A program made the translations under genes and the position numbers. Below the pieces are notes generated by a model. The model was not told the origin of the DNA. It saw nothing but the letters and a program-made list of their open reading frames with translations, and did no database searches. This document shows positions 1-64,000 of a DNA stretch of 64,000 nucleotides, one piece after another. Each line of letters begins with the position of its first letter. Position 1 is the stretch's first letter. This DNA is from Deuterostichococcus epilithicus (taxonomy: Eukaryota > Chlorophyta > Trebouxiophyceae > Prasiolales > Stichococcaceae): positions 868,001 to 932,000 of the forward strand of contig JAVTLE010000001.1 in assembly GCA_033439295.1 (NCBI GenBank), in the 5' to 3' direction.

Positions 1-105
1 CTCCCGTCTTGGATTGGCCAAGCGCCCTCATCTCGACTGGGTGCATTGTCAGCCAGCTCCACCCAGACGTCCTGGACCGTAGAGTTGGAAAATTTGAAAG
101 CTTGC

Positions 106-315
106 CTCGGACAGAAAGCGCTTCTGGGAGCGGACATTGTCCATTTCCGCCGCGTCAAACATGGTCTCCGCGGACGTGCGCGCCAGGTCGCCGCTGATGC
201 GCTGCGTGACCTGCGCCCGGCTGCGCTTGAGCGGCGTGCCAATGCGCGGCAGCAGCGGGAACGCATCGTCTGGCGCAGGGCGCCCGTCTTCCTGCTGCGC
301 GAATGCCGACGCCAT
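106..315 (-). CDS. 5' coding exon of an unknown protein (partial gene)
   Basis: A 70-codon open exon starts at an ATG (residues MASAFAQQEDGR) and ends at CGAG|GCAAGC, a near-ideal GC-type splice donor. The frame also stays open past this donor to the window edge. The peptide is polar and partly helical, with a basic patch (PLKRSRAQVTQR) followed by an acidic helix (AETMFDAAEMDN). I do not recognise a family. The remaining exons lie off the left end, so the protein cannot be judged further. It is divergent from the MTV1-like gene and would share the 316-980 upstream region with it. Balanced composition and a clean ATG make it more likely a real N-terminus than a chance frame. Confidence 0.45.
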
Positions 316-980
316 TGCGTGCGGCGGGTTTGATAGTAGCTTCGGCCGGCGCAAGCTGGCAGCTCAGCTGTACGTGAAGTTGATGCAGGCTCCGGAGCTG
401 ATGCCGCAATGCCGCGCGCTCGGGCGCGGTGCTGTCGCCCCTGCCGGCGGTATTGCCTTACACTGCCGGGTGGCCCTCAGCATGACTGCCATGGAGGATC
501 TGGGCTCAGCAACCTGATGCACCGGTGAACCTTGACACTGGGAGTTGCGATCCAACGCTGTGGCTCCTGTCAGTCGATTGTGACCGTGTCTGTAGTATTT
601 AAAATGCCCGGGTGACAAAAGCTGCTCCGACACCTCAGTCGCAATCCAGCAGCATCTTCGCGAACAAGAAGTGTCGAAGGGAACGCCTGCGAGCTGCGAC
701 CCCACGCCAGCTGGTGAGGGCTTCCGGAGAAATCGACATGGGGGTCACGTGAGAATCCTTGCGAACGCATGAAACCGTACTGGCACACGCCCACAGAACG
801 CAACTTTGAGTGAAACAGCTCTGAAAGGGTCTCAGGCTCGTCGACGCATCGATCAGGCCACTGTCGGCATTGCTCAAACTTTGTTCGGTGGATTATTCAT
901 ACCTCTGACAAGCCTTCAGGCTGGTTTGCCACAGACCTCGCATACAACATCAACAACGGACTACAGAGCAGCTCGCAGCC
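316..980. other. Intergenic, shared upstream region of a divergent gene pair
   Basis: No convincing coding exon on either strand. It separates the start of the minus-strand gene at 315 from the start of the MTV1-like gene at 981 and should hold both promoters and 5' UTRs. I see no recognisable core promoter element. Confidence 0.5.
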
Positions 981-3900
981 ATGTTTGCGGCGTTTGGGCG
1001 CATGCGGAAGCTGGAGGAGGCAACGAACGCCTTTGATGATGCCACTCCGAGTGAGGCTTCGCCATTTGATCCCAATCTGTCAATAGATGCGAAATACTCA
1101 AGCGCAAACCGCACGCTACGAAACATGCACCGCCTGCTCCTTGGTCCGTCGTGCACAGGCCCCTCCGTGCACGTGTTGAAATATTGGCACGACTCCATGA
1201 GCCTTGTCTTGGAACCCTGCACCAGTCTATCTGCTGGACGAGCTGGTGGCGGAGGCGCAGCAGGGCATGCAGGAGGCGGGGCACATGGTGGACTTCTGCG
1301 TCAAGCGGCTCACAGCAAAGCCGCCCGTCGTCAAGCAGAAGGTGGCCAAAAGCGCCCAGCCCCGTCGCAACACAAGTTGACATGCGACCCGTCACTCTGA
1401 CAAGTCTAAATGGCCCAGCTTGGCATGGGCGCTCCCATGCATCAGCAACACAACCATAGGCTCTGCTGTCAAGGTGCATTTTTCCGACGACACCACTTCC
1501 CCGCACTGCGCAGACGCTGCGGCTCATCAAGCACCTGTGCAACAAGGGTGCGCACGACTTCCGCCGCGCCTTGGCGCGCCAGTCGACCTGCGTGAGGTGC
1601 GGAACTTCAGCATCGCGCCTGCCTCTATGCTCATCAAGCTTCACTGTTTGCTATTGCACATGCACATTGCTTTTCGCAGGCCTCCTCGACCTCACACACC
1701 GGTACCCAGCATGCAAGCTGTGCATGTCCCAGATGTCCCATCCTTTCTCCTCCTCCTCGAGCCCGTCGCCAAACACGTCTGCACCGCATCACTGCAGGGA
1801 GCTGACGCACTACAAGGGGGAGCCGGACCCGCTCAAAGGGGACGTGCTCAACCAGAGGGTGAGGGACATGGCGAGAGAGGCGCTCGACGCGTTGTTTGGC
1901 GCCGAGAACGGCTACGCGCCCGCCATGCCCGCCGCCGGCCCCCAGCTCACGGTGAGCTTGCAGTTCTGGACACTGCACGAGCACGGCGTTAAATTCGGCG
2001 GCTGGTTTGCTCTCCAGAGCCGGTCCTGGAGACGTCCATCACATGATGTGCACCAGCTTGAGAGTGATTGGGTCACCAAGCCACGAGATTAACGAGACTT
2101 CAGGCGGCTTGTCGCAGCGTATCAAGTTGGAGCCTGCTGCCGCGCAGAACCGCATTCAAGGGTTTGGGAGCACCAACTACAGCGGCGGCGGCGGCGGTGG
2201 CGGCAGGGGAAACGGCGGCAGCGGCAGTGGACATGGCGGCGGCCTGGCCACAGCCGATGGCGTCGGCGGCATGTTGGGCAGCGGCCTTGCAATGGGGCAG
2301 TCCGCGCTGAGCAAGGCCGCAGGCGCGGTGTCCACTGCCTCCAGTGCGGTGTCCAAAGGCGTGCAGGTGGGCAGCAGCGTCGCCTGTGTTCAACTTTGCC
2401 TGTACCGTGCATTCCAGAGGGTGCATGGGGTGTGCTGCCTTTGCGCTCTGGTCCGCCTACCTCTTCCTCCAGGGGTCGCTGTTCCTCTGGGGCCTGTTCA
2501 CTGCGTGAGAAGGTTACAGTCTGTTCACCACGTGCCGCTCAACTTGATGTCGCAGTGCTGCCAGTGATGCATTCTCTTGCACCACAGGGGTTTGGAAACC
2601 CACGATACGAATCAGGCCTCCAGGCGGCCCCCTCATACACGCCGCCCGGCAGCGGTGGTGGTGGCGGCGGCGGCGTGGCATCCCCGCGATGGGGCAGCGG
2701 CATGGCGAGCGCAGCAGGCAGCGCAATCAGCGGCGCCGGCAATGCAATTAGCGGCGCCGGGAGCGCGCTTTCGGGGGCGCTGTCGCCGCGGCACCGCGGC
2801 CGCGGCAGCGAGTCCATGCTCACTCAGGTTTCCATCCTTCTCTCATGCTGCTCATTAGGTTTTAGGGTTCGGGGTCGGCTTTTGATGCGCTTCAGAGGCT
2901 CGTCCCGCTGCTGTTACCGCTTTGTCCACTGCGGAGAAGAGAGCTCAAGATGACCGTTGATCAGTGGCCACTTCACTGTTGGTGTGTGCATGGTCTGTGA
3001 ACCGGAAACTGCATGGGCAGCTGCCAAACTCGGCTCGACACATCACATTGCCTCCAACTTGACATGCACAGTCTCACAAAGTCCACTGCCGGCCCCCAGG
3101 GTCCCGGCTACGACAGTGGCGACGAGGCGTCTGGCGGCGGCGGCAGCGGCGCATCCGCACGGCTGCGTCCCACCGGCGGCTTCGGCGGCGGGAGTCCCTA
3201 CGACGGCAACGGCAGCTCAAAGGGCGCCGTCGGCGACGAGGCGGATTTGGTGGATCGGCTGTGCGCGCCGGGGGGCGTGCGGGCTGTGCCGGGCGCCGAG
3301 GAGCTGCGCACCTTCGTGGAGAACCTGGCGCCGCTGGACGGCCTGGAGGTCGGCCGCCTGCTGGCCGCCAAGATGGTGAGGGAGCTGCCCCATGAGTTTC
3401 GACCTTCCAAATTGTGCACTTGACACAGTTTGGGGGACACTGCCAGGAGGCCGGCCGCCTGCTGATTGCTGTGATGGCGAGAGCGCTTCGAGGTCCAGGT
3501 AGGCCCCAACACCTCTGCTGCTGTGCACCTGGATCTTACACTCGTCTCTGACGCTCGCCTGCCTGCCGCCAAGATGATCAGCAGTTGACTGAGAGACGCT
3601 TCGCCACATTGTGGGCCAATCGAACACGCGGACTTGGGCGGGACCGGCATGTCCGGAAGCAGCAGATTTGTCGTGCGCTGCTCTGCGCCCCAGTTGGCGG
3701 CGCTGCAGGCTCCTTCTCGCGCCATTCCGGCTGCCCCTGGCGGTGACGGCCCGCCCCGCATGTCGTATACGTCGCAGGAAGGACCATCCTGGCAGGCGGC
3801 GCTGCGGGCGCTTTGCGGGCTGGACGCCATTGTGCAACAGGGCTCCTCGGCCGCCTGCGGCGAGGCCGCCGTCTTCTTTCAGGTGACCCGAACTTGCGCC

Positions 3901-6675
3901 CGACCTAGCAGGGCCTGGCAGCGTGCTGCCGTCCACGTTTGAGCGCCCCTGCGCACTTCAATTGGACATGCACCACTCTGTGTGGGCAGTGGGCCCAGCG
4001 GCGGTGCAGTTGCAAGGCGCCCTCGCTGTGCTCTCGAACCACGCGCCAAGCGAGCAAGCCTTCGGACACGGCGTGCAAGGTTTCCTGTCCCGTTCCGCTG
4101 CGCAGTCGGACCCGAGCGCGCTGCACGCCGCGGCAGCCTCGACGCAGGCGACGGTGCGCGCGCGCGCCCGTCGCGTGCTCGTGGCCGTCGGCGCAGACAC
4201 GCTGCCCCAGGCGGCAGCACCCTCCGCTGCAGCCGCCGCGCCCGCCGCGCCCGCCGCAGCCGCGCCGGCGGCGGTNGAGCCGGACCTCATGGGCGACCTG
4301 CTGGGGCCCGACAAGAGGGACGAGCCGCAGTGGGGTGCGCCAGTGGCGTCCGCCTTGCCGGCGGCAGTCGCCGCGCCGGCAAGCCAGCCCGCCGCTCCGG
4401 CTGGTGACGATCTGCTGGGTGTGCATCTGCCTTCCGCGTCTGCAGTGCCGCTTCTCTGCCTCCAGACGTGCCAGTGCATCACTGCGGCTGTGTGGAGGCG
4501 TCGGTGTTGGGGCCGCCTGTGTCACGCCTCGAACCAGCTGCTTTGCACGATCTGTTCACATTCACTGCCTTCATTTGCGGTGTGTTGGCCATCTGTTTGC
4601 CATGTACTGGCTTCGAAGTGTGACTTGCCTGGCACAGACCTATTTGGCGGTTCCGTTGCGCCGCCGGCGCCGCCATCGCAGCAGGCGCCAGCACCGGCTG
4701 CCGCGAGCGGTGGGCTGGCGCCGCAGCTCGTCACCGGCGGCGGCGGCGGCGGCATGTTCGATGGAATGGACCTGGCTTCTGCCCGCAGCGGCGGCCTGGC
4801 CCTGGCGGCGTCCGCCGCCGGCGGCTCGCAGCAGCCGCAGCAGGACGGCAGCAGCCTCTTTGGCGGCCTTTCCCTAGCTGGTGAGCACCGCAGCAGCCTT
4901 TCGGCAGCACCCTGAGTGCACCGGCGATGTGAGTCCAGAACCAAGGTGCATAATGTGTGTGTACAGCAAGTGCATTGGGACAGCAAGTGCATTGGGCTTC
5001 CGATGTGTACCTTACCCGCAGCATCATGGCACGTCCTCTCGTGGCTTGCAGACACAGCTGCGCCGGCAGCGGCGGCGCAGGGACACCAGCCGTCGGCGCA
5101 CGTGCGTCCCTCCGCAGACGAGTTGGCAGACCTGTTCACGAGCCTGTCGCCGGGCAGCGGCGGCAGTCCCGCAGGCAGCACTGTCGGCAACGGTGCCTCT
5201 GCGGCACCGCACCGTCAGCAGCAGCACCAGCCGGTTTGGAGCCTGCAGCCGCAGCAGCAGCAGCAGCAGCGGCAGCCGCAGGGCGGCCTGGTGGACGGCG
5301 GCAGCCGCCATGCACGCACGAGCAGCGGCAGCGGCGCCTTCGGTGACCTGGACTTTGATGTCCGCAAGAGCGTCAAGCCCATGGGTGAGCGCATCGCCAG
5401 CGCCCGAGCAGTAGCATATTGTCTAGTGCATAGTGTTTGGATGTATGCTCCGCGGACCCCTCCCACAATGGCTTCTGCTGGCAGTTCTTGCCCTGTGATG
5501 AACTCCTGACAGTGACGGGCGATCTGCTGACCCGCAGGCGGCGGCAACCTCCATGCACGCACCGGCAGCGGCGCGTCAGGTTCTGGCAGTCTGCAGCCCA
5601 GCTTCGGCATGACCACAAACGGTGGCATGACAGGTGTGGTAGCTTGATATTATGCCAGGCTTTCCGCCTGGCACTCTGCATCCAGCACTGCGCACTTGCC
5701 CCGTCTGCTATTGGACGGAGGCTCACAATGGCTGCTAATAGTGCACATTGCTTACTCCAGTTTTGTTGTGCAACACCTGCAGGCTTCGGCGGCATGCTGC
5801 CGCAGCAGCAGCCAGCCTGGCAGCAGCCGGCACATGGCGGGCAGCAGCACCAGCACCAGCAGCAGTATAATCAGCTAGCGTTGCCGCAGCAGCAGGCATA
5901 TGGCCAGCCTCAGCAGCTACATCAGCATGGCCAGGCTCAGCAGCCTCAATATGGCCAGCCTCAGCAGCGGTTCCAACACGGACAGCAGCAGCAGCTGTAC
6001 ACCCAGCAGCAGCCGCAGCAGCCACAGCAGCTGTGGGGTGCGCCACAGCACAGCCTCACGTCGCCACTCGGTGGTGGCGGCGGCTTGGTAGGCGCCCTCG
6101 GCCACAGCCGCAGCCACTCCACAGGTATGACACGTTCATGCAATACCATGGCGCACCAGCCTTCAGTCCTTTCATGTTGCCAACATTGGCGCATATGTGG
6201 ACAGTAATTTCAGTAATCTTAGCAATGTGGCACAATTGCCGCTCGGACCCTCGACTTTTCGGTCTTGGACGTCGTTTACAACTGCTAGATGACGCGCCAT
6301 GCAATTGCTCCACAGGCGTCGCCGGCGACAGTCCCACGGCGGCATTTGCGCGAGACATCCTGCAGCAGGCGGGCGTGCCGGAGGGTTTCGCGCCACGCCC
6401 CGAGCAGCAGGAGGCCGCATTCGACTTCGTCGGGGTGCGGACTCTTGCAGATGCTCCGGCCTTCTGGCGTCTGGAGTGTGCGACAGTGCTTGTGGGTCGA
6501 TGGGGTTGCTGCTCTGGTTTCTCCTGCCGAAAGACAATTCAGTACCCNCCCCTGTGCGCCAAATTGCACATCCGTGCCCCAGCGATAAGTTTGGCAGGAG
6601 TGCAGCTACATGTACTAACTAGCCTGCGTGTTGACCTACTGTGCGCAGGCTCACATCAGCCAGCTGAAGAAGTGA
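981..6675 (+). CDS. MTV1: MTV1-like ENTH/VHS-domain vesicle-trafficking protein
   Basis: Fifteen exons: 981-1050, 1226-1341, 1514-1596, 1798-1951, 2148-2366, 2588-2827, 3100-3375, 3778-3882, 4010-4418, 4638-4880, 5052-5384, 5538-5633, 5783-6124, 6316-6434, 6649-6675, about 943 residues. The N-terminal ENTH-like helices match plant MTV1 (clathrin-associated trans-Golgi to vacuole trafficking): YLLDELV, KPPVVKQK, LRLIKHLCNK, HYKGEPDPLKGD, then IQGFGSTNY. A second helical block (WQAALRALCGLDAIVQQG, then RARARRVL) corresponds to the family's C-terminal helical region. The tail is Gly/Gln-rich with DLL/DLFGG acidic boxes and ends AAFDFVGAHISQLKK, the family's C-terminal signature (plant: AFDFISDHL). 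Plant MTV1 is shorter; the excess is low-complexity Gly/Ser/Gln sequence. Base 4276 in exon 9 is N. Acts in the cytosol at TGN/endosomal coats (family knowledge). Confidence 0.9.
3376..3777 (+). repeat. Degenerate ~100-bp tandem copies of an exon end inside MTV1 intron 7
   Basis: The exon end (about 3340-3384, including the GT donor) recurs at about 3444-3487 (shared core GGCCGGCCGCCTGCTG with a mutated donor) and in part at 3552-3576 (CTGCCGCCAAGATG). Successive offsets are about 101 and 100 bp. The copies are degenerate and not needed for the reading frame. Confidence 0.7.
4966..4999. repeat. Short tandem repeat in MTV1 intron 10
   Basis: CAGCAAGTGCATTGGGA occurs twice in direct tandem within the intron. 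Confidence 0.7.
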
Positions 6676-6947
6676 GGAGTGAGCTGGATTGCTGGATTGG
6701 GAGGCTGTATCTGGTAGCAGGGTTGGTCAGCTTGTCTGCGGGGGAACAGAAGGCCGAGCATAGGCGTCATCGTCACGAACACGCTGCTTTGTGAGATGCT
6801 CTTCCAGCCGCTTCCACGGCTTTAGCAACATCAGCAACACGTGCCATACCTTGCATATTTGTTGCGAGGTGCACTGCATCTTACAGCCTGTTGCAAACTT
6901 GCGGACGCTTGCAAGTGGCTCCTGAGGATACTTTATCAGCAGAACCG

Positions 6948-8740
6948 ATGCCACCCGGTACAAACGGCTCCTTCACAGCGCCCTTCGTCAGGTTGCATCC
7001 TGTTCGAGCAGCAGTCCCCACTGTCAACACGAGAGCTTTGCAGGCACCGCGGCTGTTGTCTAATACCAGAGGCGCTGCCTCACCGTCAAATCTTGGTTCC
7101 GGCTTGCTCTCGATATCACAGCGGCGCCAGGCCAGGCAGCACTCAGCGCAGCGGCCGCGCCAGCAGCCGAACACTACAGCGGTGCTGCAGGGCATATGCT
7201 TCGACAAGGCGTGTCAGGAAGCACAGGACCAGGTCTTCCTGGTGGTCTTGGCGGTGCCGCTGCTGTGCCTGGCAGCAGCAATTGCCTACAACTTCCTCAG
7301 GAAGCCGCCTGCTGAGGTAGGGAGCACCTCCGCAACTGCTACGCTGCCCGATGCGCCACGTAATGGGTCAAGGTTTGACCAACTACCTCCTCCGCAGGGT
7401 GCCTGCACTCCGGTACATCAATCAGAGCGGCAGCAGAGCATGCCATGCGTGGAGAATTTCTCACCCTATTATGCTTCCTGCAGGATTCCGGGGGCTACTT
7501 TAAGGACCCTGAGACAGGCGCGCTGTTTCAGTCCGTTGACGGCAGCGCGCCAGAGCGGGACCAGAATGAGAAGCTGGCCTTCCGGCCGGTCTCATATACA
7601 CCCTGGCCAGTGACAGAAGACTTTGAGGGGGAGCGGGTCCGCATCCGCGTGGGCGCCATTGGCGATCGCCAACTGCGCACCTTCGTGTTTTCCAAGTGCG
7701 CTGATCTCTCACACGGCTGACTGGCTGTGAACTTCACCTTCCAGGCATCAGGTCCCGGGTGCTTGCCGCCAGATCCGAAGGACTCCAGCAATGTGGCTGC
7801 GCAGCCATCACCCAACCTCTCGAATGACCTCTGGTCGCAGGCTGCTGCGGCAGCCCAGCGCAATCGTGAGCACGACGCTGCCGCGGCCGCTAGGGATTGT
7901 CTTCGAGGAGGATGCACCGCGGAAGCGTGCTGTCATATCTGGGTTCACAGACGGCTCGCCCGCGGCGCAGATGGCGGAAGTGCGCAGTGCCCCCCCGCCG
8001 GGGATGACGTGGGGCTTCGGTCTCATGCCCCAAGGGACCCCTTCCAGAAGGTCCAGGATGCAGGCCCAGGATGCAGCACGGGGGTGAGCATGGTTGTGGA
8101 GGAGATGGGGACCCCCCATTCCTGCAGCGTGTCAATGCTCCCGCACCCTCCCTGTGCTGGCCTCCGACCATCGGGAGCCTGGTGTCTGCAGGGCCATGCA
8201 GTGCCAGCGAAATAGAGAACAGTCGCCAAAAACGGCCGGTGGCGCAGGTGGCCAAGCTGGACCGTTCCAGAGATGTCAATGCACCAGCCTTGGGCTGTCT
8301 GCTCTACATATGATAATTTGTATCGTCCCAGCATATTTCATGTCGCAGATGGTCAAGCTGGACCGGTCCAGGGCGGTCAATGCCCCGGCGGTGGGCGATG
8401 TGCTGCGGGCATGCACCTGTACTACCATCGTGTACCCGACGAAAAGCCTGTTTGGCGCCAAGCCGCCGCAGCGGCATATCGTGACTTACGGCGCTGACGG
8501 CGAGATGTGGCCCCAGGCACGCCATTTCTGTTTGCTGTATTCATCCCTCTGCACGGTGATCTGCGCCCTCTCTGAGTAGCCTCGTGCTGCAATCGTGTGC
8601 GAGGCTGCGACTGGTACGGCTGAGTTCAGCGGATAAACGTGCCCCAACTGCAGGTCATGAACGCGCTGAGACGAGGCGATCGGGCAGACGGTGAAGTGAC
8701 GCTGGTGCTTGAGCGGGAGCTGCCGTCACGGCCCAATTGA
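6948..8740 (+). CDS. Membrane-anchored PDZ-domain protein, probably plastidial
   Basis: Five exons: 6948-7316, 7484-7695, 7745-7979, 8349-8516, 8654-8740, about 356 residues. The N-terminal ~85 residues are Arg/Ser/Ala-rich with few acids, like a chloroplast transit peptide. One membrane helix follows (QVFLVVLAVPLLCLAAAIAY). A globular part starts DSGGYFKDPETGALF. The C-terminal half is PDZ-like: carboxylate-loop motif PLGIVFEED, VGDVLRAC before a variable insert, and the closing GEVTLVLER strand. Exon 3 could instead start at 7841, 32 residues shorter, with the frame kept. Intron 4 has a GC donor (CCCCAG|GCACGC). Thylakoid or envelope location is inferred. The family resembles plant and algal plastid PDZ proteins used in photosystem assembly, but I cannot name an orthologue. 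Confidence 0.7.
8242..8400 (+). repeat. Intronic copy of a PDZ-gene exon start, acceptor included
   Basis: The exon 4 start with its acceptor (8342-8400) has a degenerate direct copy 100 bp upstream at 8242-8300. GCCAAGCTGGACCGTTCCAG in the intron matches GTCAAGCTGGACCGGTCCAG in the exon, and similarity continues through GTCAATGC(A/C)CC. The preceding CGCAG acceptor is duplicated too. Confidence 0.85.
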
Positions 8741-9353
8741 TGCACGCTGACGGGGGGACAGTCTGTTCATCATCGATCAGCGCTTGGAGAGCTACCACTT
8801 CTGTGCAAATGATCGACTTTATGTGTGGCAAGTCTTGACTACAGAGTGTCGGAGCGCGCATGTATATGCGGCAGTGTGGGAGTCGCTAGGCAATTTTTGA
8901 GAAGATCTGCAACGGGGATTGTCTGCGGCAGCGGAATACAGAGACGAGTGACGATAGGGAAGGACTGAATTCTCCCCATAGCCTGGCGCAGTCACTCCAG
9001 CAGGTGTGCAAACAGCCGGTGTGAGCGCCGCCGCAAGGGATATTTATTTGAGTTCATGGGGTTCAAGTGCAATATGTTCCATTTTGAGGTACGATCGAGT
9101 GACTTAGCCTTCGCAACAACATGGCTTCACGTTGCAGTTGACGCCCGGTACACCATGTCTTACACACGCCAAACTCCTTCCCCACCTTTCTTTGCTGCCG
9201 AAACAGCATAGCAATCCCAGCAGATTGCCACTTTGTGCCGACCCCATTCGCGTATCGATGCAATCAGCACCGCTCACAGAGCGCTGATCGATCCATTTCC
9301 AAATTCTTGTGGATCCCACCCCGATCTTGTGCGTCCGCACACTGCAAACAGCG
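8741..9353. other. Intergenic region between PDZ and ELO genes
   Basis: No supported coding exon. It should contain the PDZ gene 3' UTR and the ELO promoter and 5' UTR. AT content is higher than in the flanking exons. Confidence 0.5.
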
Positions 9354-10961
9354 ATGATCAGCGATTTCCAGTGGCAGTATGGGGTCACGCCGTTGTCAAC
9401 ATACTCATCAGTAGCATTTGGCGTCTCTGCCTACGTGCTTGCAGTCGGCTTGCTACCAAAAGTGGTCAAGCGGCCTGTCGCCGTCCCTGCGGCAATCACA
9501 GGACTGCATAACCTCATACTGTGCTTTGGGTCTCTGGCGATGTTCCTCGGCGCAGCGTTCGAGAGCATACGGGTAGAGCATACGGCACTCCCTCCAACTG
9601 TTGGGCATGATGCTGCAGCCGGACGGTCACCGCAACGCAGTCTAGGACGCCAACTGAGCGTCGTCTTGGCATCCTGCTTGCAGGAGGCCAGGAAGAGAGG
9701 CTCCCTGCACTGGCTCTACTGCCTGCCACCCGACACAGCGATCAAGGCAGGCGACCCATGCCGCTGATGTGTGCATGCACTGTAACCATTCGGCACAGAT
9801 GCCTGAAGACCACCGGCAGGCCCTTCACGCAGACCATTGCAGACTACTGCTGACGCCCGTGTGCAGGGGCCCCTCTATTTCTGGAGCTACATGTACTACT
9901 TGTCAAAGTACTACGAGCTGCTGGACACCGTGCTGCTCATACTGAAGGTGCAAGGCAGACGCCGCTCCGCCGACATCCGCCACTTGGTTGCTCTGCCGTG
10001 CCTCACTGCACAAAGCATGTTGGAGCGGCGGAGGCCTGCGTCGTGGGACGCAGCACCGGACCTGTCTCATGGGCACGCAATGCGCCTTGGTTTTATGCGC
10101 GTCACAGATGGCGCCATGCAGGGTGGGCAGTTGGCTGACGCGTATGACTTGGTGTCCCGCAGGCCAAGCCGCTGTCCTTCCTTCACGCTTTCCACCACGC
10201 CACGGTGGTCGTGATGGCCTACCTGTGGCTGGCGGCCGGGCAATCGCTGCAGCAGATCGCGCTGCTGACCAACACCGGCGTGCACGTGGTGATGTACTGG
10301 TGCGATTTCGGCTGTCAATCCCATGTCAATCCCGTCAAAGAGCCGCTCCTAGCCTGTAGAAAGTGGTCACTTATGCTGCCCGTGGTCAGACACGTGCACA
10401 GCAGCATGCGCATTGCAACCGATCTTCCGGGTGCATTTGATCTGACTGGGGCAGACGGCAAGTGTGCGTGGTGGCCATGCTTTACCTGGTGGATGCGGTG
10501 TTTGGCAGCGGAACGCTGCATGGATCTGAAGGGTGCTACCTGCAAATCGCAGGTACTACTTCCTGTGCACCATCAAGCGGCCGCCGCGGTGGAAGAAGCT
10601 CATCACCAACCTGCAGATCGTGCAGTTTCTTTACAGGCGCGGGCCTCCACAAATATTGCAGCGCCGCTCTCGAGCATAATTGCTCGCACGCAGGAATCCG
10701 CACAAAGTGTTGTGCTCGCTGACAAATGCTTGCTGAGCGCGTTTTGCTGGCGATGGCTGACCTATACGTTTCTGCATACGCAGTTTCCTGATCTCAATAC
10801 CCTTCTTCGTGACACACCTGAGGGCGCATCGGCGACAAGACGAGTGCTCTGGCTTCAGGGCCTGGGTCTTCAACGCGGTCTTCAATCTCGCGCTGCTGTG
10901 CCTGTTTGTGAACTTCCACAGGAGAAGCTACGCAGCCGCCAGGAGACGGAAAGAGACTTGA
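9354..10961 (+). CDS. ELO: ELO-family very-long-chain fatty acid elongase (3-ketoacyl-CoA synthase)
   Basis: Six exons: 9354-9572, 9684-9746, 9867-9947, 10163-10299, 10553-10636, 10784-10961, about 253 residues, the usual ELO size. Several hydrophobic helices. Diagnostic motifs run in order: FWSYMYYLSKYYELLDTV, the histidine box HAFHH with MAYLWL, and TNTGVHVVMYWYYFLC. The end RRSYAAARRRKET is a basic C-terminal tail like ER-retention tails. ELO proteins condense malonyl-CoA with acyl-CoA in the ER membrane, the first step of chain elongation. ATG 9354 (MISDFQWQY) is the first in-frame ATG. Introns after exons 2 and 5 start with GC (AAG|GCAGGC and ACAG|GCGCGG); joining there restores uninterrupted ELO sequence. 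Substrate chain length cannot be read from the sequence. Confidence 0.93.
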
Positions 10962-11384
10962 GCAGCGCCTCGCTTGGCAGTCATGTCAGCACATCGTCAA
11001 AACTGATAGATAGGAATTCTGTATTTTTTCAGTCCTGTATTCGGGGCAAGTCATTTGGAAGCTCAGTCCAAAATTGCTACAACATCCTAGAGCTGGGTGT
11101 ACAGGAACCGTTGTGCCCGCACGTGCACTTCCCAGCACGTTTTTACAGGAGCCTCAGAGTTGAAATCACCCAGACGTGAAACCTGTGCAGGACGCGCAAT
11201 CCTCGAGTCTCGGCATGCCGATCCCATAAATGCCCACTGCCAGTCGCAATTGCCAGCCAAGCAAGCCGCTTGTCATCAGAAAATCCTGCTGCCCGGGAGT
11301 CGTCGCATCTGCACCGCTGGGGGGCACCAGGCTCCAAGGGGGCCCTGAGCCTCTGCGCTCCTGCAGGGCTCGCCCACGGGCCGC
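10962..11384. other. Convergent 3' region of ELO and BRE1 genes
   Basis: No coding exon supported. It should hold both 3' UTRs. TGTAA on the minus strand (11143-11147) lies about 240 nt past the BRE1 stop and could be its polyadenylation signal. Confidence 0.5.
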
Positions 11385-14300
11385 TCAGGCCAGGTAGACC
11401 TGCTTGACGTCGGCAGCGCCAAAGGCGGCGCCGCACCCCGGGCACTTGCGGTGCCGCGTCTCCAGGTTTTTCTGGATGCACTGCTGGCAGAACAGGTGCC
11501 AGCACTTTGTGATGATGCAGTCCTTCTGGCGCGCGTCGCACACGCCGCACCGCAGCAGCTTCCGCTGCGCCGCCACCTGCAGAAGTGCCAGACGTTTCGA
11601 ATGTCAGGACTGTGAAAGATTTGTCTTGAGGGGCATTGAAGCAAGGTCTGGGTGGCAGCGCCGGAACACGGAAATTGAAGCATGCTCTGTGTGGCAGCGC
11701 CGGAACACAGAAATGCAGTGGGCAGACAGTGGCCTTGAAGGGCTTGTCGTGAGTGGTAGCAGCTGCGGCAAGGCGCCCAGCCGACACCGCATGGTTCCTG
11801 AATTGCATGGTTTATTGCAAAGCGCGCCTCGTCTCGGAGCACGGCATCTGCGCCTCCGGCGGAGTCGAACTTGCGCAGCCGTTCCAGTTTCGCCTGCAGC
11901 CCCTGCAGCAGCACAAGGTTCGGAGTTGTTCAGAGTGGTTCCGGGCTGCGACTTTTGGGCAAGCGGGCGCAGCGTGCTGCCATGCACAGCGACGCCCCAC
12001 AGGTGCCTCCCGCCAGTGTCGACCCCGTTGGAACCCCGGACACAGCGCTGGACACCTCAGGCGCGCCTGCACCCCAAGATCGGTGTCATCCTAATTTTGC
12101 GTCTCATGACTCGAGAAGAGTTCAGAAGAACCCACCTTGTGATCCTCCTCCAGGCGCTGCCGTTTGGTCTTTTCCCGCGACGCCCGCTCCGCCTCATCGT
12201 CGGCCTGCCGCTTGGCGGTCTCAGCAGCGGCCGTGGCGGCTTCCGCCGCCGACCGCCGCTCTGTGAGTGCCGCGTCCCGTTCGCGCGCCTCCCGTTGCGC
12301 GGCCTCGAGCTGGGCGCCCACGTGGCGCGCCGCCTGCCGCGCCGCCGCCGCCTCGTCGTTCAGCGCCTGTCGCACAAGGGATAGGTCACCGTCAGTGTTT
12401 GCCATGTCGAGCACCGTTGTCAGTGGTGACCTTAGAGGCAGCGGGGATTGATTGCATGCCTGCGCCTGTCGCCCGCCTCGCTGCCACCGCCTGTTGTCGC
12501 AAAGCACAGCCCGACCTCGTCACAGTCGGGCAAGAGGTGGCACTGTGGCGCCGCGTTCAAGTCTGCATGAAGTGCAATCTCGATTCAAGCACTTCGAAGC
12601 TGTGCCCCCCAAGGCGACCCAGCCGCCGAGCCCGGCTGCATCAGCGACCTACGTGCTGGAGGATGTCTGTCCCTGCTCGACATGTCTGCACCCGGGGCTG
12701 CTGTGGCCGCGAGAAGCTGCCGGCACAGCCACGACACCAGGAATGCACCCAGGTGCTCGTCTTTCCGACTCATAAATTCCTCCTCCAGCTTTCGCTCGTG
12801 TCCTGCACCTCCCGAGCTTTGCAACCGCAGCTGTGGCGCTGCACCCGGTGACCCGCTCCTGCGGGCTGCCGGCAGCAGGAGCGGGTCTGCCGGCCGCAGG
12901 AGCGGGTCTGCCCCGCTCTTCGACTCTTCCCTGTCACTGCTTTGCAACATCAAGAGGGCTTCCTGCTTCCTACCTGCAGCTGGCGCTGCAACCCGGCGAC
13001 CTGCTCCTGCAGGCTGGCAGCCGCAGCCTGCGCCTCCTTCGTGCGGACGCCCGCCCGCTCCGCCTCCGCCACCGCCTCCTGCGCCTGCTGCACCGCCTGC
13101 ACAAATGAGGTTCTGCTGAGAACGCGGGTCGCAATGGACTTGAAGGGTCATATAATGAATCCGCGGTCTTTCGAACACTGTGACAAGGCGCCGACCCCTG
13201 CTGCACCGCCTCCTGCGCATAAACAACTGCTGTGCCACCTGCGGCGGAGGGGCCGGGACATCCTCAGGCTTGCAAAGAGAGAGTTCCTCCTGCGTGCTTT
13301 CTGCACCGCCAACCGCGCGGGACGCCCAGACCATGTGTCCACATATGTGGGTCAAGCTGTGCTAGAGGCCTCCTCGTTATGGAGCAGGGAGGAACATGGC
13401 GCTGGCATGCGTGCCATGCCACATTTGCAAGCTGACCACCTAGGGACCCGCCCGCGTGCATAGAACTCCATGCCACAATCATTCACCGGAACCAAATGCT
13501 GGGGGCGCGACAAACATCGTCAACAGCGACTGCGCGTCTATTGTGCAAGTCGCTGCTGGACCGTCCCCACGCCCACAGCCTGCCGGTCCAGGTGCTCTGC
13601 ACCGACCCTCTTCAAAGGTTTGTCCAAGTACATGCTCAAGAGTTGCGGTGGCAAAACCCTGCCTTGACGCGCTCCGCGACCACATCATTGTTGACGCGGT
13701 CGTTGTCAGCCAGCTGCGCCAGCAGCCGCCCGTTCTGCCCCTGCATGTCCTCGTAGGCGGCGCCTATGGACTCTATCTCCGCAATGTACGCGTCGCTCTC
13801 CTCCTGCGGCAGATGAGATGATCATATGAAAGCGAGGGTTTGAGGTAGCAGATTGGTGCCGTGCGTGTCCTGCCCCCGCATGCCCTCGAGCGCGACGCCA
13901 CTGGGTTCCATCTCCGCGATGCATGCGTCTGATCCCTTCTGCATGGGCAGGAACACCAGTTCCTATTGGCGTTGGCGGCGGTGCGAGATCCAGCACTGAT
14001 GGTGTCCTCACACGCGGCGACCATCAGTGTTTTGGGTTTTAGGGTTTAGGGTTCGCCCATGAAACAATCTCCACTCTCTGCAATGCACACGTCGCTGTGC
14101 AGGATGGCAGAAACAAGAATCAGCGCGGCTAGTGTGCACTCAGGGCGCCTCGGCAGCAACGGCCAGCGGCACACGCGGCTCGAGCAATGCTGCAGCGCAT
14201 TCTGGCGCCGCGCCTGCCGCAAGCCAGGCACCCCCCGCCCCTCACCACGAGTGCCAGCCTCTCTCCTGGTGCATGGAAGTGACGATTCTTCCCTTTATTC

Positions 14301-17300
14301 AGCGTTGCTGGGGTTCGCCCCCCTCGATGGCGTCCAGCTGGGCGCACAGCTTCCCCTCAGCGCTCCTCGTGGCATCTTCAGCAAGAATGTCAGAAGGCAG
14401 AACAGCTCTCCAGTACCTTGGCGGCGGCCAGCTGGGCGCGCAGGTCGGCGATGCTGGACTGCAGGCCCACGGCCTGCGCTGCGAGGGCGTCCCGCTCACG
14501 GCGCAGCGCCTCCTCCGTGGCGGCCGCCGCTGCCTCCGCCTCCGCCAGCCGCTCGGACGCCGCGTCGCGCGCGCTGCCGTTGAGCTTCGCCGTCGCCGCC
14601 TGCGCACATGCGGACGCGGCAGCACATGATGCGGTGCTTGCGTGGCTCGAATGCGGCAGCGCCGTGCAGCTGCACACCCGCAGATCGGCAACCATGTACG
14701 GGAGGGGTCTGACAGGGGCAGCTGGGGGCCATGGCGGAGCAGTGCCAGCCGCTTTCGAAACTCCGATCTACTTATCAAGTTCGGCTGGCTGTGAGGTTTT
14801 GCTTGTGTGTGTCGTCCCACCTGCAGCTCCTTCTTGAGCTTGGCTTCGCTGGCCCGCAGGTCCGTGGACGCCTGGCCGTCGTCCACCGCCCGCAGCGCCT
14901 CCACCTGGATACGAGGTTACAAGGTTGGTTGATCATACAAACTGATGCAGCTGTCGCAATGCGACTGTCTCACCGGTGCGAGAGCGGCAGAGGTTGCATC
15001 GTGAACGGGCTTGGGTGTCTCCTTGTGTCCCCCCCCCAAACACACAATGCTGCGGAGCCGCCCGAGCTGCAGCTTGACACCCACCGGACGCTGAACAGTC
15101 CCAGGACCTGTGACCCAGGCAGGTGGCGCGAAAACCTGCGCAGCTCCCTGAGGGTGCACTGCGGTTCAGGGACGACGCGCACAGCCCCGCCAAGGTGTGG
15201 ACCGGAAAGTCTTGCACGCCCTGCCCATCGGCGCTAGCAGCGTCCCTCGTGGCGCTGGGATCCTGATACCAAGGCGGGCAACAGAATGAGGAGGCGGCAC
15301 GGCCCGAGCACCGCTCCCACCATGATGCGCAGGTCATCTCCGGCGGCGGCCGCCTCCACAGCCTCGGCACGCAGGACGTCCGCTGCGCTTTTCTGCTCCG
15401 CTGCGCACGCCTCCGCCAGCCGCACCGCCTCGTCCCGCTCCTGCAGGCGGACGAAGCAGGGTTTGGATAAGGCGCATCAGCGAGGGCGGCACCACACGTT
15501 GGCACCCTGGCCTTGTTCTTGAGTCCAGATCATCCAGACTGGCACACTGGCAACAAGCTCTGCAGTGGGTGTGGCGCTGCCGCTGGGCCGATGCTCTGTG
15601 TGCCCCCGTGCCCGTCATGGCCGTTCATGCCACGTTGCATTTGGTCTGTGTCTCCGGGATGCCTTCTGCAGGGGTGTCCTCCATCGGGCTAGCGAAGCAA
15701 GTGCGGGGGAGCTGATGTATGCTGCAAGGGCAGGCGCCTGCGCTTTGTGCCTCGCCTTGAGCGCGGCTCGGGCGGCGGACGCCTCCGCTGTGAGGGCCCC
15801 GGAGGCGGCAGCGGAAGCCCGGTGCCGCGCGACCGCCACCTCCAACCCCTTGTTCTGCTTCTGCAGCGTCGCCAGCATCGCCTGCGTCCCGGGAAACAGT
15901 CAGCGGTCGGCATCCTCGCCCACACCCACGCTGGCACTGAGCTTGCGGCATTGCAGAGCCGCCTGGAGTGTGCTGCTTTTTTGCAGCAGTGCTGCAAGGA
16001 CGCATGCGCTCAGGCCTGTGAGCCCTTCACAGCTTTGCAGCTGTTGAAAGCCCAAGCACCGTGACCACGCAGCCCTAAGTAAGACTTCGTTGCCATGCAC
16101 GTGGCGGTGCTGGCCGCTCTCGTTCATGCCAGCAGCATCCGTCAACCAGTCCGAAAAGTGCGAAAGCAGCTACAGCCGCTCTCGATTCCCATGTCACACC
16201 GGAAGGAACGCCGGTGTTCCCAGCGCCAGGCTTGCAATGCACTCGATGCACCATGACAGTCCTCCAGCACCCTCACAACTCCTCCTCGCCTGCCCTGCGC
16301 GAGGTCCCTGGATCCTCACCTGCATTTCGGACACCGTTTTGTGGGGGGCGCCGGCGGCGGCCGAGATCGCGTCGCGCTGCGCGGAGTCCCGCTCCTGCCG
16401 CGCCACCTGCAGCGCTGCCGTAACCTCCGCGAGGCGCGCGTCGCAGTGCGCTAGCTGCGCCCGCGTGTGCTGCGCCTGCTCCACCTGTGCGCATGACGAT
16501 TGGGGTTTAGGTAGACTTTAGGGTTTAAGTCTAGGGTACAGGGGTTGTTGCCAGACCAAGACCAGCAGGAGGACACCTGGGGGCGTGATACAGGCATGGA
16601 CCCTCGAGCGCTGTCCAGAGGCTGTGCTCTGAGGCCTGGAAGCGATGCTGGCAGGGAGAGGCGCGGGCCCATGTGCAGGCGCTGGTGCAGGGACAGTTGT
16701 TAATCCTAGATCCTGACAGAGTCTTGACGTGTGCGGGCGATTGGGGTCGACAGACACAGAGCGGAGCGCGCCTGCATGAGCAGGTCATGGTCGCGCCGCC
16801 GGAAGCTCTCCAGCTGGTGGTGCAGCCCGTCGATGATGCCCTGCTGCCGGTCCAGCTCCGCCAGCATGCCCTGCAGCAAGAATGCGGGGCTCGAACCTCT
16901 CAGCACCGACGCATCTGGGTCGTGCACCGACGGTTGCGGGAGGACCAAGCAGGAAGGCAGCAGACTCTGTTGGCCTTTCGTCTTGCCCGCACAGCGCCGC
17001 TGTTGCCCGCGGGAGGGCACGCTGTGCACGGCGAATGGCAGCCCGCAAGCAGCAGTTCACAGCGACTGGCGGCGCTTGCAGCTTTCGCCTCCCCACGGAG
17101 CGTGCTGCACACGCGCGTCTGCCGGGTCGCTCCCGCCGGAGAGCGGGCTCAAGATACGGAGTGTCCGAGGACGTGCACGCGGTCACACGGCGCCCGCAGC
17201 AGCCGCGCACACCTGGGCTCGGCGGTCCAGTTCCCGGTACAGCCGCGAGCCGGCGACTGCCTCATCGACCTTCAGCCCCGACTTCAGGGCCCGCACCTCC

Positions 17301-20108
17301 CTGCATCAGTGGGACCACAGAGGCGTCACCTGCCAGCCGCCGTGCACTGATGCACGCCTTGGTGTGGCAGCGCCCGCAGGCCAGAGTTCAGCGCCCGCCC
17401 CTTCCTGCGCGCCTTCCCTTCAATGCTAAGTGTGTGCCGCTGTCATGCCAGATGCCAACACCGGGCGAAGGTTCCGGCTTGTGCATGCAGGAGATTGCCA
17501 CAACCACTTCGCCGGCCGTGCGTCCATTGGGGCGGCGCACGGCCCCCAAAGGCACATGGGGAATACCACATGCGGGTGCATGCGCAACAGGGACATGCAC
17601 CACTGGCTGCACGTGCAGCCGGATTCCCTGTCGACCGTTCCACACAGGGGAAATGACGGTTCCGATGGCAACCCACTTCTGCAGCTTGTGAACGGCGTCG
17701 CGCTCCGCGCCCACTTCTGCCGTTCTCCTATCCAGCAGCTTCATCGTCTGCTCCGCCGCCACCGCCGCCTCTATCTCCGCGACGCTCTGCCCCGCGTTCG
17801 AAGCCTCCCTGCGCACGTGAGGCGCCGCAGTGTGTTGAGGCGTGTCTCGTGGCACGACCGCCGCGCCCAAAGGAGGCGATTGCTCGTGCCCGACCCCAGC
17901 AGTCGCCCCAGCGGACATGAGTGCAGCCCTCGGCATGTGAGGCAACTGCCTGTGGCAGCAGCGCCCCACACCAGCGGGCGGTCTCCAGGCCCGGCGCGCT
18001 CACCGCTTGACGGCATTTGCGGGCGGGGCGGGCGCGGCGGCGCCGGCGCCGGCGGCCCCGGCCTCCTGCGCGGCAGAGGACGCCGTGCGAGCCATGACCA
18101 GCTTGCGCTGCGCGGCCCGCAGCTCCTCGCACCGGTCTGCCAAGTCGTTCTGCAGGTCCTGCGCAAGACAGGGAGGGAGGCTGCACGCCGTCAGCTCGAC
18201 ACCCGTTTGAGTGCTCGCCTGACCACAAGCTACAGCGGCGTGCAGCGTGCTGCAGCAGCCCCGCCGGGTCGGTCTGCAGGTCCTGCACTCGAGAGAGTGA
18301 GGCGAGCCGTCATCAGGAAGCTCGACATGACCAGCTTGCATTGCGCGGCCCCGCAGCTCCTTGCAACAATCTGCCGGGTCATTCTACAGGTCGTGCTTGA
18401 GGAAAGAAGGGCCGCCTCAGCTCGACTGCTTGACACGAACTGCCCTGCAGGTTCTGCATAGCTGCATGAGCAAGTTGCAGGCCGTCCAGCTCCTTCGTCA
18501 ATCAGCTACTTGGTGTGTGCGCCAACAGTGTATATGGTTGCTCACCTTGATCTGCGCCTCCTGCTTCATTGCGTGCGAGTTAGCCTGCTTCAGCTGCGCG
18601 TCGAGAGCGCGGCGCAGTGCCGCTCCTGCATCTGCCGCCGCCGTCAGCCGCTCGCACTCTGCGACAGCAGAGCGACCTTCCATCTCCAGATAAGGGACCA
18701 CTAACGCTGTGTTGATTCGATAAACTGCACATGCTAGTGCTGGTGCACATCTCAGCACTGACGAACTGTTGAACAACAATTTTGTGAACCCCGCCGGTGC
18801 ATTGCCCTGCGGGCGATACACCCTTCAGCACAGCATCCCGACTGAACCTTCCAACACCCTGAAATTTTATCCAAAACATACCTTTCTGCAGCTCCTCGAC
18901 TCGCTGCACTGCATCTGGCGGGCCCGCAGTCTCTGATTGTTGCCGCGCAGCGTCGATCTGCTGCAGCAGCGACGCTAGCGCGGCACTGGTCGCCGCCGTG
19001 CGGGCGCGCAGCCGCCGCTCGACGTCCGAGGCGCAATCGTGCAGGTCCTCCTGCCGCTCGTCAGCCTCCTGCGGTTTCAAATCGGAATTTTAATGGAATG
19101 CAGTTGCAAGAGTGGGATTGGAATGGACGCACGGGAGGCTCGCGCAGGTGCTCCTGCTGCTCGTCAGCATCCTGCAGTTATGCAAAACATGTTTTGAAAC
19201 GGCGCTCATGGCGGACTCTGAGATGAGAGCATGGGGGGCTCGCCACAAACCCGACGAGTTTCCAGCAGTTTGGACATTGGAGGCGTGGGACTTGCCAACT
19301 CGACAAGCTGGCATGGTCTGGGGTATGGGTGCTGGACCCTCCGCCAGACAACAAGTACGTCTCCCTTTCCTCCGGACAATGCAACCCGACAGGGGTTCGA
19401 ACCTGCTTCAGCCTAAGCTTCTTTCCGCCCGACACAGATGTTGCCCGCCTCTGCAGCAGCGCTCACGAATGGGTCGAACATGACGAAATGATGCGAGTGC
19501 GAGATGCACAAACATTGAGGAGGAGTGGTAGCATCCCGAAGAAATGCACCTTGCCCGCCTTGGCATCGCCGTGCAGCAGCGCTCGCAGGTACGGGTCCGG
19601 CGGGACATCGTCATCCGCAGCCGCGAGGTTGTCCGGCTGTGCGGCGACCGCGTCGCCGTCCGCCGCATCATGGCCTGGCCCCTGCAATTGAGCGGTGCCG
19701 GGCATTTGATGTCTGCATGAGTAGTGCGAGCAGTAGCTGCACTCGCAATTGCAACCGGCAGAAGGACAAGGAGTTTGAGAGAAAGGAGTTTGAGAGAAAA
19801 CAGCAGTCATTGAAAACAGCATGGCATGTGCAATGCATGTCGGTCAGTGATGAAGCGTAATTGAGGCAGACCTTAGTGGCTCGGGTGGCAAGGGCGCTGA
19901 TGTCGTCGTTGAGCTGAGACCAGAGGCTGTTGACGGTCAGCAGCGTGTCGGCGTAGGTGCCCTGCCTGGCTTCCTGCGCCTCGATGCGGCCTTCCAAATC
20001 CGTGATCTGCGCGCGCTGTACCTCGAGCTGCGCCGACAGCTTGCCATTCTGAAACTGCAGCGTCTGCAGCTTTTGCTCGGCCTTGGCCTTCTCTGCCTCG
20101 GTCGACAT
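11385..20108 (-). CDS. BRE1: BRE1/HUB-type E3 ubiquitin ligase for histone H2B
   Basis: Nineteen minus-strand exons: 20108-19872, 19681-19550, 19068-18882, 18676-18546, 18158-18004, 17808-17677, 17300-17213, 16870-16772, 16484-16320, 15881-15738, 15440-15321, 14904-14821, 14599-14417, 13803-13663, 13096-12974, 12788-12738, 12366-12136, 11902-11828, 11576-11385. Predicted 889 residues, very close to plant HUB1/HUB2. The N-terminus (LQFQNGKLSAQLEV, then LTVNSLWSQLNDDI) is the family's conserved start. Ala/Glu/Arg coiled coil fills the centre, with the conserved IESIGAAYEDMQGQNGRLLAQLA block. A C-terminal C3HC4 RING (CGVC, CWHLFCQQC, KCPGCGAAFG) ends the protein. It monoubiquitinates H2B in the nucleus with a RAD6 E2 (family knowledge). 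Four introns use GC donors. The boundaries of exon 16 (12738-12788) are the least certain. Confidence 0.93.
11635..11712. repeat. 39-bp perfect-length tandem duplication in BRE1 intron 18
   Basis: Two adjacent 39-bp units (11635-11673 and 11674-11712) start ATTGAAGCA and share GGCAGCGCCGGAACAC. They differ at only a few positions, so the duplication is recent. Confidence 0.9.
12834..12912. repeat. Inverted and direct repeat in BRE1 intron 15
   Basis: GACCCGCTCCTGC is followed by its reverse complement GCAGGAGCGGGTC, which is then repeated directly. The block 12844-12879 also resembles the neighbouring exon segment 12991-13026 (ACCCGG.GACC.GCTCCTGC core), so it looks like an exon-derived duplicate that was further rearranged. 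Confidence 0.7.
13741..14104 (-). repeat. Two intronic copies of a BRE1 exon start (acceptor side of exon 14)
   Basis: Exon 14 plus acceptor (13741-13810) recurs degenerately at about 13868-13945 (shared CATCTCCGC.ATG.A.GCGTC on the + strand) and partly at 14066-14104 (TCTGCAATGCACACGTCGCT). Offsets are about 125 and 190 bp. Intron 13 also carries, at 14320-14356, a copy of the donor-side end of exon 13 (CCAGCTGGGCGC.CAG). Confidence 0.75.
14031..14055. repeat. Interstitial telomere-like tract
   Basis: TTTTAGGGTTTAGGGTTCG, preceded by TTTTGGG, is embedded in BRE1 intron 13. The unit is the plant/Chlorella-type TTTAGGG repeat. Confidence 0.6.
16503..16537. repeat. Interstitial telomere-like tract
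   Basis: Imperfect TTTAGG/TTTAGGG units in BRE1 intron 8 (GGGTTTAGGTAGACTTTAGG and what follows). Confidence 0.5.
18092..18434 (-). repeat. Long degenerate tandem copies of BRE1 exon 5 boundary in intron 4
   Basis: About 110 bp spanning the start of exon 5 and its acceptor (18093-18206) recur at 18326-18430: ATGACCAGCTTGCGCTGCGC versus ATGACCAGCTTGCATTGCGC, continuing through GCAGCTCCT and GCCTCAGCTCGAC. A third, partial copy lies between them (18263-18296, GTCTGCAGGTCCTGCA). Spacings are about 126 and 111 bp. This is the clearest case in the window. Confidence 0.9.
19028..19596 (-). repeat. Intron 2 of BRE1 carries copies of both flanking exon boundaries
   Basis: Exon 3 acceptor side (19028-19072) is copied at 19136-19178 (GCTCGTCAGC.TCCTGC.G shared, offset about 105 bp). 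Exon 2 donor side (19546-19596) is copied at 19437-19474 (TTGCCCGCCT and GCAGCAGCGCTC shared). Confidence 0.75.
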
Positions 20109-20532
20109 GGTGAAGCTTGGCACCAGCCAATCAGAGAATCAAGTACGCAGCCACCCGCAGCCGCTGCGCAGCGGACCGCAGGCGGCTGCGGTAATGAAAC
20201 TCTAGCAGATTGCGCAACGCAGATTTGGCAATGGCGTCGGGCGGCAGTGGACACAAGGTTCTGATGGTAAGCAAACAAGTTTGCAGATGGCGATGCAACG
20301 GTCCTGCGGCCTTGTGAAGGCTCTTTGCAGACGTTAGTTAGCGTGTGGCAGCCGTCGGTGCCCCAGTGCAATCAAACAAATGAGGCTGGGCCCCTGGAAC
20401 GGGTGTCCCAAAATCGGGTTTTGACTGGTTTTGACGTGATCCTCAAAGCTTCCGGGACACGCGCAGGCTCGCAGCTCCGGGCAAATCCTGTCTGCAAATT
20501 TGGGTGGGTTTGCTCCGAGCATCATAAGTATC
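20109..20532. other. Divergent promoter region between BRE1 and TIC22
   Basis: 424 bp without a coding exon, between two start codons facing away from each other. Both promoters and 5' UTRs must lie here unless untranslated exons are further out. No clear core motif seen. Confidence 0.5.
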
Positions 20533-23500
20533 ATGTCCACGCCAGAGCGGCAGCAGCCTGGCAATCCGCTGCAACACATTCAGACCGCTGCAGGGAACCT
20601 GACCCGCGATGTGGGGCACGCGTGGGAGCAGGCTACGCGCAACCTGCAGCATGGAGTCGAAGGACTGGGCAGAACGCTGTCGCACGTCGCACAGCTGCCA
20701 CTCCAGGCGATGCAGCGGCACGGCAGCGGCATGCGCGCCCAGCCGCTGCTGCCCGGCATGGCGGTGCGTTCGCCCAGCCGGGTGCCAGCAGGGTTACCGT
20801 TAGTAACGCATGGAATTTCAAGTATTTCGCTGCATGGGTGGCATGTCATGCATCGATGGTGTGTGCATCGACACCCTCCCAGTGCAGCCCGCCAAGGTGG
20901 CGGGCGCGAGTATGACAGCTTGTTGTGCGAAGACATCTGCATTTATCAAGCATGCGCACGCATCCGGTCTGAGATGCCATCAGCAAAGGCCTGAGGCGAT
21001 CTAGTGTGGCTGCACGCAGTCGCTGTCGCTCAGTGGGCCGCACAGAGCGCAGGGCTCAAAATCCACCAGCCCGGCGCAGCCGCCCGCGGGTGTGCAGCCG
21101 CCGCAGCCGGTCTTCGAAGTCGCCTACAACCCGGAAGACATCAAGGCGCGGCTGTCTGGCGTGCCCGTGTACGCCGTCATCAACAAGAAGGAAGAATTCG
21201 TGCTCATCGCCGGCGACGCGGTGGGTGTCCCTTGAGGGCCGGCTCCCAAGTCGTCAGATGCACGCACGAGGCAGAATGGGATGAGGCAGGGCAGCTGTGG
21301 CTGGTATGTTGTGCGGTCACCGGGCATGGCCTCCAGGCACACCGGCGATGGTCCAGGGACCAGAGGTCCCCACAAGCAGGAGAGCTGGGAGAGTGCGCAG
21401 CCTGGAGACGGGTCTTTGCGCTTGTGTGCCTTACAGAACTCCCAGTTTGAGCCGCATTTTCCGAGGTGCTGAACCACGGTCGTCTCGCCCACATCGCAGG
21501 ATGACAACCAGCATCGGAATATGGGGCTGTTCTTCTTCAACAAGCAGGATGCACAGAGCCTGATCGACAAGGTAAGGGGCATTTCACCCCAGTGCATTCC
21601 GGCGCAGCGTGCATGGCCCCATCCGCCATGCCGCTGCTGCAGGCACACTCCGGGTGCTGCAGATGTGCCTGCAGCAACCAGGAACGCTCCTGGAGTGCGC
21701 AAGCCAGTGTGTCACGCGATCGGGCTGATGCACCGCGGAGCAGCAGGAGCATCGTCATGACGATGTTGGTAGTGGTGACGTCAGTCCACTTCCTGGCTTG
21801 ACGGTTGCGCCGCCGGTGCTGCAGGTTCGGGAGGGCAACCCGAAGCTCGGGAAGGAGTCACGGGTCATGCAGGTGCGCAGCAGGGTCGCAGCAGGGGTTA
21901 GAGTTCAGAGCAACACTGGAGACTGCCTCAGCTCCTAGGATGCCACGGGTACCGCCCTTGCACCTTGGGCACTGCATGCGCTGGGTGCCTGCAACCCGCA
22001 CCGTCCGCCATGGCCTGCATGCTGACGTGCTGTCTTCAGCAGCATGGCTTTCGTGTGTGGCACCCCCGGGCACCCACCCGAGCTGCAGGAGCCCCATACC
22101 TTTGCACCTGGCCATTTGGTGAGACTTGGGATCGTTGTATCCCGATCCCCATGCCACTTGCATCCAGTCCCCTCCGGCAACCGCGCCACAGGTGGGCATG
22201 GACGCGGTGTACCAGTTTGCAACGTCGCCCCGGTCGGAGACCGGCACCGAGGGCGTCATCTTCCGCTTCATGCCCGACGCCTCGCAGGTCAACGCCGCCG
22301 TGAAGGTGACTGACTTTTTCCAACAGTGTTGGGGGACGTTCGTCGTGTCTTGTAGCATGTCCAATGCGCCGCAGCAGGCGCGCCCGGGTCGGCGAAAGTG
22401 CTTCTGAGCGCCTGACGGACGGCAGTCCGTCCTTGCACGGTGGTGAGCCATGGCGTGACCGGATGCCGACGCCCGCCCTCAGCGCTGGTGATGTCGTGTG
22501 GTGGCAGTTTTGCGTCAGACCCAGGCGCTAGACCGTCCCACCGCGAGTCTTTGACATCATTTGTACTTCATGTTACCATTTCCCCATCTGACTGCAGCTG
22601 TACCAGGACGCGGGTGTGGCAGCGGAGGGCTTCACCGGCGTGCCCGTCTTCCAGGTGCGATCGGTTGCATCATAGAAGAGCCAAGCAATCGCCACGCCTC
22701 AGTGCTGCCAGATGGATGCGTTCGTCTGTGCGCTGCGCACTCATTCGCTGGGGCAGGGTGTCACACCACTGCCAGAATGCAACACTGGCCAGAGGCAGGC
22801 TGGGCGCCGTCAGAGTGCGACTCCTGAATGCAGCGCTGCTGGGACGGCTCAGCGCGAGCTCAACGTGAGGCCTGCGTTTTCTCGTGTCTGCCCCAGGCAG
22901 AGGGGCTGACGGTCAAGACGGGCAAGGCTCGCTACACGCCGCTGTTCCTGAGCAAGGCGGACCTGGATATTGCGCTCGCCAATGCCGACGGCCAGCGGTG
23001 CGCTTTTTCTTCAACAGAAGTCACTTCTTCGAATCGAACCTTCTATATTAGCGCCTCCCCTCCAAACCTCCTGGGGTCAAGGGGTCAAGCCGTGAGCCCT
23101 GGACGCTGCTCAGGCCTGCTTCCCAGACTTGCGCCGTGGTTTGACAGCAGCCCCACTCGGACTGGCCGCGTGCCGAGTCAGGTGACCAGACGGGCTTGGT
23201 GTGGCGACTTTTGGGACTGGCGACATTGGCCTGGACCGGCTTCCATGCGGCGGACAACGCCTGTTCCTTGGTCCATATCCATCGGGTCGTCCCGAGCCTG
23301 CTGTGTCTCCGCCGCACGCAGGCAAGCTGCAGAGCAGGCGTCCAACACGGCCAAGGCGACACGCGCGCAACAGGAGCTCGAAGCAGCCCGCCTGGAGGTG
23401 TGCCTTTTGTTTTTATGTTCGTCAACTTCTTCAACATTGCCTCCGGCGGCTGCACTGCGCACCCGTCGCCCGTCATTGCCAGTATCTGCAAGGGTTCTGG

Positions 23501-24295
23501 GAGCGCGACGAGCCTCATGTGACGAGTGAATGCACGGGGCGGAGGGCGCTGCGCACAGGGAGAGAGGGTGCTGCGTGCACAGGTGCAGTATCTGGCAGCG
23601 GCGGAAGCGCCGGTGCCGTGGTATCCACCAACCTGCGCTCATGGCCCCAGTCAATGTACGCCCTGAACCCTGCCTCTGCACAGCTGGATTCTGCGAGCGG
23701 CGAGCAGCAGAAGGCGGTCCAGGTGCGGGTGGATGCGGCGGCGGCGCGCGTCGACAAGTACACACAGCGCATTGCGGAGGAGGCTGCTGGCAGCGGCGGC
23801 GGCGGGGACGACGGCGGCAAGATCGGCGGGGACGGTCGGCCGCGCGTGGAGGTCGGCTGCCTGGAGGAGGTCCTGGTGAGCGCCGACCTGAACAACCTGC
23901 AAAGGCCTTCCACGGCCGATGCACTGTGGCATCATCTTCGGCAACCTCAAGGCTCAGGCGGAATGGGACAGTCCTGTGATGGTGGTTGCAAATCGAGGAC
24001 GGCCACCTGGAGGAGGATTTGATGCGCCCGCTGCATGGCCTCACGGGCGGACCCTGTCGAGGGAGGTGGCGTGTCTGCCGTGGCAGACCGCCGCTGATGT
24101 CCTGGAGCCAGATCAGGGCGTCGCATGTGTGTGGAGAGCTTGAGCAATGGTTCGGCTCTTCTTCAGGTTCGCATGGAGCATGACGACAAGGGGGAGTGGG
24201 GCGAGGTCATGTTTGTGCCGGCAGGGTCGCTGACGCAGCCAGAGGCAGCTGCTGCTATAGCACAAGACAGCGGCAAGAAGAAGAAGCGCAAGTGA
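20533..24295 (+). CDS. TIC22: TIC22-family chloroplast import component
   Basis: Ten exons: 20533-20763, 21053-21220, 21500-21571, 21825-21872, 22192-22305, 22598-22654, 22897-22997, 23322-23397, 23684-23875, 24167-24295, about 395 residues. Conserved TIC22 strings run in order: ARLSGVPVYAVINKKEEFVL, MGLFFFNKQDAQSLIDKV, GVIFRFMPDASQVNAAVKLY, AAEGFTGVPVFQAEGLTVKT, RYTPLFLSKADLDIAL, then VEVGCLEEVLVRME and EVMFVPAG. The first ~75 residues include an amphipathic segment and may act as targeting sequence. An insertion of about 70 residues (Ala/Gln helix, then a Gly/Asp loop) separates the FLSK part from the last part. The end is KKKKRK. TIC22 acts in the chloroplast intermembrane space, passing preproteins from TOC to TIC (family knowledge). 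Confidence 0.92.
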
Positions 24296-24872
24296 GGTGG
24301 AAGGGCAGCATGCAAGCCCGCTCTTGCCTCAGGCGATCGGTGTTTACCTTTCACGACCGAACTATACAAACATGTTCCAATGATCTGCGCAGCGCAGCGC
24401 GTGTTGTGGAGTTTGTTGGATGTCGTGGGGGCTCGGCACGCATTTGAGTTGGCGGTGGGCTGCTCGAACATCAAGCCAGATGAAGGTTATGGGTAGCTGT
24501 TCCCACTGTGCTCTTTACTGTGCTCGAGTTCCAAGAGTAGCTATTGGCCGCGTTCGGGTGTTTGCACAGCTCACACCCACACCAGAGCCTGCTGTTCAGC
24601 GCGAGGCTGCCCTCAAAACCCATACTGCAGTCGAAGTCTACCCAAGACGAGCCTAAGGATTTCGTAGCAATCGCCACACTGCCCATTGCTGCATCGCTGC
24701 GTCTCAGCATTCAGCTGGTGCCGTTTGGCGCCTCCCCAGCCACCGCATGCTCGACCCCACAATTGCACCTCGCAGCGCGCTTGTGCTGGCGCCTAAGGCA
24801 CCGCACGCCGCCGAAGTCACAGTCGAAATGCTTCTCGCCGGCGCACATGCACGGCTTCTCACGCCGCCGCCG
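24296..24872. other. Convergent 3' region of TIC22 and TFIIA-L genes
   Basis: No coding exon supported on either strand. Expected to contain the two 3' UTRs. No TGTAA motif noticed. Confidence 0.5.
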
Positions 24873-27641
24873 TCAGAACTGCATCTCGCCGGTGCACTTG
24901 TGAAAGATGACGTCGCGCCCGTTCAGGTGCATGATGCCGTTCTTGAGCTGGCACTTCCATTTGGTGCCCGTCCGCGTCTTTGTGCGCGACACCTGGGCAG
25001 CGATCAGCGAAGCTGTCTTGACCGCGTCTTCACCACAAGAACAGCAGCGCGCATCGGCATGAATGACCCTGCATAGGCCTGCGATTCAGCAGTCTACAAG
25101 TGAATTTTCCCACACACTGCCTATTGCCGCCACAGCTTTGACCTGCATGGGCACCTCGTCCTGCATGCTGGCGCCCCCTTTGTTGCACATCGGCAGCGGT
25201 CATTAACAGCTCCATCTGCAAGGTGAGGCAGCGCACCAAAACCCCACCGGCTCAATGCTTTTCGCACCTTTTCAAACTGTGCCAGCACCACGTCCTCCAC
25301 GTTGGCGCCCTCCTCGTCCTCGTCGCTGGACAGGCCCGCCAGCGGGTCGTCCCCCTCATCACTCCCCGCAAATGCGTCGTCGCCGCCGCCGCCTGCCGCT
25401 GCGCCCTCGTCCGATGGCCCCGCCTCATCGTCATTGCCGTCCTGCAGATACTCCGTGAGCTTGCTGGATCGAGGTGCGCTTGGGGCTTGGGGCGTTAATC
25501 TGCGATGAAGCCGCTTCCACCGCGCACTCAGCGCTCAGCCACGCAGCCGCGAAGATCGGTAGCGGCAGGGCCCTCAAGGCAGCTGCACATACGAATGCAC
25601 ATGCACATGCACATGCGCAGTTGTCTTCCACGACTGGTTTCTGCCCTGCCTTCGACGGCCAATTCAAACTGAGGAACAGCAGCACCAAAACGGTCTCAGC
25701 ATGGCACCAGTCACTAGGCGCGCCAAAGGCGGCAAAATCGATCGGTCAATGTCTCGAAAGACGACAGAACTTGATGTGCATATTGAGCGCACCCGCTGGG
25801 GAATGGCAGCGGGCGCAGGCGCTGCCGCTCCGCCGGCCGTGCCATTGGGCGGTTGGTATGGCTGCTTCTGCAGCCCACCCTGCAACAACAGCACAACAGC
25901 TGTCAGGTGGCAGGTGGAGCATGCTCGCGCAAGAATTGCAGATGAACCTTTAGTTTCGACCTCTGCGCTTCACAGCAACGCCACATGGCTGTCCAGGCAT
26001 AGGCATCATTCCTGTCATTGCAACGTGATTCAGCACACGATTCCGCTGTCGTCCAGCAGTTGTTCGGCCCGTGGTGCCGTGTCAGGGCGCGCCTGGTCTG
26101 GGCCCTCATACGGCCGCTTTCTGGAGTCAGCCGGCGCGGCAGCCGCCGGCACTGCCTGCCCAGTCTGCTGCTGCGGCTGCGGTGTCTGCACCGGCTGAGC
26201 TGAGGCCGTCATGCCGGCAGCTGGCTGAGGGCGATACCGCTGCGGCTGCAGCGGCAGCTGCTGCTGATACTGCTGCTGCGCCACCACCAGCTGCTGAGGA
26301 GGCGGCGTCTGCTGTATTCCGGGAGGTCTATACTGCTGCTGCGGCTGTGCATGCTGCTGCACCGCTGGCTGCTGCAGCTGCTGGAGTGGGGCGCCGGCCA
26401 GTGGAAGCGCGGAGCTTGCTGACGCCGGCGGAGCTGCGGCATGGCCGGCGGGCGCCGCCGAGGCCACGGGCAGACCGACAGGCGCCGCCGCTGCAACATA
26501 GCCCCCTGGAGCAGCTGACGGGTAGCCGGCCGCGGTCCCTGCTGCCGCCGGGTAACCTGCGGACGCTGCAGGGTGGCCGGCCACCGCGTGCGTGTACGCA
26601 GCCTTCGCCGCCGGCGCATAACCGGCTGCCGCCGCCGTGGCAGGGTACCCGGGCGGCAGCGATGAGGCGCCGGCGTGGAAGCCGACCGGCTGCAGATACG
26701 TCTCCGGCTTCCCTAGCTGCTGCAGGTAGCCGCCGGCTGCTGTGGCATGCTGCGGCGCCTGCAAAGACCGCGGGCCACTTCGTTTTGCTTCTGTTCATGC
26801 GTGCGAATGCCGCCGTCTGACAGGCAACATGTGGGTTCGCCCTGCATCAGCATCAAAATGCAGTTGCAGTGCCTCATGGCACTTGAATCCGGGCAAGCAT
26901 GGCGCTGCGCCTGTACGCGAGGATGCCAGGGTGCCGGCAGGGCACAGAGGCAAGCAGTCTTTTGGATAGTGGCAGAAGGCTGCTCGATTGCTTGTTGACA
27001 ACCACCAGCTCACCGTATATCCTGTGGCTATCGGCGCACCCTGCACTGGCTGGTAGTACCGCGGAGCCGGCCCAAGAGCTGCCTGTTGCGGCGCACTGCA
27101 GAGGCGCACGCAAACAACATGCAGCATCATTGTCTGCGTTGTAGATGTGGACAAGCTAGGTGCCACCGGGTTGGTTCGATCGAGCTGCCGTGAGTCGGAC
27201 CGACGATGCAAGACGGCACACATTGCCCATCTGGTCACTGCGCTTGCGGCATGCATGTGCGCAGGGAGTGGCAGGGCTCACGGGGCTGCGGGTGGCGGGT
27301 CGATGGCACCGCTGTCGACCAACTTCGCTTCCCATAGCTCCCGAAGCTCGTCTAGCACGGCCCTGCAAGCAGCAGCGTCAGAAGTCTGTGAAGATCGCCT
27401 TCTCGAAAGCACGAAGGTGCCGTTGGCAGCGTTTGTAAGAGCACAGTCAGGCCCGCCAAGGTAACATGGAGACCAATTTTGGTTTTGGGTGGAGATGCAA
27501 GGCGTGAGCGCGCTTGGAGGGCATGGACCGGGCTCACTCGTCAACGCCCTCCTGCACAAACTCTGTGCGAACTCGGGTCACGACGTCATCGATGATGTGG
27601 CGATACACGCCGGCGACGTCGCGGGTTCTGGGTGCGGACAT
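24873..27641 (-). CDS. TFIIA-L: TFIIA large subunit (alpha/beta), general transcription factor
   Basis: Seven minus-strand exons: 27641-27538, 27362-27282, 27095-27014, 26758-26039, 25879-25793, 25441-25268, 24992-24873, about 455 residues. The N-terminal four-helix-bundle part is clear (VYRHIIDDVVTRVRTEF, then VLDELRELWEAKLVDSG). A long Ala/Pro/Gln/Tyr spacer follows, with repeated PAxxxGY units. Then come IPQRDG, an acidic stretch (DDEAGPSDEG to SSDEDEEG), and the C-terminal beta-barrel part VVLAQFEKVSRTKTRTGTKW, KNGIMHLNGRDVIFHK, ending TGEMQF. With the small subunit it stabilises TBP on TATA DNA in the nucleus. Exon 4 may end at 26093 instead, using a GC donor (GACCAG|GCGCGC), with the frame kept. 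Confidence 0.93.
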
Positions 27642-27894
27642 TGTCGCTGCGCGGGCAGCGATCCCGCTTTTATGCGGGCAAGTCTGGCTCAGGAGGCCAG
27701 CGACTTTATATGCCCGCGTTAAACCCGGATCGCTTCTCGCAGCATTCCCTGCGTCGTGCTTCCTTTGAGTAGACATGGTAGGCGGCACGGGACGGGGGAA
27801 GGTTTAGTTGGTGGCGGGAAATCTGACGGTGAGGTCAGAAGCGAGAAGCAACTTGCACAAACGTGCAACCACATGAAAGCCTCTCTCCCCGGTC
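27642..27894. other. Divergent promoter region between TFIIA-L and the helical-protein gene
   Basis: Short region between two opposite-facing genes. The plus-strand start is uncertain, so the true intergenic space may be larger. No specific element recognised. Confidence 0.35.
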
Positions 27895-30349
27895 ATGCAG
27901 GAGTCGGGCAGGTTGAACTTGACGTTTCTAAGCCGCAGCTCGCTCGTCATTCAGCACGGCAGCTGCATCGTTGACGGGGGAACTGCAGGGATGTGTGTCG
28001 ATGAGTTTTGCTCTCGGACGCTGCAGACTGCGGTGATGGATGCTCCGGATCAGGAGCTGGGTAGATTCGCCGCGGATGCTATCCTGCAGCACATCGAGGA
28101 CCAGCCCTGCCCCGTGCATGTTGTGCTGCTGGCCCACCTGCTTGCGCAGCCGTTGGCGCCCAGCCTCGGCAGGTGATGATGTTGGCGTTGGAATCATCGA
28201 CGACAGTGCGTTGCACCCATAACAAAGATGAGGAGAACGAGCCGCACGCTGTAGCGAGACGCTGCGCTTTAATACCGCCACTCTCTTCATCAGTAGCCAA
28301 CTATAAGCGGTACCGCTGCAGCCTGCTGCTGCAGGGAGGATCTCAATAAGACTCAGGCTATCAGAGCGGCATTTGCTGGCAAGGACCCCGTGCTGCAGCT
28401 GGGCATCGTGCGATTCCTTGCAGCTCAGCTGCAGGGTGACTGCCTCCGCTTTGCCGCCACCTGCGTACCGGCGCTAGCAGCGCTGATACACTTAGTCGGG
28501 CTGGAGGTGAGGGCGAGGATTGTGGGATTTTTGGTTCACGCAGAAACGAGGAGCGCGAGGCGCTGCTACTCACGACCCAGCTTCCACAGCTTATCATTGG
28601 CTATTAACAACAGCAATTGCAGGCGCTAACCGGCTGCAGTGCACCTTTTCAATGAATGTTCTGAAACAATGATTTTGTGATGTTCGCAGGTCAGCAGAGA
28701 CGGTCTTATCACAATGTCGTTCGTGGCACCACAGTCCACAGTGTTCAATGATACCATGCTGGCAGCAGCCTCAGCCATTGCCAGGCGCCCTGAGCTTACT
28801 GCGGCAATTGACACTGAGATAGAAGGTAGGTGCAGCCTGATAATATAATTGATTTTGTGGAGGGTTGAGCAAGCTCGCATACGATGTGCTTCTGTTTGGC
28901 CCGCAACAGCCGCACTCGCTTGTGAGTAAGAACTGACAGATGCTTGCAGTCATTCTCCATGGTCTATTCAGCCTCCTGTAACAATACACTGTGCGCATGT
29001 GGCGGCAGGCGGGGCAGGTGGCCTTGTATACACGATGGCTGTCACTATCTGCAACAGCCCAGACACGAGCTTCGAGAGTATGGCAAGGCAGCTTGCACCC
29101 GCAATGGGCTAAATGCTCAGGTCTGCTGTCGACCTGTGTACGAATGGCAATACCCCAGAAGACTCACTGGAGGTCATCTGTTGTCTGCATGTGTCTTCCT
29201 CCTTCTTGTTCTTGGTTTCTTCTTTTTGTTTCCATTTATTATGGCCTTCATCAGCAGGTGGGCGGTGTACCACCTCACTTCTGGCGTGTTCAGCGCTAGG
29301 GTCAGCGTTGACCTCGCCGCCTTCACCTGTCAGCTGGTGCAAGCGGCGTGTGGCGCCATGGCGGCCGCGAGCGAGGCCATGAGCTCGCAGCTGTCGCTGA
29401 ATTCGACGCAGCAGGCGGCAGTGATGCTGCTGGCACATCTCGTGTCCATTGACCGCGACAGCCTGGAAATGGCGGCGGGGCGCTCCTGGGAAGACTGGTC
29501 TGCAGGGCACTGCGTCACCGCAATTATGGCGACGCTGGCCGCTCTGAACAGCATGCTGCAGCAGCTGCGAGCTTCGGACGCGGGCGCCGCCTCACTGCAG
29601 GACCTGGCAGCCCCTGCGGTGTTGGCCGCCCTGCAGCACCTGGCGGCATCTGGCCCTGCCATCAGGCGCGGCGCAGACGAGCACTACTGGCGGCGCCTGC
29701 AGGTCGCCGACAGCTATGCCGAGCTGCTGCTCTGGACCCTCGACAGGGCGCCTCCAGAGACTGCCTCCACATTTCTGCAGTCTGTGCTGAACGCAGCCGG
29801 GGCCGCTAACAGCCTGGTGGGGGCTGTGCCGGCAGAGCAGCAGATGTCGCTGCTGCTTGTCACCGCCAAGTTGATGCGGTGCGCAGGCAGCGGCATTGGC
29901 GGCCCTGGCTTTGCGGCAACCGCGCCGCACCTGCTGCCTGCTTGGGCTGCCTCACTAGCGGCTGCCGCGGCCTTGTGTCACGACTGCTTGTGGCGCTGTT
30001 GCAGCTCGGATGTTGGCTGGCATGCGGCGCGGCAGAACATTGCTCCGGTGTCCCTTGTGGATGTGGATCCGGAACCAAGCGTCACGCAGGCCCTTGCAGC
30101 CGCTGCGGAGCTGTGCTTGGCTGCGACAGACACATTTGACGCCCTGCGGCTGCTGGACCCGGAGCAGGCGCAGCTGGACACCCTGGGGCATATCCTGACA
30201 GCGCTGTCGGCACACCTGCGCAGCAACGACCGGCTGTTCGACATCGCCCTGGCCGAGCTGCACGTGCAGTCAGAGGAGGACGTTGACAAGTTTATGGTAA
30301 GCTACAGACGAGCAGGCGAAGCTGCCGTGATGGCGATCGCGTGGGTCCT

Positions 30350-30394
<45 letters not shown>

Positions 30395-31465
30395 CCTGGC
30401 TAGCACCTGCAACGCCATCCTCGCACTGTTTCAGGTGGCTTGGAAGGAAGGCATGGCAGCAGAGCGCGCATCCAGATGGCGCCACAGCACGTCAGGCGAG
30501 GAGCCCAAGATGCTGCTGCATGCGGCACAGCTGATGGCCGAGTTCGAGGCCAACAGCGCTGCGGCGGTGCGCATGGCCTGCCGCATGGGCTGCCGCACAG
30601 CGCTGTGCGGGGCCCTCATCCAGCTGCTTACCAACAAGCGGCACGGTGCGGCGGCAGCAGAACCTTTTCAAGCCATCTGCGAGGCGCTGGCGGCAAGTCT
30701 GCAGCAGGAGGGCGATCTTCTCGCCCGAGTTGCTGTGGTTAATTTACCGAGTAACAGTCCGCACGTGTGGGAGGAGCTGTCGACAGCTGTGGTCTCGGTG
30801 CCACATGCTCTGCGAGCAAAGTTCCGGTCGAGCCTGCAGCTGGTGGAAGACGCCCGCCTGGGGCGACCGCCTGCAGCCGCAACGGCTGCTGCTACTGCGC
30901 GCTCGGCCGCCAGTGCAGAGGCGGCGGCACAGGCGCTGCTGGTGAGTCGGTCGCGCGACCATGCCTGCACACTTGAAGTGAGATGCTCGGATGGCTTTGG
31001 GTGCAGATTTGGCACATTGCACCGCAGAATGCACAAGTGGACATTGTGATACCCTAGCGACCATATGATGATCGGGCATGCCACCGGCATGTAAAAAGGT
31101 GTTGCAAGGTCGTCATGTGACAGCAGACTGCTGAGCTGCAGAAAGAGGAGGAGGCAGCTGCAGCCGGTGGAGTGCAGCAGTCACGTCAGGTCAGGCCGCA
31201 GAGGAACGCGCGCAGCAGGAGGCTGGCGGCCCGTTCTGGTGCCGAGTCACTCCAGCACAGCGGCCCCTCTGGCAGCCTGGCGCAGCGCCCTGGTCCTTGC
31301 GGTGCAGGTCCCGCCATGACCCAGCATGCTGCAGTCTTGCCATGTCGACCCTCAATGCGCTGCCCGCTCACAAAGGTGGGGTCAGGTGCAGATGTGGTGA
31401 ACTTGCGAGGTAGTGCTTGTGAGAGGGGTTTGACCGAGCTTGCCGCTGCTGAGAGGCACTGCTGA
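27895..31465 (+). CDS. Large helix-rich protein, possibly HEAT/ARM-like, function unknown
   Basis: Exons that join in frame: 27895-28172, 28365-28506, 28690-28825, 29009-29087, 29258-30941, 31124-31465, about 886 residues. Sequence is mostly amphipathic Ala/Leu helices such as QELGRFAADAILQHIED, LQLGIVRFLAAQLQGD and LLAHLVSIDRDSLEMAAG, which recalls importin/exportin-type HEAT solenoids, but I cannot assign a family. Intron 4 uses a GC donor (GCAAG|GCAGCT). Exon 5 is 1.68 kb, by far the longest here. It contains 14 consecutive CAG codons. The start is uncertain; an upstream exon is possible. The 3' end is uncertain too: reading through 30941 gives a stop at 31049 with TGTAA at 31090-31094, an alternative end. 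Coding status is secure; function is not. Confidence 0.6.
30351..30392 (+). repeat. (CAG)14 coding microsatellite, polyglutamine
   Basis: Fourteen uninterrupted CAG codons inside exon 5 of the helix-rich protein, between AWVL and PLAST. Pure repeats of this length are often polymorphic. Confidence 0.9.
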
Positions 31466-32711
31466 CCGTGTACCCTGCTGCTACATAGAGGTGCCCCCAG
31501 CCTTTTAGGTACCATGGATGTGATACCACTTCAAGAGGGGTGATTTGTTGATGATGCGTTGCAGGAGATGATATGAGACCGCCTGATGAAGTGGCTGCTA
31601 TCGCATACGTCCATCTCATGTGCAGCCACCTATACGCCTCTGGAGGTCAGCAGGTCGCGGACCGTGGCAAAGCGCCATGAATTATCGAAATGCCGTTTGT
31701 GCAGATGATCGTAACGCTTGTGCCGTTCGAACCAGCGGTGGGCGGTGCGAGAGCATTCGACCCATCTGCAAACGAACGGATGAGTACACGTGCAATTCTT
31801 CACGACTGAGTCCCGCCGGTATTGCCGGCTGAATGTCGCTAATGTGTTAGTTGCAAATCGTGGGCTCGGTCGGATCATTGCCGCGCAGTTGCATGTCAGG
31901 GGTTTGCCGCTTCAGTGGGTAGAGTAGACATATGCACAGCTGGTGGAGAGTGCGGTGGCAGCCTATGTGGTCCTTGCATGTGCACACGACTGCTCATCAG
32001 TTATCCACGGTGTCTCCTGTGCCGCGGCGGCACCGCTGCAATGTATCTATGTTGAGCAAAGTGACGGTCGTGCCTTCTATGTAGCTTTGCGCTCGCAGCG
32101 ATGCTGCATTTCAGATGCTGCCTCTTCCCAATTGGAGTCTCTGTAAGAACTGCCACCGCAGCATAGGAAGAGTCTTTGCCTGGCTATGCTGGAAAAGCTG
32201 AAATGCAGTGCTGCCGCTGCGATGGGACACGCCGCACTTGCTGTGTGGTTTCCAACAGACTCGGCCCATTTTCTTGTTGCAGGGCCAAACCAGAGACGTA
32301 CCACCACGAAACAGAACCAGCGACTGCTGAACGACTGTCAGTGACGAGTCGCGTGACATTGTTCCCGCATCTCATGTCGCTCCAAATCGAGAGCTCCGCC
32401 CAATCATGACCTTGAAGAAAGGAAGGGCACGCTGCTAGAGTCAGGCCCCAAATTATTGCCGGTTGGCCACGGTGGAAAAGGCCGCGCTGCCGCTGCAAGT
32501 CATCGCGCCACACACCGCCTCGCGCCCTCAAACCTGCATGCGAACCCCCGCAAGATCCTCCACTGCTGACCCATCACTCGTGCCGTGCCGATAGACAGCG
32601 CCCAGACACCCACGGCCCCCGCCAACACGCTTGCCGGCAGGCCTGCGCCTTGCACTGAACCCCTACAACCGCGCGCCTTCTATATTCGGTTGCTGAATCC
32701 TCCAGCAGCCC
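31466..32711. other. 1.2-kb convergent intergenic region
   Basis: No supportable exon on either strand. Base composition is visibly more AT-rich than the genes. It should contain the 3' UTRs of the helix-rich gene and the phytyl ester synthase gene. Confidence 0.5.
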
Positions 32712-35700
32712 TCACGGGCGGTCCGTCTCCGACGTCAGGTCAAAGGCCGGCAGCACCCGCAGCGCAATCGCACGCAGCCGGGCGCCCAGGCTGCGCCCAG
32801 GATCCGCGGTCCGCTCGGCCTGCAGGCCCGCCATGCCGTCTGTCACCGTTGCCCGTACCTGCGCATACACGCGCTGGCAGGCGGCGGCGTCGGTGGGCTT
32901 GACGTCGCGGCAGTCGACCGGCTCGAAGAACCTGCAGGCAGGGGGCTGAGGGATGGCGGTGAATGTCAGAGTCTCCACACGAACGCTACTAGGTTGTGTG
33001 CCTGTGCAAGGGGACACCGGCACAGGGTATGACCCTAACCGTACCTTACTGGATGTGGCGCACTGACGGCCGCCTTCAAAAAGTATAAACTGCGTTGTCT
33101 CTTTCAAGCCGCTGCAGGGCCGGACCTTTGCAAACCGCATCAGGAGGGGAGGACGCCGACCTGAAGTAGATTCGCTGGCGCACGTCCGGGATGGGCACCG
33201 GGGACGGCAGCGACTTGCTGCCGGGCAGCGTCGCGACCGGCAGCACCGTCTCCTCCGGGTCAAGGCTCGGGTCGATGGCCGCCACTGCGCGCCGCGCCAG
33301 CGGCCCCAGGATTGGCGCCGCCAGCAGCTCGTCCGTGTCCTGTGTTGAGGAAACTCGCGAGTGCAATGGGCAAATTGCGCAGATGATGAGGTGAATGGCA
33401 GGGTGTCAGGTGAAGTCCTCAATTTTGGCGCCGCCCACCCAGCTCGTCAGTGTCCTGATCGAGCACATGACGCCAGTCGGCAGACACTGATCGATGAGCA
33501 TGTATCGAGGTGGGCGTCGAGCAAACGCCACCAGGGTGGCCGCCACACCGCCAGCAGCGTCGGTGTTCCACAGAGCGGGCACGGTCAGAATTATGGCACT
33601 TGCGAGCGGTTGTTGAGGTCGGGCACGAGTGTGAGACATGCAGGTGTATCACGATACTGGTGTGTGCATCTGGCAACGGGGACCACAGACCTGCGATGTG
33701 CCAGGCTAACCCAGTTCTCCATGCAGTGGGCGCATGGCCGCTAGGGAATGTAGCTTGGAGCAGCCACCACCATTTCGATTTTCCGCCAGGAACAACCTGT
33801 AAACGAGATGAGATGTAGCCCGCGCCGACAGCGGCGCACCACGGCAAAGGGCAAATCATAACATCGCAAAACGGGCATCCAGCGGACCTGGGTGCAACCT
33901 GTAAGGTGGAAAGGACGCTCACCAGGAACAGGTTGTAGGCGTCGTCCGCGCCGACGGCTGCAAACGGCACAATGAGCGCATCATACTTTGCCGCCAGCCG
34001 CACGAAGTCTGGGCGGTCATCGCGCCAGAACAGCTGGTACTCCTCCCCACGCCGCTTCATGACCTGCGGCGGCGTCATGGAGCCGGCTCAGGCTGAAAGG
34101 CATTGGAGTAACTGGCCCAGGATGGAACAGGCTCGCGTGGCATAAAAGCAGTTCGGTGGATGGGAACGCCGTCATAGAGATGAGTTTGCTCCCCAAAGGA
34201 GCAGGATGCACCTCCAGCCAGCCTGGCAGGTCCGTGCAGGAGGAATATCGACATACGCCCTATCAGCAGCCCCGAGGCCACCAGGCCCAGCACCAGCTGG
34301 CGATCTTGAAGTAGCTGTCTTGCACCTCGACAATTTCGAGATCGAGTGCTTCAGTGACTTCAGTGAAATCCGACTAAAAGGGCGTCACCTCGCGGCCGCC
34401 GCCGGGGAACAGCAGCAGCGCCTCACGCTCGCGCAGCAGCTTGGCGGCGGTGAAGGGGCCCGCCTTGACAGCTCCAAAGCGCTCAAACACCGCCCCAACA
34501 GGCCCCAGCCTGCGGCAGAGGGGGTGCCGGCGCGACTCGTCTGTTGTTCAAGCGGGTGTCGTTCAGCAGCGCCGGCCAGCCTGTTGGTGCGGCTGCCTGC
34601 CGTGTCGTCAGTGCCTCGTCTTCACTAGCCAAGGACGATGTGGACTGTGCTGTGGCCTGCAGAGTGTTCCCCAATCCCAAGTTTCCTGAATCTTCTTCTT
34701 AGCAAAGCACATGAAGCCCCGAATATGACGTGTATTGCACAGGCCTGCGACACCATATCCGCGTGAGGGAACGCGCACCAGTGCCGGGGGTCCGCCAAGC
34801 CGCGCACTGTGATGCCGCGCACATACAGCTCGATCATCTGCGGGCCGCACAGGAGCGGCGGGTCAGCAGCAGGAGGTCGACGGCGTTGAACACGCGGCAC
34901 CAGCAGGCAGTGTCGCTGAATGCGGAGGCGACAGCTCCAGCGCGCTCCATCTGACCCACGAGCTGCCACTGCTGTGATGCGACATGTCGTGGACGACCAT
35001 GCCGCCATGTTGCCCTGCAAGCAAGCTGCCCTGCAGCAGCTGTGAACTCCAGGCAGGGACACAGGAAAACAAGAGACTCAAATCGATGCGCATTCACACA
35101 AAGGGCACACCAGCAGCGGCAGGTCGTACAGTCCGAAGCGGGTGTGGTTGCCAACGAACAGCAGCGGCCGGCCGGCGGCCTGCAGCGGGTCCGGCAGGTG
35201 CTGCGTGCCCAGCACCACCGGCGCGATCTGCGTGCCCATCCACCCCCGGTCAAACCGACTTCTGACCGGATGCATTATGGGCAGAAGCGTTCTATACGCC
35301 TGCGACTGCCCCAGCAGTACGGCGAACGGCGATGGGCAATGCAACAAGCCCCCTCACGGTGGGGCGCCAGACAGCGCAGCAGCAGTGCGGGGGTCCAAAA
35401 TGCGTTTCCAGCGGCGGCAGTCCAGATGCGAGGCAGGCGGCAGGGACGGCAACCGCGGCAGGCGACGCACCAGGGCTCGCCAAGCGGACAGTTGCTGGAT
35501 GGCAGACTCCAGGATCGCGTTCGGCCGCGCCCACGCCGCCTCCCGGTCTGCGGCGGCACACGAGGGGGCGGATGGAAGAGCGCGTGAGCAGCTGAGATGC
35601 TGGGAGCAGCGGGCGCCGTCAACGACCTGCACACCCTGCGATGGGTGACGCCCCCACCTGTGACGCCCCACTTGCTCTGCCGGTCTGCGGTCCTGGATGC

Positions 35701-38700
35701 AGCGGTTGACGCCTGCTCCGCAGGCGCGGGCCACGGTGCACCGGCAGCCCCACTGGCGCTTCCGCTGCCTGCCTGGAGCTCTGCCTGCGGCAGCGGAACT
35801 TCACGCCTTTCCACGAGCGTTTGTCGACCTGCCCGCGACCCATGTGCCGTGGCCAGGGCGGCTCCATGTCACACAAGATAGCATCCGGTGTCGCTCTGGA
35901 AGGTCAGCCAGGCAGGCCTTTAGATGCTGCCAGCAGAGTGAACTGCACCTGCATGCTGCCGCTCAGCGCGCCCGCTGCCACTTTTCCCAATGTGGTGCTG
36001 CTGCTGCTGCTGCTGCTGCTGCCGCTGCTGCTGCCGCTGCTGCTGCTGCTGCTAATGCTGCCATTTTGTGCCGCTGCCGACCTGCCGGCGGTGCCACTGC
36101 CAGACGCGAACTCCGCCTGCATGCCACCGTGCGCCTGCGCGCTGCCATTCCCGGTGGCCACCGGCACCGACCTGTCTGCAGGTGCGCCTGCGGCGCTGCC
36201 CGCTGCGGCGGCACCAGCGCTGCTGCCGTTTGTGCCAGGCGACCTGTTGGCACCTGAGCCGCCAGCTGCCTGCTGTGCTGCTGCCAGAGGTTGCAATTGC
36301 GTTTCTCCCCACTGCGCCTGAACCTGCAACACCGCACAAGCCAAGGCTCGCAAAACCATGGCACACATACCATAACTTACCAGAGAGACAGCAATTCCGA
36401 CTTTTGCCACAGCACGGTACGGGAGACGCATCCGCGACAGAGCTGCCATACGCGCTGCCATACGCGCTGCTCAGCTGAGCAGCAGCGGGCAGATCTGCCG
36501 AGCAGCTCTGATGCTCATGACGCATTAGCTTCCAGCAACACGCATCTACTCGCAGTTCAGCCGATGCCGACGAAACACAGGACGTTTTCAGCGGTCTACG
36601 CGCCTGCTCCGGCGCGTCTGGCGACCAGTCGTTTTCACTCCACGGCCGGCCACGGCGCACTGCGATGCGGCTGACCGACTGGTTCGTGGCATTGCGGCCC
36701 CAGACCGAGGCCGATGCTGCGTTGTCCAGCGACAGCATCGGTGTCAGGGCGTCCAGGCTGCCTGACGAGGATGCCATCGACAGCCCTTCCGCCGCCGCAG
36801 AGGCTGCCGCTGTTGTGTCGGATCGTGCTGCGGCGGCTGCCGCCTGCTGGGGGTCGGGCACCGGCTGCACCGCCGACGGCTCGGGCGTCAGTGCGTCCAC
36901 CGCCGCACATCGGACTGCTGTGCCGCCGCCGCTGCCGCCGCCGCTGCCGCCGCCGCTGCCGCCGCCGCTGCTCGGCTGGCCTGCAGCGTCAACGCTGCTG
37001 CCGCCGCTTGTGGCCACGCTCCGAGAGGCACCGATGCCAGCAATTGCCGGCGGCAGAAAGCTCGCCCGGGCCATGATGGCGGCGAGGGCGACGCCCTCCT
37101 CGAGCAGCGCCGTGTGGCCGCTGTCGGGCAGCGTCACCCGCCGTGCGTCCGGCAGCAGGGCCGCAAGACGCGAAGCTTCCGCCATGGAGGGCAGCAGTCG
37201 GTCGGCCGCAGAGGCGACCAGCAGCGTTGGCACCCTGCGTGCGAGGCACCGTGCGTAAGGAGGCACCAAGCTTGTGGAGCAACATACGCAGGTCTTAAGA
37301 CTCGTCGGATTTATAGCATCAGTACAGCCAGCACAGTGCCGCGCGTGACTGCCTTGCAAGCGCCCCCCGGTGCTCCGCTCAAATACTCAGGTTGGTAATC
37401 AGTGCTGCAACTGGCCTTGAGCAGCACTCATCGGTTGATCGGTAGAGACGCGGTCGGTAGAGACGTACATAGACATCGAACGACTCTGACGTGTCGTCCA
37501 CAAAGGAGGTATTGCTCTGGAGCAGTTGCTGCAATGAGCGCCTGGCGTGCCCACCTGGGCATTTGGCCTTAATGATATGCAGCAATCCAGTGGTCGAGGT
37601 TCATCTAGTCTTCCAAGTCAGCAGCATGCACCTGATGCCGGCAAGCTCTGCGTCCGGCAGCCCGCCGCTGCGCAGCAAATTGAGGCGCCAGTTGGCGGTG
37701 GCGGACGGCATATAGCGCAGCCCCGCGCCCGCCTCGGCCGCCAGCTGCTGCGCCGCCGCCGGCGAGCTCGACCCCACATTCGCCGCGTCCTGTACGCGTT
37801 AGGCAATGGACGATGGCGGATTGGTCTCGAGCATTCTTTCCTCATTGCAGGCGGCAAACACTCGGAGGGCTGCGACCGTGCCTGCACAACTGCTGCGCCA
37901 GACCATGGCAGGTGCTGCCGCTGACACAAAACCGCTGCCACAGCTGACCCCCTCAGCAGGAGCAGCAAATTCAGGGGCGCTGCTCAGGGTTGCTGCTCTG
38001 GGACCGTCTTCGATCTTCTTTCGCGCTGCATGCGTCAAGCAGGTCACCTCAAAGGACGCTGGCGCGCTCATGAGCATCATCGCGCGCACGGCTTGCGTGG
38101 TCACCGGCGCCACGCGTTCGCGATCCACCAAGAACGGCACCAGCACGGCCTGCGCTGTCTGCGGGGAAAGCATACAGGTTCAAGGAGGTTCAGTCAATGG
38201 CACCTCAAAGTGCAGAGCTCCAGTCGCGGTAAGCAAGGTTGGCCAGGCTAGAAAACATAATGACGGACGTGGTCCTGGGACACGTCCTGGGTGGCAGTGC
38301 AGGTCCCCCTGTCCAGGCATCAAAGCTCCAGGCCATTTGGAGTGTCTCACGAGCCGCCCCAGAGGACTCAGATAAGCTCCGCGGAGAAGATGCAAGGCCG
38401 TGGTCGTGTTCAATGCTCTCCCGAAAGAGGTGGTGCCAGCCGCGTCGAAGTGGTAGCACAAATCCATGCACGCACCTCGTATAGTGGCTTCGGGAACACG
38501 GACAGCAGGTTGGTGGCAGCGACCAGGCTGCTCAGGCCGCCCAGGCTGTCACGAAAGCAGGTGGCCGGGTTGACGAGCACCAGACGGGACACGAGGTCTG
38601 GGGCCGCCGCTGCCACGCGCAGCGCGAGGCAGCCGCCGAATGACTCGCCAACCAGCGTCACCTGAATGTAAGCATGTGCGGCAGCTTTCCATGCGCATTC

Positions 38701-39636
38701 GACCATCCTGCCGGTCACTGCTGGCACGCGCAGGCATACCTTCAGCCTAGCCCATGCAGTCCCAACCCTGCCTTTAGTTGACGGTGGGCGGGGGACAACA
38801 GCTGCCATATCGTCTCGAGGCGGAGCCAATGTCGTTGCGCAGAAACTGGGTGCCTGGCCAAGTTGTTTCCTAGCTGCTGCATGCTTCAGGGGTGACCCCC
38901 GAACCCACCTGGTCATGAGGCGATGAGGCCAGCAGGTCCCGCAGCAGCACCGTTGCCGCATCGGTCAGCTCCCGCCACGAGAAGCGGTTGGCCAGCGGGA
39001 TGTACAGGCAGCGCACGTCGAAGCCGGCTGCCGCCAGGCCCGGCAGCTGCGGCGTGATGGCCTGCCCAGTGCCGTCAGTGCCGGAGAAGTATACGAGCGT
39101 GGCAGCAGGGGGCGGCGCCTGCAGCACCCGCGCATGCAGCAGCCGCAGCTGCGGGCGCAGAGCGGTGCACCGTCAGAGCATGTGCGTCGGCGCTGCAGCA
39201 GCAAAGCCGCATGCGAGGGGGCATGTTCGGCAACCGCAGGATGGTATCACTTTGACATTGGCCAGCAACAGTGCGCCTCGCGCATGGGCGGCACTGTGGC
39301 AGCACGGCCTCGCCGCGCGGCATCCAGAGGTCAAGCCATCGCGCAGCAAACGACCAGCTGCTGTTGCACTGTTGCAGCTATCAAAAAGTTCCGAGACGTT
39401 TCGCCAAACCACAAGCGGTTCTGGAGCAACTGTTGCAGACGGTGCACCTGATCTGGGGTGACAGCGCGGCTGGAGAAGGTCGCAGATGCTGAGGTTCTAG
39501 AAGCAGGAGGCTTCTGTCTAGTCGCACTGCGTGCACCGCTACGCTGCAGCTGTTTAAAAAGCGGTCGAGCGTGTTGCCCGATCAGCAGCGGCGGGGGCAA
39601 GCACCGCCCACTCGGCAGCCTGTTGCAATGCGGCAT
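32712..39636 (-). CDS. PES: Phytyl ester synthase-like hydrolase plus acyltransferase (PES1/PES2 family)
   Basis: Fourteen minus-strand exons: 39636-39448, 39148-38909, 38661-38476, 38158-38048, 37789-37632, 37234-36550, 36323-35918, 35547-35471, 35227-35111, 34837-34779, 34509-34389, 34063-33923, 33339-33161, 32931-32712, about 962 residues. Order: a basic, Ser/Pro-rich transit-like N-terminus; alpha/beta hydrolase part with SGTDGTGQ, nucleophile elbow VGESFGG and DSGHTALLE (catalytic His); then an LPLAT-type part with GNHTRFGLYDLPLL, LYVRGITVRGLAD, LLLFPGGGREV and KRRGEEYQLFW. Plant PES enzymes make phytyl esters and triacylglycerol in plastoglobules from phytol and acyl donors, recycling chlorophyll side chains. 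Plant forms are about 700 residues; this one has a ~250-residue Gly/Ser/Ala insert between the two domains, coded mainly by the 685- and 406-nt exons. The 3' end of the 685-nt exon could be 36604. Intron 7 has a GC donor. Confidence 0.9.
33304..33966 (-). repeat. PES intron with copies of both flanking exon boundaries
   Basis: The acceptor side of the downstream exon (33304-33345) is copied at 33421-33460 (TTGGCGCCGCC and CAGCTCGTC.GTGTCCTG shared). The donor side of the upstream exon (33917-33966) is copied at 33782-33836 (CCAGGAACA and CCGCGCCGAC.GC shared). Confidence 0.8.
35997..36054 (-). repeat. CTG/CCG-rich microsatellite, polyserine on the coding strand
   Basis: Runs of CTG broken by CCG on the + strand code for Ser stretches broken by Gly in the insert of the phytyl ester synthase-like protein. 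Confidence 0.8.
36920..36972 (-). repeat. 9-bp coding minisatellite (Gly-Gly-Ser repeats)
   Basis: CCGCTGCCG-type units repeat head to tail. On the coding minus strand they encode a GGGSGGGSGGG linker within the phytyl ester synthase-like protein. Confidence 0.85.
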
Positions 39637-40287
39637 CTTGAACACGAGGCAAGTAGCATAACCAGTTCTTATCATACGAAAGGCGCAGGAGTGAACTGCA
39701 TGAAAAATCGCTTGGCTGGCAGCACTCACGTGCGCCTGTGACGTCACCGCTGTGACGTAAATAATTGCTCGCAAAAACGTGATTGGCAGGTGGCTCTGCA
39801 GTCGGCACCGTTCAGTGGGCAAAGTCTTATCGTCGATAACCTGTTGAATGTGTGATCGATTTGCTTCGGCTGCTCTAAGCCTGCCAATGCTGACATCTCT
39901 CCTGCCAGCATCTCACGCACTGCCAATGACGGCTCACAACCATCGATAAGTAATAGAGGTTCCCACGGCTTCATAGATTGCGAAACTTTGCCATGACAGC
40001 TGTTAGCAAGGCACCGGATCAGGTGCACCTTCCACACGTGCCATGGGCGCCACACGCATGCAACTGAACGGCACTGGGTGATCTGCATCGTTCTACCATG
40101 TAAACAGAACGGTATTCAATCATGGTCTTCAATCAACTAAGACTGCCTTTGTCCAGCTGCTCACTGTCGTTGACAACATCTGGCAGAGCCCGACGGCGCA
40201 CAGCATAATAATGCACGTGCACTGCGCTGGCGGTTTTGTGCACGGCGGCATGTACCTGATCCAGCTGCGATTGTCTCTCCTGTTCAG
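39637..40287. other. Divergent region between PES-like and cupin genes
   Basis: AT-richer sequence with no confident exon. The first exon and start codon of the cupin gene must lie here or be missing from my model. The PES-like promoter is expected just above 39636. Confidence 0.4.
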
Positions 40288-41284
40288 GCTGCTCCGAAGC
40301 CCGCCGCAGCCAGGCCGGCCGCACGGCGGCGGCGTGCCCGGTTTGCATGTGCAGAGTTAGGCGTGGCCGCGCTGTGGTTCACGATCCTCGCCATGCTGGT
40401 GGCGGTCGGCATCGGCGGACTCCACTCCGAGAAGCTCAAAAAGGTGGGGGTGTGATCGCTCTTAAGGAGGCGGCGTCTCCTTGGCAGCACCTGAGTGGAT
40501 GTGGACTGTGGGCGAGTCACGCAGCAGCAACACGGGTGCTGCAAGTCAGCAGGCCGACCAAGTTGTGTCGCGAGGGGACCGTGGTGGCGACAGGTACGAG
40601 CACTCTCCAACCACCCGCCAGCAACGAGGGTCTCTGCAGAAGACTGATCTGGGCAATCAATGCCAGACATCGCCTGCAATATAGGTGAAACGGGCGCGGC
40701 AACCGGCCTCGCCGGCCGACTGGATCGAGGACTCGCGCGCGCGCAACGGCAGCCGCATCCGCGTCTCGCACTCCAGCCCGGCGCGCATTGACGTGGAGCT
40801 GGAATGCCGGCCCCACGCTTGGGGAGCGGTGCCGGGAAGGTCCTGCTCTCCTCTGCCGCACTACCAGGCGATCGCCTTCGAGTGGCTCACCGTCAACCGC
40901 GGGGCACTCGGGTACTCCATTGACGGCGTCGAGCACACGGCGACGAGCGAGAACGGCACCATAGCGGTGTATCGCGGCGCGGATCACCACTTCTGGAACG
41001 CGGAGCCTGACGCGGAGCTGGCGGTGCAGCTGACGCTCTCGCCGGCGCGCAACGCAGAGCAATTCTATAGGACCATCTACGGGCTGGCCTATGACTATGG
41101 CTCGGCGGCAGACGTGCCGCTGCTGCAGACGGTGGTTACGCACGCGGCGGCGGACATGCCGCTGGCGGTGGTGCCGCGGCCCATATGGCGGATGCTGGTG
41201 AACACCATGGTGGTTTTTGTTGCGAGGCTGGCGGGCTACCGCGCCTTTGAGGACGACTATGAGTTGACAACAAGGGTTTTGTAG
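40288..41284 (+). CDS. Membrane-anchored cupin-domain protein 1 (start unresolved)
   Basis: Two exons are clear: 40288-40443 and 40685-41284. The first follows a TTCAG acceptor and has no initiating ATG before its membrane helix, so an upstream coding exon is missing from this model. It encodes PKPAAARPAARRRRAR, one hydrophobic segment (LGVAALWFTILAMLVAVGIG) and a short charged stretch. The second exon encodes a whole cupin-like barrel: CRPHAWG, CSPLPHYQAIAFEWLTV, IDGVEHTA, ADHHFWN, then YRTIYGLAYDYG. It is paralogous to the gene at 48971-50552. The first metal motif reads HYQ...E where the paralogue has HAH...E, so one ligand is lost. Function unknown; cupins include enzymes and binding proteins. 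Confidence 0.75.
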
Positions 41285-42316
41285 AGGTGGCTGGAGATTG
41301 GGGGCGCTTGAAGCTCGGATGGTCTTCGCACATTATCAGCAGTTTTCGGTCTTTTGTCGCACAACTGCGCCTTTGCTTTCGCCTGCCCTCATCTAGGTGT
41401 CAACTCGAAGTTGCGCACAACACAAGGATTCGAGCCTAGGATGGAAAACGCTCTGCTGCAAACCATTTGCTCAAATTGAAACAACCAGCAATCGCACAGC
41501 CAGCTGGAGACGCGCACGGAGTAAATGGCGGAAACAGGCCCATCACGTTCCAGATGCGTCGCCGAATATCCCACAGCCACGTAGGTGTCAAAGCAATGCT
41601 CACAAAATATACAAGAGAGAAGAGTGTGGATTACTCCTGTCCTCGCACAGCCGCGATCAGCCGCACATATAGGGCTCAACCTGCTTCAGCTGTCGGCCGC
41701 CTGCATCGACTTACGGCGACCTTCGAGCTGCTGCACCGCCGTGAGGGGCGTTCGTGGCCCCTCATCCATGCCTGCAGCACCAATTTTGAATTTCCAAGCT
41801 GCCTGTGCCCCCTTGAAGAGTCAATAAATAGTGGCATTTGTGCAACACGGACCCGCCATGCAAGGGACTCGCATTGCCTCTCGCAGACCAACAGCCTCAT
41901 GACTCCTCGTGAATGCAGTTGCTTGAATGTAGCAGCCAGTTCTTCGGCATGTGTGGCACGCGAGGCGAGCATCAGAGGTTGCATGTCGGAACGCACTCTC
42001 TCGGGCTTCGGTGAGCGGCGACACACGGTGCACGCGGCCGCGGCCCTTGCTCGAGGGTTCAAACGGCAGGTCCGGGTACAGCTTGCCTGCAGCCATAAGG
42101 ACTGTTTGTCCAGTGCAATGCAAGAAGACGCCAAGCTGCCGCACGAAATGCCGGGCGTTTTATGTGACCCAACATGGCTGCTGCGACGGAAGCTGACAAA
42201 GGCGCAGCAGTAATGACGGCATGGCCGGGCTCACCGGACCAAGAAACACCAAGTCACTCAGCTTCCACAGGAGGGCCATTTCCAGCCAGATACGAATTTT
42301 GTTCGCAGGCAGGCAC
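41285..42316. other. Convergent region between cupin 1 and the kinase gene
   Basis: Holds the cupin 1 3' UTR and probably the last exon or exons and 3' UTR of the kinase gene, whose coding end I could not fix. No exon here is convincing on its own. Confidence 0.4.
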
Positions 42317-45300
42317 CTCGGTGGGTGGAGCCATGCAGGCTGCCGTTGCCATGCAGGCTGCCGCTGTGCGCGCGGCCGTCCAGGCCGCCGCTGTACGCCT
42401 TGTCCAGGCTGGCATTGCTGCCACGGCTGCGCAGGCGGGAGAAGCGCCCCGAGACGGACGCGTCCTTCTCGCTGCTGTGGAAACGTGGGAAAGGAACAGG
42501 GTGAGGGTCGGGATGCTGGGAGTAGAACAGCGCGTTGGTGGGGACTGCGACGCTGAGGCTGCGTGCTGCGCCTGCAGCAGCGGCGCCGTGCCCTGGCAGC
42601 CATCCAGCTGCCTGTTGGGCTGCAGCCGGCAGCTGCTCCACAGGCCAGGGGCGCGCAGGCCTGCCAGACGTTTCGCCCTCGAGCAGTTCTGGCGCCTGAA
42701 GCTTCGGCACCGCTGCTCGAGTCCTGGATGCCCTGCCGCACTTTCGAGAACAGGATGGGACAGGCAGAGCCGTGCAGAGATGTAGTGGCGCCACAACGAC
42801 TGGCACCTATTATATAGATCCTGGAAGCTTGTGTTCCCCTGCTGGACCTTCTGGGCTGCTCAGCTTCCGGTTCCATCCGATTGGCCATCACATCTCAAAG
42901 GTTGACACCCACCTGCTGCAGGCGCTGCCGCTGTGGGAGGCGCAGTCCGCCAGACTCATAGAAAAATTCTAACGTCTTGAGCATTGGCAGCGACTGTATG
43001 CCGTCCAGTTCTGACGCCCACCTGCTGTAGGCGCTGCCGCCGTGGGAGGAGCGGTCCGCCAGGCCCTTGAGCGACGACTGCAGCGCCGCCACGACTGTCT
43101 TGGTGGGCAGCCCCGAGGTGCTGGTCCGCCGCAGCGCCGCCGCCGACTGGCTGTACGTCATCAGGCCGCTGCAGGAAGCCGAGATGCGCACACATCAGCA
43201 ATGCTGCATGGTTCATCGCTGATGCGGAGCTTCGACCTGGACCTGTGAAGGGTCCCCCTCAAGTCAGTGCTCGGAGGCGCCCGGCATCCTGCAAGTTTTG
43301 TAGATTGAGAGACCGATTTTAGGGTTTGAGCGCACCCATGGTAGCTGCCCTCTTTCTCCATGTCCGACAGCAGCACCGCGGAGCCTGATGCTTTCAGGCT
43401 CTTCTGTCGCAGGTCCTCCGCGCTGCCGTTGCCGCTGCGGCCGCTGTAGAAGGCACGCCCGCCATGCTGGCTGGCATAATTGCGGCCGGACCGGTAGTGC
43501 ACGCTGATGTCCTCTTCCTGCGGTGCAGGCGGCAGGCCGTCGTAGCGGCATAGGATTTCTTCGTTGTATACCTGGCAGTGTACGGCCTTGATAATGCAGC
43601 TCTCTGTTGCTTGACATGCTGCATGGCTGCTGACCCTGGCACATGCTGGTCTTGGCGTTGCAAAGTAGGGCCTGCACATGCCCACTGACCCGATGTTGGG
43701 TGTCCGGCATGCTCGCTGCTCGAACTCAACCTTCGACATCCGAGGTGTTGCTCTGTGGCGGAATCGCACCGGCGCAGTGGTTTCGCCACGGTCGTGCAAG
43801 CGGGCTGCATTGGCGGCCGTGGCCTTCAGGGTGACCTTCTCCAGGCGGGAGATGCCCCTCCCTGACGGATCATTCCTGTTTCAGGGCTTCGAGAGTGAGC
43901 CGCCGCCCTGTGCTTGCCAGCGCCTGCTGGTTGTCCTGGCTCGAGACACCCGACAGGCCATGCTGTCTGAGCATCCAGCAACGAGACACGAGTGGATGCG
44001 CCACGTCCAACTGGTTGCAGCATCTTCAGCAGGCGATGCAGCTGACCCACCTGTAGCCTCTGGTCTTGTCCTGCGCTGTGCGGCTCCTCGAAAAGTCCGC
44101 AGCGGCGCGTTTGCGTGCCTCTGCCGGCTCGAGCGCTGCGCTGAGCCGGTTCATGGCTACTACACCTGTTGCACGCAGAAGAACAGAGCTGCCCAATCTC
44201 CAGCGGCAACAGCCCTGAGCACCTCTGCACCTCGAGATGTCATCTTCAACATGCCCTACGGGGCGGCGGGGGCGGCCGTGCCCGAGGCTGGAAGAGGAGG
44301 TGGACAGCAGGCCGGCTGGGTGCGACCCCAGCCGCCTGCCCAGTCGCAGGCAGGCATCGTGCAGCGTTGAAAGCCTGAAGAGAGACATCACGATGCACAT
44401 TCAACATGAAGCAATGTTTGCACATGGTAGAAGGCTGACCGTGTGCCAGGTTGCGCAGCCGGCGTACGGCCGCCACATTGGCGGCGCCGCGGGCGACACC
44501 GTCGTCCAGCAGCTTCCGTGCGGCGCCGCCCCGCGTCACCACCCAGTCGTGCTGCATCACCTGCCGCCGCAGCATGAGGACAGGTGATGCAGCCCTGAGC
44601 CTTCCCGAAGCGCATGGCCTCGAGCGGCATGGGCAGGGCAGTGCTCTGTGCATTGAACGCCGACGCAGCCACAGCAAGCTGCACAGCTCTATGCGTCCGG
44701 CCAACAGCGGGGCGCAGCTGCTGCGGCGATGATGATATCATTCTGTGCGCCTGGCCGATAGCAGGGCGTGGAGCAGCAGACAACAGCTGCAGCGTGATGG
44801 TGAGGAGAATGCAGCGCCATCGGGCTGCGGGAACCACTCACAAGGCAGGCCGTCTAGCAGCGGGATGGAAAGCACAGCCAGATGAGCGCGTCTTGGCCTC
44901 GTACCTGCTGCGCCGTGAGGCGGTGCTTGGTGTTGTATGCCATCATGCCCATGAGCAGGTCCTTCGCAGAGGGGGACAGGTTCTGCCACCTGCACCACCA
45001 CGCCAAAACACCTGCTCTGCCAAACAGCAACAGCTTCTGGGCAGCGGTGGCAGCAGCGGCCATTTCTCCTATGGCTGGTTCTGACTTGCACCCACAGCAC
45101 GAAAAGCCGCCTCAGCCCAATGCAATGCAAGCTGTGTCCCAGCCTTGCGGGTGTGCGCTGCTGCTTCGCACTGCTGCAGCTCGAGTGTCGGCAGGCGTTC
45201 GAGCTGCCCATGCAGGTCCTCAAGCACTGAGGCCGAGCTGTCAAAGCGGTTCCGCAAAGGCAGTGCCGGGGCACACCGTGAGTCCTTGAGCCCTGGCGCG

Positions 45301-47666
45301 TCTTTGATGTCCATCTCGCAATACCGCAGGTTCTCCGAGTCCTGCATTGGGCTGCGGGACTCGGAGCCAGGCTTGAGTGGGGTAGTCAGCGCAGAAGTCG
45401 CAGGCACAGGAAGGAGGAAGAGTGAGGCACCATGCAGCTGCCGGCGGTGTCGGAGGCACGCATTGGTGCACAGCAAGCGCTATGGCGAGACGGATGCTGC
45501 CGATGACACGCAGCTCTGACTCAAGGGATGCACAGCCTCAGCCGCTTGCAGGCGGGCGTGGACACCTGGATGGAGAAGGGCTTGCGGCCGACCAGCATGA
45601 CGAATGCGACGACGCCCAGGCTGAAGACGTCCATCGCGGGCTCGTGCGGCCCGTCATGCACCACCTCCGGCGACACGAAGCCTGGCGACCCCAGCGCCCC
45701 TGCGGGAGACACTGCCGTGATGCAACACCAGTGATTGGGCGGTGTGCGGCGGCGCTGCGCGCCCCAGCGTTCTCGCATTCGACCGGCGTGCGGCTGGCGC
45801 GCGTTCGCGGCGGCCACCGGCGGCGCCGCAAGCTGTCGGACGCCAGCGAATCGCCGGAGTTTGCAGGCCGCCGAGTCCCCAGAAGTAGGGTTCGCGAACC
45901 GCATCAGGCAGCATGTAGATCGTCCGGCAGGACTGTGTGCCAGCACTCCACGGGGCCAAGCCGCACCCACGACGGGCTTGTCTGGGTTGTACAGCACGCT
46001 CATGCCCAGGTCGATGAGCTTGATGGCGGGCGCCCGGTTGTTGAGCGCCGCGTGGTGCGGGTCTTCGACGAACACAAAGTTTTCGCCCTTGATGTCGCGG
46101 TGGATGATGCCGTACTCGTGCATGAATGCCACCGCCTCCGCCATCTGTCGCGCATGATGGGGTCATGCATGTGAATTCTGAGATCTTAAAGGATAGGATG
46201 CTGTCTGGCACGAAGGGCCGCCGCCTCCGCCATCCGTGCGTTGCACAAGTGTGATGGTGGGTACATGGCAGGGGAAGGGTGCACGAGGCAGGGGCGCTGG
46301 TTGCCCTGGGGTGCCGGCATGTCCATGCAGTATTGTGCGGCAGGGAGGGCGATTGTGTGCCAGCAACCATCCGGCGTGCGGCACTGCCAGATGAAGGATC
46401 TGCGCGCCTGAGCAAAGATGGCGGCGGCGCCCTGCTCGGAGTAGGGCTCCTCGCTTCCGCCCAGCCGGTGCAGGGAGTCATACAGCTGCCCGCCCCGCAG
46501 GTACTCCAGCACCAGCACCTGTGAAGTTTGGCAGGAAGCTATACACAAAACAGATACGATTCGCAACATTTGAGGTCCTCCTGGTGCCTTGCGGCGCCTG
46601 TTGGAGCCACGGAGCATTGCCGCGCCAAGGCTTTGCACAGACCCTGCTGATGCCGCCAGCTTCGGTTCTGTGGCGCCAATGAAGTCACACCCAATGTTGT
46701 GACATCGTTACCAGATGCTTCACACAATCACACAAGATGATAGCAGCAACACAGGGGCGCCGCACACAGTGTTCACATGCCGAGTTCGGGATCCCACCTG
46801 CTGGCGACCGTCGTCGATCACCTCCATGCACTCCACGATGCGCGGACTGTCCAGCATCTGGAGGAGATCTGCCTCCCTGCCATGCCCGGAAGAGACTGTG
46901 TCCTTCTCTGGAACTGGTTGCCGGAGAAACCGGCTTTGTGAGAGCAGTATTGAAGCACAGTATGGAGAGGCGACAGCCGGTAGGGCCATGCTGCGCATGG
47001 CGACACAGAGTCCTAGACCTTCGCCACGACGCCCTGCCCCGCCGCGCATGCACAACGTCTCGGCACGCACCGGCGCATAACCGCAAGGTGCTCGTCGTCC
47101 ATGTCGGGGCTCTGCAGGTAGACCACCTTGAGCGCGGCCAGCTTGCGGGTCTGCTTATGTCGCGCCAGCACCACCTGGCTGAAGGCGCCCTCACCTGAGG
47201 GCAGCAGTGGGCCTCATGAGAATGGCGCATCGGCCAAACGAAAGTGACGGACCTGTTAGGCCGGTTGGCAAGAGCTTCAGATGAAAGCCTGCACATGTCT
47301 GTTCTTCTGGTGCAATACCAGCGGCGCCCTAGCAGGGCAAGGTCTGTGCAACATCGCCCGATGGGGCGACCCTGCCTGCCTAATTTCATTCTGAGCGGAC
47401 CGCGCAGGTTCAAAGGCACCATCTACCGCATGTGCTTTGTGCCGTGGCCAGCTCAGCGGATGCAATACCAGCAGCAGTTCGCTCAGCATGTGACCCCTTG
47501 TACGCAATTTACATGCGCCATGCATGGTGCATGTCGCGGTACAGATGTGCAGGGAGCTGTGAAGCTGCGCACCCAGGTCCATGACGACGTCCCACTGCTG
47601 GCGGGCGGGGTGCTTGTCCCACACCATCCAGTCCTGCAGCGTCATGCTCCCATCGAGGACGCACAT
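42317..47666 (-). CDS. CAMK-like Ser/Thr protein kinase, C-terminal end unresolved
   Basis: Kinase-domain exons joined in frame: 47666-47573, 47194-47071, 46876-46798, 46518-46408, 46144-45967, 45699-45566, 45341-45277, 44989-44905, 44560-44447. Tail exons: 43571-43336, 43168-43022, 42474-42317. Motifs: P-loop VMDLGEGAFSQVV, lysine in AALKVV, catalytic loop HRDIKGENF, DLG in place of DFG (LIDLGMSV), activation segment ALGSPGFVSPEVV (SPE for APE), and DVFSLGVVAFVMLVGRKPF. The N-terminus is short, so the kinase domain starts near residue 28. The tail is Ser/Gly-rich (SSHGGSAYS, SGRFSRLRSRGSN). Overall pattern is closest to calcium/calmodulin-dependent-type kinases; no EF-hands were seen. One intron clearly uses a GC donor (TTTGCTCAG|GCGCGC). 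Exons between 43.6 and 44.4 kb may be missing, and the final exon lies below 42317. Confidence 0.8.
42904..43061 (-). repeat. Intronic copy of a kinase tail-exon end, donor included
   Basis: The exon end with its GT donor (43013-43061 on the + strand) is duplicated 109 bp away at 42904-42953: GGCGCTGCCGCTGTGGGAGG in the intron versus GGCGCTGCCGCCGTGGGAGG in the exon, with CCCACCTGCTG and GTCCGCCAG also shared. Confidence 0.9.
43316..43329. repeat. Short telomere-like motif
   Basis: ATTTTAGGGTTTGAG lies in a kinase intron right beside a splice donor. Two near-units only, so this could be chance. Confidence 0.3.
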
Positions 47667-48970
47667 GGCGGCGGCGGCGGCGTAGCCAAACTCTCAGTCC
47701 CGTGCTGATGGCTGCTGAGACTGTCGAGGCTCAGGCGACCTTAGAACTACACCAAAGCCTGAAACCGCTGCTCGAAGCTCCTCAGATGTTTGTTCCCGAT
47801 TGCCATTGTTGCTGATGCTGATGATTGATAGCTGTTTCAGTGATGCTTGCGGCATCCACGGCAATGCGGTGCGACGCAATTGTAATGCAAGGAGATAGAG
47901 CTAGATCAGATATAATTTAAATGCTGCTCAGAAGTCGTGCGCCTATTGTGTCGTGCATATCAGCCACCAGCTGCGCTCGTACTAAGCTCGGAGGGCATGT
48001 ACGCAGCCCACAACTCGCATGGCAATCGCAATCCATTCTTTGAAGAGGCTGCTTTTGCCATTCGGGTGGCATCGCGTCGCCACCCTCGGCTGTCCTTCCT
48101 CAGCCTTTGTGTCCCTCCAGAACAGTGAGACACAAACTGCTGCAGATCAGATCTCCAGAGTCTGGCGGTGAAACGGCGGCGGCCATTTGCAACGGCACGG
48201 AATGCATCCCGCGAGAAGCTCATTCCCTTTCTCTCGAGCGTTTGCGGGGTAACAACTTTGGGAAGCTCCATCCTGCAGCATCACCTCATGTGTTGAGCGT
48301 GAGCAGATTCATCTGCTGCCGGAAGGAAGCACTAGGACTGCGGGTTGAAGGGCACGCGCATATGTGGCCGATCAGGCCCCCCAAGCGGAGAATATTCAAT
48401 GTGGAGCAGCAGAGCGGTGTCGGCAGTGCCGGAGGGTGGGCGAAGTAAATCGTAAATTTCCGGCACGTGCGCGGTACAATTTGCTTCGTGCATCTCGGGC
48501 AAGGGAGCAAGAGAGAGAGGAGATTGACCCTGACCTTTATTGCTCTCCTCTGAATTACTTTGGGCGTTCGCGGTTGCGCCGCTGACGGTGGCCCACCTTC
48601 AGCGTCGATCCGCACTTCGGGGGAAACTTGGGGTACAGCATAGCGTTTGCGGATGCCAAAGCCGACAGAGCGAACCCGGCTGCCGGACTTCAAGAGCGGT
48701 TCGATTGCTAACGCCAAGAAGCCAGGTCCTTGGCCGAAGGTGGGTTTTGTCACTTCACATCAGCACGTAGTTGAGCTAAGCTGATGAAGGAGCCATGCGC
48801 TCTGCCACTGGCCCGTTAGCGTACGCATCGAAGCTTTCAGCTGCTTCCGGGTTCGTGTGCTGGTGCTGCCCCTCCTTGAATGTCTTTGCTGGTGCTGCAC
48901 CTCAGCTTGTGTCTGCACTGCAGCATCACACGCATTGCATCAATACGTACAGGTTGCGCCGCCGCCCACA
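47667..48970. other. 1.3-kb divergent region between kinase and cupin 2
   Basis: No exon convincingly supported. Frames of about 100-155 codons occur on the minus strand (47960-48271, 48286-48753) but show no domain and lack the codon and splice pattern of neighbouring genes. Both promoters should be here. Confidence 0.4.
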
Positions 48971-50552
48971 ATGGGTGCGGCCGTACCTGCCGCGCTGGTC
49001 GTGCTGCTGCTCGCCCTTGTAGCGGCTGGCGGCATCACGTGGTCCCAGCACCGGCTGCAAAAGCTGCCGCGTGCGCGGCAGTCGGCGTCCGACTGGATGG
49101 AGGAATCCTCGGCCAAGAACCAGGTTTGTCCGGTGGAAGACTGATGTTTCTCCGAGGCCTGCCTCACACATTTGCGGACTAATCGAATCGGCACAGTGCA
49201 ATCTGAGGGGCGTGTTGGTGAGAAATCCCTCATGTCTGCTTCATCACGGGTGGCAGGGGGCGCCCATGAGGCAACTAGTCGGCAGGTCTTCGTAGCCCGG
49301 TCTGCATATGATTTGTCACGACTGCACGACGTCGCATCAGGGTGTCCGGCACTGCAGCTGCTGGCCGTCCCGGCGGTGTGCTTGACGGCGTGCCGCCTCA
49401 TGCGCTGCAGGCGAGATGGAAGATCCTGTCGTCCACGCCGGAGCGGATGGACGTGGAGATGGAGTGCCGCCCCGGCTCCGACGGCTTCCTGCCGAACAAG
49501 CCCTGCAGCCCGCCGCCCCATGCACACGCGGTGAGGAGGTCCACCTACACAAGGAGTGTCGCTGCATCGACGAAACATATGATCGTGAAGGTTGTCTGGC
49601 CACGCACTCCTTGTGGGTGTGACGAGCGTCCCGCGGCGTGACCGCATCTGTGCTCGTGTCGTCGTGTCCAGGTGGCGACTGAGTTCCTGACAGTCAAGTC
49701 CGGGGTACTGCACTACACGCTGAACGGGACGGACGGGGTTGCCACGCCCGGCGGCGGCAGCGTGCGTGTAGACCCTGAGATGGTACACACATTCTGGAAT
49801 GGGGTGCGCCGCCTCGCCAATGTGCTGGCAAGGGCCTCATGAGGTCATGCTGCATGCGTGCTCCCCCAGGATATTTGAAGTACTGTGAGTTGCCCAAGCC
49901 GTCGGGCGCCACAGCGGTGCTGTGCACGACCATGCGCCATGGTCAAGTGCACGCTGCCTGCCTTCCCTCCATCGTCCGTGGATACCACTGCTCTGACGCA
50001 ATGGTGCAGAACGACCAGATCGACCGCCACGTTGGTGCTCGGTGCCGCAGGAGCCAGAGCAGACGCTGAACATGATCGCCACCTTCGCGCCGCCGGGGCC
50101 TTACGAGCACTTCTTCCGCAGCGTGGTGGGCCTGGGCCATGACTATGGTACTCTCAAGCAAGTGGGTGCTGGTTTGCTCATCCTTCTTTCCAAATTCCAT
50201 CAGAGCCGGTCTGCGTTGTTGTGCTGTGTGCCATACCAGCGATGTCTGTGGGTCAATCCCGGAGGCCAACACGTCAGCTTGCCTGAGCAGGACATTCGAT
50301 TAGTCTCCGGCCTGTTTACGTCCCGCGATGCATGAGAACAATATCGACAGACAATGATGACTGCTCGTGGCCTGCGCTGTGCAGGTGCCGGTCCTGCAGT
50401 GGCTCGTGACTTTTGACGCCGCTGACATGCGCATGGCTGCGATTCCGAAGCCGGTGTGGAACTCGGTTGTTAGGCGCGGCGTGGTGCCGCTTGCCAAGCT
50501 GGCGGGCTTCAGAGGCTTCGAGGACGAGTACGTGGCAAAGGAGACGGCGTGA
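48971..50552 (+). CDS. Membrane-anchored cupin-domain protein 2
   Basis: Five exons: 48971-49123, 49411-49530, 49672-49803, 50051-50161, 50385-50552, 227 residues. The N-terminus MGAAVPAALVVLLLALVAAG is a signal anchor or secretory signal. The cupin core follows: ECRPGSDGFLPNKPCSPPPH, motif 1 HAHAVATE (HxHx4E, then VKSGVLHYTLNG), and motif 2 DPEMVHTFWN (H...N). Family-specific strings are FFRSVVGLGHDYG and, at the end, KLAGFRGFEDEY. It is paralogous to the gene at 40288-41284 (shared RARQ.AS.DW, AG(F/Y)R(G/A)FED), with the kinase gene between them. Intact metal ligands predict a working site here. Substrate and compartment are unknown. Confidence 0.85.
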
Positions 50553-51133
50553 GCGGACAAAGGCTGCGATATTCGAAGTGACCCGTTAGCGGAAGCCGCT
50601 GCGCTGGGACAATTGGCTTCGCACAGGAGTCGCTGCATCACATCTAATGGCGTAAGCAAGGCAATGCGTAGACCATCTAGAGGCTGCGATCTTATTGGGA
50701 CAGGCGGACAGGTTGCAATGCGAGCCTTTTTCCATGTGTTGCACATGCTCAGTACAGGTTATATGAATTGCAACAAGTGCTTCCGTCACATGCACGAAAT
50801 ACGTATTGCAGTGTGAGCCAGTTCCCATGACGGACAGAGCTTCAGCTTGTAAGAGTGCCAATGGGTATTGGCTCTTGCGTATGCAGGCGGCCCAGCAAAG
50901 CGTGCGCACGTTCCTGATCAGATGTCGAAAATACGCTCCTTAAAAGTCAACAGTTCCTACCTAGGTATACAGTCTGCCACCCTGCCTGTCATGCTGACCG
51001 CTCTGCGTCCTGCGCACGATTCTGACTCCGTCCCGACTTGCCGATGGACCCCTCCGGGGGCACCCAGAAGCACCTTCAGATGCTCGAGGATAGCAATTCA
51101 CTGACGACGCCCACCGTGCCATGGCAGCTGCCT
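50553..51133. other. Convergent region after cupin 2
   Basis: No coding exon supported. TGTAA at 50848-50852 could be the cupin 2 polyadenylation signal, about 300 nt after its stop. Confidence 0.45.
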
Positions 51134-52986
51134 CTACTGCCGCAGCTGCACGCGCTTCAGGGCGAGCTCCCAGCCTGGCTGCAGGAAGATGCTGTTCATT
51201 AGGTCCCGCTGGTACACATCGATCTGCGGGCAGCAGAGTGTTTTGATACCAAAGAAAGCTCATGTCAGCCACAATTGTTGGCGTCCGAGGCGCAAGCGGG
51301 CCCGCGCACTTACGAGCACCAATATATGCGCAGACGGACACCGCCTGCACAGTGCATGCCGTCGGTCTGCGGCAACGGCACTGCTGACACACTCATCTCG
51401 TTTGCAATGGCCAAGGGTGCCCCAGCTGGGAGGGGGGGNCTTGTGCTGTCGCTGCACTGCTGGTCGCGCAAGGTTCAGCGTTCGGATTGGCAAGCGGGAT
51501 TTGAAGTGAGGAAAATTGCCTGCTGGTCCAGATCCAAGGTCAGAGAGAACCAGTAGCCTGTCGACTGGTCCTGGAGGTACAGCAGCCCCGGCTTGTTGCC
51601 CGCTTTCACCTGTGGGCTTCTGAAACGCAGCATTAGCTCACATTTCGAGCAGCTCATGTCTTGAGAAGGCTCTTCTGACCAGGACCCTCATGCGCTGATA
51701 ACTCCCCATTGGCGGGCGGGCGAGACAGCATGCAGCTGTGCTTGCACGCAGCGGGCCCGAAAGGCGCCACGCAGAGCGATTCTGAGCTGCTGTCACCTCC
51801 AGAATCGCCGAACTGAACTGGACTGCCCAGCCAGTCTGCAAGCTCAGGTGCCTGCCTGCATGTCGGTACAGGTGCGATCCGTGTGACCGTGACTCCCTGC
51901 TGTTCCTAATTTGAACTGAAAATTATGCCATCATATCGAGGCCCCACCGTCATGAGGCTGCCAGTGGTGAGGCGCCGCACAATGGCGCCATCCGATGTGT
52001 ACTGCACGCTGGGCATGCTGCGCCGCCCATATTCATCCACCTCCAGGCCACCTGTGTCGCAAGCCATTGTCATGTATTACATGGTGCCATGTAACAGAAC
52101 GCTCCTGTTCTCAGAGCCGCAGCAGATGTCAGCATTTCCTGTGGGCCCCCCCATCCCCCAATGCACAACCCTGTGATCAGACCCACGAGACGACAGTGTG
52201 TTTAAGCAGGAGGGTGGCATCCGCACTGGCGCGGATGCTGACTGCAATTCATGCCGTGTGTCCTTAATTAACCCATTGTGCACCAGAGCGGCCGGGCATC
52301 CCACCTCTCTGCTGCTGCTTCGGCTCATTGGCAGATTTGGTGGCCTGGAAGCCCGCAACGGCGGCGGCGGCCACTGCCAGGCTGCCCAGGAACTCCCGAC
52401 GGCTGCCCGTCATCTGTAGACGCAGAGAGCACCGAAACTTGCGGCCGTGCCGCGCAAGGTCAGACGCATGACCAATCATGTTGCAGGCGTGTGCGGCTGC
52501 CTGCTGTGGAGAAGCCGCTCAGGCATTTCCTGCATCGATGCTGCGTTGGTGACCACGCCTCAGCATTGTGGCAGCGACTATGACAACATCAGCACCTGAC
52601 ATGCGGCGCGCACGGCAGCCGCATGTCCCAATGTCCACAATTCCCCGCACCTGGCCAACCTTCTGCGCTTTGTAGCGCGGCGGCGGTGGTGGTGGCGGCG
52701 GTGGCGGTGGCGGTGGCCAGGCCCAGTCCGGCCGCTTGCCAGGCAGCACTTCGGGCTCCACCACGGTCCGTCCCTGCTGCCGCTGGTCCCGGGGGTCCCG
52801 CTGCTGCTGCTGCGCCTGGCACACTGTTGCTGTCCCGCGGGCCCAGGGCCCAGGGCGCCCGCAACATTGCCTCAGACGCATTTGCTGCTGCACCTGCTGC
52901 TGCTGCGCCCAGCACGGCCTGCCGTCTGACTGCGCTGGGCGGAACAGCGCGGCCGGGTCGACGATGGTGCCCTGCCCGACGTGCAT
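51134..52986 (-). CDS. Small protein with Tat-like signal, probably thylakoid lumen; unknown family
   Basis: Exons: 52986-52660 (tentative), 52413-52305, 52051-51948, 51835-51797, 51609-51520, 51223-51134, all frame-compatible, about 252 residues. The centre holds SRREFLGSLAVAAAAVAGF, a twin-arginine motif followed by a hydrophobic core, as in lumen-targeted proteins. The mature part includes EVDEYGRRSMPSVQYTSDG, LLYLQDQSTGYWFSLTLDLD and VYQRDLMNSIFLQPG, and I cannot assign it to a family. The tentative first exon is Gln-rich and ends with about 13 prolines; it fits in phase but is odd for a transit peptide. A simpler alternative starts at 52479 and reads straight into the Tat exon, giving 165 residues. 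One intron has a GC donor (CAG|GCAATT). Confidence 0.5.
52680..52722 (-). repeat. GGT/GGC microsatellite, polyproline on the minus strand
   Basis: An imperfect GGTGGCGGT run encodes about 13 prolines in the tentative first exon of the Tat-signal protein. Confidence 0.8.
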
Positions 52987-53636
52987 GCGCGCTCAGCTGC
53001 GTGTGCGTCCCTGAATCCAGACGCGGTGTGGTGCGCGCCACACGCGTCGCAGAATGCTTGTCAGCCGCCGTCAGAGAGGTGCCTGTTCCGGAATAACCCA
53101 AAGCAATCCCCAGATATCCTTGAGGGTGGCCCCTGCCGCTGTGCGAGGTCGAGGCGGAGCAAATGCGGAAGGGTAGTTTGCGTTCACGCCTCGGTGCGCG
53201 CAGTGAAGCTTGCGGACTGACGATTGACGCGTTGGTGCTTTGGCAACCTTCAACACCACGAACCGTTGTAGCAACACCCGCACGGCAGCTGAGCTCGAGA
53301 CAAAGACAGCAAGTGAGTTGTTGATCCCACCGACTCCTCTAGTTCTCTCTGTCGTATACAGATGAGGGCAATCGCTACAGGGTGCGTGTCTGGACAGCAA
53401 GACTGCTGGTTGGAGCAGATGGAAACCCTTGGTGCAAACTGAATGAATTACAGGCAAATCTACAAGGTAGAAAAGCTTTGCACAACCTCCACCAGCGTGT
53501 CAACAGCAATCAACAGCAAGCTGATCAATATTTACAAGGCCGCTCGCATGTGGCACATCTGCGCCACTGTCGTATGCGGCGGGTGCGAGTCGGCGGCGAC
53601 AATGGCAGGCGATGTGCCCTATCTGGGTGCCATGTT
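52987..53636. other. Region between the Tat-signal and CLPS genes
   Basis: Contains the CLPS 3' UTR (TGTAA on the minus strand at 53532-53536, about 100 nt after the stop, and again at 53449-53453) and the upstream region of the Tat-signal gene. No further exon is convincing. Confidence 0.45.
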
Positions 53637-54543
53637 TCAGGAGTCCGGCTCCACCGAGGAGATCAGACCATTCCCCCGCAGGCCCTCGCAGTAGTTCTCA
53701 GCATCCTCTTGTGGGCAACTGATGACACACGCTAGGCCATCCACGTGCGCTTTCTGCGGTCGGCACGTATCAATGTCACAGCATGAGCAGGATCATCCAA
53801 ACACCGCCGCCAGGCGGGCAGCATCCTCCGGCTTGCACGACTTGGCCGGTGACAAATATGCGGCATGCATTGCAATTTGAGGACGACAAGCAGGTCCTGG
53901 TAAAGTGCGCTTGCAACCGAACCAGCGCACCTGCATAATGTTGACGGCGTCTGCCATGGTGAGCACGTCCACAATCTTGAGCAGGATCTTGACAACGTAC
54001 TCCCGCCTGTTGAAGCTGTCGTTGTGCAACATCACTCGGTACGCTGGCGGCTTCTTCTTTTTTGTCACATTCCTGTGCAACATACCTTGCCATCATATAC
54101 CAACTCTGGTAAGATTTCTGGTGTGGCAAGCAGCCAGCAGTGGCAGATGTGAGGGCCAGCACAAAGATGTCAGGCGGTGGAATTTACGTGGCAAGCTCAC
54201 TTCTCGCCGAGGCCTGGATCCAGTACGCGTGGCTTGTCCAGCACGCCTCCACCTGGTCCTGTTGCGTTGACGCTGGGGTTGCGCCGCTGCCTGCCTGCTG
54301 CGTTGGCTGCATGGTCGTCGGATCAGTCAGCTAGTGGTGCTCTCAAAGGGTGTCAACTGCAGTTGAGGGGTCACATTGTGCCTCTCACCTCCCGTCCAGG
54401 CGCGCTGCAGGTTCCTCGAGCGGGGCGGCGCAAACCGCGATGGATGCCCCGCCTGCAAACCGCCACGATTGCTGCCCGACAGGCACGCCGCAGGGCCTGG
54501 ACACCGCGCCGCGTCCTTTGCTGATGTGGTGGGGCTCTAACAT
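53637..54543 (-). CDS. CLPS: ClpS-like N-degron adaptor of the plastid Clp protease
   Basis: Three minus-strand exons: 54543-54389, 54072-53931, 53753-53637, 137 residues. The core is unmistakable ClpS: KPPAYRVMLHNDSFNRREYV, then ADAVNIMQKAHVDGLACVI and DAENYCEGLRGNGLISSVEP. The ligand-pocket segment LHNDSFNRREYV, including the conserved HND, is intact. The first exon (about 52 residues) lacks conservation and should act as chloroplast transit sequence, although it is less Ser-rich than usual. ClpS delivers proteins with destabilising N-terminal residues to the ClpC/ClpP protease in the stroma (family knowledge). All junctions keep frame with GT-AG introns. It lies head to tail upstream of the Tat-signal gene and downstream of eL22. 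Confidence 0.9.
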
Positions 54544-55169
54544 TGCAGCCGAAGAACTGTCAGCACGACCCTTCTCACAGAGTGTGTTACATGAATGCAC
54601 GGCGGACGTACATGTTGGCTTGCGCATGCATGCTGCATCGAACGCACCGTCATCTTCAAGCAGGTGTGCAGACACGCCTGCTGCATGCTGGAGACAACTG
54701 ATAGCCAACCTTGATCCCAATCCTTGACAAAGTTTGTTGCGAAAGTGGACGTGATAACCGACGGCTTGCTGCTCACAGCAGAGGCCCTGGACGTTACAAC
54801 TATATGCAATCGTCACATCTGCAACAGGTGACCTTGCACTCGATCATGCATTGCGTCGTCGACAACTCGCGTGTCGACACAAAGGGCACCCTGTAGTCCA
54901 GTGTGGCTGTGCTCATGCAGCTGCTATATCCCTTTTGGGAGTAGGGCAAGGAGATCTGCTCATGCAGCGTGAAGTTGCGGCGGCGCGGCCTGCACTGCAT
55001 GCCGACGGCATTGGCTTGTGGAGATGATTTTAGCAGCGCGTGATATGCACAAGCTGTGCGCATGCTGGTCCCGGGCGGATAGGCAAGGGCATGCGCCATT
55101 CCAGGGGTGTCATGCAGAACCATTTGTTAGGCATTCCGATGTAGGTTTACATGACCAGTAACTCCCAGA
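54544..55169. other. Region between CLPS start and eL22 stop
   Basis: No supported exon. It should hold the CLPS promoter and the eL22 3' UTR. TGTAA on the minus strand (55147-55151) lies about 20 nt after the eL22 stop. Confidence 0.45.
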
Positions 55170-56432
<1,263 letters not shown>

Positions 56433-57113
56433 ATCGGCAAGCGGCCACGACTCTGCGTGGGCAGCATGAACCAGGTGTGAGTTGCCAGCGCGCTTGTGCC
56501 ACTCTCAACTCGAGCGTGGCACAGCACCCTGGTGCGCAATGGCATTGCAGTTGCTCGGATGTTCTCGCTGGAGTCCGCCATGCACGCTGCCGTGTTACGC
56601 CTCAGTCAAACGTTGGCAGGCCTGTCGAGACACATCGGATGTTGCAGCCAGCAAAGCTCCCAGAGCTGGTTGCACGCCGCTGTCGGGTGTGAGCGAGCAC
56701 AGCTAGAGACTGCAGCCTCTCTAGCACCCACCTGTCAGGTCCTGCTGCCCTGCTGCGGCTCCAAAAAGGAGCGAGGCTGAGCCGACTTCTGCAGGTTGTC
56801 TGCCAGTGGGGTCGATGTGCAGATGGAGGAAGGGTTCTGTCCTGCGCGACCAGCGAGCAGCGACGCTGTGGGGCCTGGGGTCAACAGAACTTCAGTCAGT
56901 CAATCAATCACACCTTGGGAACTTGCTTGTCTTCGTGTTAACTCGCTCTTGCGCGCGACAGGGTGAGCGACGGCCGAACGCCCACTTGCTCCGCTCGACC
57001 TGCAATCCCTATCACCTAGTACAGCGAGCATCCAGCCGGGCACAGACGCCGCAAGTGACAATCCTCGGCCGCTGGTAATCTTGACAGCAGTCTAGGCCGG
57101 CGCCTGGGCCGCC
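56433..57113. other. Divergent region upstream of eL22 and of the 90-residue gene
   Basis: No exon supported. Contains both promoters and 5' UTRs. Nothing distinctive recognised. Confidence 0.45.
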
Positions 57114-57710
57114 ATGGCGTTCATTCAGGAGTTCCTGCGGCACTATATTGCGTCGCACATGGAGGACCCGGCAGAGCGGAATCAATACTGGACAGAGCAC
57201 ACCCAGCGGATGGCACGTAACGCAGCCAAAAAGTGAGTGGTTGCGCGCCAAAAGCATGCGCTACACATGCACCATATGCCTGCCGCTCAGGTGGCGTCAA
57301 CATGCTGTGCGTTTGGGTTCTACCAGTAGCACTGATGGTTACGAGCCGTTTCTTCGCCGGCGCAGGAGAGAGAGCTGGACGCAGCCGACGAAGCCGTACG
57401 GTTTCTGGAGCTCGGACGCCGCTAACTCGAAGTACATGTTCAACAAGGAGCCAGGTACGTGCGCAGATGTCCGCTGCAGGAGGCTGCGAGCTCCGCACGA
57501 TAGCCGAAAAGAATGCTACACCATGCGCTCTGGACGGACCAACCTCAACCCCTGGTGATTGTGTGTTCTTACACGAGGCCCTGACCCATTGGGGCTGAGT
57601 GGGGAGCCTTTTCATGAAGCTGAAACTTGATTTGTGGTGCCGCAGGACACATGAACCTACCGGGGCGGGGGAGTCCGCATGGAGGCGAGACTAAGAACCG
57701 GGAAGCGTGA
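57114..57710 (+). CDS. Small conserved-looking 90-residue protein, unknown
   Basis: Three exons join in frame: 57114-57232, 57366-57454, 57646-57710. The protein begins MAFIQEFLRHYIASHMED, continues RNQYWTEHTQRMARNAAKKR, then KPYGFWSSDAANSKYMFNKE and ends PGRGSPHGGETKNREA. It is rich in aromatic and basic residues, with no signal peptide and no membrane helix. Size and composition resemble small accessory subunits of mitochondrial complexes, but this is only an impression; I recognise no family. Clean GT-AG splicing and balanced composition support a real gene. Confidence 0.7.
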
Positions 57711-58586
57711 CCGCTTGCCTGTTTTCATGGTCGATCATCACCAGCCTACATATGCGGCGCTTGGGGCACGACGACAGATGAAGCAATTGTAGCAGCGCGG
57801 GGAGTGCACGAAATGTACAGCAGCAAAGCCATTTGCTGAAAAGAGTCAACATCGTTTGCAATAATAGTCTTCTGGCACTGACCATCATTTGCAGGGCTTG
57901 ACTGCGACATGCAACATATGGGTACATGACAACCTAAATGACTTTGCGGCATTGTTACCTGCATCATGACTTTCCTTAGCACGCTTCTGCAAGCACGAAT
58001 CTCGAGATATTCACCTTCACACCTCTCTGAACTCGGGCGGGTGGAAAAGCTTCTTTGGTGACCACGGCATGCCATAAAAATGTCAGGGCGCTGCCGCTTG
58101 CATAGACATTTCCCATTTGCAGGGACATGGCGGCCCAGAACTCATCCGCGTTGGCAGTCGGAGGTGTTAATGTGCTCAGATAGCTCACAGAAACAGTTTG
58201 CGGAAGCATCTGCACAGGGCTGCTTGTGAAACAACTTGCACGCATGGCACCTGCAGGCATCACGCACCACTCTTGAGTGGCTGCAGCCGGGTCACTCCCC
58301 AGCTTGTGAGCGGCTCGCAGCTTGTGATCGGACGCGCACTTCGAAGTAGTATTCAGCGAATATTCTATCGACCTGTGGGCTCGCGCATGTTCTGAAACCG
58401 GCGGCAACGGCAGTGCATCAGCCAATAATGCAGCAGCTAGTGCGAAACAGCTACCGGCTTGAGCCTACAGCCGGCTTTGCTACTGATTTGCGATCAGTTT
58501 TGGCCCCACGGCAGTGCCACATCTGATATCCCACATTTCATATTTCTCCTCGCCGTCCGGAAGCGGCAAGCCATCGACATCACGGG
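57711..58586. other. Intergenic region between the 90-residue gene and ELP6
   Basis: AT-richer sequence with no exon I can support. Expected 3' UTR of the first gene and promoter of ELP6. Confidence 0.45.
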
Positions 58587-59860
58587 ATGGATGCGCTACC
58601 ATTCACGCCGGAGCTATTGCGGGAGCCGGTGATCGTGCTGCGTGACAGCCTCGCCTTCAGCGGCAACTTCATGCAACCAGTGCTGCTGAAACTGGCGCTC
58701 CAGGTATGGAACTCTGCAGCTTGTGGCAGTAGGTTCCGTCCATGCTGTTGACACTGCACTCTGGTAGCGACCCTCACCTTGTACAGCCTAGATGGGCGAG
58801 CACGTGTTACAATTGAACGCCTGAACGCCCAACTCCGGCATCGCAGGCGGGCCACCCTGTGGTGCTGCTGGCGGTGGCGCAGGCACAGGCACACTACAAG
58901 CAAGTGCTGCGTAAGCTGGTAGGCTCTCTGCCACAGCAGCTTGCCAATGCCTAGGCAGAGGACGTTGTTGCTTGGACTCCCTCTGCGTGCTCGGCCTATG
59001 CGTCATGCCACATCGCCTCGGTTTCTGCAAGACGCTGCAGCCTCTGCCGAGTCGGCTGACCCGGCTGCAAACCTGCAATGGCGCAGGGCGTCAACATGAC
59101 GGCGTGCGTGCAGAGTGGCCAGCTCACGGTGATCAACACGCTGTCGGCCGCCGGCGCGCTGGACGACGCAGACCTTGCGGCGGGCGGCCCGCAGCTGCTG
59201 GACTGCCTCGCGAGCGCCGTCGCGGCGGCGCACCAGCCGGCGGACAGCAGCCACTCAGCGGCAGGCGTGCCGGGCACGGCGGCAGTCTCAGGGAGTGCTG
59301 GAGCACGGCCAACAGCAGGAACAGCGGAGTCGGCAGCGCCGGCGGGAGCGGCAGCGTCCAGGCGACCACTGGCGGCAGAGCATGGTGGTGCTGACTCCGC
59401 AGATCACGGCTCCCCGTCGGACGGCGGGCCACAGGCCGAGCGCTTGCCAGGAGTGCAGCGACAGTGGCCGGTGAACGTCTTCGTTGACGACCTTTCTGCC
59501 ATTGGCGGCCTGATAGCCGGCGGCCGTGGTTGGCGTGCCTTCTTGCGGCGGCTCCTTGCGCTGACCGAAGAGCTGCCGCAGGGCACCGGAGGGTTGGTGT
59601 CGCTCGTCGCGTTGGTGCATTCGGATGTGCCGGACGCGGCAACCGTGGAGCTTCTGGAGCAGCGCGCAAATGTGCTGGTCGATGTCGAGCCGCTGACGGC
59701 AGGGCAGTCTGTAGACGTGAGTGGCCGGCTGGGCATGCGGCTTCAGGACTGTGCGGCAGAGGTGCCGTGGGCCGCGCGCAAGGGGGATGCAGAGCGGCGC
59801 TTCTTCTTTAATGCGTCTGACAGGGGAGTGCGCTTCCTGCAGCAGTACACTGCCTTGTAG
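58587..59860 (+). CDS. ELP6: Elongator complex subunit 6
   Basis: Three exons: 58587-58703, 58847-58918, 59087-59860, 320 residues. RecA-like fold without a catalytic P-loop, as in ELP6: REPVIVLRDSLAFSGNF, VVLLAVAQAQAHYKQVLRKLGVN, then NVFVDDLSAIGGLIAGG (the DDLS strand equivalent to Walker B) and GGLVSLVALVHSDV. An Ala/Gly/Ser loop of about 85 residues lies between the second and third conserved blocks, longer than in plants. ELP4-ELP5-ELP6 form a hexameric ring that binds tRNA and supports Elongator modification of wobble uridine (family knowledge). Confidence 0.85.
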
Positions 59861-60250
59861 GCAGGCAGGTCAGCAGGCTATAGCACGCTGTGCAGACGCA
59901 ACGCATGACAAGCTGTAGAAGGGTGGCCTGGTTCAGTGTGGCACTACTATCATAAGCGAGTATTGTAATTTACAGAAGATGTCAACCAGCCCGCTCTCAA
60001 TTCCTCAAATGTCAAATGAATGTCTCGTCGAATGAACCTCAATCCAATATATAATGGCTGAACTCGCGCCCACCCAAGACCGTAACACAATTTGAAGCAT
60101 CTACAACACAACAAAGCGCAGGCCAGACAACACCCTTGCTCCATCATCCATCAACTGACGCCCACCCAAAGGAAGTTGGTGCCATTGCCCTGCAACAGTG
60201 TCCCCCATGCTGTACTCAAGCATGTCCCAGTCCCGCCGCCTGTCGCCCTT
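59861..60250. other. Convergent 3' region of ELP6 and ABC1K genes
   Basis: AT-rich, no coding exon. Holds overlapping candidate polyadenylation signals for both strands at 59964-59974. Confidence 0.6.
59964..59974. terminator. Palindromic pair of TGTAA polyadenylation signals
   Basis: TGTAATTTACA reads TGTAA on both strands. TGTAA is the usual chlorophyte polyadenylation signal. It lies 104 nt past the ELP6 stop and about 277 nt past the ABC1K stop, so one 11-bp element could serve both convergent genes. Confidence 0.5.
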
Positions 60251-63200
60251 TCAGTTCCGCTGCTCTGCAATGTAGAGGTCGCGCACCGCCCGCGCTGAGA
60301 TGCGCGAAATCAAGCGCTCGCTTATCTTCGGCAGCAGCTCCGTCGCCACCGCCGGCAGGAAGGGCGCCAGCTCTGATATCTGCACAAACGGTTCTGGGCG
60401 ATCTGAATCAGCAATCTGAATCGCGACTGGCATGGCCAGGGAGTTCTCATGCCAAGAGCGCTGCCCGCTCCATGGCGCGGCGCCTGTACGCGAGCTTCCG
60501 GGCAGGCGGGCCTGCGCACAGGGCTGCAGCTGGGAAGCACCGCGATGGAGCGCGTCGGGCGTACACACGCCAGACAAACGCTGCAGAAGCCGCGGCCCGC
60601 GCACCAGCGAGGGCAGGGAGGCCGCCAGCGCGCGGATGTCGCCGCCCTGGTTGACGGCAGTGGCGCCGCCCGGCAGTGTGCGGCTGGTCGCCGCGCCGTC
60701 GACTGCGCCGCCGCTGCCAGTGTTGCCTGCGCCGCCAGAAAGCGCCAGGCTTCAGTGCCGGGCAGCCACTGGGATGCTGTGGGCAACCTAGTCTTCATCG
60801 CTGCCGACCGGAGACCCTGCAGCCTGCGCGACGTGCACAGGCGAAGCGCCTTTGCATCCGGAACACGAGCCCCTGCGCGCACGGACTGCGACTGGGCAGC
60901 ATTCCTGCAGAGCTACGGCAGTGCAGGTCTCGGAGGCCAGGAGGGTTTGAACCCTTAGGCAACATGCCTGCGAGGAAATTGGTGATGATGGCCACATTGG
61001 CGATGACGCGCTCGTCCTCCCGCGTGGAGGGCGGTGCCAGCGGCACGCTGCGCCGCGTCGCGCCCGGCAGCAGCTGCGGTATCTGTGCAACACGAGGACC
61101 GCGAAGCATCAGCTTCAGCAGCAGCATCAGCATCAGCATCAGCATCAGCTGGCTTCCAGTGAACACTACACGAACGCACACTCGAACGCTGATTCAGTAT
61201 GGCTGTCGGCAGCAGCTGTGGTATCTGCGCAATATGGGAACCGCGGAGCATCAGCTGGCTTCCAAGCCAACGCTGCACAAACGCACACTTGGACGCTGAT
61301 CCGACATAGCTGTCGGGCATGTTCCAGCAGCCGGAGTTGTGTCGTTGAAAGTGCAACCCTGCACACGTGCCCACCTGCAGGTGCTGCAGGCCAACAGTGG
61401 TCACGAGGGCACGGAACTGCTCCCGCGACAGCGCGTCGATGCTCTTGACCAGCTCGTCCATCAGGAACTCCCTGCGCACGCGTCCAGGGTTTACAGTTAA
61501 GGGCTGCAGTTGGGTCAGGGAAAAAACGCGCACAGGCCCATGCTTGTGCGTTGCTTTTGGGCCTGGCCACCCCAGCGACCCGATGGCACAAGGCAGCTGG
61601 ACGGCAGCACGAGCGATCATGGTGCATGAGCGCCGTGCACCAACCAGACTTATGGCAGTGCAGCAGTCCCATGTGCACTCACAGAGGGTTTTCAGGCAAT
61701 CACCACAAGCGCACCGGAAGACGGCGCCCTGGGGGGAGAACATAAACTTGAGTGCTTCACGCGCAGGCGCTGGCTCGATGGCGCTGGCGTCCCGTGCCGC
61801 TGGGCCTGCCGGCCATGCGGCGCCCTCATCTGGCAGGAAGCTGATGGCACCGCCCAGCAGCGCCTGGGAAACAGGTGACCATGTCCAGGGTTTGTCGGTT
61901 TTCGCAACCCCGACAACGAGGTTGGCGCCTGCGCGGCACGTCTCGTCCGACGGCTATCTGGTGGAAAACGGACGCCGCCTCCTAGCAAGGAGCTGCAGGG
62001 AGCTGCTGCCACCACTGATGCAGCTGATGGTGGCGTTGCGGCCTCCCTCCCCAACCTCCAGTCATCGGAATCACCCACAGGCTGCTTGCCACGCCAACAT
62101 GCCACACAAGACGAGCAAAAACAGCTGTTACCTGGAGCGGCGGGGGGAGGAGCAGCGCTGCGGCAGGGGCCCCGAGGAAGGCCGCCGGCGACGGCAGCGG
62201 CAGCTGGAAGGGCGAAGCCGGCATGCCGAACGGCGACGGCCAGCCACTCAGGCCGCCCGCAGGGGCGGGCTGCTGCTGCTGCTGCTGCTGCTGCAGGGCG
62301 CCCTGTTGTCGCTGCTGTTGCTGCTGCTGCCGCTGCTGTTGCATCTGGCTCATTGTCGGGCTGCTGCAGCGGAAGGGAAGATGTCTCGTCGGCTGCCAGG
62401 ATGACGACCAGTCCGAGATGCAGGACTTGCAATAAAAAAGTCGATTGCGCTGCAAGGGGAACAGCGGCCTGACGAGTGCGGCAGACAGCGCATATGCATG
62501 GCCGGACAATGCATGGCCGGACAATGCATGGCCGGACAATGACTAGTGCCACAGGCACCCAGTGCCACAGGCAACCGGTGCAACAAGAGGATGCTGCCGC
62601 GCGCCTGGCTGCTGAGGTGGCGCCGCCGGCGGGCAGCAGGCTGCCCTGCGCGGAGGTGCTGGCCACAGAGAAAGTCTCCAGCGCTTGGAGAAGATCCACC
62701 ACCCGCTCCGCGTCAAACAGCTGCTCCTTGCCATAGATCTGCGCAGCCGATATCACAAGGGTTGTCAGCTGGGGCGGCCGCTGGGAACACAGCACAGCGC
62801 GCAGCAACTGATGGCGGTCAGCTGGTGGAAGCGCATGCAACCCAGGGGCGCACTGCTGCTTGAATCGCCCCTGACATGCAAATGCATGAGCATTGCGGCT
62901 GCAGCCGGCACATCCATAAGAGTGGAGAAACCCTGAACCATAAACCTGAAGCCTGCGGCGCACCATGTAGCGCAGGGCCTCCTGCAGGCGTGGCGAGTCG
63001 TCGCACAGCAGCCGCTGCGCCACGTATGGGTACGCCTCGTCCACGATGGCGAAGTCTGCGGCCGCAGGTGCAGGTCCCACTCGCTTTCGCAGACTCTCTG
63101 CTCAACGCACTGACGACTGCACGCTCTCGCAGAAGCAATCTGCCCTAGCACCAGTGTCGCCGCCAAAGTGTGGCCGTGTACCCCGATGCCAAGGGTCTCT

Positions 63201-63919
63201 CCCCCCCAGGCGACGGCGTCAACACACGGGCGCAGATCCTCGAGGCCTTGCACGACCGTTGCAGCAAGAGGTTTTCAGTACATTTGGACGGTCGGTCCAA
63301 GAGGCTGGCGCAGGCAGTGCGGGGGCCCAAAGTGGAGCAGGATGTGGAGAAGAGCCTCTCAATTTCAGGTTCAGGGTTTCCAGGGTCTCAACAGGCAGTG
63401 CGCACCAGGGTCGCCCACGAGGGCGATGCCCTCCAGGACGCCGATGGCGCGGATGATGAGCGCAAAGTAGGGCGGGATGCGGAAGGGGTAGTCGAAGGTG
63501 ATCTGCGCCAGGTCCGCCGCCAGCTCCTGGAAGTTGATGTTCTTTGCGCCGCCGCCCTCCAGCGCCTGGTCGAACACCTGCGAACACGGACGAGGGAAGG
63601 GCCTGAGACTGGGCCAGAAACTCGTCCCGGTGTCTGGTGTTGGTGGCGCCGCCGCCGCCTGCGGGGATGGCGGGCGTGGTCGGGCGTGGCACCCAGTGCC
63701 TCAGAATCGAGGGCGTCCCTCCACGACGATGCCTGGCCTTGCGCTGGTGCCCTGTTGCCCCAAGGAGGGCGAGTGGCTTGCTGCAGCGCAAGGAAGGGCG
63801 GCCAATCCAGCGCATGGCCGCTGCGTACCTTGGCCAGCACTGGCAGGATGGGGCGCAGGTCGGTGCCGGGCGGGATGAAGTCCAGTGTCACAAAGTCCTG
63901 CACGATGGCCTCGTAGTCC
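60251..63919 (-). CDS. ABC1K: ABC1K (AarF/ADCK-type) plastid atypical kinase, C-terminal part
   Basis: Nine exons are inside the window: 63919-63829, 63577-63406, 63055-62964, 62738-62605, 62363-62132, 61863-61715, 61471-61375, 61081-60971, 60379-60251, about 402 residues. The gene continues past the right edge, so the catalytic motifs are missing here. Diagnostic text: VQDFVTLDFIPPGTDLRPIL, FDQALEGGGAKNINFQELAA, DYPFRIPPYFALIIRAIGVL, FAIVDEAYPYVAQRLLCDDS, ALKFMFSPQGAVFREFLMDE and LSREQFRALV. It resembles ABC1K1/PGR6-type proteins of plastoglobules, which influence prenylquinone and tocopherol metabolism. A Gln-rich insert of about 77 residues (exon 62363-62132) interrupts the conserved part. 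Two introns use GC donors (CCAG|GCGCGC and CTC|GCAGGC). Confidence 0.92.
61063..61319 (-). repeat. Tandem copies of an ABC1K exon boundary plus hexanucleotide repeat in an intron
   Basis: The acceptor side of the exon (61063-61110) recurs at about 61204-61255 (GGCAGCAGCTGTGGTATCTG versus GGCAGCAGCTGCGGTATCTG). The adjoining intron block 61147-61209 recurs at 61255-61319 (AGCTGGCTTCCA, AACGCACACT and ACGCTGAT shared, offset 108 bp). A (CAGCAT)n run at 61117-61148 sits between them. Confidence 0.85.
62264..62346 (-). repeat. CAG/CAA coding repeat, polyglutamine in ABC1K
   Basis: Mixed CAG/CAA codons on the minus strand give two Gln-rich blocks separated by GAL in the ABC1K insert. Confidence 0.8.
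62496..62540. repeat. Three perfect 15-bp tandem repeats in an ABC1K intron
   Basis: GCATGGCCGGACAAT occurs three times head to tail with no mismatch. Confidence 0.9.
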
Positions 63920-64000
63920 CTGCGGCGGCAAAGTTGCGCTTCAAAGGTGCGCTTCAACAGCCAACAGAGGCTTCAAGGCAGGAGCGCAGTGTCCCCCGGA

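Follow-up and report, generated by a model that had tools for sequence, protein, structure and literature searches.

Introns can owe part of their sequence to duplication, as in introners, and short tandem duplications in plants reportedly arise when breaks or adjacent nicks undergo patch repair, a view linked to work by Vaughn and Bennetzen in 2014 and by Schiml in 2016. Several described systems bear on what such duplications do near genes. In the available text of a rice study, tandem duplication makes up 70% of events at the start, a share that falls beyond 125 bp and is down to 5% by 200 bp (PMC7971508). The portion to hand of a report on a potato RdRp gene describes a tandem duplication that takes in the 3′ end of one intron together with the beginning of the exon that follows (PMC4974935). 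Finally, Exonize, which covers 20 eukaryote genomes, distinguishes degenerate, intronic and inter-boundary exon duplications and, in the text available, finds that exon pieces duplicated into introns affect more genes than full-exon duplications do (PMC12343006). The literature consulted held nothing directly usable on Chlamydomonas mutation accumulation, green-algal junction duplications or paired nicks.

Introns of the alga Deuterostichococcus epilithicus carry duplicated exon edges, both in the window (the whole 64-kb stretch analysed) and beyond it. Our sample covers 314 kb of the genome, comprising the window and 25 other 10-kb stretches. Loci L001-L008 (3 kb each) were excluded from every analysis, matches of low complexity were removed before counting, and gene models are predictions of our own two-strand gene finder, which was misled in places by the duplications themselves. 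A satellite array (L032) was kept in the initial direct-repeat counts and the simple category count, excluded from the gapped-extension, junction-spanning and geometry analyses, and both included and omitted for the lag-bin and direct/inverted counts.

The first-pass annotation had named seven genes in the window with such copies. Scoring each match against 500 shuffles of its intron upheld six of them (MTV1, PDZ, BRE1, PES, kinase and ABC1K), with 15 of 16 tests passed outside ELO (Table 1); these junctions were chosen after a match had been noticed and so serve as checks rather than as a blind survey. No shuffle reached the observed score in the MTV1-like, PDZ-like and BRE1-like (six introns) genes, for the PES-like copy at offset 113 or for the kinase copies at 109 and 88. 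In the BRE1-like RING gene, the six introns hold copies at offsets of 135, 94, 104, 233, 103 and ~147-148 bp, and in the MTV1-like ENTH gene two copies are equally spaced, at 101 and 201 bp. The claimed ELO copies are rejected: all four junctions fail (449-500 of 500 shuffles reach the score). At the ABC1K donor at 61375 the shuffle test likewise gives no copy (481/500). Two further observations concern individual genes. The kinase gene model reads through both donor copies, either of which may be the one used, and the 50-bp repeat at the ABC1K-like acceptor is mostly intronic.

Table 1. Exon-edge copies in the window and their counterparts (offsets in bp; shuffles, number of 500 reaching the score)
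Gene	Feature	Positions	Strand	Offset	Score	Shuffles	Remark
MTV1-like (ENTH)	functional exon end, donor 3375/3376	3338..3386	+
MTV1-like	first relic of exon end	3439..3487	+	101	23	0	donor GT now GC
MTV1-like	second relic of exon end 3338..3386	3556..3581	+	201	18	0
PDZ-like	relic of acceptor and exon start, in intron	8240..8303	+	101	36	0
PDZ-like	functional acceptor (8348/8349) and exon start	8341..8404	+				single in 13 homologues, which continue like this copy
BRE1-like	relic of exon end with donor	12816..12878	-	~148		0
BRE1-like	functional exon end with donor	12965..13026	-
BRE1-like	functional acceptor (13803/13804) and exon start	13732..13807	-
BRE1-like	relic of 13732..13807	13867..13942	-	135	29	0
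BRE1-like	relic of exon end 14416-14443	14322..14349	-	94	18	0
BRE1-like	functional acceptor and exon start	17273..17304	-
BRE1-like	relic of 17273..17304	17377..17408	-	104	20	0
BRE1-like	functional acceptor (18158/18159), exon and intron parts	18093..18202	-
BRE1-like	partial relic, 124 bp from matching start 18139	18263..18295	-				repeat family D10
BRE1-like	relic, exon and intron parts	18326..18436	-	233	45	0	extent by gapped extension
BRE1-like	functional acceptor and exon start	19037..19076	-
BRE1-like	relic of 19037..19076	19140..19179	-	103	30	0	partly called exon by gene finder
Tic22	relic of exon end 23849-23881	23995..24027	+	146	17	2	weaker
PES-like	relic of acceptor and exon start 33312-33342	33425..33457	-	113	21	0
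PES-like	relic of exon 33941-33985	33815..33860	-	126	16	2	weaker
kinase	copy with donor	42903..42953	-	109		0	90% identical to 43012-43062
kinase	other copy with donor	43012..43062	-
kinase	relic of acceptor and exon start 46120-46148	46208..46237	-	88	18	0
ABC1K-like	copy of acceptor region 61065-61114	61207..61256	-	142		1	weaker; 86% identity
ABC1K-like	second, nested duplication of 61141-61209, same intron as 61207..61256	61247..61316	-	107 (lag)

The blind sample, made up of the window and the 25 other stretches, gives the same picture. We restricted the test to introns of 70-700 bp whose two exons each measured 40 bp or more (511 of 841) and ran on the 314 kb the alignment that the first-pass annotation had proposed. 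At a score of at least 20, introns matched their own flanking exons in 13 of 1022 cases and exons of other genes in 1 of 10,220, and are thus not merely as similar to their own exons as to random ones. The reverse complements of the same exons gave 0/1022, and non-adjacent exons of the same gene 1/3722. With a looser cut-off of 16 there were 29 own-exon matches, against 4/1022 in the reverse-complement control, and 27 of the 511 introns had a flanking-exon match where about 4 are expected from other-gene pairs. The window itself is typical: non-satellite repeats at lags of 40-300 bp number 47, of which 11 fall within its 64 kb and 36 within the other 240 kb.

Direct repeats counted without any gene model point to the same size class, with a peak at lags of 50-150. 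Non-satellite repeats scoring at least 20 number 19, 28, 5, 2 and 2 in successive 100-bp lag bins, with a total of 15 between 300 and 1500, whereas 50 kb of E. coli yielded a single direct repeat, at lag 852. Could chance, low complexity or repeats in the encoded proteins account for this? The sequence is GC-rich with many GCA and GCC runs, and a small number of the 47 pairs repeat exonic sequence within one predicted exon (L023, L030). Even so, low-complexity matches had been removed, local shuffling left 2 repeats scoring at least 18 compared with 155 in the real sequence, and hardly any matches came from the reverse-complement and same-gene controls. We reject this reading for the set as a whole and put its probability close to nil.

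The copies are direct and close, and their unit is mostly below 125-200 bp if the offset is taken as the unit, as in short tandem duplications. Outside L032, at scores of at least 20 and lags of 40-600, direct repeats outnumber inverted ones by 51 to 7 (counted in full by locus, with L032 included, inverted matches number 29). Among the 29 copies scoring at least 16, 28 have offsets of 73-180 bp and the remaining one 40, with quartiles of 101, 115 and 136 bp that bear out the clustering near 100-150 bp first described. A neutral simulation with flat unit sizes gave more exon-intron than intron-only detections (4026 and 2241) and a broader range of lags than observed; the size of the unit is thus a genuine feature. 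Moreover, the matched exon stretch lies a median of 3 bp from the splice junction, versus 24 bp in 75 chance matches of the same score (p = 3e-7; equal cut-offs for both sets, masked letters barred from matching).

We think it probable that these are short tandem duplications of an ordinary kind, similar in size to those from patch repair in plants, which by chance spanned an exon-intron junction and whose extra copy is spliced out and decays. Duplications of about 70-180 bp would arise all over the genome and, with exons of ~100 bp and introns of ~200 bp, such a unit would often span one junction. Exon end and splice site would then both be present twice in the tandem. Use of the outer site (the first donor or the second acceptor), the splice choice we predict, would restore the old message exactly, so that the extra copy would come to lie inside the intron, unseen by the protein, and decay as non-coding DNA. 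Duplications within an exon, or of the opposite geometry, would harm the protein and be lost. Size and orientation, the two features that bear on the cause at the DNA level, suggest that breaks or paired nicks were being repaired, as happens in plants. The remark in the first-pass annotation that nothing coded in the window explains the pattern is too strong, since a known class of short tandem duplication, together with selection and splicing, would suffice.

The geometry of surviving copies fits this account. A simple category count had shown no clear excess of exon-intron pairs (18 observed, 17 expected under random placement, an expectation that includes 14 satellite pairs), which speaks against the account; because its thresholds hid junctions near match ends, a geometry count was added. 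Among the 47 non-satellite pairs, which are partly non-independent because the L012 and L015 arrays each yield several, the copy is hidden in the intron in 21, in the opposite arrangement in 3, both in 4 and neither in 19, against an expected 9.4 hidden and 8.8 opposite; after removal of overlapping pairs, 19 of 42 are hidden and 3 opposite. Junction-spanning pairs among the 47 number 25 by ungapped matches and 27 with gaps; among the gapped ones, one contains no exon sequence, another falls a single base short of the boundary and a third sits where a gene ends. Together, match excess, junction abutment and geometry support the early proposal of duplication across exon-intron junctions followed by decay.

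Might the copies instead be alternative or mutually exclusive exons under selection? Many retain AG or GT, some are predicted as exons (L022 4307-4372, L013 9889-9923), and relics are better preserved than intron sequence. By contrast, mismatches in relics are spread almost evenly over codon positions (0.188, 0.169 and 0.237 at 879 sites), which argues that the relics are not maintained as coding. The coding constraint expected of a tandemly duplicated or alternative exon is therefore not seen; gaps in some copies, judged by eye, would disrupt the frame, and on our reading of the tables splice dinucleotides are preserved about as often as other bases. We regard selected alternative exons as decidedly improbable.

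A stronger challenge to full-length tandem duplication is that a piece of ~50 bp, holding an exon end and its splice site, was copied to a place ~50 bp away by templated insertion during break repair or by template switching. Similarity spans about half of the lag (median 0.49) and ends soon past the splice site, with hardly any left to either side. In gapped pairs the intron side scores 7.96 versus a null of 7.59 (21 of 200 null values reach it) and the exon side 7.87 versus 8.00; in ungapped pairs the intron side scores 8.43 versus 7.59 (reached by 4 of 300 null values), where a one-rate tandem simulation gives 10.9-13.0. Even a 95% identical pair matches over only 41 bp at lag 127. For the tandem simulations to fit, divergence must run 1.5-2 times faster in intron bases than in the relic, and while they give 24-36% of pairs at 93% identity or more, only 1 of 25 junction pairs is so similar. 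Against spaced copying, templated insertion should often yield inverted copies, which are few; the MTV1 copies are equally spaced; and by eye three junction pairs (L029, L012 7136 and window 18093) extend into the intron with gaps. The ten intron-only pairs speak both ways: four span 0.87-0.99 of the lag, as near-complete tandems do, and six only 0.41-0.66. Complete tandems are thus not the rule even there, which weakens the case against spaced copying. On balance we consider spaced copying unlikely and favour tandem duplication, in which the original unit presumably filled the entire lag; as the exon copy is conserved, the relic would stay recognisable longest in its exon part and splice site.

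Under tandem duplication, each event would lengthen the intron by about one unit. Introns with a copy scoring at least 18 are indeed ~110 bp longer (median 325 bp, n = 16, versus 213 bp, n = 475; p = 1e-5), in line with the lengthening first proposed, although a long intron also offers more room for a copy and the difference may partly reflect ascertainment. The accompanying suggestion that duplications could create introns finds no such support. In a screen of 829 introns of up to 1000 bp away from stretch ends, only two had the necessary structure, PDZ 8248-8348 and L013 7441-7579, both with length equal to lag and matching junctions (scores 31 and 24, where 0 of 16,580 shuffled cases reached 20). 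Yet in both the two copies are acceptor-like and the upstream ‘exon’ has the look of an artefact of gene finding: that piece is absent from 13 homologues of the PDZ-like protein, and the 17 extra residues of L013 fall where the alignment with 3nyb has a gap. The PDZ-like homologues and 3nyb run across the two true junctions with the relic piece absent. Both candidates are better read as relics within a longer intron, and we reject intron gain here, giving it only a very slight probability. Introners are rejected as well, there being no near-identical introns across many genes; comparison of 840 introns gave six between-gene pairs at E ≤ 1e-3, of 22-42 bp, with no intron in more than one pair.

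These relics make it possible to count the traces of a mutational process that usually stays hidden in genes, and they give a direct handle on how introns grow. The 21-to-3 geometry amounts to a natural experiment on which duplications splicing can mask. They also carry a warning for annotation, as gene finders may take relics for exons or place short introns that do not exist, which happened in two genes (PDZ-like and L013). More broadly, and quite tentatively, splicing in this lineage may shield exon-intron junctions so that they become the places where short tandem duplications accumulate within genes. Introns would then be lengthened stepwise by buried exon ends with usable decoy splice sites, which could supply splice-site shifts and alternative splicing and make up a measurable share of intron length. 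If this is confirmed, the introns that carry relics would offer ready material, in an alga rich in introns, for studying decoy splice sites and the way introns lengthen.

Like introners, the algal relics show intron sequence shaped by duplication, but no sequence is widely common to introns of different genes. As far as the available texts go, the algal copies belong to the same class as the exon pieces in introns catalogued by Exonize, a work in whose available portion we found no measure of junction abutment or geometry such as those made here (PMC12343006). They resemble novel Drosophila introns, as described in the text to hand, in that exonic sequence carrying splice motifs was duplicated locally; the Drosophila duplicate turns into an intron, which is not supported in the alga (PMC2891723). 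With the potato RdRp gene, in the part of the report seen, they share a single duplication that runs from the 3′ end of one intron into the beginning of the following exon, although there the duplicate gave rise to an intron and a piece of exon, both of them new, whereas the algal extra copy was swallowed by the old intron (PMC4974935). Rice patch-repair duplications, in the available text, are young and the algal copies old and decayed, but both are direct, mostly have units below ~150-200 bp and are spread genome-wide (PMC7971508). The copying process thus looks like a known type, and its clear trace at intron edges is what makes it instructive.

Introns in the sampled 314 kb of this genome resemble their own flanking exons far more often than exons elsewhere. 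Alignment of 511 introns to both of their flanking exons (1022 comparisons) gave 13 matches with a score of at least 20, versus 1 in 10,220 comparisons with exons of other genes, none in 1022 with the flanking exons reverse-complemented and 1 in 3722 with exons of the same gene that do not adjoin the intron. At a cut-off of 16, 29 matches fall in 27 of the 511 introns, where about 4 introns would be expected from the rate seen with exons of other genes; reverse-complemented flanking exons yield 4 matches in 1022. These copies lie 40–180 bp from their originals (quartiles 101, 115 and 136 bp; 28 within 73–180) and are balanced between donor and acceptor sides (14 versus 15). Moreover, the distance between the end of the matched exon stretch and the splice junction has a median of 3 bp, versus 24 bp for 75 chance matches at an equal cut-off (p = 3e-7). 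The first-pass annotation had described decayed direct copies of exon ends and their splice sites within adjacent introns, and had proposed comparison with flanking and control exons; that comparison at the higher cut-off, the offsets and the junction abutment establish these relics as real.

The gene models are predictions from a two-strand hidden Markov gene finder trained on the same DNA, which returned 60 genes, 901 exons and 841 introns in 314 kb (the window plus 25 further stretches of 10 kb), with donor consensus CAG/GTGMG and acceptor consensus YGCAG/G. In the window (C1 868001–932000 of a 46.8-Mb, 21-contig genome; ~62% GC, rich in introns), Pfam supports ENTH (MTV1-like gene), ELO, RING (BRE1-like gene), Tic22 and protein kinase domains, and a hydrolase and an acyltransferase in the PES-like gene. 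Because three of ten pieces scanned lack a Pfam match (the remainder of the MTV1-like protein, the BRE1-like start and the first 163 ABC1K-like residues), the names MTV1, BRE1, PES and ABC1K are those of the first-pass annotation and of general background. The best named match of the PDZ-like protein is from Apatococcus lobatus (56% identity), and three unnamed hits score higher; the DNA thus probably comes from a green alga resembling trebouxiophytes. Among the seven genes originally listed as carrying relics, MTV1, PDZ, BRE1, PES, the kinase and ABC1K were confirmed and ELO was not, with junctions in this gene-by-gene inspection picked only once a match had been noticed. At the other ABC1K-like junction, a copy was not confirmed.

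Relics and other features; positions without an L number refer to the window, those with one to other sampled 10-kb stretches
Feature	Position	Observation
MTV1-like gene		two relics, offsets 101 and 201
BRE1-like gene		relics in six introns
PES-like gene		one intron with relics of both flanking exons; second weak
Kinase gene		90% identical pair with two candidate donors
ABC1K-like gene		mostly intron repeat, acceptor included
Tic22 gene (not among the seven)		one weak relic
TTTAGGGTT tracts	2861, 14038, 16517, 43318	further tracts in L009–L012, L016, L017, L019, L022
Paralogous genes	40288–41262 and 48953–50552	43% identical across 201 residues; separated by ~7 kb
Satellite-like array	L032 ~880–2180	period ~52 bp; direct and inverted copies
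Intronic tandem array	L012 7817–8293	119 bp; copies ~88% identical; same gene also holds relics
Intron–intron similarity	L012	additional similarity between two introns of one gene
Junction pair	L013 9767–9934	example among junction pairs
Single N bases	4276, 6547, 51439	positions by eye

Repeats of this kind are also seen independently of gene models. Ungapped self-alignment of the 314 kb, with low complexity removed, yielded 155 direct repeats scoring at least 18 at lags of 25–1500, versus 2 after local shuffling. With satellite L032 excluded, consecutive 100-bp lag bins hold 19, 28, 5, 2 and 2 repeats scoring at least 20, the range of lags between 300 and 1500 holds 15 altogether, and 51 direct repeats (lag 40–600) compare with 7 inverted ones (≤600 bp apart); 50 kb of E. 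coli gave a single repeat, at lag 852. Degenerate direct repeats ~50–150 bp apart are therefore a property of the sampled genome, of which the window is typical.

Splicing may be reflected in the geometry of the surviving copies. In 25 of 47 non-satellite pairs, a junction lies within the match such that the extra copy is hidden inside the intron (21 in this geometry only, 4 in both); the opposite geometry alone accounts for 3 pairs and neither for 19, against random-relocation expectations of 9.4 hidden only, 8.8 opposite only, 1.2 both and 27.7 neither. Without overlapping pairs, the remaining 42 divide into 19, 3, 4 and 16, respectively. Given equal odds for the two geometries, 21 of 24 hidden has a probability of ~1e-4 by our own arithmetic. 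Such a surplus would be expected if selection acted by way of splicing, as use of the outer splice site would restore the original message. Mismatches between exons and relics are spread across codon positions 1–3 (55/293, 50/295 and 69/291), and thus coding function is not preserved in the relics. A coarser count by category, which includes 14 pairs from satellite L032, gives 18 exon–intron pairs versus 17 at random, 12 intron–intron versus 19.6 and 8 exon–exon versus 5.9. Our reading of the combined counts is that duplication occurs generally, with splicing determining which copies survive.

We infer a tandem unit spanning the whole lag, and residual similarity is therefore expected in the intron part. 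The observed flank score is 8.43 versus a null of 7.59, a value reached by 4 of 300 null values, but simulated tandems that decay at a single rate reach 10.9–13.0, a shortfall that favors copying of a ~50-bp piece to a nearby spot. The data fit a full-lag unit if intron bases diverge 1.5–2 times faster than the exon relic. Among 10 intron-only pairs, six cover just 0.41–0.66 of the lag, again as spaced copying would predict, some of these sitting at multiples of an array's period; the other four cover 0.87–0.99, and some junction pairs, judged by eye, extend into the intron with gaps, both favoring full-length tandem duplication. Spaced copying is thus a possible, if less likely, alternative to the tandem unit. 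Young copies are scarce, with 1 of 25 junction pairs at least 93% identical against a constant-rate expectation of 24–36%; possible causes are assembly collapse, recombination that removes near-identical copies, or a burst of duplication long ago. Single N bases in the assembly hint that near-identical tandem copies could be mis-assembled.

Most of the mechanism initially proposed (duplication across junctions, relic decay and intron lengthening) holds. Lengthening is supported by the median size of introns with a copy scoring at least 18, which is 325 bp (n = 16) versus 213 bp (n = 475), a gap of about one offset. The suggestion that introns are also created is not supported. Introns as long as the lag were sought by matching sequence around the donor to that around the acceptor, which gave 2 candidates in 829 at a score of at least 20 (shuffled, 0 of 16,580); both, in the PDZ-like gene and L013, are better read as relics upstream of the real acceptor. 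Independent proteins were compared with both models. The duplicated stretch is single in all 13 aligned homologues of the PDZ-like protein and continues like the downstream copy, the upstream piece being absent. The extra exon predicted in L013 appears as a 17-residue insertion relative to 3nyb, 'Poly(A) RNA polymerase protein 2' (yeast Trf4), and the real intron is therefore probably longer than modeled, with the relic inside. Introner families were not found among 840 introns, which gave just six between-gene pairs at E≤1e-3, at most one per intron. Separately, the region shared by the two paralogous genes holds one predicted intron in one and four in the other; the flanking-exon and creation searches found no duplication trace at the extra introns, and the pair may reflect intron loss or gain.

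Introns may hold a second trace of repair. TTTAGGG, which occupies the start of C1 and the end of C3, is the telomere repeat of this genome; short internal tracts are dispersed on C1, C3 and C4 among the matches listed, and exact 14-letter telomere matches number 619 genome-wide (reversed control, 0). The 314 kb contain 16 copies of TTTAGGGTT spread over 15 sites, all in predicted introns and none in exons, against an order-2 expectation of 0.0. In mammals, short stretches of telomere repeat within chromosomes are a mark of repaired breaks (PMC2246262); by analogy, those here look like break repair using telomere sequence, which suggests that these introns could record break repair.

Among the open-licence papers listed, none surveys duplications that span junctions in green algae. 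Related processes have been described. Tandem duplications are the most frequent source of insertions in rice, where their share of events, 70% at first, falls past 125 bp and reaches 5% by 200 bp, and they are attributed to adjacent-nick repair (PMC7971508); a Pol alpha-primase route produces small tandem duplications at breaks (PMC8355091). A duplication across an intron–exon boundary gave a new intron in potato (PMC4974935), Drosophila cases are reported (PMC2891723) and mechanisms have been reviewed (PMC3443670). Exonize, applied to 20 genomes, includes intronic and inter-boundary exon duplications among its classes (PMC12343006). Short tandem duplication of this known type, filtered by splicing, would suffice for the relics described here, with no need for new machinery.
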